From Paludibacteraceae bacterium (GTDB taxonomy: Bacteria; Bacteroidota; Bacteroidia; Bacteroidales; Paludibacteraceae): DNA of 35,234 nt. The position numbers and the translations under genes are program-made. This document shows, one piece after another, positions 1 to 35,234 of this stretch; the first letter of the stretch is position 1; each line of letters opens with the position of its first letter. The stretch lies in contig JAFXYK010000023.1 of assembly GCA_017541805.1 (NCBI GenBank), positions 1 to 35,234 of the forward strand, read 5' to 3'. The notes under the pieces are model-generated. The model was not told the origin of the DNA, did not search any database, and saw only the letters and a list, made by a program, of their open reading frames with translations.

Positions 1-2
1 CC

Positions 3-146
3 GTCGCGCAGCGTAACACCGAAGGTGTTGACCAAATCACCAATGACCAATCACCAATCACCAATAAGGTCCTCCGCGACGGTCACGTCTTCCTCCGTAA
101 AGGCGACGCCTGGTACGACCTCTTTGGTCACAAAATACAACATTGA
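3..146 (+). CDS. C-terminal fragment of a probable secreted/surface protein
   Basis: An open frame enters from the left edge and stops at TGA 144-146. The last residues (VLRDGHVFLRKGDAWYDLFG) resemble the short C-terminal tail that ends many exported Bacteroidales proteins, a 'hydrophobic, Arg-Asp-Gly, ... Tyr-Asp/Asn ... Gly' strand-turn-strand pattern. The function of the rest of the protein is unknown because it lies outside the window. Just before the tail, a run of heptanucleotide repeats (38-65) is translated as DQITNDQSPITNK, so a low-complexity linker joins the unseen body to the tail. The other reading frames contain stops. The call as real coding sequence rests on the tail match and on the terminator downstream. 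Confidence 0.55.
   Translation, partial: VAQRNTEGVDQITNDQSPITNKVLRDGHVFLRKGDAWYDLFGHKIQH
38..65 (+). repeat. Heptanucleotide tandem array, 4 x 7 nt (CACCAAT unit)
   Basis: Four consecutive 7-nt units: CACCAAT, GACCAAT, CACCAAT, CACCAAT. It lies in frame within the partial gene and encodes an Asn/Thr/Gln/Pro-rich linker. It is one of several unrelated-sequence arrays of the same period in this window. Confidence 0.85.
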
Positions 147-161
147 TGACAATTTTTGATC

Positions 162-215
162 AGCACTTGCATAGCATTTGCATAGCATTTGCATAGCACT
201 TGCATAGCATATGAT
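162..215. repeat. 11-nt tandem repeat, about five copies
   Basis: Units AGCACTTGCAT, AGCATTTGCAT, AGCATTTGCAT, AGCACTTGCAT and a partial AGCATATGAT. It is non-coding and sits between the end of the partial gene and the terminator. The copies alternate C and T at one position. There are no spacers, so it is not a CRISPR array. Confidence 0.85.
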
Positions 216-240
216 CCCGAGTGGGAATATTGAACATAAA

Positions 241-264
241 GAAAAGCGCCAGCGGGCGCTTTTC
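241..264. terminator. Bidirectional intrinsic terminator between convergent genes
   Basis: A perfect 10-bp stem, GAAAAGCGCC (241-250) with GGCGCTTTTC (255-264), and a 4-nt loop AGCG. The stem ends in A/T tracts on both sides, so it can terminate the plus-strand gene ending at 146 and the minus-strand operon ending at 282. Confidence 0.85.
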
Positions 265-281
265 TTGTCTTATGGCTTTCC

Positions 282-1925
282 TTATTTCAATTCTCCTAAG
301 GCACGGTGGATCTCTTTGTCGAAGCGGATGTTATAGGCGGCTTGGCCTTTCTGGTAATAATAGCGAAGGACGATCTCCGAACCCAGCAGTTCTTTCACTT
401 CGTCTTTATTGCGTTGGATAGCCTCTTTATAATCCGGTGTGAGGAGCGGTTTGAGGGCTTCGAGTTGCGCCAGGGTGGTGGAGTCGATATCTTCGGCTTT
501 CGCCATCTTAATCATATCCTGGTAGTACTTGCCGGTCTCGGTCTCATATTCGAACTTCCGTTCATCCAGATAACTGCAGAACGCTTCTATATCCGCGTCG
601 CTCACTTCATACACGTCCGCAGCGGCGATGCTGTCGTGCAGGCGATGGTAGCGCGTGGCGAAATCGAAGAAATAATGATTGATATAGAGCGAATAGGTGA
701 TGTCCACTTTCGCGCTGTCTTTGAGCACGATGTCGGGTAAGATACCTCCGGCGGTGTCGCGCTTGAGTTCATGTCCTTTCTGTCGCTCGCTGTAGTCGAT
801 AGCCTGGATGCAACGTCCGGAGGGCAGGTAGTACTTACTGGTAGTGACCTTGATATGTCCGCCGTACGCTACCGAACGTACGTTCTGCACGAGGCCCTTA
901 CCGAAGGTGCGTTGACCGATCAGTTTGGCGCGACCTAAGTCTTGCAGTGCACCGGCTACGATCTCACTGGCGGAGGCGGAGTTCTTATCCACCAGCACCA
1001 CCAGCGGCAGATCTTTATACCGCGGTTTATTACGCGTAGGGTAGGTGCGGTTACTCATCGCCGTCTTACCTTTTGTCTCTACGATGGTCACTCCTTCCTC
1101 CACGAACAGGTTCACCATCTGCAGCGCCTCGTCCACCATACCGCCTCCGTTGCCGCGCAGGTCGATGATCAGCTTGCGCGCACCGCGGCTGTAATAGAGA
1201 TCATCCAAGGCATTGCTGAAGGCTTGCGCCGAACCCTCCGTGAACTCATTAAACGCGATATATCCGACGGGTTCGGACAGGCTGTCGGCCTGAAAGACGG
1301 TGTAGAAACTGACGGCATCGAGATGGATGTCCTCGCGCACGACGGACACCTTAAACGGTTTGTCTATCCCTTCGCGCTCGATCTCCAGCACCACCGTAGT
1401 ACCCGGTATGCCGCGCAGGTTATTGCTCACTTCGCTCACCGTCAGGCCCTTCGTGCTCTTGCCGTCCACACTCAGGATGCGGTCGCCGGCCAAGATACCG
1501 GCACGCTGCGCCGGCTTGCCTTCGTAGGGGTTGACGATATAGGTATCCAAAGAGTCCTTCCCTTTCACCTTTAACCTTTCACCTTTCACCTTTACAGAGG
1601 GTCGTTGCTGGATGATGGAACCGATACCGCCGTATTTGCCGGTGGTGAGCATGCGCAGGTCGCGGTCGTTCTTCTTGGGATAATAGACCGTGTAGGGGTC
1701 AATCTGACGCAGCATGGCATTGATCGCCGTCTCCGTCAACTCCTCATAGTTGAGCGTGTCCACGTAGTTCACATCAACCTGACGGAGCACATCATTGAAG
1801 ATCGCGATACATTCATCTGCCCGCGAGATAGCCTGGCGTTCCTGAGCGAAGCCAATTGAAAATTGAAAATTGAAAATTGAAAGGAGAAGCAATAACCCTT
1901 TCACCATTAACCTTTCACCTTTCAT
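282..1925 (-). CDS. S41 family C-terminal processing peptidase
   Basis: A CtpA/Prc-like serine protease, predicted exported to the periplasm. An N-terminal signal sequence has a Leu-rich core (residues 10-27). A PDZ-like domain follows (about 95-195, with GILAGDRILSVDG at 143-155), then the S41 catalytic domain. The Ser-Lys dyad is visible: S318 in NSASASEIVAGALQD and K343 in FGKGLVQ, the usual 25-residue spacing. The C-terminal 100 residues are charged and helical. It is the last gene of the minus-strand unit, 7 nt after coaD. Three heptamer arrays lie in the gene: one over the start codon, one forming part of the signal core, and one making an inserted VKVKGERLKVKGK loop at about 111-123. 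Met7 (1907) is an equally plausible start. The family call is secure. The substrate is unknown. Confidence 0.93.
   Translation of the reverse strand: MKGERLMVKGLLLLLSIFNFQFSIGFAQERQAISRADECIAIFNDVLRQVDVNYVDTLNYEELTETAINAMLRQIDPYTVYYPKKNDRDLRMLTTGKYGGIGSIIQQRPSVKVKGERLKVKGKDSLDTYIVNPYEGKPAQRAGILAGDRILSVDGKSTKGLTVSEVSNNLRGIPGTTVVLEIEREGIDKPFKVSVVREDIHLDAVSFYTVFQADSLSEPVGYIAFNEFTEGSAQAFSNALDDLYYSRGARKLIIDLRGNGGGMVDEALQMVNLFVEEGVTIVETKGKTAMSNRTYPTRNKPRYKDLPLVVLVDKNSASASEIVAGALQDLGRAKLIGQRTFGKGLVQNVRSVAYGGHIKVTTSKYYLPSGRCIQAIDYSERQKGHELKRDTAGGILPDIVLKDSAKVDITYSLYINHYFFDFATRYHRLHDSIAAADVYEVSDADIEAFCSYLDERKFEYETETGKYYQDMIKMAKAEDIDSTTLAQLEALKPLLTPDYKEAIQRNKDEVKELLGSEIVLRYYYQKGQAAYNIRFDKEIHRALGELK
1561..1595 (-). 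repeat. Heptanucleotide array inside the S41 peptidase gene, 5 x 7 nt
   Basis: CCTTTCA, CCTTTAA, CCTTTCA, CCTTTCA, CCTTTAC on the plus strand. It is read in frame by the peptidase gene as a Lys/Val/Gly/Glu-rich insert just before the conserved part of the PDZ domain. The same unit is used again at the gene's 5' end (1897-1931). Confidence 0.9.
1853..1882 (-). repeat. Heptanucleotide array forming a signal-peptide core, 4 x 7 nt
   Basis: CAATTGA followed by three AAATTGA units. On the gene strand it encodes the alternating SIFNFQFSI stretch in the hydrophobic part of the S41 peptidase signal peptide. Confidence 0.9.
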
Positions 1926-1931
1926 TTCTCA
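1897..1931 (-). repeat. Heptanucleotide array over the S41 peptidase start codon, 5 x 7 nt
   Basis: CCTTTCA, CCATTAA, CCTTTCA, CCTTTCA, TTTCTCA. Both candidate ATG starts (1923-1925 and 1905-1907) are formed by the array. The unit matches the array at 1561-1595, so the peptide KGERLMVKG at the N-terminus recurs internally as KGERLKVKG. Confidence 0.85.
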
Positions 1932-1932
1932 C

Positions 1933-2385
1933 CTATCTTAATGTGTTTGGAACGAATTCACTGACATCTTTGCCGTACGCATAGAGGTCGCGTACGAGGG
2001 TAGAGGAGATATGCGCATATTCGGGGCGCGTGTAGAGGATGATGGTCTCGATGTCCCCTAACTGTTTATTCGCCTCCGCCATGTTGCGCTCATACTCAAA
2101 ATCGCCGATACAGCGCATACCACGAAGGATGAACTGTGCCCCTTGCTCCTTGGCGAAATCCACGGTCAGGCAATCATAGATAGCTACTCGTACACGCGGT
2201 TGGTCCGCGAAGATCTTCTTGATCGCCTCCTCCCGTTCGCGGATGGGGAAAGTCTCTTTCTTGGTACTGTTTCGACCGATAGCGATGATAATCTCATCGA
2301 ATAACTCCAGACCACGTTTCACGATATCATAGTGGCCTACGGTAAACGGATCAAAGGACCCGGGAAATATTGCAATCTTACTCAT
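1933..2385 (-). CDS. coaD: Phosphopantetheine adenylyltransferase
   Basis: Catalyses ATP + 4'-phosphopantetheine to dephospho-CoA + PPi, the penultimate step of coenzyme A synthesis, in the cytoplasm. It is a nucleotidyltransferase-fold protein of 150 residues with the signature N-terminus KIAIFPGSFDPFTVGH, including the T-x-G-H nucleotide-binding motif. The C-terminal ISSTLVRDL matches the family's ISSTxVR motif. Length is normal (E. coli has 159). I start at Met5 of the longer frame because homologues begin directly with the KIAIFPGSF strand. The longer start at 2397 overlaps the upstream stop as TAATG, so translational coupling from there is also possible. It lies between an acyltransferase and an S41 peptidase. 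Confidence 0.95.
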   Translation of the reverse strand: MSKIAIFPGSFDPFTVGHYDIVKRGLELFDEIIIAIGRNSTKKETFPIREREEAIKKIFADQPRVRVAIYDCLTVDFAKEQGAQFILRGMRCIGDFEYERNMAEANKQLGDIETIILYTRPEYAHISSTLVRDLYAYGKDVSEFVPNTLR

Positions 2386-2390
2386 ATCTC

Positions 2391-2418
2391 TAAACATTAA
2401 ACTTTAAACTCTAAACTT
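2391..2418 (-). repeat. Heptanucleotide array at the acyltransferase/coaD junction, 4 x 7 nt
   Basis: TAAACAT, TAAACTT, TAAACTC, TAAACTT on the plus strand. On the gene strand it encodes the acyltransferase tail SLEFKV, supplies its TAA stop, and creates the overlapping TAATG that could start coaD. Confidence 0.85.
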
Positions 2419-3413
2419 TTTCTGTGATTCATCACAGGAAAATTATACATCTCGTATAATTTTGCTCTTAGGAAGAGCTCATCTTTGTTCGGCACATCGA
2501 TCATCGCCAGGCGGCTCTCTATATACGCATCAAATTCCGTGCCACGCGGATAGATCTCATATCCCTGGTGGATATGGCGGTCAATGATATCGCACACGGT
2601 TTGCAGCTGCTGCTTGGTGGTCGCTGTCCGCAGTTCGGGTTGAGCCGCGAGCATCGCATCGATCTCCGGGTTGATGCTGGGTGTGAGACGATAGACGACC
2701 TGTCCTTTCTTGCCGCGGATACCGGTGTGCATCGAATGCAGGTCATCTTTCTTGGTCTTGCGCCAGTTGGGATTATCGCGCTTGAGCTGCATCTCTGCGG
2801 CCTTGAGGTAGTCGCACGGGTCGTACTCATAACTGATGCTCACCGGACAGATATTGAGTGCTTTGACGTTCTCGAAGAAGTCATCGCCGTCCAGCGTCAG
2901 CATATGCAGCACGCTCGGCTGGGTGAGGTCATTACTGTCCTTGGCACGTCCTTCGCGTTGCGCCAGCCATATCGACTTCCCTTGTCCGCGCAGGTGCTTG
3001 ATATACGCCGATAACTGCTTGGCGTTGTCCAGCTGCGCATGCAGTCCGCCGTTGCGCTTGACGGCAAAACAGCGGTTGAAACGCATCAGCACCTCAATCC
3101 AGCGCTTGACGAACAGGTTATTGCCCACACCGATGAAAGGACGGATGAAGAATTTCAATCGCACCAAGAGCGATAACCATGCGGCATCGAGCACGATGTC
3201 GCGGTGGTTGGTCATAAAGAACGCCCCGTGCAGGATATCCTTCTTGATCTGTTGCTTATCGCCTAAGTACTCCAACCGGATCCCTTTGGTTGTCCGCCAT
3301 GCCCATATACGCAGAATAGGGAAGGTGATCAGAAAATCACTGATACATAACAACCATCCTACGCGGTAGGCACGAATGTCTCTAAACTGATATTCTTTAT
3401 TCTCTTTATCCAT
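2397..3413 (-). CDS. Glycerol-3-phosphate/lysophosphatidate-type acyltransferase (LPLAT family)
   Basis: A 338-residue protein predicted to acylate a glycerophospholipid precursor at the inner face of the cytoplasmic membrane. An N-terminal hydrophobic stretch (about 17-37) precedes the motif TNHRDIVLD (about 70-78), the LPLAT catalytic His/Asp block. Further blocks follow: VKRNGG (about 119-124), IWLAQREGRAKDS (about 148-160, the third-block Glu-Gly) and ICPVSISYEYDPCDY (about 188-202, the fourth-block Pro). This motif order is normal for the family, but the exact acceptor cannot be read from sequence. The start ATG overlaps the preceding YigZ-type stop by 8 nt. The last residues come from a heptamer array. 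Alternative: an uncharacterised ornithine- or sphingolipid-type acyltransferase. Confidence 0.8.
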   Translation of the reverse strand: MDKENKEYQFRDIRAYRVGWLLCISDFLITFPILRIWAWRTTKGIRLEYLGDKQQIKKDILHGAFFMTNHRDIVLDAAWLSLLVRLKFFIRPFIGVGNNLFVKRWIEVLMRFNRCFAVKRNGGLHAQLDNAKQLSAYIKHLRGQGKSIWLAQREGRAKDSNDLTQPSVLHMLTLDGDDFFENVKALNICPVSISYEYDPCDYLKAAEMQLKRDNPNWRKTKKDDLHSMHTGIRGKKGQVVYRLTPSINPEIDAMLAAQPELRTATTKQQLQTVCDIIDRHIHQGYEIYPRGTEFDAYIESRLAMIDVPNKDELFLRAKLYEMYNFPVMNHRKSLEFKV

Positions 3414-3759
3414 AGTTTTCTAAAGCTACTTTGCTCGCTTCGCGGTACGCGACCATCAGGCCGCCTGTACCGAGTAGGGTGCCGCCGAAATACCGGACGA
3501 CCACCACCAATATATTATCCAATCCTCGGGCATCTATCGAACGCAAGATCGGTGCTCCCGCCGTACCGTGCGGTTCGCCGTCATCCTTGGTGCGCCAGAG
3601 GTTAGGACCTAAGCGATAGGCGTAGCATACATGGCGGGCATCATGGTATTTCTTCTTATACCATGCGATGCGGGCTTTGGCTTCCTCCTCGTCCTTGATA
3701 GGTTCTGCGAACCCTAAGAACTTACTGCCCCGATCCTTATAGATGCCTTCGGCTGCCAC
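3406..3759 (-). CDS. Short YigZ/IMPACT-type protein (N-terminal domain only)
   Basis: A 117-residue protein with the conserved UPF0029/IMPACT N-terminal domain: EGIYKDRGSKFLGFA near the start, then HDARHVCYAYRLG, the DDGEPHGTAGAPIL block, and LVVVVRYFGGTLLGTGGL. YigZ proteins are typically about 200 residues with a second ferredoxin-like domain, which is absent here. The gene ends where the acyltransferase ATG begins (8-nt overlap). The start is GTG at 3759: a stop codon lies two codons upstream in frame and no ATG is available, so the N-terminal extension seen in homologues is also missing. The biochemical role of YigZ is unclear; the eukaryotic IMPACT relative regulates translation. It is the middle gene of a tight operon. 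Confidence 0.82.
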   Translation of the reverse strand: MAAEGIYKDRGSKFLGFAEPIKDEEEAKARIAWYKKKYHDARHVCYAYRLGPNLWRTKDDGEPHGTAGAPILRSIDARGLDNILVVVVRYFGGTLLGTGGLMVAYREASKVALENYG

Positions 3760-3762
3760 CTT

Positions 3763-3790
3763 TCAATTGTCAATTGTCAATTTTCAATTT
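3763..3790 (-). repeat. Heptanucleotide array at the C1B peptidase/YigZ junction, 4 x 7 nt
   Basis: TCAATTG, TCAATTG, TCAATTT, TCAATTT on the plus strand. It encodes the peptidase tail KLKIDN and contains its TGA stop. The YigZ GTG start lies only a few bases beyond the array. Confidence 0.88.
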
Positions 3791-4984
3791 ACGACGGATG
3801 TCTTTTGGTATCGCGTTTTTATGCACGAGGATGTCATTCGTCTTGTATTGCATGAACGCCTCGCTGATATACCAAATACCCTTGTAATCCGACTTGACGG
3901 TGCCCCAACTGTTCTTCACCATGTAATAGCGCTTGCCGTTCTGGTCTTTGGCGGTACCGAAGATCTGCATACCATGGTCGTCGGTCGTCTCCCAGTTGTC
4001 GAACGCATCCTGGCGCATCTGCTGGGTGATGGTCTTCTCCGGCAAGGGTTTATTGGTCAGTTCCTCTTTCTGCTTGTCCTTGGTCATACCTACCCATTTC
4101 GCCATGTCGCTACCGGTCAGGTCCGCTCCGTTGGCGTCATCCGGCATCACACCGATACCCTTGCGGGTAAAACCGATCTCACTCACGTCCGCACCCCAAG
4201 CCAGCGTATAGCCGTTCGCAATGGCGTTGTCGATGATACGCATCATCTCTTCCATCGGCACGTTGTACATCTGGTCCATGCGCCAGTTGTCCGGCACTTC
4301 GAGTGCAAAACGCTCATAGAAAGGATGGTGGGTATAACTGGTGATAGACACGTAATCTGAGGCATTCAGACCCAGACTCTTGACGAAACTCTGCGGCGTG
4401 TATTTCTTCCCTTCATACACGAACTCCTCCGGACACGGACCCAGATAGGTGTCATAGATAGCCTGTAAGCCTTCGCGCCATACAGGAGTCAGTTTCTTCT
4501 GTTTCGTCAGCCCGCTGAGGTAACCTTTGGCTACGGCACTCAACTCGCTGAACACCGGCAGCGTGTCCGCTTCGGTCCAGCCGTAGCGAATTCCCGGCAT
4601 CGCCTCTTTGGGCACTAGCCCATAGTGCTCCATGCAGTAGATGACATCGTATGCACTACCGCCTTCGGCGAACTTAGGCTCGTTGTAGAGACGTACGCAG
4701 TACGTCGCGCGGTCAATGAGGGTCTTGCTGACCACAAACATCGGCGCCAGTTCTACCTCTTTACCTTTGATACGCAGCACTTCGGACTCCAGAAAACCCA
4801 GGGTCGAGAACGCCCAACAGGTGCCGCTGCGGTGCTGGTCTTTCACTCGCGTGATAGGTACACTGTCCACCGTCGTGAACTGCCATCCTTCTACGCTATC
4901 TTTCTTCACTTCCGTGCTGTCGGTCTGGGCAGAAAGAGCACAGAATACAGAGCACAGAATACAGATTAAAAAAGTCTTTTTCAT
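3770..4984 (-). CDS. C1B family cysteine aminopeptidase (bleomycin hydrolase/PepC-like), exported
   Basis: A papain-fold cysteine peptidase of 404 residues. The catalytic residues are all visible: Q50 and C56 in DQHRSGTCWAFST, H337 in DDHGMQIFG, and N358 in VKNSWGT. These fit C1B aminopeptidases, including the Trp-Asp-Asp-His context. Unlike cytosolic PepC it begins with a signal peptide (MKKTFLICILCSVFCALSAQ), so it should act in the periplasm or outside the cell on peptides; exported C1B enzymes are common in Bacteroidetes. The signal core is built from a heptamer array (4935-4964) and the last residues from another (3763-3790). Its ATG lies 1 nt after the prfB stop (TAATATG). Substrate unknown. 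Confidence 0.92.
   Translation of the reverse strand: MKKTFLICILCSVFCALSAQTDSTEVKKDSVEGWQFTTVDSVPITRVKDQHRSGTCWAFSTLGFLESEVLRIKGKEVELAPMFVVSKTLIDRATYCVRLYNEPKFAEGGSAYDVIYCMEHYGLVPKEAMPGIRYGWTEADTLPVFSELSAVAKGYLSGLTKQKKLTPVWREGLQAIYDTYLGPCPEEFVYEGKKYTPQSFVKSLGLNASDYVSITSYTHHPFYERFALEVPDNWRMDQMYNVPMEEMMRIIDNAIANGYTLAWGADVSEIGFTRKGIGVMPDDANGADLTGSDMAKWVGMTKDKQKEELTNKPLPEKTITQQMRQDAFDNWETTDDHGMQIFGTAKDQNGKRYYMVKNSWGTVKSDYKGIWYISEAFMQYKTNDILVHKNAIPKDIRRKLKIDN
4935..4964 (-). repeat. Heptanucleotide array forming the C1B peptidase signal core, 4 x 7 nt
   Basis: AGAGCAC, AGAATAC, AGAGCAC, AGAATAC, then AG: a 7-nt period with an alternating 14-nt super-period. On the gene strand it encodes ILCSVFCALS in the hydrophobic core of the signal peptide. 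Confidence 0.9.
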
Positions 4985-4985
4985 A

Positions 4986-6092
4986 TTATTCAGGGAATTC
5001 CATTAAGTATGCTTTGATGAACGCATCGATATCGCCGTCCATGACGGCATTGACGTTCGATGTCTGATAGTTGGTGCGGTGGTCCTTGACGCGGCGGTCG
5101 TCGAACACGTAGGACCGTATCTGCGAACCCCATTCGATCTTCTTCTTTCCGGCCTCCACCTTCGCTTGCGCCTGACGGCGTTTTTCTAATTCTAACTCGT
5201 AGAGCTGACTTCTCAAATGCCGCAAGGCATTCTCACGGTTCTTCGGCTGGTCACGCGTCTCGGTGTTCTCTATGACGATCTCATCCGGCTGGTTAGTCAG
5301 CGGATTGATGAACTTATAATGCAAGCGCACGCCGGACTCCACCTTATTGACGTTCTGTCCTCCGGCACCGGAGCTGCGGAAAGTATCCCAACTGATACCG
5401 GCAGGGTTAACCTCCACCTCAATCGTGTCGTCGATGAGCGGCACTACGAACACGGAGGCAAAACTCGTCATTCGCTTGCCCTGCGCGTTATAGGGACTGA
5501 CGCGCACGAGACGATGCACGCCGTTCTCGGACTTGAGATAGCCGTACGCCATGTCACCTTCGATATTGAAAGTCACCGTCTTGATACCGGCTTCATCGCC
5601 TTCCTGCAGGTTTTCGATAGTCACGGTATAGTTATGCTTCTCGCAGTACCGCTGGTACATACGCATCAGCTGTTCAGCCCAGTCTTGTGCTTCTGTTCCT
5701 CCTGCTCCGGAGACGATCTTGAGCACCGCCGGCATCTGGTCTTCTTCATGCGAAAGCATGTTCTTCATCTCAAGGTCCTCCACCTCCGAGAGCGCATGGG
5801 CATAGGCTGCATCCACCTCTTCTTCGGTCACCAACTCCTCTTTGTAATAGTCGAACGCCAGCGCCAGTTCTTCCACTGCTGCGCGCACTCCTTCATAGCC
5901 TTCGATCCAGCGCTTGATACCTTTCACTTTGCGCATCTGTGCCTCCGCGGCTTTGGCATCATCCCAGAAACCCGGCGCTTGGGTATGTAGTTCTTCTTCC
6001 TCCAACTGAATACGCTTCTCATCAATCTGCAGATACGCCTTCAGTTTGTCCGCACGTTGTTGTACGTCTTTTAATTGCTCTATGGTTATCAT
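4986..6092 (-). CDS. prfB: Peptide chain release factor 2
   Basis: Recognises UGA and UAA stop codons and triggers peptidyl-tRNA hydrolysis on the ribosome. At 368 residues it is full length (E. coli has 365). The GGQ catalytic motif is at 244-246 in SSGAGGQNVNKVES. The stop-codon recognition loop reads SPY (199-201, in RVSPYNAQGKRMTS) instead of SPF, a variant I recall from Bacteroidetes RF2 proteins. The frame is continuous through the N-terminus. At the position of the E. coli programmed +1 frameshift (CUUUGA after GYL) this gene has CTGCAG, coding KAYLQIDEK, so the UGA autoregulatory switch is absent. The start overlaps closely with the TPR gene stop (TAATATG, 1-nt gap). Confidence 0.96.
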   Translation of the reverse strand: MITIEQLKDVQQRADKLKAYLQIDEKRIQLEEEELHTQAPGFWDDAKAAEAQMRKVKGIKRWIEGYEGVRAAVEELALAFDYYKEELVTEEEVDAAYAHALSEVEDLEMKNMLSHEEDQMPAVLKIVSGAGGTEAQDWAEQLMRMYQRYCEKHNYTVTIENLQEGDEAGIKTVTFNIEGDMAYGYLKSENGVHRLVRVSPYNAQGKRMTSFASVFVVPLIDDTIEVEVNPAGISWDTFRSSGAGGQNVNKVESGVRLHYKFINPLTNQPDEIVIENTETRDQPKNRENALRHLRSQLYELELEKRRQAQAKVEAGKKKIEWGSQIRSYVFDDRRVKDHRTNYQTSNVNAVMDGDIDAFIKAYLMEFPE

Positions 6093-6093
6093 A

Positions 6094-6834
6094 TTATAAA
6101 TTTTCTATTGCTTGTTCGATATATTCGATGTTCGCTTTGATCAGTTCGTCATCCGGCTTCATCTTCAGCGCTTGTTGGAAATATTTCAATCCTTTCTCCA
6201 AGTTCTCGCGGTAGATATAGACGACGCCTACGTTATTCACATACTCTGCCCGTTTGGGGAAATACTTCATTCCCATGCGCGCGAGCCGCTCGGCATTGTC
6301 CAGGTCCTCTGCCTCGAGGAAGCGCTTGAAATCCTCCTGGATGCGCTCGAACAGGATATCATATTCTTTGCTGAGTTTCTCATCATTGGTCCACATCCAT
6401 TTACCTTTGTTCTTCTGCTCCTGCTTCATCGCCAGTTCCAGCGTCTGCAGCATCCCTTCTACATTCAGGCAATAGAGTTGTGCCGTCGCTTTCCCTAAAT
6501 ACAGATCCAGACGGTTCGGGAACTTCTCAATGCCTTTATCCAGCCACATAAACGCCGTGTCTAACTCGGCGCTGTCCACGATGGCATAACCGTTGTACAC
6601 ATACCCGGCGATCTTGTTCTCGTCGATCGAGTCCTTCAAGATCATCACCTCTTCTCCGCACGCATAAAGAGGCAGGTCCACCGATATGGTGATGCCGGCG
6701 TGCAAACCTTTGTTCAGATGCTCGTTGAAAAGATCAGCGCTGACATCGCCGGTCCATATCGGCCTGCCGCCGCCCCACGCAAGCGCGTTCAGCGCGCCTG
6801 CGCATAAAAAAACTATAAAAAGGAATCTTTTCAT
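6094..6834 (-). CDS. Exported tetratricopeptide repeat protein
   Basis: A 246-residue protein with a signal peptide (residues 1-19, ending ALA) followed by a helical region with at least three TPR-like helix pairs. The clearest are around residues 80-110 (DTAFMWLDKGIEKFPNRLDL) and 190-240 (ERLARMGMKYFPKRAEYVNN, then a repeat ending ALKMKPDDE). It is probably a periplasmic scaffold; no enzymatic motif is seen. It is the first gene of the minus-strand unit and has its own promoter at 6859-6890. The partner is unknown, and neighbouring genes (prfB, peptidases) give no clear hint. Confidence 0.75.
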   Translation of the reverse strand: MKRFLFIVFLCAGALNALAWGGGRPIWTGDVSADLFNEHLNKGLHAGITISVDLPLYACGEEVMILKDSIDENKIAGYVYNGYAIVDSAELDTAFMWLDKGIEKFPNRLDLYLGKATAQLYCLNVEGMLQTLELAMKQEQKNKGKWMWTNDEKLSKEYDILFERIQEDFKRFLEAEDLDNAERLARMGMKYFPKRAEYVNNVGVVYIYRENLEKGLKYFQQALKMKPDDELIKANIEYIEQAIENL

Positions 6835-6858
6835 ACAGCGAATCTTTTAAATCGGGTG

Positions 6859-6890
6859 CAAAGTTACAACAAAAAAATGACATGTGCAAA
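6859..6890 (-). promoter_or_regulatory. Bacteroidetes-type promoter for the TPR-prfB-coaD operon
   Basis: On the minus strand: -33 box TTTG (6887-6890), 20-nt spacer, -7 box TAACTTTG (6859-6866), a full match to TAnnTTTG. It lies about 25 nt upstream of the TPR gene start. Confidence 0.85.
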
Positions 6891-6919
6891 TTTTCCCAAG
6901 AATTTTCCCAAGTTTAAAA

Positions 6920-6951
6920 TTTGCGTATATCAAAAAAAAGCAGTACCTTTG
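6920..6951 (+). promoter_or_regulatory. Bacteroidetes-type promoter for the radical SAM gene
   Basis: -33 box TTTG (6920-6923), 20-nt spacer, -7 box TACCTTTG (6944-6951). Transcription should begin near 6957, which excludes upstream in-frame ATGs and fixes the start of the next gene at 6973. Confidence 0.87.
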
Positions 6952-6972
6952 CGCCGTAAATGCATTGAAACG

Positions 6973-8043
6973 ATGAAACTGCGTCTTAAAATAGCCTTGT
7001 GGCTCGAGCGCTGGCGGCGGCAGAATATGAAGGAACTGCACCCGCTGCGCCAGTTGTTCTGGGAGAGTACGTTGCGGTGCAACGTCCATTGTCTGCATTG
7101 CGGCAGTGACTGTATCGCGTCGGTGGAGACGCCGGACATGCCGGCGGAGGATTTCCTGCGCGTGATCGATGAGGAGGTGACGCCGCATGTCGATCCGCAT
7201 CGCGTGATGGTCATCATTTCCGGTGGTGAACCGCTGATGCGTAAGGACCTGGCGGACGTTGGTCGGGCATTGCAGCAACGGGGTTATCCGTGGGGTATGG
7301 TGACGAATGGTTTGGCGCTGACAGACAAGAAGTTCCGAGAGTTACGTGAAGCGGGATTGCGCTCTATCACCGTGTCCTGCGACGGCTTGGAGAAAGACCA
7401 TATCTGGATGCGTCAGCACCCCTTGGCGTATGAGGGGGCCGTACGTGCCATCAAGCTCTGTGCAGCAGAACGCGGACTGACATGGGACGTGGTGACGTGC
7501 GTCAATCAACGCACGGTGGATCACCTGCCGGAGATACGCGATATGCTTTGGTTGCTCGGCGTACGCAACTGGCGTGTGTTCGGTATCGACCCGATGGGTC
7601 GGGCCGCAGAGAATCCGGAACTAATCCTGAACGATGAGCAGTTCCGCTACCTGATGGAGTTTATCGCTGCTGAACGAGAAGCCGGACGGCATGTGTCCTA
7701 TTCGTGCGAAGGTTATTTAGGTACGTACGAGGGTAGGGTACGCGACTATCTGTACCAGTGCGCCGCCGGTATCAGCGTAGCGTCGATACTGATTGACGGT
7801 TCTATCTCGGCCTGCACCTCTATCCGCGGTAAATACTACCAAGGCAATATCTACAAGGACTCTTTCTGGCGGGTGTGGAATGAGGAGTTCAAACCTTACC
7901 GTGACCGCAGTTGGATGCGAAAGATGGCGCCGTGCAAGGACTGCAAGGCCTTCGCATTTTGTGAAGGCAACGGTATGCACCTCCGCCGCGAAGACGGTAG
8001 CCTGATGCTCTGTCATCTGGACCGTCTCGGACAGCGGAAATAA
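6973..8043 (+). CDS. Radical SAM/SPASM enzyme of the Bacteroides rSAM/lipoprotein type
   Basis: A 356-residue radical SAM enzyme. The cluster-binding CX3CX2C motif is C36, C40 and C43 in STLRCNVHCLHCGSDC. The SAM-contacting SGGEPLMRKD strand follows at about 90-100. The C-terminal SPASM-like region has cysteines in the YQCAAGISVAS, ISACTSIRG, APCKDCKAFAFC and LMLCH stretches, which would hold auxiliary Fe-S clusters. From memory the whole protein matches the family described as 'radical SAM enzyme, rSAM/lipoprotein system' (TIGR04133), thought to modify a small lipoprotein encoded nearby. No such lipoprotein lies beside it here. The start at 6973 was chosen because the promoter -7 box ends at 6951; a longer in-frame ATG at 6856 would precede the transcript. 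Its substrate is unknown. Confidence 0.87.
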   Translation: MKLRLKIALWLERWRRQNMKELHPLRQLFWESTLRCNVHCLHCGSDCIASVETPDMPAEDFLRVIDEEVTPHVDPHRVMVIISGGEPLMRKDLADVGRALQQRGYPWGMVTNGLALTDKKFRELREAGLRSITVSCDGLEKDHIWMRQHPLAYEGAVRAIKLCAAERGLTWDVVTCVNQRTVDHLPEIRDMLWLLGVRNWRVFGIDPMGRAAENPELILNDEQFRYLMEFIAAEREAGRHVSYSCEGYLGTYEGRVRDYLYQCAAGISVASILIDGSISACTSIRGKYYQGNIYKDSFWRVWNEEFKPYRDRSWMRKMAPCKDCKAFAFCEGNGMHLRREDGSLMLCHLDRLGQRK

Positions 8044-8154
8044 CCTTGGCAAGAGGTTCATAAAATCTTAAAAATCGAACATTTTGCAAAGTCTATTTGG
8101 CAACACTCTTTAGAGTGCTGCTTAATAATCGTGTACTTTTTCATAAAGAATGCT

Positions 8155-8186
8155 ATTGTGGGGTTGAGAAAATAGCAGTAATTTTG
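8155..8186 (+). promoter_or_regulatory. Promoter of the giant surface protein gene
   Basis: -33 ATTG (8155-8158), 20-nt spacer, -7 box TAATTTTG (8179-8186), leaving a 5' leader of about 60 nt. The rest of the 207-nt gap 8044-8250 holds a 12-bp palindrome (ACTCTTTAGAGT) near 8106-8117 but no convincing terminator for the upstream gene. Confidence 0.83.
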
Positions 8187-8203
8187 CACCCGATAAAAAA
8201 TAC

Positions 8204-8216
8204 GCCCTTTTGGGGC
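8204..8216 (+). other. Small hairpin in the 5' leader of the surface protein mRNA
   Basis: GCCC (8204-8207), loop TTTT, then GGGGC (8212-8216), followed by an A-rich leader up to the ATG at 8251. It is too short to call a riboswitch and may simply structure or protect the leader. Confidence 0.35.
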
Positions 8217-8250
8217 TTAAAAACGTAACAAAATTAATAAAAATATTAAA

Positions 8251-11200
8251 ATGAGTAAATTTTTACGCAGTTTATTAGTCATTTTGATGTCGGTGATGAC
8301 ATCGATGGCATTTGCACAGGGTAAGCAATTACCGGATCCGGGTTTTGAAGATTGGTCGGGTGCAGAGTTTAGTGGAAACATTCAACCGAAATATTGGAAT
8401 TACTCCAATGTGTCGCAGATGGGTGTGGACAAGAACTTTGCGCACCAGACAACGGGTCGCAGCGGAAAGGCGCTGAAGATCCAGGATCAGTTCGTTGGTG
8501 TGCTGGGTATCGGCGCCACTTCGCCGGGTTATGTGGCGTTGGGTCATCCGTGGGCATACGTATCCGGATTAACTTCGATCGAGGATGCTACGGCGGGTAC
8601 CTACGGCGGTATCGCATGGAACAGCCGTCCGGACTCGATGGTAGTGTGGATCAAGCGTTATTACGACAGCAGTGTGGATAAGGCGGCCGGAGATCATACC
8701 CAGGATGAGAACTTCAACCTCATCTTCTATTCTTGGAGCGGTACTTCGTATGCTCCTGCATTCAAGGCGAAGAACCTGACTTGTACCGATATCTCCTCTG
8801 AGCACAAGGATGACTACTGTGTGGATGAGGAGTCGGATATCCGCCAGTTGATGGACGGTAACGAATGTAAGACGCAGGTGCTGGCGAACCAAATTGCTGA
8901 GGGTTGGTATTACGAGAAGAAAGCCTATGGCAACTGGACTCGTATTACCGTGCCTATTTTCTATCTGAATGACGATGTGCCGGAGAAATGTAATGTTATT
9001 CTGTCGGCAGGTAACTATCCTAACTTCCGCGCCAATAGCGGTCAGAATGCCGGTATGTCCATGGATGTGGATGATATCAGTCTGGTCTATTCGAGTAAGG
9101 TGCAGAAGATCTACCTCAACAACGGTATTACCAATAAAGAGTGGAAGGCTTTTGACCCGGATAACACAGATGAGCAGATATGTTCGTTGGGCCTGGGTGC
9201 TACGACGATGCCTGTCATCACTTGTGTGCGCGGTGCAGGTTCGTTAACCAATAACCGCGGTGGTAAAGGGAATTTCCCGGGACGTCAATTGGGTGCCAAT
9301 GAGTGTACTATCACGTATGGTGAAGTGGACGGTGCGCCGACCATCATCAAAGTGACCGCAGAGGATGGCAGTTCGACGACCACTTACACGATTAAGTTCG
9401 TCTCGGAAGCCAGCAATAATGCCAAGTTGGCGGACATCCAGGTGAACGACCAGCCTATCAGCGGTTTCAATGCCTATCTGACGAGTTATAACGTGTCCCT
9501 GCCGTACGGTACTACCGAAGCTCCGGTGGTGAAGGCCAGTGCGCAAGACGGTACGGCTACAATTGATATCCAACAGGCTACTTCTCCTACGGGTATCGCG
9601 AAGATCACGGTGACCGCCGGGGACGGAACGACCAAGATGGAATATACGATATCGTTCTCCGTAGCTGCCCTCACGGATGTGACGCTGAAAGCGATCTATC
9701 TGGATGGCAGTTTGTTACCGGGCTATGTGCCGACGAAATCGAACTATACTGTCTCGCTGCCTTTGGGTACGACGACCGTGCCGGCAGTGACCTGGGAGTC
9801 CAATTACGCCGCAGGTGTACAGACCATCAAACTGCTCAATAACAGTCTCGAGCAGGGCGCACAGATTCAAGTGTCTATTCCGGGTTCGACCTTGAGCAAG
9901 ACCTATAAGATCACGTATAAGATCGAAGCTTCGTCGTATTCCTACCTGGCCGGTATCGCTATTGGCGGCACTGCGCTGGAGGACTTCGCGCCGGAGAAGA
10001 CGGTATATAACATCACGCTGCCGCTGGGTACGACTCAGTTACCGGCGATCACTTGGACGACAGGCGATAACTACCAGACCGTGAAGTTAATCGAAGGCGG
10101 TGTGGACGGTGTGACACGTATCGAGGTGACTGCTGCCAGTGGTGCCGTGACGACCTATCGTCTGAATTTCCAAACAGAGAAATCGACGAATAATGCCTTA
10201 GCCGGTATCGCGCTGGACGGCACTCCGCTGGAGACTTTCCATGCCGATACGCTGAACTATACCATCGTCTTACCGGCCGGCACGGCGGCGATGCCTGCTG
10301 TGACCTATACGCAAGGCGATGCGTACCAGAAAGTGACCATGTCGGTGAACCAGGCGCAGATGACCGTTCGCTTGACGGTGACGGCAGGTAACGGTACGAC
10401 GCGTGTATATCTCCTCTCGTTCGAGATAGAGAAATCCGCGAACGCTTTGCTCCAAATGATTTATCTGAACGGCACCGAGTTAGCCGGCTTCGTACCCGAG
10501 CAACTGGACTACTCGATCGTATGGACGAGTGCTACGATGCCAAAAGTGACGGTACTGGCCAATGTAGGTCAGTCCATCGCTATCTCGACGCCTGTGACGT
10601 ACGGCGTAGTACGTATCGTCGTGACACCGGAAGAGGGAACACCGAACACCTATACCGTTCGCCTGAACTCACCGGACGAGGTGACGATACCTGCTTTCCC
10701 GATGGATTCGTTCCCTGCTTCGAGCAATGCGAACTTAGCCGCACTCTATATCGACGGCGAACCCTATGCGGATTTCAATCCGAATACGGTGCAATACACC
10801 TATCCGCTGGCTTGGCATACTTTCCAAGTGCCGGCAATCATGCCGGTAGCAGGTACGACGGGTCAGATTATCACCATCAAACATGGTGCGGTGAACCACC
10901 CGACACTCATTGAAGTGGAAGCAGCCGACAAGACCACCAAGAAGACCTATACGATCGACTTCCCGGTAGCTAAATCGAGCAATACGAACCTGGCTTCCGT
11001 AGAGATCGACGGTGTGAACTTCACTTTCGATCCGGCTACCAAGACTTATACGGGTATCGGACTGCCGTACGGCACGACGCATACGCCATCGCTGACGGTA
11101 GAGCGTGCCGAACCTGAGCAGTCGCTTGTGATCACAGAAGCCCCGCTGGGCAAGCCTTCGACAATCGTAGTGACCGCCGAAGACGGCACGCAGGCTACCT

Positions 11201-14200
11201 ATTCGTTCTCGTACCAACTGGCTTTCCCGGATAAGACGAACGAGTTGTTGGCCATCGTCCTGGACGGTATCGGCGCGCTCGACATGACGCAAGGACCGGA
11301 CTTCACGATTAACATGCCGTACGGCACAACGGGGATAAACATCGTCTCTATCTCCAAGAACTATCCTGAGCAGGAAGTGCAGGTAATCTACGGCGGCGTC
11401 TATGAACCGACCACCATCACCGTCAAGTCTCTCAATCCGGCTGAAGCGGACAAAATATATACGATCACGCTGAATGTGCCTCATACGGATCCGGCGCAAC
11501 TGCTGGATATCAAGGTGGGCGGCACGTCTATTGCGCAGTTCCGGTCGGATGTATATAACTATGTACTCTCTGTGACCGGAGCGACACCGGAAGTGACTTA
11601 TACAGCGCAGGAAGGCGCAGAAGTAGATGTGGACAGCAATGCCAAATGGGTGAAACTGAGTGTGACAGCAGGCGATGAAGATGAATACAAGCACACCTAT
11701 CTCATCACTTTCTTCTATCCGAATGACGTCTATTTCGATCTGAGCTTTGATAACTGGGAGAGTCTGAAGAACCCCGATGTAACGAGTGAAACCGGTGAGC
11801 GTCCGATAGGATGGAATGCTCCTATAACCGCGCCTACGTCCGGTGATGCCGGCACGTACTATCCTTGGGATAATACACACGGTGTAACGTCTCCGAAGAC
11901 GCAGGGAACTAAGTCGGCTGAGTTGTCAACTACGTACCTGCTGACGTCGGCAGAGGCTATGCCGGGCTTCTTGTCTTTGGCTACTCCTACGGTAAGCGTA
12001 GGTAAATGGATTTTAGGCTATGAGCTTCACTCCTCTTTGGCCTTCGGCGACCCTGTCTCTTTCCGCAATACGCCGGATAACGTAGCGATAGACTATTACT
12101 TGGATTCATACCAAAACAATGCCAATGGATGGATGTTCGTTTACAATGCCAACGGTATGAAGCAAATTGACCATGCCGCGCCGTTTAACTCGATGACCAA
12201 GAAAAAATGGTACACGTTCTCCCAAGGAATCGCTTATGATGAGAATTTTGTTCCGATGACTTTGGATATTTTAATCTGTGCCGCTCCTTCTACTACATTA
12301 GAGAATTATTATACCAATTTCGGAACGAAGCGTAGTACTTCCAAGATGTACGTGGATAACCTTCGTCTGAACTACAGTTCGGTACTGAACGGAGTGAAGG
12401 TGAATGGTGCAGCAGCTACGCTGAGCGGCACAAATATCGCTGCTACGATAGATGCGGACAGCTACGGTGTTCCTTCGCTCATCTTCGCGCATGCTGTGCA
12501 AGACCAGATGCCGGTCGTAACATGGAGTGAAGAGAACGGTGGTGTACGCACGGCTACGATCCGTAACTATGCGGAGAACTTGTCTTACACCGACTATACA
12601 CTGACCGTCACCCGTCCGCAATCGACGAACACCAACTGCACGTACTCGCTGGACGGCAACGACCTGACGATCGCGAAGGGTTCGCCGTATCAGACGATCG
12701 CTGTGACGACCAATGACACGGCGTATGTGATCACTGTGACTGCCGAGTCGGGTGCACAAGCCGTTTATTACGCTTCATGGGCTTCGGCAGGAAGTGGTGC
12801 GGCTACGGTGACGAATGTGCCGGCAGAGACGCCGAACTTAGGGGTATCTACTGCACGCCTGACGAACCTGGTAGAGTCGCCGATCATCAACTATGACCGT
12901 GAGTATGCACCGGATAGCGTGACGATGATCGCTACCGACACCTGCTATTATATCAACGTATATGGCACAGGTGCTGCTGTGGACACCACCTATATCATCG
13001 CGCGTGATGCGTCTGCGAACGCGCTCTTGGCTTCCATGGCGACCAACAACACCGAGGTGCCTGATTTCTACGAGCAGACTTTTGATTACGTTGTCTCGCT
13101 GCCTTCGTTGGATGCGTTCTCGGCTACGGCGCAAGATCCGAATGCCGACGTGCAGTACACGACGGTGAAGATTGATGACAATCACGTAGTGGTCTTCGTC
13201 CTTGTGACCGCATCGGACGGTAAGACGCAAGCGCGCTATACGGTGCTGGTGAAACTGCATACGCTGGCTACGGACGCTTATCTGATCTCCATCACAGCCG
13301 ATGATGTGCTGGTAACCGGCTTCCAGTCGGACAAATACGACTATACCATCTCGCTGCCTTCGGGTTCGGCTATTCCGCAACTGGCTTCTATCGCATGCGA
13401 AGGCGCTACGGTTGAGATGACCACTATTCCGAGCGGTTCGTCGGCTACGGTGACCTTCGAGGTAACATCCGAAGACGGCTTGACGCAACGTACCTACACC
13501 GTACATGTCAATGTGCTGCCGTCGGCTATATGCACGCTGTCGAACTTGTTCGCAGGCGACGATGCGGTAGAAGGATTCCAATCCGATAAGTTCAGTTATG
13601 ATATCGAACTGCCGTACGGTACGCAGACGCTGCCGGAGTTGGAGTATATCCTGACCGACAAGAAGAGTACGGCGGTAGTGACGACGAATGATAAGACGAT
13701 GACGGTGACGGTAACAGCCGAAGACGGTGTACATACGAATGCGTATGTAGTGAACTTCACCATCGCCAAGAGCACGAATGCGGACCTGGAGTCCATCTCG
13801 CTGGACGGCACGCCGATTGCTACGTTCTTCGCAGATGAATACAGCTATACGATCTCGCTGCCTTATGGCAGTACGATGCCGGTCATCACCGCTGTGGCGG
13901 CTGACTCGACGGCGACCGTGGTCATCAACGGCAACACCATCACGGTGACTGCAGAAGACGGCGTGACGACGCATACCTATACAGTGAACTTCACCATCCT
14001 GCCTTCTACGGATGCGAACCTGATGGCGATCCTCCTGGACGGTGTGCTGCAAAACGGTTTTGCGCCGGATGAGTACACGTACTTGGACACCGTGCTTTAT
14101 GGCGCAGAGATGCCTGTCATCACGTGGATCACAGGTGACGACCAGCAGACGGTAGATACCGTTTGGATGGGAGATACCGAGTTGACGATCACCGTGACGG

Positions 14201-15105
14201 CTGGTGACGGTGTGACGACGTCGGAATATACGCTTACGTTCGAGCACCTACTGTCCTCTAACTGGCACTTGTCTGACCTGCAGGTACTGGGTGTGACCAT
14301 CACCGGTTTTGACCGCGACTCGTTGAACTATGAGTTGGTTTATCCGATTGGTACGGATCCTGCATCCCTGTGCAACGAGACGCAAATCATCGCTATTCCG
14401 GAAGATGCCGATGCTACGGTATCTGTCTCCATGGCAGGAAATGTGATTCAGATCTTCGTGACCGCAGCCGATGGAACGATCGGTGTTTACACGATTGAAC
14501 AGACAATCTTGCTCTCTTCGGAAGCACGTTTGAAGATGATCTGGCTGGACGGCGTGGAGGTGCGCGACTACTATATGGATACGCTGAAATATACGATCCT
14601 GCAGGCGCCGGGTGCTGCGGTGCCGGAGATCACAGCTGAACCGTTGGATACCTTGGCTACTTGGGAACTGGGTATGGAGCAAACGACAGCTACCGGTAAG
14701 TCGGTAGAGATCTACTGTACGGCGCAGGATGGCACCACGCTCGTCTATGTGCTGACTTTCGAGTATGCAGATTGGACCGCATCCAGTATCGTCGATCCGG
14801 ATGACTACCTGTTCATCTACGTCGGTGGCGGCGATTATAAGGCCATCACGATCGGTGTCGGTATCCAGGTGGCCGTATATGACCACGCAGGTCGTCCGTT
14901 GCTGATCGAGACGATTGAACCGGCTGATCCGGCAGACGTAGAGGTTGAAGTAGCGGAGGACGGAAACCAGATCCTGAAGAGTGCCCTTCCGTCGGCCAAA
15001 GGTGTTGTCTTCCATGCTTCTCCGGCACAACCGTACTTCTATGTCTTCTTCGACTCCAAGACGAAGAAAATTGCCAAAGGTGGTAAGTTTGAGTTCGTGT
15101 ATTAA
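8251..15105 (+). CDS. Giant secreted protein with PCMD domains and about 18 cadherin-like repeats
   Basis: A 2284-residue protein with a signal peptide (MSKFLRSLLVILMSVMTSMAFA). Residues about 25-282 look like a PCMD-type putative carbohydrate-binding domain (PDPGFEDW ... SRPDSM ... MDVDDISLVY). Ten cadherin-like beta-sandwich repeats (PF12733-like) follow at about 283-1155. A second, diverged PCMD-type domain lies at about 1157-1377 (FDNWESL ... MYVDNLRLNYSS), and about eight more repeats at 1377-2172. Each repeat is about 80 residues: LAxIxLDGxxLxxF, then xxYxIxLPxGTxxxPxI, then VTAxDGTTxxYTxxF. The last 105 residues form a separate beta-rich domain with VAVYDHAGRPLL and TKKIAKGGKF, which could be a diverged type IX secretion sorting domain (inference). 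It is expected on the cell surface, binding glycans or partners. Monocistronic, with its own promoter and terminator. Confidence 0.9.
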   Translation: MSKFLRSLLVILMSVMTSMAFAQGKQLPDPGFEDWSGAEFSGNIQPKYWNYSNVSQMGVDKNFAHQTTGRSGKALKIQDQFVGVLGIGATSPGYVALGHPWAYVSGLTSIEDATAGTYGGIAWNSRPDSMVVWIKRYYDSSVDKAAGDHTQDENFNLIFYSWSGTSYAPAFKAKNLTCTDISSEHKDDYCVDEESDIRQLMDGNECKTQVLANQIAEGWYYEKKAYGNWTRITVPIFYLNDDVPEKCNVILSAGNYPNFRANSGQNAGMSMDVDDISLVYSSKVQKIYLNNGITNKEWKAFDPDNTDEQICSLGLGATTMPVITCVRGAGSLTNNRGGKGNFPGRQLGANECTITYGEVDGAPTIIKVTAEDGSSTTTYTIKFVSEASNNAKLADIQVNDQPISGFNAYLTSYNVSLPYGTTEAPVVKASAQDGTATIDIQQATSPTGIAKITVTAGDGTTKMEYTISFSVAALTDVTLKAIYLDGSLLPGYVPTKSNYTVSLPLGTTTVPAVTWESNYAAGVQTIKLLNNSLEQGAQIQVSIPGSTLSKTYKITYKIEASSYSYLAGIAIGGTALEDFAPEKTVYNITLPLGTTQLPAITWTTGDNYQTVKLIEGGVDGVTRIEVTAASGAVTTYRLNFQTEKSTNNALAGIALDGTPLETFHADTLNYTIVLPAGTAAMPAVTYTQGDAYQKVTMSVNQAQMTVRLTVTAGNGTTRVYLLSFEIEKSANALLQMIYLNGTELAGFVPEQLDYSIVWTSATMPKVTVLANVGQSIAISTPVTYGVVRIVVTPEEGTPNTYTVRLNSPDEVTIPAFPMDSFPASSNANLAALYIDGEPYADFNPNTVQYTYPLAWHTFQVPAIMPVAGTTGQIITIKHGAVNHPTLIEVEAADKTTKKTYTIDFPVAKSSNTNLASVEIDGVNFTFDPATKTYTGIGLPYGTTHTPSLTVERAEPEQSLVITEAPLGKPSTIVVTAEDGTQATYSFSYQLAFPDKTNELLAIVLDGIGALDMTQGPDFTINMPYGTTGINIVSISKNYPEQEVQVIYGGVYEPTTITVKSLNPAEADKIYTITLNVPHTDPAQLLDIKVGGTSIAQFRSDVYNYVLSVTGATPEVTYTAQEGAEVDVDSNAKWVKLSVTAGDEDEYKHTYLITFFYPNDVYFDLSFDNWESLKNPDVTSETGERPIGWNAPITAPTSGDAGTYYPWDNTHGVTSPKTQGTKSAELSTTYLLTSAEAMPGFLSLATPTVSVGKWILGYELHSSLAFGDPVSFRNTPDNVAIDYYLDSYQNNANGWMFVYNANGMKQIDHAAPFNSMTKKKWYTFSQGIAYDENFVPMTLDILICAAPSTTLENYYTNFGTKRSTSKMYVDNLRLNYSSVLNGVKVNGAAATLSGTNIAATIDADSYGVPSLIFAHAVQDQMPVVTWSEENGGVRTATIRNYAENLSYTDYTLTVTRPQSTNTNCTYSLDGNDLTIAKGSPYQTIAVTTNDTAYVITVTAESGAQAVYYASWASAGSGAATVTNVPAETPNLGVSTARLTNLVESPIINYDREYAPDSVTMIATDTCYYINVYGTGAAVDTTYIIARDASANALLASMATNNTEVPDFYEQTFDYVVSLPSLDAFSATAQDPNADVQYTTVKIDDNHVVVFVLVTASDGKTQARYTVLVKLHTLATDAYLISITADDVLVTGFQSDKYDYTISLPSGSAIPQLASIACEGATVEMTTIPSGSSATVTFEVTSEDGLTQRTYTVHVNVLPSAICTLSNLFAGDDAVEGFQSDKFSYDIELPYGTQTLPELEYILTDKKSTAVVTTNDKTMTVTVTAEDGVHTNAYVVNFTIAKSTNADLESISLDGTPIATFFADEYSYTISLPYGSTMPVITAVAADSTATVVINGNTITVTAEDGVTTHTYTVNFTILPSTDANLMAILLDGVLQNGFAPDEYTYLDTVLYGAEMPVITWITGDDQQTVDTVWMGDTELTITVTAGDGVTTSEYTLTFEHLLSSNWHLSDLQVLGVTITGFDRDSLNYELVYPIGTDPASLCNETQIIAIPEDADATVSVSMAGNVIQIFVTAADGTIGVYTIEQTILLSSEARLKMIWLDGVEVRDYYMDTLKYTILQAPGAAVPEITAEPLDTLATWELGMEQTTATGKSVEIYCTAQDGTTLVYVLTFEYADWTASSIVDPDDYLFIYVGGGDYKAITIGVGIQVAVYDHAGRPLLIETIEPADPADVEVEVAEDGNQILKSALPSAKGVVFHASPAQPYFYVFFDSKTKKIAKGGKFEFVY

Positions 15106-15127
15106 TTAAAAAATAAACATAAAATCG

Positions 15128-15168
15128 AAAAAAATCTCATGTACATTTGCGTATGTGGGATTTTTTTT
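15128..15168 (+). terminator. Intrinsic terminator after the giant surface protein gene
   Basis: Left arm AAAAAAATCTCAT (15128-15140) pairs with ATGTGGGATTTTTTTT (15153-15168), with one bulge and a G-T pair, ending in a T tract. The loop contains the -33 box of the next promoter. Confidence 0.7.
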
Positions 15169-15177
15169 GTAATTTTG
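15146..15177 (+). promoter_or_regulatory. Promoter of the GT4-EamA-phosphatase operon
   Basis: -33 TTTG (15146-15149), 20-nt spacer, -7 TAATTTTG (15170-15177), about 45 nt before the ATG at 15223. It is nested within the preceding terminator. Confidence 0.87.
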
Positions 15178-15222
15178 CGGGCAGAATTGAATTATACACC
15201 TTATATACCATAGCGATACACT

Positions 15223-16404
15223 ATGTTCGGTATCTTCAACGACAATTTCCCGCCTATTCTGGACGGCGTAGCATTGACAGCGCAGAACTACGCTTATTGG
15301 CTACATGAGAAGGGGCACGACGTGAGTGTGATCACGCCTTATGCGCCTAAGTCGGAGAAAGCAATCAAGGCGGCTCCGTATCCGATACACCGTTTCCCGT
15401 CTATTCCTATTCCTTTCCGTGCGCCGTACCGCTATGGTTTGCCGTATCTGTCGCCGGCTTTCATGCACCGCTATCATCAGTTGCAATTCGAGTTGGTGCA
15501 TGCGCATTGCCCCTTCGTGACGGGTAACTTGGCGTACGCTACGGCGCAGCGGCAGCATATCCCGATGGTGGCGACTTTCCATTCGAAGTACCGTCAGGAT
15601 TTTGAGCATAATGTGCCGAACAAGCGGGTGGTGGATTGGATGGTTCGTACCATCATCGAGCGCTTCGAGCGTGCGGATGAGGTGTGGATCCCGCAGGCGG
15701 CAGTAGAGCCGACCATCCGCGAATACGGATTCAAGGGACATGTAGAGGTGGTGGAGAACGGTAATGATTTCTATACGCCGGTGGAGCAGATCGAGGCGAT
15801 GCGCCAAGAGATGCGCGAGGAGTTGGGCTTGCTGCCCGACGAGACGATGTTGCTCTTTGTGGGCCAGCATATTTGGGAGAAGAACATCGGATTTATCTTG
15901 GATGCCTTGGCGTTGATCAAAGAGCGTCCGTTCCATCTCTTCATGGTCGGTACGGGCTACGCCGTGCGCGATATCCGTCATAAGATTGCGCAGTTGGGCC
16001 TGCAGGACCGCGTGACGATGCTCGGTAACATCCACGACCGTGAGCGTCTCAAACGCATCGACGCGGCGGCGGACTTGTTCCTCTTCCCATCCTTGTACGA
16101 CAATGCGCCGTTGGTGGTGCGCGAGGCGGCAGCTATGCATACGCCTGCCTTGATGTTACAGGAGTCGACGGCGGCTGAGGTGATTAAGAAAGATGTGAAC
16201 GGCTTCCTTACGCCGAATGACCTGCAGCAATACGCGGATCGTATCGCTTACCTTATGGAGCACCGAGAGATGTTGAAGAAAGTGGGTAACAAAGCCGCTA
16301 ACACCATCGCGCGTTCCTGGGAGAACGTGATCGAGGAGGTCATCCTGCGATACCGCGACATCGAGCAGAGTTATAAGATCAAGCACGGAATAATCATCCC
16401 TTAA
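15223..16404 (+). CDS. Family 4 (GT-B) glycosyltransferase
   Basis: A 393-residue retaining GT4-type glycosyltransferase. The N-terminal GT-B half starts with MFGIFNDNFPPILDGVA, the usual Gly-rich acceptor-side loop. The C-terminal donor half has LLFVGQHIWEKNIGFIL (about 210-226), MVGTGYAVRDI and the donor motif FPSLYDNAPLVVREAAA, in which the first Glu of the canonical E-x7-E is Asp (D293 ... E301). No transmembrane segment is evident, so it should work at the cytoplasmic membrane face. It heads a plus-strand operon with an EamA-type protein and a membrane phosphatase-superfamily transferase. This suggests lipid glycosylation, for example diacylglycerol, but donor and acceptor are not readable from sequence. 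Confidence 0.9.
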   Translation: MFGIFNDNFPPILDGVALTAQNYAYWLHEKGHDVSVITPYAPKSEKAIKAAPYPIHRFPSIPIPFRAPYRYGLPYLSPAFMHRYHQLQFELVHAHCPFVTGNLAYATAQRQHIPMVATFHSKYRQDFEHNVPNKRVVDWMVRTIIERFERADEVWIPQAAVEPTIREYGFKGHVEVVENGNDFYTPVEQIEAMRQEMREELGLLPDETMLLFVGQHIWEKNIGFILDALALIKERPFHLFMVGTGYAVRDIRHKIAQLGLQDRVTMLGNIHDRERLKRIDAAADLFLFPSLYDNAPLVVREAAAMHTPALMLQESTAAEVIKKDVNGFLTPNDLQQYADRIAYLMEHREMLKKVGNKAANTIARSWENVIEEVILRYRDIEQSYKIKHGIIIP

Positions 16405-16415
16405 TAGCGAACGGT

Positions 16416-16871
16416 ATGGTAGTAATGGTTCTATTGATGCTGCTACAGACGGCGACACTGGCTTTCAGCCAAGTGGCGCTTAAGTTGGCTATGGCGAACC
16501 TGAAATGGGAATGGAGTTGGTCCTTCATCTGGCATCATGTGCTGCTCAATGCATGGATGATGTTCGCTATTCTGCTGATGATTGCTGCCAACCTGTTCTG
16601 GCTCTGGATGCTGCATAAATATGATTTCTCCAAGGTCTATCCTTTGACCAGTCTGGGCTTTATCTTCGGTATCTTAGCGGGTCTTTTTATCTTCCACGAG
16701 CATGTGGGATTCATGCAATGGATCGGCGTGACAATGGTCATCACGGGCTGTATGTTCATTGCCGATGTGGGGAAGAAAGAAGCGCCGAAAGAGGAGTCTG
16801 ACCAACCGACTGTTGAATACCACGAGACAACATCATATGAAGACAATCAAAACTTATTGGGCGGCTGTTAA
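16416..16871 (+). CDS. Half-size EamA/DMT-superfamily membrane protein
   Basis: A 151-residue protein with four predicted transmembrane helices (about 1-25, 46-67, 76-95 and 100-117), and a soluble, acidic C-terminal tail (DVGKKEAPKEESDQ onward). It resembles half of an EamA transporter or an SMR/ArnE-type subunit, which function as dimers. It starts 11 nt after the GT4 stop. The downstream phosphatase-family gene starts inside its last codons (35-nt overlap), so the three genes are almost certainly translated together. A role moving a lipid-linked sugar or lipid intermediate across the inner membrane is an inference from these neighbours. Confidence 0.75.
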   Translation: MVVMVLLMLLQTATLAFSQVALKLAMANLKWEWSWSFIWHHVLLNAWMMFAILLMIAANLFWLWMLHKYDFSKVYPLTSLGFIFGILAGLFIFHEHVGFMQWIGVTMVITGCMFIADVGKKEAPKEESDQPTVEYHETTSYEDNQNLLGGC

Positions 16872-18606
16872 GGCTTGGCGGGATCGTTATAGCCAATGGA
16901 TGTCGGTCGGCAATCGTGCTAACTGGTGCGTGTTTGCGGCCTTTGCATTGTTGATCTTTCTTCAGACGCTCATCTTCGATCATTTTGCCTTCCGCGAGTT
17001 CCCGACCTATACTTCGGTCCAGAATGGCTTTGCGATGATCATTAGCAAGATAGCTGCGGCTATCCTGTTTGCTTCATTGACGTTTATCTTAAGAGATAAA
17101 CGGTGGTTGATCTTGCTGTCCGTCATCATCGACGCATGGATGATTGCTAACCTGATTTATATGCGCAATAACCATATCCTCTTGGATGCGGAGGCGTTTA
17201 ACATGTCGGGTAACTTGCATGGTTATTTCTGGTCCGTACTGATATATGTGGAGTTGAAGATCGACCTGATCTTCCTTGGTATGACGGCTTTATTCAGTAC
17301 CATCTTCTTCTTCACCAAACGTAGCGCACGCTCGTGGAAAGCATGGCTGATCGTCATCGTCGCTTCCATCGGTCTGCGCCATGCCTCTGAGGGCCTGTTC
17401 GTCAACGCGCAGCATAAGCAGCATATCGATTCGGAGTATAAGATGTTGCCGTTCATCCGTGACTTACGCGAACCGGTATATGGCATCCAGTTCCCTATGA
17501 CGGTAGCGAACACCAGCGTGCTGTACTCGCCGTTCTATATCGTGACGGACTATTATTTGATGATCAATAATATCCAGCCGGAGCGTCCGATGAATGTGCA
17601 AGACTCGCTCATCATGTCGAAGTTAATCTATGAGGCACCTACCGACAGTCTCGATTCGCCGTTGATCATCGTGCTGCTGGAGAGTCTGGAGAACTGGGTC
17701 GTCACGCCGGAGATAATGCCGAACCTCTATCGGTTGACGCAGAATGACCATGTCTTCTATGCCAACCGCATCCATACGCAGATCGTCGGTGCGCCTTCGG
17801 CGGACGGCCAGATGATCATCAACACGGGCTTGCTGCCGATTAACGCGGGTGCGACGTGTCTTCATTATCCTACGAACACCTATCCGGGTATCATGCGCCT
17901 GGCGCCGGATAGCACGATATGTCTTCTGCCGCACGATCCGAAAGTGTGGAACCAGACCCAGATGTCGCCTGCTTACGGCTATGACACCACGATCTCTTAT
18001 TCCGATATCGACACCTTGCTCTTCCAGAAGTTAAACAGCTTGGTCGACGATGGAAACCGCTACATCCAGTGCATCACGCAATCGACGCATGCACCGTTCT
18101 GGAATGAGAAATACAGCCACCTGGAATTACCCAAATCCATGCCTTGGGTGATGTATAATTTCATACGCGGCTTCAACTCGTTGGACGACGGCCTGGGCTA
18201 TTTCATCCGTAAGATCGAGTCGGATTCGAACCTGCAGAACTATACCATCGTCATCACCGGCGACCATCGTATTCTGCACTATGAGAAGCGCGACCAGATG
18301 CGGAAATATGCGCAGCAATGGCGCAACAAAGGGGAATGGTCGTGGATAGCCGATCTGACGCCGGAGGACGACTGCCTGCCGCTTATCATCTATTCGCCGA
18401 AGATAACCGGTAATCCGCGTTATACCGACGATGCTTTCCAGATGGATATCTATCCGACTTATCAGTCCTTGCTCGGCAATGGCACGTTCTATTGGCGCGG
18501 GTTTGGAGTCAATCTGATGGCTCCTCAACAAAACCGCATCCTCAATCACGAGAATGCGCTTCTGTTGTCCGATAAAGTGATCCGAAACAATTATTTCCAG
18601 CGATAG
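16837..18606 (+). CDS. LTA synthase-like membrane sulfatase/phosphotransferase
   Basis: A 589-residue alkaline-phosphatase-superfamily protein. The N-terminus has about five transmembrane helices (about 29-48, 66-85, 90-108, 131-158 and 168-185) and the rest is a periplasmic catalytic domain. Metal and active-site residues are visible: E282 in VLLESLENW, S321 in GAPSADGQ (the nucleophile position, Thr in LtaS), H418 in STHAPFW, and D476/H477 in TGDHR. Relatives transfer phosphoglycerol or phosphoethanolamine to envelope glycolipids. I chose ATG 16837 because it precedes the first hydrophobic segment directly; an in-frame ATG at 16759 would add an Arg/Lys-rich stretch read through the EamA gene. 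The 3' end overlaps the convergent barrel gene by 16 nt. Confidence 0.85.
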   Translation: MKTIKTYWAAVKAWRDRYSQWMSVGNRANWCVFAAFALLIFLQTLIFDHFAFREFPTYTSVQNGFAMIISKIAAAILFASLTFILRDKRWLILLSVIIDAWMIANLIYMRNNHILLDAEAFNMSGNLHGYFWSVLIYVELKIDLIFLGMTALFSTIFFFTKRSARSWKAWLIVIVASIGLRHASEGLFVNAQHKQHIDSEYKMLPFIRDLREPVYGIQFPMTVANTSVLYSPFYIVTDYYLMINNIQPERPMNVQDSLIMSKLIYEAPTDSLDSPLIIVLLESLENWVVTPEIMPNLYRLTQNDHVFYANRIHTQIVGAPSADGQMIINTGLLPINAGATCLHYPTNTYPGIMRLAPDSTICLLPHDPKVWNQTQMSPAYGYDTTISYSDIDTLLFQKLNSLVDDGNRYIQCITQSTHAPFWNEKYSHLELPKSMPWVMYNFIRGFNSLDDGLGYFIRKIESDSNLQNYTIVITGDHRILHYEKRDQMRKYAQQWRNKGEWSWIADLTPEDDCLPLIIYSPKITGNPRYTDDAFQMDIYPTYQSLLGNGTFYWRGFGVNLMAPQQNRILNHENALLLSDKVIRNNYFQR

Positions 18607-19388
18607 CCGATATGTAGGCTGATCGACTGTGGGTATATAAGGGCGTCCGCAACAGGATTGCCCTTCATCTCGGTGTAGAACCCGGCGATGTCGGACAGAC
18701 TCACTTTATACTGCGCGTTGATGATCATGCCGAACGCACATTCGTATCCCACCATCACACAGACGCCGAAATGGTTGTTATGCAGGCTGTACAGACGACT
18801 GTAGTCGTACGGATCCTCCAGGGCGATATGACGCGGGGCAGGGGAGGAAGTGCCCGAACTCTGCGTCTTATCCACATTCTGGTATTTGTCCTGTACGTTG
18901 GAAGCAAAAGTGAAATGGGAGAAGACACCGCCGCCGAACTGGATATAACCTTTCTCCATGTTGCCGAAGCGACCTAAGAAGTAAATAGGAATATCCACGC
19001 CGAAGGACCATAGACGGTTCGTCGTGTCTGTGGCGGCGAAATAGTTCTGTTGCGCCGTGAGGATCACCTGCGGCTGTATCGCAAAATGCTTCGTGATGGC
19101 GAAATCCAGAAAACCGCCTAACTCAGCGCCGATACGCATGTACGAACTCATTGGCACATGGTTACGGGTGATGATGAAATTGCTCACGTTACCTCCGCCG
19201 AAAAGACCGCCGGACACCAGTTTGGGCAGTTTCTCTTGGTCCAGAGAATCCAACAAACGCTCGGTATCGAACTCCTGGAACTGCACTTTCACTTCGTCCA
19301 GCGCCTGTTGGAGTTTCTGGTCTTTCACTTGCGCCGAGACGCTGATAGCCATGGTGGCTGCGATGAGTAAACAAACTATCTTTTTCAT
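18591..19388 (-). CDS. Small outer-membrane beta-barrel protein
   Basis: A 265-residue protein with a signal peptide (MKKIVCLLIAATMAISVSAQ) and a short coiled N-terminal segment (about 22-55, Gln/Glu/Asp/Leu-rich). An amphipathic beta region follows, typical of PorT/OMP_b-brl outer-membrane proteins: SYMRIGAELGGFLDFAITKHFAIQ, GVDIPIYFLGRF, YIQFGGGVFSHFTF, VMVGYECAFGMIINAQYKVS and the terminal SLHIGYRWK strand. Function unknown; it is probably an outer-membrane or envelope assembly factor. It is the last gene of the long minus-strand unit, 26 nt after the DUF5686 gene. Its stop lies inside the end of the opposing phosphatase gene, with no terminator between them. Confidence 0.78.
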   Translation of the reverse strand: MKKIVCLLIAATMAISVSAQVKDQKLQQALDEVKVQFQEFDTERLLDSLDQEKLPKLVSGGLFGGGNVSNFIITRNHVPMSSYMRIGAELGGFLDFAITKHFAIQPQVILTAQQNYFAATDTTNRLWSFGVDIPIYFLGRFGNMEKGYIQFGGGVFSHFTFASNVQDKYQNVDKTQSSGTSSPAPRHIALEDPYDYSRLYSLHNNHFGVCVMVGYECAFGMIINAQYKVSLSDIAGFYTEMKGNPVADALIYPQSISLHIGYRWK

Positions 19389-19414
19389 AATCTTATCGTA
19401 TTCTTGTTAAACCA

Positions 19415-22279
19415 TTATAGTGCAAATCGTACGGTGATCTTCACGCCGTTACGCCCCCATGCGCCGATTCGGCGACGACCGTGAATCATCACCGGTTCGC
19501 CGTTCTCGTCCACAGCCGGTTTGTAACCTAAGGTCGGCTGCATCGGATCGACGGGTTCCATCTTCTGAATCATATACGGCAACTCGTAATCGTTGTACGT
19601 CAGACGGCGGATATAATCGATACGGATGAACTTCAAGATGTTCTCAAATCCGGCGGTGATCTCCATATACGGTAACTTACCGATCGGCGAAGACGTGCGG
19701 AAGCCGTCCTTGATATAACCGTCATTGTCAAACGCCATCTGCATGTTCTCCTGGCCGGTCTTCTCGTCCACAGGCCAAGGCGTGTGCGGGAACTCGTACA
19801 AACCGGATCCGGTCTCCAGATACGGGTTGTTCTTCTTCGTCAAACCGCCGTACACACCTGCGAATGAAACGACGCCGCGGATCTTCAATCGGTTGAGACC
19901 CGGGATACGGTTGATGATCCAGCCTTTGAAATAATAGGTCGCGAAGAGCGATACATAGCCGTCCATCAGGAACTCCATCGGTTTCATCTGGTTAAACGCA
20001 CGCTGCGCCAACAAGATACTCGTACTGCTCTCCGGGATATGTAACTTCGTGAACGGCGCTTTCTGCCATAGCATACCTGTGCGGATCTGCATATCCAGGT
20101 GACCGAAAGCGGAGAACCAGAATCGCTTGTCGAAGAGGAACTCCGTGCTGTTGTAGAAGAAGCCGTCGCCGCCGTAGAAGCGGTCATCCAGGTAACCGAT
20201 CTTGTGCCGTAACTTGAGCGTCGGCGCATCTTTCTCCATGCCCCACGGACTCTCAAAGCCCATGCGGTCAATAGAGATACGGCTTCCCGGTGAGTATTGC
20301 AGTTCCACAAATCCTTCGTAGTTGCGATAAGCCGGTACGTTACTTTGCGACAGCGTCCAACTGGAATCCGGCTGCATTGTCCAATTCATGCGGTTGTACT
20401 TGAGTGATCCGGCTGCCTCGTTGCTCGTGTAGTCAAAACCGGTCTTGATCGACAGCTTGTTTGGCCATTCTTTCATGTACGTCAACTTCGCGTGGAAGAC
20501 ATACTGGTCAAAACCCAGCGTCGGCTTACTGAGCGGAATAGACTGAATGATGTTATCGCGCGTCACCACATCATTCGATTGACCCGGACTCTCTACGTCA
20601 TACTGCGCCGTGAACTCCAAATGGTGCCGCAAGCCTTTATACGGGTGTCCCCAGTGTTTGTCGAACGTATAAACCAGCGTCGCGTTGTATTTTGGTCGTA
20701 GATCCTTCGTACCGAAGGCCACATAACCACGGAAGAACCATTGGTCACTCAGCATATGCGTCGTCGCGCCACCAAAACGCAGACGAACACCTTCCAGCGG
20801 GTTCCAACTGATGAAGTTATAGATTGGACCGATATCGAACTTACTCTCCCACATGATTGACGATGGCTTGGTCGGTATGAACTCCGTCGTCAGGGCGTTG
20901 ACGAACAGCGCCAGACTGTTGAACAGCGGCGTGTGTGTGAACTCATAAACCAGCGCTTCCACCGAACTCTCGTAGAACGTGAGCGGCTCGGGACGTAACG
21001 TGTCCCATACCGCCGCACCCAGACGGATCGCTAAGGTGTCCACCGTCTCTGTCCCGTCGTCCGAGAAACTGGAGAAAGTGGAGCGCGGGATAGGTGTCTC
21101 CAGATCCCAATCGGTGTAGATGCGTGTCTGCCGCGCCAACACACCGCGTTTGTTGTTCAGGATATAGAATTTCGCAAATGTCGTCGTTCTGTCCGGCGCC
21201 CATAGACCGTTGTCCAACTGCTTGTACGTGTGCTCGATCGAGAAATTGCTGACGAAGTTCAGGTTGATCTCCGGCGGCACATTGATCGAGTAGCGCTTGA
21301 TGCGGTAGGTCGAGTCATTGACGATATAGAGGTGACCGGTGAAACCGAAACTCTGCGAGTTAACCGGCACGAACGCCAAGTCGATACACGGATAACCGTC
21401 CACCATGATCGTATCCATGATGTAATACTGGTAGAACGTCACAGCCAGCGTAGACGACAACGGCGACACAAACCGGTTGAACAGCAGGTTCATGTTGTTG
21501 TCGTTGATATCTACGTCCTTGAAGATCGCGTTGATATTCTCTTGGAAGGAACCCGAACCGATGATATCTTCGATACCGAAGATACGTTTTTTCTGCAGAA
21601 TCTTCTTCTCGCGGTGCGGCTTACGCTGGTAATACTCCTGGTTCATGTGCTCTCGGATACTCACGGTCACGTTCGGATAAACACCCGTCGTGTCGATGTA
21701 TTTCTTCACGAAAATGAAGTTCTTCCAGAATGGTTTCTCCCAATTGACCTTGATGTTATCCAGCGCAAACGACATACGTGCATAACTCGTCGCGGTGTAC
21801 TGATCTGCCGTGCGCACGCAGAACGAGTCCTTGCGTGCGATCACGTTCTGAATCAGTTCCACAGCCGGATTACCTTTGCGTTTGTAGTCGCGCTTGCGGT
21901 TCTTCGGCGTCACCACGATGTCCTGCAGACCGTACACGTCGGCCTTCATCTTGATCTTCACGTTCGTCCGGTTCTGACCCTTGCGCAACGTCAGCATCTG
22001 GGTCTTGAAACCTAACATCTGGAAATTCAACGTGTTGTACCCTTGGTCGTTACTGATCGTGAAATTACCGTCGATATCCGTCGTCGTTCCTACCTCCGAA
22101 GCGATCATTCCCTTGTTGGGAGTGGACTTGAGGAAGTAGATCTGCACGAACGGCAAGGTCTCGCCGGTATCTTCATCTACTACCACACCGGAGATACTCG
22201 TCGTCTGTCCTTCCTGGGCAAAGGCGATGCCTGCAAAACCCAAGAGCAGCGATAGAATGTATAACTTTACTTTTTGCAT
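19415..22279 (-). CDS. DUF5686/carboxypeptidase-regulatory-domain outer-membrane protein
   Basis: A 954-residue exported protein. A signal peptide (1-21) precedes a carboxypeptidase-like regulatory beta-sandwich at about 27-115 (ISGVVVDEDTGETLPFVQI ... TDIDGNFTI ... LGFKTQ). This is the N-terminal module shared with TonB-dependent receptors. The rest matches what I recall as DUF5686 (VELIQNVIARKD, YGLQDIVVTPKNRKR, and a barrel-like C-terminal half of alternating strands ending GVKITVRFAL). No TonB-box or plug domain is recognised. Likely outer membrane; function unknown. Its ATG lies 1 nt after the stop of the fourth GT-C-like gene, so it is part of the same operon and may act on the same envelope product. 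Confidence 0.85.
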   Translation of the reverse strand: MQKVKLYILSLLLGFAGIAFAQEGQTTSISGVVVDEDTGETLPFVQIYFLKSTPNKGMIASEVGTTTDIDGNFTISNDQGYNTLNFQMLGFKTQMLTLRKGQNRTNVKIKMKADVYGLQDIVVTPKNRKRDYKRKGNPAVELIQNVIARKDSFCVRTADQYTATSYARMSFALDNIKVNWEKPFWKNFIFVKKYIDTTGVYPNVTVSIREHMNQEYYQRKPHREKKILQKKRIFGIEDIIGSGSFQENINAIFKDVDINDNNMNLLFNRFVSPLSSTLAVTFYQYYIMDTIMVDGYPCIDLAFVPVNSQSFGFTGHLYIVNDSTYRIKRYSINVPPEINLNFVSNFSIEHTYKQLDNGLWAPDRTTTFAKFYILNNKRGVLARQTRIYTDWDLETPIPRSTFSSFSDDGTETVDTLAIRLGAAVWDTLRPEPLTFYESSVEALVYEFTHTPLFNSLALFVNALTTEFIPTKPSSIMWESKFDIGPIYNFISWNPLEGVRLRFGGATTHMLSDQWFFRGYVAFGTKDLRPKYNATLVYTFDKHWGHPYKGLRHHLEFTAQYDVESPGQSNDVVTRDNIIQSIPLSKPTLGFDQYVFHAKLTYMKEWPNKLSIKTGFDYTSNEAAGSLKYNRMNWTMQPDSSWTLSQSNVPAYRNYEGFVELQYSPGSRISIDRMGFESPWGMEKDAPTLKLRHKIGYLDDRFYGGDGFFYNSTEFLFDKRFWFSAFGHLDMQIRTGMLWQKAPFTKLHIPESSTSILLAQRAFNQMKPMEFLMDGYVSLFATYYFKGWIINRIPGLNRLKIRGVVSFAGVYGGLTKKNNPYLETGSGLYEFPHTPWPVDEKTGQENMQMAFDNDGYIKDGFRTSSPIGKLPYMEITAGFENILKFIRIDYIRRLTYNDYELPYMIQKMEPVDPMQPTLGYKPAVDENGEPVMIHGRRRIGAWGRNGVKITVRFAL

Positions 22280-22280
22280 C

Positions 22281-23738
22281 TTATTTACGTGCTATATATT
22301 TGTAAAAAATGGATTCTTCGTAATTATAGGTGAAATAATTGGTTCTCAAATCAACGTCAATATCCTCGCAATGGAGGCAGGAGTATTCACTCAGGCTGCG
22401 CGCCGGATAACCGGTGTAGCGGAACGGCGTGTACAGCTCGTACAGCACGAACGGCACATTCACCGCGATACACACCACCAGCGTCACCCATATCCGCTTC
22501 GCTTTGCCTTCCGTCGGCTTGTTGATCAGGAACCGGATACAGTAGATACTCAACAAAAACAATGCCGGCATCGAGGTTCCCAAGCACCAATCGTTGAAGA
22601 AACCGGCCCGGCAGAAAGGAATAAGGCATAGGATGCCTAAGGTGATATAGAAGAACAGATCCCGCTGCACCTGCTTCCAGATCAGCATAAAATAGATGCC
22701 GAACATAAAGATGCAGAACGGCAGATACGAGATCAGGTAATACCGTCCGTTCGTGATCAGGTGCAGTTTCAGTTCTGCGGGTTTATCGGTCGCCAGATTA
22801 CCGGCCAGATAAATCACCATCACCAGTCCCACCAGTCCGCAAACGATATTCTGCCACGAGAACAGATCTGCCAAGAACTTCTTCTCCTTCACACACGCGA
22901 TCACATACGCCGCAACGGCATACCCAAACAGCGTCAGAAATCCCCACGTGCCGCAGATCAAAGCAGGCAGTATCCATATCGCATACAGGTTCCGCTTCTC
23001 GCGGAAACGGTACAGCATCACCAGTCCTAACACAGGAATAGTATATTGCTCCCACACCCATTTCAGCGCTGTCAACGACGAACGGAAGCCTAACCATTTA
23101 TACGTGTACCAATGCGGATAACCGAAGATCACATCTTCGTTGACGGAGAAGAACAAGGTCTGCAGCGGCAAGAGCATCCCGTAGAAACCCATATAAATCG
23201 CCATCGCCCACACCTGTTTCTTCGGCGTCTGTGCGTCCACCAGGAACAGGATATTCACCAGCAGCAGCATCAGTCCCAACCATCCGACAACACCTAACAT
23301 CACTTCCGCCAGAATCCGACTGCCGGCTAACTGTCCCACCAGTCCCGGGAACAGGTAACTGCCGATGTAATACGTCATCAGACTCGGTTCTGCCGCGTCT
23401 TCATACACTACCGGCCATGTATACTGACTCAGGTCCTGCACCACCGCCGAGTGCTTCGGATAATCGTGAAAATCCGAGATCACACCGCCGTAACCGATGA
23501 TGAATGCTACCAGCAGCGTCACAAAACCCATACCGATCAGCAACGCCGGTTGGAGCGTCAGCTCCTGCTTCTCCATCTTCCGTACCGTCCTCCGATATAC
23601 GTCAAACAGCATATATGCCAGCGCCGCACAACTCGGCACAGCAATCTCCAATCGGCACCATCCGCCCATGAAAAGCATCACCGGTATATAACAGAACACC
23701 AGGTCCGCCAGCACAATATGTTTAAAATCAACTTTCAT
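22281..23738 (-). CDS. Polytopic membrane protein, GT-C-like, tandem copy 4 (last transcribed)
   Basis: A 485-residue multi-pass membrane protein with about ten hydrophobic segments. After the second segment a loop reads DFHDYPKHSAVVQDL, then TWPVVYEDA and TYYIGSYLFPGLVG. A D-x-x-K-H loop after the first helices followed by a Tyr-rich helix recalls polyprenyl-phosphate-dependent GT-C glycosyltransferases (inference; no database family recognised with certainty). The C-terminus is well conserved among three copies: C454-x2-C457 in YSCLHCEDIDVD, then YFTYNYEESIFYKYIARK. It starts directly on the stop of the preceding paralog (TAGATG). It is the most diverged of the three CxxC copies. Confidence 0.78.
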   Translation of the reverse strand: MKVDFKHIVLADLVFCYIPVMLFMGGWCRLEIAVPSCAALAYMLFDVYRRTVRKMEKQELTLQPALLIGMGFVTLLVAFIIGYGGVISDFHDYPKHSAVVQDLSQYTWPVVYEDAAEPSLMTYYIGSYLFPGLVGQLAGSRILAEVMLGVVGWLGLMLLLVNILFLVDAQTPKKQVWAMAIYMGFYGMLLPLQTLFFSVNEDVIFGYPHWYTYKWLGFRSSLTALKWVWEQYTIPVLGLVMLYRFREKRNLYAIWILPALICGTWGFLTLFGYAVAAYVIACVKEKKFLADLFSWQNIVCGLVGLVMVIYLAGNLATDKPAELKLHLITNGRYYLISYLPFCIFMFGIYFMLIWKQVQRDLFFYITLGILCLIPFCRAGFFNDWCLGTSMPALFLLSIYCIRFLINKPTEGKAKRIWVTLVVCIAVNVPFVLYELYTPFRYTGYPARSLSEYSCLHCEDIDVDLRTNYFTYNYEESIFYKYIARK

Positions 23739-25196
23739 CTATTTTCGTGCGATATATTGGTAAAAAATCGATTGCTCATACTCGTAATTAAAATAGTTCG
23801 AGCGCAGGTCCACATCAATCTCCTCGCAGTCCTTGCATGAATAATTCCTCAAACTATGCTTCGGCATGCCGCTGTAGTCGAACGAGTTATAGAACTCATA
23901 GAACACGTACGGCGAACTGATCGCCAGACATACGATAAGTGTCACCCATCTGCGTTTCGCCTTTTGCTCCGTCGGCTTGTCCAGCAAGAACCGGATACAA
24001 GCGATATTCAGCATAAAAAGCGGTAACATCGATACGTCCATGCACCAGTCGTTGCACCATCCTGCGCGGCAGATCGGTATCACGCACAGCAGCACCAGCG
24101 TGATATAGAAGAACGCATCGCGTTGCACACCTTTCCAGATCAACAGGACATAGAATCCGAACGTGAATAGGCAGAACGGCAGATACGAGATCAGGTAATA
24201 CCGCAAATCCGTAATCAACTGGAACTGCACTTCCTCCGGTTTCTCGTTCGTCATGCTGCCTGCCAAATAACTTACCATCACCAGTCCCATCAGTCCGCAT
24301 GCGATATTCTGCCACGAGAAGAGATCCGCCAAGAACTTCTTCTCCTTCACACACGTGATCACATAATACGCTATCGCATATACCACCAGCGCAATAAAAC
24401 TCCACGTGCCGCATATCAGCGCCGGAAGCATCCAAACGGCATACAACTTTCGTTGCTCGCGGAAACGGTACAGCAACGTCAGACCCAGCACAGGAATAGT
24501 GTATTGTTCCCACACCCATTTCAGCATCGACAGCGAAGACCGGTATTGCAACGACCGATGGATGAACCAATGCGGCAGACCGAACTGCACATCCTCGTGG
24601 AAACCCACAAAAAGCACTTGCAGCGGCAGGATCATACCGTAGAAGCCCAGGAAAATAACCATCGTCCAAACCTGCTTCTTCGTCGTCTGTGCGTCCACTA
24701 AGAACAGCACATTCACTAGCAACAGCAGCATGCTGAGCCATCCGACGACACCAAGCATCAACTCCGCCACGATCCGGCTGCCGCATATCTTACCTACCAG
24801 TCCGGGGAACAAGTAACTGCCCACATAGTACGTCAGCATACTCGGCGTCGCCGCGTCGTCGTACACTACCGGCCATGTATACTGACTCACATCTTGCACG
24901 ATCGCCGAGTGTTTCTCGTAATCGAAGAAATACGCGAAAACGCCGCCGCAACCGAACGCTACAGCCATCAGCAGCGTGATCACACCTACCGAAACCATCA
25001 GTCCTGTCCGCAGCGTCAACGTCTGACGCTCCATCTTCCGGATTGTCTTCCGATACACCTCATACAGCATATACGCCAACAGCAGACAACTCGGCACAGC
25101 AATCTCCCAGCGGCACCAACCGCCCATGAAAAGCATCACCGGTATATAGCAGAACACCAGGTCCGCAACCACAATATGTCTGAATTCAATCTTCAT
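23739..25196 (-). CDS. Polytopic membrane protein, GT-C-like, tandem copy 3
   Basis: A 485-residue paralog. The first 50 residues are nearly identical to copy 2 (IVVADLVFCYIP, GGWCRWEIAVPSC). The catalytic-loop candidate is FFDYEKHSAIVQDV, followed by YTWPVVYDDAATPSM and TYYVGSYLFPGLVGKICGS. The terminal region has YSCKDCEEIDVDLRSNYF. It is joined to its neighbours by zero-length spacers, stop TAG followed at once by ATG, on both sides. Function by inference: transfer of a lipid-linked sugar to an envelope acceptor in the periplasm, with GtrA/GtrB in the same operon. Acceptor and donor sugar unknown. The near identity with copy 2 over long stretches suggests recent duplication or gene conversion. 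Confidence 0.78.
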   Translation of the reverse strand: MKIEFRHIVVADLVFCYIPVMLFMGGWCRWEIAVPSCLLLAYMLYEVYRKTIRKMERQTLTLRTGLMVSVGVITLLMAVAFGCGGVFAYFFDYEKHSAIVQDVSQYTWPVVYDDAATPSMLTYYVGSYLFPGLVGKICGSRIVAELMLGVVGWLSMLLLLVNVLFLVDAQTTKKQVWTMVIFLGFYGMILPLQVLFVGFHEDVQFGLPHWFIHRSLQYRSSLSMLKWVWEQYTIPVLGLTLLYRFREQRKLYAVWMLPALICGTWSFIALVVYAIAYYVITCVKEKKFLADLFSWQNIACGLMGLVMVSYLAGSMTNEKPEEVQFQLITDLRYYLISYLPFCLFTFGFYVLLIWKGVQRDAFFYITLVLLCVIPICRAGWCNDWCMDVSMLPLFMLNIACIRFLLDKPTEQKAKRRWVTLIVCLAISSPYVFYEFYNSFDYSGMPKHSLRNYSCKDCEEIDVDLRSNYFNYEYEQSIFYQYIARK

Positions 25197-26663
25197 CTAT
25201 CGGCGGGCGATATGCTTGTAGAAGAACGACTCTTCGTAGTTATAGTTATAATAATTAGCGCGCAGATCCACGGGGATATCCTCGCAATCGCGGCATGAAT
25301 ATCCGCTCAAACTGTGCTCCGGCATGCCCGTGTACGTGAACGGATTATGGTACTCATGGAACTCATGTACCACATGCGGCGAACTGATCACCAGGCACAC
25401 GATGAGGATCACCCATTTGCGTCTCAACTTCTTCTCCGTCGGCTTGCTCAGCAGGAACACCACACACGCGATATTCAGCATAAACAGCGGCGGCATCGAC
25501 ACATTCATCGTCCAGTCGTTCAACCATCCTGCGCGACAGATTGGAATCACGCACAGCAGCACCAGCGTGATATAGAAGAACGCATCGCGCTTCGCCGTTT
25601 CCCAGATCAGCATATAATAGAACCCGAACATGAACAGGCAGAACGGCAGATAAGCCGTCAGATAGTAATGCCAGTCCGTGAAGAAACGGAACTGCACCTC
25701 CTCCGGTTTGTCTGCGGTCAAACTGCCGGCCAAGTAACTCACCATCACCAGTCCCATCAGTCCGCAGGCGATATTCTGCCACGACAAAAGGTCCCAATAT
25801 ATTTTTTTCTCCTTCACACACGTGATCACGTAATACGCTATCGCATATACCACCAGCGCAATAAAACTCCACGTGCCGCATATCAGCGCCGGTAAGATCC
25901 ACACGGCATACAGCTTTCTCTTCTCGCGGAAATGGTACAGCATCACCAGTCCTAACACAGGGATCGTATATTGTTCCCACACCCATTTGATCGTGGACAT
26001 ACACGATCGGTACTGCAGCACCCGATGGATGAACCAATGCGGACGACCTAAGGTCACTTCGTCGTTCAAACCAATGAACAGCAACTGCAGCGGCAGGATC
26101 ATTCCCGTGAAGAACAGGAAAATAACCATCGCCCAGATCTGTTTCTTCGTCGTCTGTGCGTCCACGAGGAACAGCACGTTCAGCAGCAGCAACACCAGTC
26201 CGATCCATCCGACTACACCTAACATCAACTCCGCCACAATCCGACTGCCGCAGATCTTACCCACCAGTCCGGGGAACAAGTAACTGCCTACGTAATACGT
26301 CAGCATACTCGGTGTCGCCGCATCCTCATACACTACCGGCCAAGCGCGTTGACTCAAGTCCTGCACAATCGCCGAGTGTTTCTCGTAATCGAAGAAATAC
26401 GCGAACACGCCGCCGCAACCGAAGATAACCGACAGCAGTAACGTAACCGCCAGAATCGTGATCCATGCCTTCGGACGCAACGTCAAGCTCTGACTTGCCA
26501 TCGGCCGTATCGTCTTCCGATAGACCTCATACAGCATATACGCCAACAGCAGACAACTCGGCACAGCGATCTCCCAGCGGCACCATCCGCCCATGAAAAG
26601 CAGCACCGGTATATAGCAGAACACCAGGTCCGCAACCACAATATATCTGAATTCAATCTTCAT
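25197..26663 (-). CDS. Polytopic membrane protein, GT-C-like, tandem copy 2
   Basis: A 488-residue paralog most like copy 3. The loop motif is FFDYEKHSAIVQDL, then AWPVVYEDAATPSM. The soluble C-terminal tail (CRDCEDIPVDLRANYY ... FFYKHIARR) keeps the CxxC pair, and its last residues equal those of copy 1. Two cytoplasmic-type basic loops (YHFREKRK, CVKEKKI) support the same topology as the other copies. It begins immediately after the stop of copy 1 (TAGATG). Unlike copies 3 and 4 it has a three-residue insertion near the C-terminal periplasmic segment (HEFHEYHNPF). Family assignment is by internal similarity and by resemblance to GT-C enzymes; no activity can be claimed. Confidence 0.78.
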   Translation of the reverse strand: MKIEFRYIVVADLVFCYIPVLLFMGGWCRWEIAVPSCLLLAYMLYEVYRKTIRPMASQSLTLRPKAWITILAVTLLLSVIFGCGGVFAYFFDYEKHSAIVQDLSQRAWPVVYEDAATPSMLTYYVGSYLFPGLVGKICGSRIVAELMLGVVGWIGLVLLLLNVLFLVDAQTTKKQIWAMVIFLFFTGMILPLQLLFIGLNDEVTLGRPHWFIHRVLQYRSCMSTIKWVWEQYTIPVLGLVMLYHFREKRKLYAVWILPALICGTWSFIALVVYAIAYYVITCVKEKKIYWDLLSWQNIACGLMGLVMVSYLAGSLTADKPEEVQFRFFTDWHYYLTAYLPFCLFMFGFYYMLIWETAKRDAFFYITLVLLCVIPICRAGWLNDWTMNVSMPPLFMLNIACVVFLLSKPTEKKLRRKWVILIVCLVISSPHVVHEFHEYHNPFTYTGMPEHSLSGYSCRDCEDIPVDLRANYYNYNYEESFFYKHIARR

Positions 26664-28160
26664 CTATCGGCGGGCGATATGCTTGTAGAAGAACGACTCT
26701 TCGTAGTTATAATTCGTGAAATACGTGCGCCAACCCAGGTCGATCGAGTAGGTACGTCCGCCTAATTGGAACGTCTTTCCTTCCTGGTCGGAATAGATCC
26801 GCATGGACCGAGTCGGCATGCCCGTATAATGGTATTTCGTATTCAACTCATGCAGCGGGTAATAGACGTTCAGCACCAGGCAAGCAATCAAGATCACCCA
26901 TCTCCGTTTCGCCTTTGTCTCCGTCGGCTTGTTGATCATAAACCGGATGCAGTAGATACTCAGCATGAACAGCGCAGGCATCGACGTGCCCATCACCCAG
27001 TCGTTATATTTTCCGGCACGCATGAACGGCAGCAGGCATAGGAAAACCAACGTCAGGTAGAAGAAATCATCTTTCTTCGTCTCTTTCCAGATCAGCATGA
27101 AATAGAACCCGAACATAAACAGACAGAACGGCCAGTACGAGATCAGATAATACTTCATATCTGTGATCAACTGGAACTGCATGTTATCCGTCGCATCCAC
27201 GGCCCAGCATCCTAACAAATACGTCAGCATCAGCAATCCGATCGCCGCACAAGCGATATTCTGCCATGACAGGATATCGAGATGCACCTTCCGGTCGCGA
27301 ACGGATGTCATGATATAATCACCTATCGCGTACATCACCAGCATCGTAAATGCCCACGTGCCGCACAGCAAAGCCGGCAACACCCACATCGCGTAGTATT
27401 TCCGTTCCCCACGATGCGTGTACAGCAGAATCAGACAGGTGATCGGCACATAATACTGCGGGAATGCCCATCGCAGAGAAACCAAGGTTGAGCGATACTG
27501 CAGACTGCCGAACACGAACCAATGCGGTTGACCCAACTGCACATCGGGATGGAAAGCAAAAGTCACCAACTGCAGGAAAACCAACATACCGCCGAAACCC
27601 AGATAAGCCAGTATGGCGCCGAACTGTGCCTTCACGCTCTGCGCGTTCACCAACCGGATGATGTTCACGAACAGCAGCAGCATGCCGATATAGCCGACAA
27701 TACCCAGACTGATCTCCGCCAGGATCGGACTGCCGAAGATCTTACCCACCAGTCCGGGGAACAAGTAGAATCCCAGGTAATAAGTGAGCATACTTGGTGT
27801 CGCCGCGTCGTCGTAAATAACCGGCCAGTCGTATCTTGCCAAATCCTGCGGAGCAGCACCGTTGCGAAGGTAGTCGCCGAACGTGTTCAGGTTCACGAAC
27901 ATTCCGCCGTAATCCAACGCAATAGCCAACGCCGCCGCACCGATCATCACCGGATACCATACCTTGCGATGAATAGTGAACGACTCCTCATACAGCACCT
28001 GTTTCCCCTCCGTACGGTAGTAGCGGAAGAACATATACAGGATCAACGCCGTTAACGGTATAGACACCATCCATCGGCACCAGCCCCATAAGAAAAGGAA
28101 AACCGGCGTGTAGCAGAAGAGTAGGTTGACCAACTCTAAATGTTTATATCGAATCGTCAT
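26664..28160 (-). CDS. Polytopic membrane protein, GT-C-like, tandem copy 1 (diverged)
   Basis: A 498-residue paralog, first of the four in transcription order, 1 nt after the DAHP synthase stop (TAGTATG). The membrane architecture and the WPVIYDDAATPSM/TYYLGFYLFPGLVGKIFGS block are kept. The candidate catalytic loop instead reads FGDYLRNGAAPQDL: the Asp is retained, but the Lys-His pair of the other three is Arg-Asn. The C-terminal CxxC is replaced by a longer Gly/Arg-rich segment (EGKTFQLGGRTYSIDLGWRT), while the terminal NYNYEESFFYKHIARR is conserved. It may have a different specificity or be non-catalytic; sequence alone cannot decide. Confidence 0.77.
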   Translation of the reverse strand: MTIRYKHLELVNLLFCYTPVFLFLWGWCRWMVSIPLTALILYMFFRYYRTEGKQVLYEESFTIHRKVWYPVMIGAAALAIALDYGGMFVNLNTFGDYLRNGAAPQDLARYDWPVIYDDAATPSMLTYYLGFYLFPGLVGKIFGSPILAEISLGIVGYIGMLLLFVNIIRLVNAQSVKAQFGAILAYLGFGGMLVFLQLVTFAFHPDVQLGQPHWFVFGSLQYRSTLVSLRWAFPQYYVPITCLILLYTHRGERKYYAMWVLPALLCGTWAFTMLVMYAIGDYIMTSVRDRKVHLDILSWQNIACAAIGLLMLTYLLGCWAVDATDNMQFQLITDMKYYLISYWPFCLFMFGFYFMLIWKETKKDDFFYLTLVFLCLLPFMRAGKYNDWVMGTSMPALFMLSIYCIRFMINKPTETKAKRRWVILIACLVLNVYYPLHELNTKYHYTGMPTRSMRIYSDQEGKTFQLGGRTYSIDLGWRTYFTNYNYEESFFYKHIARR

Positions 28161-28161
28161 A

Positions 28162-29187
28162 CTATTCCTGTTGTTTCAGACTCTGTGCATGAATCAGTTC
28201 CCAGATACGCAGCATGAAATCGGCATCCAAACCGCCTTCCTGCATCGTCGCACTCTTTGCCTTCAGTTTCTCCACAATCTGCTGATAACGCTCCGGCTGC
28301 AACGGTGCCACACCATGCGCTTTCTTCCATCTTCCAATCCGTTCACTCACTTCCATACGCGCCGCAATCGTGTCCCATAACCGCTCATCCAACTCATCTA
28401 TCTCCGCCCGCAACCAATTCAACTCCAATCCGTCGAGCAGGGGGCGAGTTACTCCGAAGGGTATTATCTCCGATATCTCCTCCGGCTTCACCTGTTGAGC
28501 ACTATCAGACAGCGCAGATTTTGGATCACAATGCACCTCGACCATCGCGCCATCCAACCCCAACTCGCGTACCTTGCCCATCAGCATCGGCACCTGTGCC
28601 GCATCGCCGCTCATATGACTCGGATCCAGCAACATCGGGATATCCGGGCGCGCCAAACGCACCTCATGCGCCATATGCCAACACGGCTGATGGTTGCATC
28701 CACGATGAACGGCGATAACCGGCACACCTGTCCGCTCCAACCGCTCGATATTGCCTAACCACAACTGCGCATCCGCATTCACCGGATTCTTGATTATCAC
28801 ACCCTTCAATCTCAAATCAAAAATCAAAAATCTAAAATCTAAAATCGCGTCAGCAATCGCTTGTACCGCAAGCGGATTGGCGCTCGTCCTCGCTCCTATC
28901 CACAGATAATCCACACCTGCTTTCAGCGCAGCCGCTACATGTTCCGGCGTCGCTACCTCGGTCGCCACAGCCAGACCTAACGTCTGCTGCACTTCCTGCA
29001 ACCATTTCAACCCTTCCTCACCGGCACCTTGATACGTATGCGGACTCGTACGCGGCTTCCATACACCCGCGCGAAAAATAAACGGCATCGCTCCGCACAC
29101 CTCTTTCAACTGGCGCGCAGTAACCAATACCTGTTCACGCGTCTCCGCGCTGCAGGGACCTAATATGTACATCCCTTCGGCTACCAC
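28162..29187 (-). CDS. Bifunctional DAHP synthase/chorismate mutase
   Basis: The first enzyme of the shikimate pathway (PEP + erythrose 4-phosphate to DAHP) fused to a C-terminal chorismate mutase (chorismate to prephenate). The DAHP synthase part (about 6-250) shows GPCSAET, KPRTSPHTYQG, WIGARTSANP, IIKNPVN, HRGCN and LLDPSHMSGD. The mutase part (about 252-341) has LRAEIDELDERLWDTIAARMEVSERIG. The N-terminus is short, beginning almost directly at GPCSAE. The start is GTG right after the lipoprotein stop (TAAGTG); ATG at 29172 is an alternative. A heptamer array encodes ILDFRFLIFDLRLKG, inserted in frame between the GARTSANP and KNPVN blocks. It sits unexpectedly among envelope-sugar genes. 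Confidence 0.93.
   Translation of the reverse strand: MVAEGMYILGPCSAETREQVLVTARQLKEVCGAMPFIFRAGVWKPRTSPHTYQGAGEEGLKWLQEVQQTLGLAVATEVATPEHVAAALKAGVDYLWIGARTSANPLAVQAIADAILDFRFLIFDLRLKGVIIKNPVNADAQLWLGNIERLERTGVPVIAVHRGCNHQPCWHMAHEVRLARPDIPMLLDPSHMSGDAAQVPMLMGKVRELGLDGAMVEVHCDPKSALSDSAQQVKPEEISEIIPFGVTRPLLDGLELNWLRAEIDELDERLWDTIAARMEVSERIGRWKKAHGVAPLQPERYQQIVEKLKAKSATMQEGGLDADFMLRIWELIHAQSLKQQE
28807..28846 (-). repeat. Heptanucleotide array inside the DAHP synthase gene, about 5.5 x 7 nt
   Basis: On the plus strand: AAATCAA, AAATCAA, AAATCTA, AAATCTA, AAATC, preceded by a degenerate unit. It is translated in frame as a hydrophobic/charged insert (about residues 115-127) between two conserved catalytic blocks. 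Confidence 0.9.
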
Positions 29188-29655
29188 TTAGTAGGTCAAT
29201 TGCAGAATGAAGTGCATCGCATCCGGTGTGAATCCATCATAGATGAAGTCCGAGTATATGCAGAAGATCTCTACCGTTCCTACACCGATAGCATAGTCGA
29301 TATGCTGCTGGTAGTAATACGGCGTCGTGCCGCCCTGACCGTCATCCACATCCTCCACCAGATACGTTGTCTCCGGCAGAGCTACATCGTACACGTTCGG
29401 TTTGCCGTAGTTGTACTCGCGATAGATGCACTTCGTGCCATAGAGGAACACGTTGTTGGTGATCTCCGGCACGTCAAAATGGCAGTAGAACATGTTCGCA
29501 CCGTTGTCAAACTCCCATTTGGCTTGACTCACTTCCAGCTCAATTGTTTTCTGATGGAACTGGCATGGTTCACTCGGCTGGCAGTTGCAATCACGGCAAC
29601 CTGTGAACACGAACGCTACCATAGCGAACAAACTTGCAATAATTACTTTTTTCAT
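29188..29655 (-). CDS. Lipoprotein of unknown function
   Basis: A 155-residue protein with a type II signal peptide; the lipobox VFTGC puts the acylated Cys at residue 19, followed by RDCNCQPSEPCQF, rich in cysteine. The mature part is a compact beta-rich domain (FDNGANMFYCHFDVPEITNNVFLYG ... YYYQQHIDYAIGVGTVEIFCIYSDF). Residues after the lipidated Cys begin with Arg-Asp, and export to the outer membrane is plausible. I do not recognise the family. It lies 21 nt after GtrB and abuts the DAHP synthase start, so it belongs to the envelope-sugar operon. It does not resemble the short lipoproteins expected to partner the radical SAM gene far upstream. Confidence 0.75.
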   Translation of the reverse strand: MKKVIIASLFAMVAFVFTGCRDCNCQPSEPCQFHQKTIELEVSQAKWEFDNGANMFYCHFDVPEITNNVFLYGTKCIYREYNYGKPNVYDVALPETTYLVEDVDDGQGGTTPYYYQQHIDYAIGVGTVEIFCIYSDFIYDGFTPDAMHFILQLTY

Positions 29656-29676
29656 ACGTTTATATGTTTTGTTGTG

Positions 29677-30627
29677 TTATTTTTCTTTTTTCTCGTCCCA
29701 ACCGATCCGCTCTTTCTCGATCACCAGCGGCCGTTTGCGCACCTGCGTATGGATCGCTCCGATATACTCGCCTAAGATACCGATGAAGATCAACTGTACC
29801 GCCGAGAAGAAGAACAGACCGATCACCAACGGCGCGTTACCTACTTGGAAACTGTCCCAGTAGCATAACTTATAGATGAAATAGAACAGCGCCACAAACA
29901 GACTCAGAACCGCCGTGATGAAACCGATGAACGATGCCAATCGCAATGGCACTTTCGAGTGGTTCACGAAGCCTAACATCGCCATGTCCCATAGCGTGTA
30001 GAAGTTATTCTTCGTCTTTCCGTGTTCCCGTTTCGGCTGCGTGTAATACACCTCACCTATGTTCACGCCGTACTCCGCCACAAAACCGCGTAAGTACGGA
30101 TACGGATCATCCGTCGCGCGCAACAGGTCCACAAACGTCTTGTCGTACAACCCAAAACCCGTGAAGTTATCGATCAACCGTGTCTCCGACATCCGGCGTA
30201 CCGCCGTGTAGAACAACTTACGCATACCGTACATGATCGGGTTCTCCTGACTCTTGTTCTTCACGCCAACAACCACCTTATGACCCTGTTCCCATTGCTC
30301 CAGGAACTGCGGAATCAACTCCGGCGGATCTTGCAAATCAGCTACCATCAGCATCACCGCATCGCCGTAACACTGTTTCAGACCGTAGAATGGCGAACGG
30401 ATATGACCGAAATTCATCGCATTCACAATCACCTTGATATGCGAATCCTCTGCTGCCATCTTCCGCAGCACTTCTACTGTCCGGTCTTGCGAAGCGTTGT
30501 CGATGAACACATGCTCGAACTCATACTTATCTTTCAGCAGTTCGAACTGTCCCTTCACCCGCCTGTACAATTCTTCCACATTCTCCTCCTCGTTATAACA
30601 AGGAGTCAATATACTAATTTTTTTCAT
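29677..30627 (-). CDS. GtrB-like polyprenyl-phosphate glycosyltransferase (GT2)
   Basis: A 316-residue GT-A enzyme of the DPM1/GtrB type. It would transfer a sugar from a nucleotide donor to undecaprenyl phosphate at the inner membrane. It begins with ISILTPCYNEEENVEELY and has FIDNASQDRT, the metal-binding ADLQDPPELI (96-105), FTGFGLYDK and KREHGKTKNNFYTLWDM. Two C-terminal transmembrane helices (about 228-252 and 266-290) match GtrB topology. I chose ATG 30627 over 30645 because homologues begin with the MKKISI strand; it overlaps the GtrA stop by 14 nt. With GtrA and the four GT-C-like proteins it makes a complete three-component Gtr arrangement. Confidence 0.9.
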   Translation of the reverse strand: MKKISILTPCYNEEENVEELYRRVKGQFELLKDKYEFEHVFIDNASQDRTVEVLRKMAAEDSHIKVIVNAMNFGHIRSPFYGLKQCYGDAVMLMVADLQDPPELIPQFLEQWEQGHKVVVGVKNKSQENPIMYGMRKLFYTAVRRMSETRLIDNFTGFGLYDKTFVDLLRATDDPYPYLRGFVAEYGVNIGEVYYTQPKREHGKTKNNFYTLWDMAMLGFVNHSKVPLRLASFIGFITAVLSLFVALFYFIYKLCYWDSFQVGNAPLVIGLFFFSAVQLIFIGILGEYIGAIHTQVRKRPLVIEKERIGWDEKKEK

Positions 30628-31027
30628 ATTTTCTTTTATAAACAAACATCTTTTGATAGAAGTAGGAGAACACCGCTACAAAAGGCGTCGCCACAATCCC
30701 GCTCCAATAATCATTCAACCCCGTCGTATGCAGCAGCACCCATATAATCCCCACATTCAACCCGTACGCCAACACATAACACGACACAAACCGCAGAAAC
30801 AACCGGTTGCTCGAGTTGCGGAACACCAAGATCCCGATCGTCTTGAAATTAAACAGTACTCCTAACATATGCGCAGCCAGTGTCGCCCACCAATATGGCA
30901 CACCTATCCATATCATCAGACAGTACACACCTACGCCGAACGCCGTGTTCAGACAGCCCACCAGCACGAACCGGATGAACTCCATATTCAGCAACCGCCG
31001 AGCGATATCTGTCTTCTCATCCCTCAT
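30614..31027 (-). CDS. GtrA family membrane protein (putative lipid-linked sugar flippase)
   Basis: A 137-residue protein with four transmembrane helices (about 18-42, 47-68, 77-100 and 108-127). It matches PF04138 GtrA in pattern: FIRFVLVGCLNTAFGVGVY, the FNFKTIGILVF loop and the basic tail YKRKYEKN. GtrA is proposed to flip undecaprenyl-phosphate-linked sugars to the periplasmic face. I start at Met10 of the longer frame (31027), which overlaps the ThDP-enzyme stop by 11 nt; starting at 31054 would overlap by 38 nt. The neighbours are GtrB downstream and the sugar-modifying enzymes upstream, consistent with this role. Confidence 0.88.
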   Translation of the reverse strand: MRDEKTDIARRLLNMEFIRFVLVGCLNTAFGVGVYCLMIWIGVPYWWATLAAHMLGVLFNFKTIGILVFRNSSNRLFLRFVSCYVLAYGLNVGIIWVLLHTTGLNDYWSGIVATPFVAVFSYFYQKMFVYKRKYEKN

Positions 31028-32861
31028 ACACGCACTTCGCCTGTAATTCCTCATCCATAAACGGTGCCATCTTCTCCAGCGGCGCCGAACTCATCTTTCC
31101 TGTCTGCTTGTCCATGAACGATGCCGACTTGGGGAACAAAGTCTGCTCCGGATGCATGTGTACTTCGCATATCACCGGTCCCTCCGTCGCCAAGGTCTTC
31201 GCAATCGCCTCTTCCAGCGCCTTGCCGTTCTCGCTGATACTCAGGTACGGAATACCGTACGCACCCGCTATCTTCTCCAGATTCGGACAAACGACACCGC
31301 TCGCCGGGTTACTGCCCGTGAAATGACCGCCGAAGAATATCTTCTGCGTCGTCTTGATAGCCAGGTACCCTTCGTTCTCCAGCACGAAGATCTTCAGCGG
31401 CATGCCGTACGTCACCAACGTCTGCAACTCCTGTATGTTCATCTGCAGCGAACCGTCGCCGGTCACGAGCACCGTCCTTCCGTTCTTGTTTGCCGTCACA
31501 GCACCGATAGCCGCAGGCAGGTCATAACCCATCGCCGCGCAACCTTGGTTGGCAAACACACGCACGCCGCGCTTCACCTGCATCGCTTGATAGGTGCAGG
31601 TATAGGCTGTACCGTTACCGGTAACCACTACATCGCCGCTCTCCAGTTGTTTGAATAACTCATCGGCGAACTTATACGAGTTGCAGTATCCGGGCATGTC
31701 GGGGTTGTCGTCAAACAGGGTAGGGATCGCTTTCTCTATCTCGCGGCCCCATGCGCACCATTTCGCAAAATCATACGTCTTCCCTTCTGTCTTCTCCAGC
31801 AGCATATCGATCGCATCACGCAGGTCCGCATGAATCGCCATATCGATCGCCAACGTCGGTTTATGCATCTCCGCCTCGTCGATATCAATCATCACCTTAT
31901 AAGCCTTCGGCGCCAACAGCTTATACGCGTAACTCACCTGTCTCAGACTCAGTCGCGTACCCATCACAATCAACAGGTCGCTGTTCTGTACCATGATGTT
32001 GCCGATTCGGTCGCCGCATATACCCGGTTTGCCGAAGCACAACCGATGGTCGTACCATAAGATATCCGAACCGCTGATAGCCGTCACCACCGGGATGTTC
32101 AGCCGTTCGGCTAATTGCACAAACGCCTCTTCCCGTTGCGCCAATCGTACACCGTTACCCACGTATATCACCGGACTCTTTGCTTTTGCCAGTTTATCAA
32201 GTAGTTCATCGAGCTTCTCCCCTAATTCGTTCATTCGTTCACTCGTTAATTCGTTCACTCGTTCACTCGTTAATTCGTTCACTCGTTCACTCGTTAAACG
32301 TTCATACCTCCTCAGGCCGCTTTCCTCTATCATCGCCGCCTGCACATCCAGCGGGATATCCAGCCAAACCGGACCGGGACGACCACTCAACGCGATATCC
32401 ATCGCCTTGTCCAACTCATACAAGATGTCATTCGGCTCCACGATCGTCTTCGCATATTTCGTGATCGGCTTCACGATACTCACGATATCCGCTTCCTGGT
32501 CGCCTAACTGACGCAACGGCAACTCCGGATACGTACCCAACATCGTCTCCCGTTTGATCTGACCGGAGATATACAGCGCCGGAATCGAATCCAACCATTG
32601 ACCTAACACACCTGTCACGGCGTTTGTCCCACCGGGACCGGTCGTCACGTTCGTCACGCACATACGACCACTCGCGCGATAATAACCCTCTTGCGCAATA
32701 GCCGAAGCCTGCTCGTGATGGTTGCATATATACGTCAATCCCGGCGTGTGACCGATACTGTCATTCAGGTGCATCGCACCACCGCCGGTCACCAGAAAAC
32801 AATGCTCGATCGCATGTGCCTCCACCAGATGGCGAAAAATGAAATCAGATAGTTTTATCAT
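31017..32861 (-). CDS. Thiamine-diphosphate-dependent enzyme, acetolactate synthase-like (sugar-modifying candidate)
   Basis: A 614-residue ThDP enzyme. The Pyr domain (1-180) has the activating Glu at E50 in CNHHEQASAIAQEGYYRASG and the GPGGTNAVTGV loop. A central domain (about 215-360) follows, then the PP domain with GDGSLQMN at 468-475, the Mg/ThDP motif, and NEGYLAIKTTQ. Residues 188-213 are an insertion made by an octamer array (LTSERVNE repeated), which lengthens the linker between domains. The E1-type dehydratase and SDR neighbours suggest relationship to YerE-like enzymes that attach a two-carbon unit to a CDP-4-keto-3,6-dideoxyhexose. An ordinary biosynthetic acetolactate synthase is possible but less likely in this context. 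Confidence 0.82.
   Translation of the reverse strand: MIKLSDFIFRHLVEAHAIEHCFLVTGGGAMHLNDSIGHTPGLTYICNHHEQASAIAQEGYYRASGRMCVTNVTTGPGGTNAVTGVLGQWLDSIPALYISGQIKRETMLGTYPELPLRQLGDQEADIVSIVKPITKYAKTIVEPNDILYELDKAMDIALSGRPGPVWLDIPLDVQAAMIEESGLRRYERLTSERVNELTSERVNELTSERMNELGEKLDELLDKLAKAKSPVIYVGNGVRLAQREEAFVQLAERLNIPVVTAISGSDILWYDHRLCFGKPGICGDRIGNIMVQNSDLLIVMGTRLSLRQVSYAYKLLAPKAYKVMIDIDEAEMHKPTLAIDMAIHADLRDAIDMLLEKTEGKTYDFAKWCAWGREIEKAIPTLFDDNPDMPGYCNSYKFADELFKQLESGDVVVTGNGTAYTCTYQAMQVKRGVRVFANQGCAAMGYDLPAAIGAVTANKNGRTVLVTGDGSLQMNIQELQTLVTYGMPLKIFVLENEGYLAIKTTQKIFFGGHFTGSNPASGVVCPNLEKIAGAYGIPYLSISENGKALEEAIAKTLATEGPVICEVHMHPEQTLFPKSASFMDKQTGKMSSAPLEKMAPFMDEELQAKCVYEG
32227..32298 (-). repeat. Octanucleotide tandem array inside the ThDP enzyme gene, 9 x 8 nt
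   Basis: Units TCGTTCAC, TCGTTAAT and TCGTTCAT in mixed order. On the gene strand three octamers make 24 nt, which is eight codons, so the array encodes LTSERVNE three times with small changes. The frame stays open on both sides. Confidence 0.93.
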
Positions 32862-33774
32862 TCTGTGTTGCTATTATTCGTTCTATTACTGTGTCAAAAT
32901 CCGTAGGTGCGATCTCCATTCCGATCGCCTTGCGTAACTTACCCATATCCGGTTGTAGCGACACCCTGTTCGCCGGTTTCACCGCACCGTATTGCAGGTC
33001 ACTCTTCGATCCCGTCAGAACCCGTATCCGTTCTACGAAATCCTTCAGCGGACGGGTATCGTCCGATGCGATCTGGTAGATCTGCTGACCAAACGCATCC
33101 TCCTCCATCGCATACGCACATAAGCGCCTTATCTGCTCAGCCGCGTCGCGCGCGTATAGGAAATTCCAGTTCTGCGTGCAGTCGCTTAACGCCATCGTCT
33201 CATCCCGCAGCATCTTTTCTACCGCACTCATCACCAGCGTCCACGGATGATCCTCCTCGCCAATCAGACTGAAGATCCGCAAGTGCAGATACTTCATACC
33301 CAACTCCGCCGCTAACTTCTTCCCTTCTTCCCACATCCGTAACTTCGCCTTGCCGTATTCCGAGAACGGTTGACAATCCATCTCTTCCTGCTGGGGCAGG
33401 GTGGTGCTCCCGTATTCGGCTTGCGAACCGGCCATCACAAACAGCTTACATCCCATCGCATGCGCAGCACGCATCGCCTCCAACGCATACCGCACGTTCG
33501 CTTCCTGCACATCCGCCTCATCCCGTCCGTCATGTCCCGTTCCTGCCCACGCCAGATGAATAAACACTTTCGCTTGCTCTCTCTCTTCTATCCTCTTTAC
33601 CAGTTCCCCATTTTCCTCCAAACTCGCATGTACTACAGAGACTCCCTTCGGTATTCTCGCCAAACCCGCAGACTGAGCGCGACAGACTGCTGTCACCTCA
33701 TCTCCAGCTTCTTGGAACGACCTACATACCGTCACTCCCAAAAAACTCCCCGCCCCTGTAATCACAATTTTCAT
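32845..33774 (-). CDS. NAD(P)-dependent epimerase/reductase (extended SDR)
   Basis: A 309-residue short-chain dehydrogenase of the sugar-nucleotide type. The Rossmann motif is TGAGSFLG (6-13). The catalytic YxxxK is Y140-K144 in SEYGKAK, with S117 in MAGSQAEYG. An LRIFSLIGEEDHPW substrate-side loop and NFLYARDAAE complete the pattern of 4-keto-sugar reductases and epimerases. It overlaps the ThDP gene by 17 nt and lies downstream of an E1-type dehydratase, so a role in reducing a CDP-linked keto-dideoxyhexose is reasonable. The precise product cannot be told. A 233-nt AT-rich spacer with a 16-bp inverted repeat lies upstream of its start. Confidence 0.85.
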   Translation of the reverse strand: MKIVITGAGSFLGVTVCRSFQEAGDEVTAVCRAQSAGLARIPKGVSVVHASLEENGELVKRIEEREQAKVFIHLAWAGTGHDGRDEADVQEANVRYALEAMRAAHAMGCKLFVMAGSQAEYGSTTLPQQEEMDCQPFSEYGKAKLRMWEEGKKLAAELGMKYLHLRIFSLIGEEDHPWTLVMSAVEKMLRDETMALSDCTQNWNFLYARDAAEQIRRLCAYAMEEDAFGQQIYQIASDDTRPLKDFVERIRVLTGSKSDLQYGAVKPANRVSLQPDMGKLRKAIGMEIAPTDFDTVIERIIATQNDKTI

Positions 33775-33825
33775 CCTACTCTCCTAGTCCTACCTAGTCG
33801 TCGGAAAAATAAAAATTATTTTTGG

Positions 33826-33833
33826 TATTTTTG
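33826..33833 (+). promoter_or_regulatory. Possible -7 box pointing into the inverted-repeat element
   Basis: TATTTTTG fits TAnnTTTG and ends one base before the left inverted repeat, but no -33 TTTG is present 20 nt upstream. It is in an AT-rich region where such matches arise by chance, so support is weak. If real, it would make a transcript antisense to the operon. Confidence 0.25.
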
Positions 33834-33958
33834 CTGATTATTGATTTAAATCTCGAAGAGATGAGGATTATTATGATAATATGGTCTGTAAATTAATTTA
33901 TGAGAGCATATTAGCAGAATAATACTCGTGGTACGTAGGTACTTAAATCAATAATCAG
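33834..33958. repeat. AT-rich palindromic element bounded by a perfect 16-bp inverted repeat
   Basis: CTGATTATTGATTTAA (33834-33849) and its exact complement TTAAATCAATAATCAG (33943-33958) enclose 93 bp containing further palindromes. These are ATCTC-GAA-GAGAT (33850-33862), ATTAT-TATG-ATAAT (33867-33880), TAAATTAATTTA (33889-33900), a TATTA/TAATA stem with outer GAG/CTC (33904-33927), and GTAC-GTAG-GTAC (33931-33942) abutting the right arm. The rest of the spacer 33775-34007 holds no gene that I can support. Possible identities are a MITE-like remnant, an invertible regulatory segment or a structured RNA. Confidence 0.8.
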
Positions 33959-33995
33959 TATTTTCTCTATAATTTTTCTTTATATAATTTTATTG

Positions 33996-34004
33996 CCCGA
34001 AGGG
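33996..34004 (-). other. Short hairpin after the E1-type dehydratase stop
   Basis: On the minus strand CCCTTCGGG follows the TAA (34008-34010) within a few bases and can form a UUCG-type loop with a short stem. The following sequence is A/T-rich without a clear U tract, so this is at best a weak terminator or processing site. Confidence 0.3.
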
Positions 34005-34007
34005 TCT

Positions 34008-35234
34008 TTATCTTTTTTTATTTACAAATTCCCGAATAGATGTAATCATCCACTCGATCATCTCCTCGCTCATCCCGGGATAAACCCCAATCCAGAACCC
34101 GTTATTCATCACGAAATCCGTCATCTTCAGCTCTCCCACGACGCGATAACCTTCCCCCGTCTTCCGCATCTCATCAAACGCCGGATGCTTGATCAGGTTC
34201 CCCGCAAACAAGTTCCGTGTCTGTATCCTCCGGCTCTCCAGCCATCCCGTCAACTCATTCCGCGTGAACCCCGCATCGTCCTTCACCGCGATCAGGAAAC
34301 CGAACCAACTCGGATTACTGTTCTCCTCTGCCTCCGGCAAGATCAACTGCGGCAGATCCTTCAACCCCTCGTGCAACCGCATCCAGTTCTTCCGCCGTGC
34401 CTCCACGATCCGGTCTAACTTCTCCAACTGCGCGCAACCGATAGCTGCCTGCATGTCCGTTATCTTCAGGTTAAAGCCGAAATGACTGTACACATATTTA
34501 TGGTCGTACCCTTGCGGTAACTCTCCGAACTGACCCGTGAAACGCATCTTACATGTGTTATCCACACCGCCTACACACCAGCAGTCGCGACCCCAATCGC
34601 GGTACGAACGCACGATCTTATCCAACAACGGGTCATTCGTATACACCGCACCGCCTTCGCCCATCGTCATATGATGCGGCGGGTAAAAACTGCTCGTACC
34701 GATATGGCCCCACGTACCTGTCTTGCGCGTCTCACCGTCGATCGTATACTCCGAACCCAACGCGTCGCAGTTATCTTCTATCAACCATAACCCGTATTTC
34801 TCGCAGAACGCTTTCACAGCCTTCAGGTTAAACGGGTTACCCAACGAATGGGCCAGCATCACCGCTTTCACTCTCGGACTGTACGCCGCTTCTAACTGCG
34901 TCACGTCGATATCGAAACCCGGTAAAGCCACATCCACAAACACCGGAATGGCACCGAACTGAATGATCGGGTTCACCGTCGTCGGGAATCCGGCTGCTAC
35001 CGTGATCACCTCATCCCCGCGTTTGATAGCGCGTTCTCCAAGCTTCGGCGACGTCAACGCATAGAACGCCAACAGGTTCGCACTACTTCCTGAGTTACAT
35101 ACCGCGCAGTATTTCACGCCTAACCATTTCGCCAAACGCGTCTCGAACTTATGTGCCCACGGACCGGCGGTCAACCAGAAGTCCAACGACGAATCCACCA
35201 GATTCACCATCTCCGCTTCATCGAAATACCGTCC
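34008..35234 (-). CDS. CDP-4-keto-6-deoxyglucose 3-dehydratase (E1/RfbH type), 5' end outside the window
   Basis: A PMP- and [2Fe-2S]-dependent C3 deoxygenation enzyme of the DegT fold. Evidence: in the motif SFYPPHHMTMGEGGAVYTND the internal-aldimine Lys of aminotransferases is His (H179, counted from the in-window ATG at 35210), as in E1. Cysteines C148, C210, C212 and C220 (RDWGRDCWC ... DNTC) match the E1 cluster pattern of one distant Cys followed by C-x-C-x7-C. The frame continues past that ATG to the window edge (GRYFDEAE before MVNLVDSSLDFWLTAG), so the ATG is internal and roughly 30 N-terminal residues lie outside. It forms 3,6-dideoxyhexose precursors. Downstream SDR and ThDP genes continue the pathway. 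Confidence 0.9.
   Translation of the reverse strand, partial: GRYFDEAEMVNLVDSSLDFWLTAGPWAHKFETRLAKWLGVKYCAVCNSGSSANLLAFYALTSPKLGERAIKRGDEVITVAAGFPTTVNPIIQFGAIPVFVDVALPGFDIDVTQLEAAYSPRVKAVMLAHSLGNPFNLKAVKAFCEKYGLWLIEDNCDALGSEYTIDGETRKTGTWGHIGTSSFYPPHHMTMGEGGAVYTNDPLLDKIVRSYRDWGRDCWCVGGVDNTCKMRFTGQFGELPQGYDHKYVYSHFGFNLKITDMQAAIGCAQLEKLDRIVEARRKNWMRLHEGLKDLPQLILPEAEENSNPSWFGFLIAVKDDAGFTRNELTGWLESRRIQTRNLFAGNLIKHPAFDEMRKTGEGYRVVGELKMTDFVMNNGFWIGVYPGMSEEMIEWMITSIREFVNKKR

Follow-up and report, generated by a model that had tools for sequence, protein, structure and literature searches.

Heptanucleotide tandem arrays with a reused vocabulary in gene junctions, signal peptides and protein loops of a Paludibacteraceae genus

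The window analysed here, i.e., the whole stretch of 35,234 nucleotides of contig JAFXYK010000023.1, belongs to a Bacteroidales MAG and carries short tandem arrays both inside genes and between them. Nine arrays had been proposed by the first-pass annotation, and TRF recovered all of them at or beside the positions proposed, eight with a period of 7 or 14 (35-65, 1561-1593, 1854-1882, 1897-1924, 2391-2419, 3763-3789, 4935-4965 and 28814-28846) and one with a period of 8, also 24 (32227-32295). At the edge of the window lies a truncated gene (frame 3-143) in which, according to TRF and translation, an array of ACCAATC/ACCAATG units (35..65, plus strand) encodes the linker ITNDQSPITN just ahead of the C-terminal tail. 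An 11-nt array, AGCATTTGCAT (162..210, TRF, strand unspecified), is located in the intergenic region after this gene. The gene of an S41 (PDZ) peptidase (282..1925, minus strand, assigned by Pfam) holds three arrays, all on the minus strand. The sense (TGAAAGG)n array at 1561..1593, which includes one TTAAAGG unit (TRF, translation), encodes KVKGERLKVKG in a loop that follows GSIIQQR. The other two form the beginning of the protein: a sense (TGAAAGG)n array lying over the start codon (1897..1931; TRF, cassette alignment) encodes MKGERLMVKG, the positively charged first part of the signal peptide, and a sense (TTTCAAT)n array (1854..1882; TRF, translation, cassette alignment) encodes LSIFNFQFSI, its hydrophobic core.

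The remaining arrays are also on the minus strand. Two of them, both detected by TRF, bridge neighbouring genes: the AGTTTAA/AGTTTAG array at 2391..2419 extends between the stop of an acyltransferase gene and the start of coaD, and the AATTGAA/AATTGAC array at 3763..3790 between the end of a C1-like peptidase gene and the start of a UPF0029 gene. The C1-like peptidase has an array of its own at 4935..4965 (TRF; translation read off the sequence), which encodes the signal-peptide core CILCSVFCAL and in which two heptamers, CTGTATT and CTGTGCT, alternate, so that its unit is best taken to be a 14-mer. A heptamer array at 28814..28846 (TRF, translation, Pfam domain) encodes ILDFRFLIFDL within a DAHP synthase domain, and the 8-nt array at 32225..32298 (TRF, translation, domain limits from the Pfam search) encodes (LTSERVNE)n in a TPP enzyme, in the stretch that separates the N-terminal domain from the middle one. 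All coding arrays that were translated are in frame, as had been claimed. The repeat units had also been called unrelated, a description that has to be given up in part, since CCTTTCA is common to the arrays at 1561 and 1897, and the words at 1854 (AATTGAA) and 3763 (CAATTGA) are sisters.

The first-pass annotation had staked its reading on a genome-wide excess of period 7, and this excess is present. The sample scanned consisted of the window and 40 contig pieces of the MAG, together 614,603 bp or 36% of the 1.7-Mb genome. A stricter lag-7 detector, which within the window returns 6 arrays and misses the 8-nt array and those at 1897 and 4935, counted 65 period-7 arrays in this sample and 0 in a single first-order shuffle; pure chance as the origin of the arrays is rejected on the shuffles. 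For other periods in the range from 4 to 16, the harmonic period of 14 gave 44 arrays, 11 gave 11, 8 gave 10 and each of the rest at most 3. Twenty of the 40 pieces were chosen via contigs with BLAST hits to the window arrays and contain 45 arrays in 366,533 bp, and the other 20, from contigs outside the hit list, contain 14 arrays in 212,836 bp; thus, the excess is seen in both the biased and the anti-biased half of the sample. The arrays are dispersed, being present in 25 of the 40 pieces as well as in the window. A basic unit of 14 instead of 7 nt was considered and rejected: 50 imperfect arrays have an identity of 0.923 at lag 7, as compared with 0.905 at lag 14, although for 21 of the 50 the longer lag gives the better match. 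The genome is a bin of 106 contigs, about 89% complete and with 4.58% contamination, which could raise the suspicion of an assembly artefact. There is next to no probability of this, because the same kinds of arrays occur, within intact frames, in other assemblies of the genus and in named MAGs that come from different projects.

The arrays occupy loosely constrained slots: junctions between co-directional genes and, within proteins, signal peptides, linkers and loops, among them loose loops of essential proteins. With genes called by a simple, self-written program, so that start positions are approximate, co-directional gaps make up 5.1% of positions but hold 26 of the 65 arrays, while 33 lie inside called genes (22 in the interior). 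Junction arrays often fill the whole distance between the stop of one gene and the start of the next. Their sense words contain a stop in 33 of 43 cases, the antisense words in 17 of 43; accordingly stop-free sense words are found in 10 of 43 junction arrays, as compared with 24 of 35 gene-body arrays and 41% of random words. The sense orientation at junctions is purine-rich in 17 of 26 cases in the genome of the window and in 12 of 17 cases in relatives, which is only suggestive of a preference. The enrichment at junctions, the frequent stop-to-start extension and the stops in sense words would be expected if the arrays were binding sites or modules of translation initiation or termination that selection keeps for gene control. 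Such a regulatory role, although compatible with the other readings, is an improbable explanation for the arrays: half of them (33 of 65) are inside called genes, one and the same junction carries differing words in different species and no array in others, and predicted RNA folding does not differ from that of shuffled words. For six-unit arrays of 79 words the mean folding energy is -2.83 kcal/mol, no different from -2.95 kcal/mol for shuffled words, and selection for unstructured RNA was likewise rejected on these values.

Slots within proteins can be described more closely. In a structural model of TsaB (pLDDT 87), three of the four arrays are at loops or at the ends of structural elements, and the fourth covers a turn together with a short helix. 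The pair of arrays found in the signal peptide of the S41 peptidase is a composite cassette of two arrays and a spacer, which is present at nine genes in two genomes, carries an inner inverted repeat TGAAAGG...CCTTTCA and has spacers that also resemble each other. The mature parts of eight cassette-headed proteins have no mutual BLASTP match at E 0.01. The linker at 35..65 shares a 42-bp identity with a locus on another contig (C105), where the same linker stands ahead of the tail of a different protein; of 11 matches resembling C-terminal tails, of which one or more are false, two have an array in the linker, as does the cut gene at the window edge. A plasmid search returned one weak DUF5686 match, uninformative on the arrays. 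The location of arrays at start codons and signal peptides, together with a unit length that is not divisible by three, could indicate phase-variable contingency loci switched through changes in copy number. We consider this very improbable, since the coding arrays are in frame and their hosts are not confined to surface antigens but include genes of tRNA modification and of amino-acid synthesis.

The arrays were proposed to be generated by a shared mechanism that is independent of sequence. The shared 7-nt step is supported by the period excess in this genome and in several others of the genus, but the independence of sequence did not survive the comparison of words. The words of the window arrays, and longer phrases made of them, recur in the genome (one 501-bp query gave 40 matches, counting the one at its own position). 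The 65 arrays fall into only 36 dominant word classes, as compared with 55.9 on average and never fewer than 45 in composition-matched draws; the largest class contains 10 arrays, a number that simulations reached at maximum (mean 3.4). Identical mosaics of variant units stand at unrelated loci: stretches of at least 20 bp are common to 54 of 2,074 array pairs, and 42 of the 54 include variant units. As a caveat, a random-segment control gave one unexplained pair sharing 37 bp, followed by pairs of at most 13 bp. Variant units are present in 70 of 87 arrays counted; two or more variant cells occur in 33 arrays, and in 19 of these the variation is concentrated in one unit column. The TTA-bearing phrase, in which TTA takes the place of a TGA that would be in frame in coding copies, is found at 9 loci of the genome. 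Its 25-bp form, AAAGGTGAAAGGTTAAAGGTGAAAG, is carried by 22 (own included) of 101 genomes from the genus and its reversed control by none; a looser TGAAAGG-type pattern was found in 6 of 31 genomes, with the reversed control appearing twice, in one genome alone (G012). ACCAATN was rejected as a group-specific word: it is present in 9 of 198 genomes of the phylum (own included), yet its reversed control is present in 13 of 198, and the test therefore tells no more than that other parts of the phylum have heptamer arrays, too.

All comparisons with relatives, rumen and gut bacteria of the same genus, were made between species, with one genome per species. The same five genes contain 38 arrays in 354,339 bp from 18 same-genus genomes; in 12 genomes of other families (210,300 bp) they contain 4, of which one is a run of N. 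This comparison is tilted towards slots that the genus is known to leave open, because the genes were picked for having arrays in the genome of the window. The counts in the five genes range from 0 in six relatives (G009-G013 and G016) to 6-7 in four others (G003, G006, G015 and G018). Some relatives have few or no period-7 arrays and show 11- or 16-nt arrays; since array density varies and 11-nt arrays replace the heptamers in some species, the 7-nt step is not universal in the genus. Orthologous slots in TsaB, MiaB-like and ManC-like proteins contain differing words or none between conserved flanks. At the junction that holds the array at 3763..3790, the genes of RF2 and UPF0029 follow each other directly in five relatives with gaps of 2, 2, 38, 5 and 2 nt, the 38-nt gap (G018) consisting of TGAAAGG units, while in G006 other genes intervene between the two. 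Perfect conservation of the same arrays, which had been named as a result contrary to a common generating mechanism, is thus not what the compared slots display, but turnover is not complete either: G006 shares the arrays of the S41 loop and of DAHP synthase, the latter made of related words at the same place.

The S41 loop also bears on local slippage. Among 46 aligned sequences, the loop is in a short empty state in 8, carries an array also in G006 and a decayed one in G002, and in most is a K-rich, non-repetitive linker as judged by eye, so that the arrays there may be slippage condensates of existing linkers. Generalized, this explanation states that low-complexity linkers and leaders, already biased to A/G-rich hydrophilic codons or to A-rich initiation regions, expand by 7 nt, and that similar words arise by convergence without any transfer. 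The gradation of the loop from K-rich linkers to arrays of several words fits it, as does the way in which array orientation and stop content track coding needs. Nevertheless, slippage alone is a rather unlikely source of the whole array set, though one with an appreciable chance, because convergence could hardly produce the TTA-bearing mosaic at 9 loci and in 22 of 101 genomes, the 42-bp identity between two different genes, or the resembling spacers of the cassettes.

We propose that 7-nt tandem duplication combined with inter-locus copying of array segments, filtered by reading frame and stop codons, is probably responsible for the arrays, and that with similar, moderate confidence they can be viewed as a fast-turnover population of heptanucleotide repeats that fills near-free slots across much of the genus. 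An array would be born by tandem duplication with a preferred step of 7 nt in a stretch under low constraint. Its segments could then be copied to other arrays or seeds via ectopic recombination or template switching, which would lead to a limited vocabulary of words and phrases reused genome-wide. Selection would retain what a slot tolerates: inside genes, arrays without in-frame stops and with a total length that is a multiple of three, and at junctions also arrays with stops. Because 7 mod 3 is 1, a word gives one cyclic heptapeptide (or a stop) in all three frames, and a slot therefore takes a word in any phase; this suggests how a non-triplet unit is tolerated in genes. The data show that period 7 is in excess, that words are reused and replaced between species, and that certain slots are preferred; we infer the copying mechanism and the reason for the number 7.

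Alternatively, a dedicated array-writing or mobile system might deposit heptamer arrays from templates. Writing by reverse transcriptase, as in a DGR or a retron, was rejected: the genome of the window has no match to PF00078 (RVT_1), in an assembly whose completeness of about 89% leaves room for a missing gene, and 5 of 19 genomes searched have one. The phrase common to part of the genus, the inner inverted repeat of the cassettes and the repeated refilling of the same slots speak for such a system; besides the missing reverse transcriptase family match, an unsystematic look noticed no target duplication or associated gene, and we regard a dedicated or mobile system as improbable. Its more specific form, a non-reverse-transcriptase process that writes a genus-shared heptamer vocabulary into exposed gene slots and so repeatedly overwrites signal peptides, gene junctions and housekeeping-protein loops, is a quite doubtful possibility, but if it were true, the arrays would constitute a mobile supply of peptide segments and of start and stop modules. 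The arrays of the genus also suggest an entry route of new loops, linkers and signal peptides into proteins. The genus is a natural experiment, with more than 100 related genomes, differing words in orthologous slots and traceable variant units, in which ideas on how the repeats arise and spread can be tested.

The STRR of heterocystous cyanobacteria are short tandemly repeated heptanucleotides, and the genus arrays are likewise dispersed short tandem heptanucleotides. The motifs of the P6b loop in the Nostoc trnL intron are heptanucleotides, too. Rickettsia palindromic elements are short dispersed in-frame insertions in unrelated protein genes; they are longer, palindromic and follow a family consensus, whereas the genus arrays are built of directly repeated heptamers and use many words; the two-array cassette has an inverted repeat inside it. 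In the Nostoc P6b loop, repeat classes were replaced repeatedly at one tolerant site, as in our slots, but that site is an RNA loop (PMC4476775), while in the genus the slots lie mostly in protein loops and signal peptides and at gene junctions. The tandem repeats of Borgs are also fast-evolving, of independent origins and located within and between genes, but those in ORFs are described as having unit lengths divisible by three and being nearly all perfect (PMC9879509), in contrast to the 7- and 8-nt units with variants found here. The GGGAATC and GGGGATT heptamers of Xanthomonas and Nostoc are similarly dispersed, mostly in about four units and with variants, but are G-rich and quadruplex-forming (PMC4692102).

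The first-pass annotation had linked heptamers to heterocystous cyanobacteria, which is correct but too narrow: TAACTGA direct repeats are described from marine Beggiatoaceae, some cyanobacteria and five Bacteroidetes (MacGregor 2015, PMC4679880), and a bacterial excess of heptamers was reported in 2007 (Mrazek 2007, via PMC4679880 and PMC4692102), with no settled cause given there. The genus arrays resemble Mrazek's heptanucleotide long simple sequence repeats in the genome-wide excess of period 7 (65 arrays against at most 11 for any other non-harmonic period from 4 to 16, and an excess over the shuffle), in dispersion and in the unsettled preference for 7 nt (PMC4679880); they add a shared vocabulary, conserved-protein loops and word replacement at orthologous slots. 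TAACTGA repeats upstream of start codons, for which a regulatory role was proposed, are similar in lying beside start codons, in having stops in all frames of the forward word and a stop-free strand in ORFs, and in that some relatives lack the arrays in the corresponding intergenic region (PMC4679880). However, as described there, they consist of one dominant word, with single-base variants rarely in tandem and in-ORF sets mostly at protein ends, whereas the genus arrays comprise 36 word classes in the sample, with variants in 70 of 87 arrays, and reach interior loops and signal peptides. Regulatory repeats of the TAACTGA type would be mostly intergenic, immediately ahead of start codons and in forward orientation; of the arrays in the sample, 26 of 65 are in co-directional gaps and 33 in called genes. 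The genus arrays thus extend the known heptanucleotide repeats, such as the cyanobacterial STRR and the TAACTGA repeats of Beggiatoaceae, and what distinguishes them is the refilling of coding loops and signal peptides.

The first-pass annotation had described nine short tandem arrays in the window, contig C58 of the source genome G000, and had proposed checking for an excess of period 7 over other periods, with shuffled sequence for comparison. The arrays and the excess are both confirmed: TRF recovered all nine arrays, and a lag-based detector with a minimum score of 12 run on a 614,603-bp sample of G000 found 65 period-7 arrays, as opposed to zero in a first-order shuffle of that sample. 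Period 14, a harmonic of 7, gave 44 arrays, period 11 gave 11, period 8 gave 10, and periods 4, 5, 6, 9, 10, 12, 13, 15 and 16 gave 0-3 each; the period-7 excess is also visible in G000 with exact-match runs. Sample pieces chosen for contig hits contained 45 arrays in 366,533 bp (~12 per 100 kb) and those off the hit-list contigs 14 in 212,836 bp (~7 per 100 kb). The array phenomenon is real and wider than first noted. The G000 assembly comprises 1,705,382 bp in 106 contigs, with completeness of about 89% and contamination of 4.58%. Given that contamination, one of two G000 contigs, C13 or C16, whose MnmE-like genes are 76% identical to each other, may be foreign to the bin; C13 is included in the array sample as piece L034.

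Pfam matches in the window include S41 and C1-like peptidases, a release factor, DAHP synthase, a cytidylyltransferase, which we read as coaD, and sugar-nucleotide and glycosyltransferase genes. On the plus strand, a 2,284-aa open reading frame (8251-15105) is flanked by radical SAM and glycosyltransferase genes. Four reading frames of 485-498 aa stand in a row on the minus strand at 22281-28160, and a Pfam scan of two of them (22281-23738 and 26664-28160) returned no match.

Genes called by a simple method, 474 in all, served to locate the arrays. Co-directional gene gaps contain 26 of the 65 arrays, though they make up just 5.1% of positions, while gene interiors (71.9% of positions) contain 22, the last 90 nt of genes 7 and the first 120 nt 4, with 6 elsewhere. 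Junction arrays often span from the upstream stop up to the downstream start. In G000 and its relatives taken together, a stop is present in the sense word (the repeat unit) of 33 of 43 junction arrays and in the antisense word of 17 of 43; the sense word is free of stops in 24 of 35 gene-body arrays, the figure for random words being 41%. Each of the 79 words tested encodes a single cyclic heptapeptide from all three frames, as arithmetic requires.

The words are shared between arrays. Counted by dominant word, with rotation and strand disregarded, the 65 G000 arrays fall into 36 classes, where 2,000 composition-matched draws averaged 55.9 classes and never gave fewer than 45; the biggest class has 10 arrays (simulated mean 3.4, simulated maximum 10). 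At least 20 bp are common to 54 of 2,074 array pairs, with a variant unit included in 42 of the 54, and random control segments have at most 13 bp in common, save one unexplained pair with 37. All deviating cells lie in one unit column in 19 of the 33 arrays of G000 and relatives that have at least two such cells. The phrase AAAGGTGAAAGGTTAAAGGTGAAAG, a longer run with a variant unit, is present at 9 sites in G000 and in 22 of 101 genus genomes, G000 counted; its reversed control is found in 0 of 101. The TTA of this phrase matters within genes because an unbroken TGAAAGG array places a TGA in frame each 21 nt, where the TTA variant gives leucine, and the peptide KGERLK(V/A)K encoded by the TTA-bearing phrase is found in six distinct proteins of the G000 sample. 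The S41 signal peptide is encoded by a composite in which a short spacer separates TGAAAGG from TTTCAAT units, and this composite stands at the start of nine genes (3 in G000, 6 in the relative G015). For eight of the nine (the gene on contig C49 lay outside the test), BLASTP between the mature parts gives no match at E 0.01, and Pfam assigns five of these eight to peptidase S41, DUF5686 with a carboxypeptidase-regulatory domain, TPR, DUF6048 and beta-barrel families. We infer that array segments were copied between loci.

Stretches of relatives' genomes, picked in part regardless of content and in part for synteny with the window, contained 10 arrays in 72,511 bp (G006), 8 in 65,500 (G015), 3 in 20,000 (G003), 5 in 16,500 (G018), 3 in 40,000 (G014), 1 in 80,000 (G002), 1 in 60,000 (G011) and none in the 7,000 bp looked at in G004. 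When five genes picked for their G000 arrays were compared (3-5 loci per genome, paralogues among them), 18 same-genus genomes yielded 38 arrays in 354,339 bp, six having none in these loci, and 12 genomes of the order's other families yielded 4 in 210,300 bp, one being a run of N. Arrays with an 11-nt period occur in several same-genus genomes, e.g., G005, G009 and G010; examples such as GAATCACCTAT lie at loci L056, L057, L127, L154, L158, L187 and L190, and some carriers are poor in period-7 arrays, or devoid of them, at the loci compared. The window has a single 11-nt array (162-210), and G000 piece L024 has a long one, TATCCCTCTTT, at 9101-9227 (~11 copies).

At orthologous slots, i.e., weakly constrained array sites, the words differ between relatives. 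Proteins are named here by our reading of Pfam matches and sequence: TsaB (PF00814), MiaB-like (UPF0004, radical SAM, TRAM) and ManC-like (nucleotidyl transferase). TsaB of G000 has four arrays. In the loop past aa 82, between conserved flanks PVPTL and DARRME, G000 carries AAATCAA units where G006 has CACCTCT, G002 ACCAATC, G018 a mixture of CAAATTA and ACCAATC, and G015 AATTCAGA-type units; G003 and G004 have no array there. In the predicted G000 structure (mean pLDDT 87, pTM 0.85), three of the four array segments would lie at loops or element ends and the fourth across a turn and short helix. In the MiaB-like protein (six relatives, 85-91% identity), the units in the loop past aa 70 are TGAAAGG in G000, ACCAATC in G006, AAGAGCC in G015 and of AAATC type in both G003 and G004; G002 carries a 16-nt repeat there, and G018 shows no clear array. 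A 16-nt repeat with AGCGAAGCG (L152 2652-2693, L157 2617-2651; G002 and G001) occupies compared protein loops that hold heptamers in other genomes. Between PETGYGYIQ and FxEKPNLE, the ManC-like slot is filled by TGAAAGG units in G000 and by AATTCAG units in G015, lacks an array in G003 and holds different material in G002, G004 and G006. The RF2, UPF0029, acyltransferase, coaD and S41 junctions of seven species, with gene ends in part derived from tblastn, show differing units or a short or absent gap. Against replacement stand an S41-loop array common to G000 and G006 and related DAHP synthase words in G006.

Among named genomes, S41 relatives were found at 45 loci in MAGs, many of rumen and gut origin, labeled Bacteroidales, Paludibacteraceae and, once, Bacteroidia; these loci overlap the relatives discussed above, at least five apparently being in both sets. 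Judged by eye in 41 sequences (5 further loci lack the anchor), the S41 signal-peptide slot is filled in at least four ways within the genus: by coaD-end overlap in about 16, units of CTTATTC type in 9, a palindromic CCCTCCC...GGGGAGGG element in 5, TTTCAAT units in 2 and other sequence in 9. The palindromic element encodes the signal-peptide core, e.g., SLPLWGGLGRG, in five species (L249, L250, L254, L266, L278), and in overlap cases such as L241, L251, L272 and L275 the coaD 3' end (MEKTLAILCLILC...) encodes the S41 signal peptide in another frame. The S41 loop, viewed by eye in 46 sequences, is in a short empty state in 8 and a K-rich linker without clear repeat in most, arrays being rare (TGAAAGG in G000, AAAGTCG in L265, ACGGAAA in L243). 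These states indicate that arrays can also condense inside a pre-existing linker, a counter-example to simple insertion, and because of this loop slippage alone, with no copying, is a serious rival.

The process we propose has three parts: tandem duplication in 7-nt steps would account for the period, copying between loci for the shared mosaics and composites, and frame and stop filters would determine which word sits where. Alternatively, a dedicated writer may deposit the arrays, but a search of G000 (about 89% complete) for a reverse transcriptase came up empty; these readings are partly compatible with one another. For the preference for 7 nt over 5, 6, 8 or 9, a polymerase-contact idea is attributed to Mrazek 2007 in PMC4679880. 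Related heptamer or tandem repeats are described in PMC4679880, PMC4692102, PMC4476775 and PMC9879509. Beyond these, searches limited to open-access papers, at the level of titles and abstract openings, turned up no account of such arrays in Paludibacteraceae or of heptamer refilling of housekeeping-protein loops or signal peptides. The arrays belong with the known heptanucleotide repeats, among which their coding side is unusual and the variant is new.
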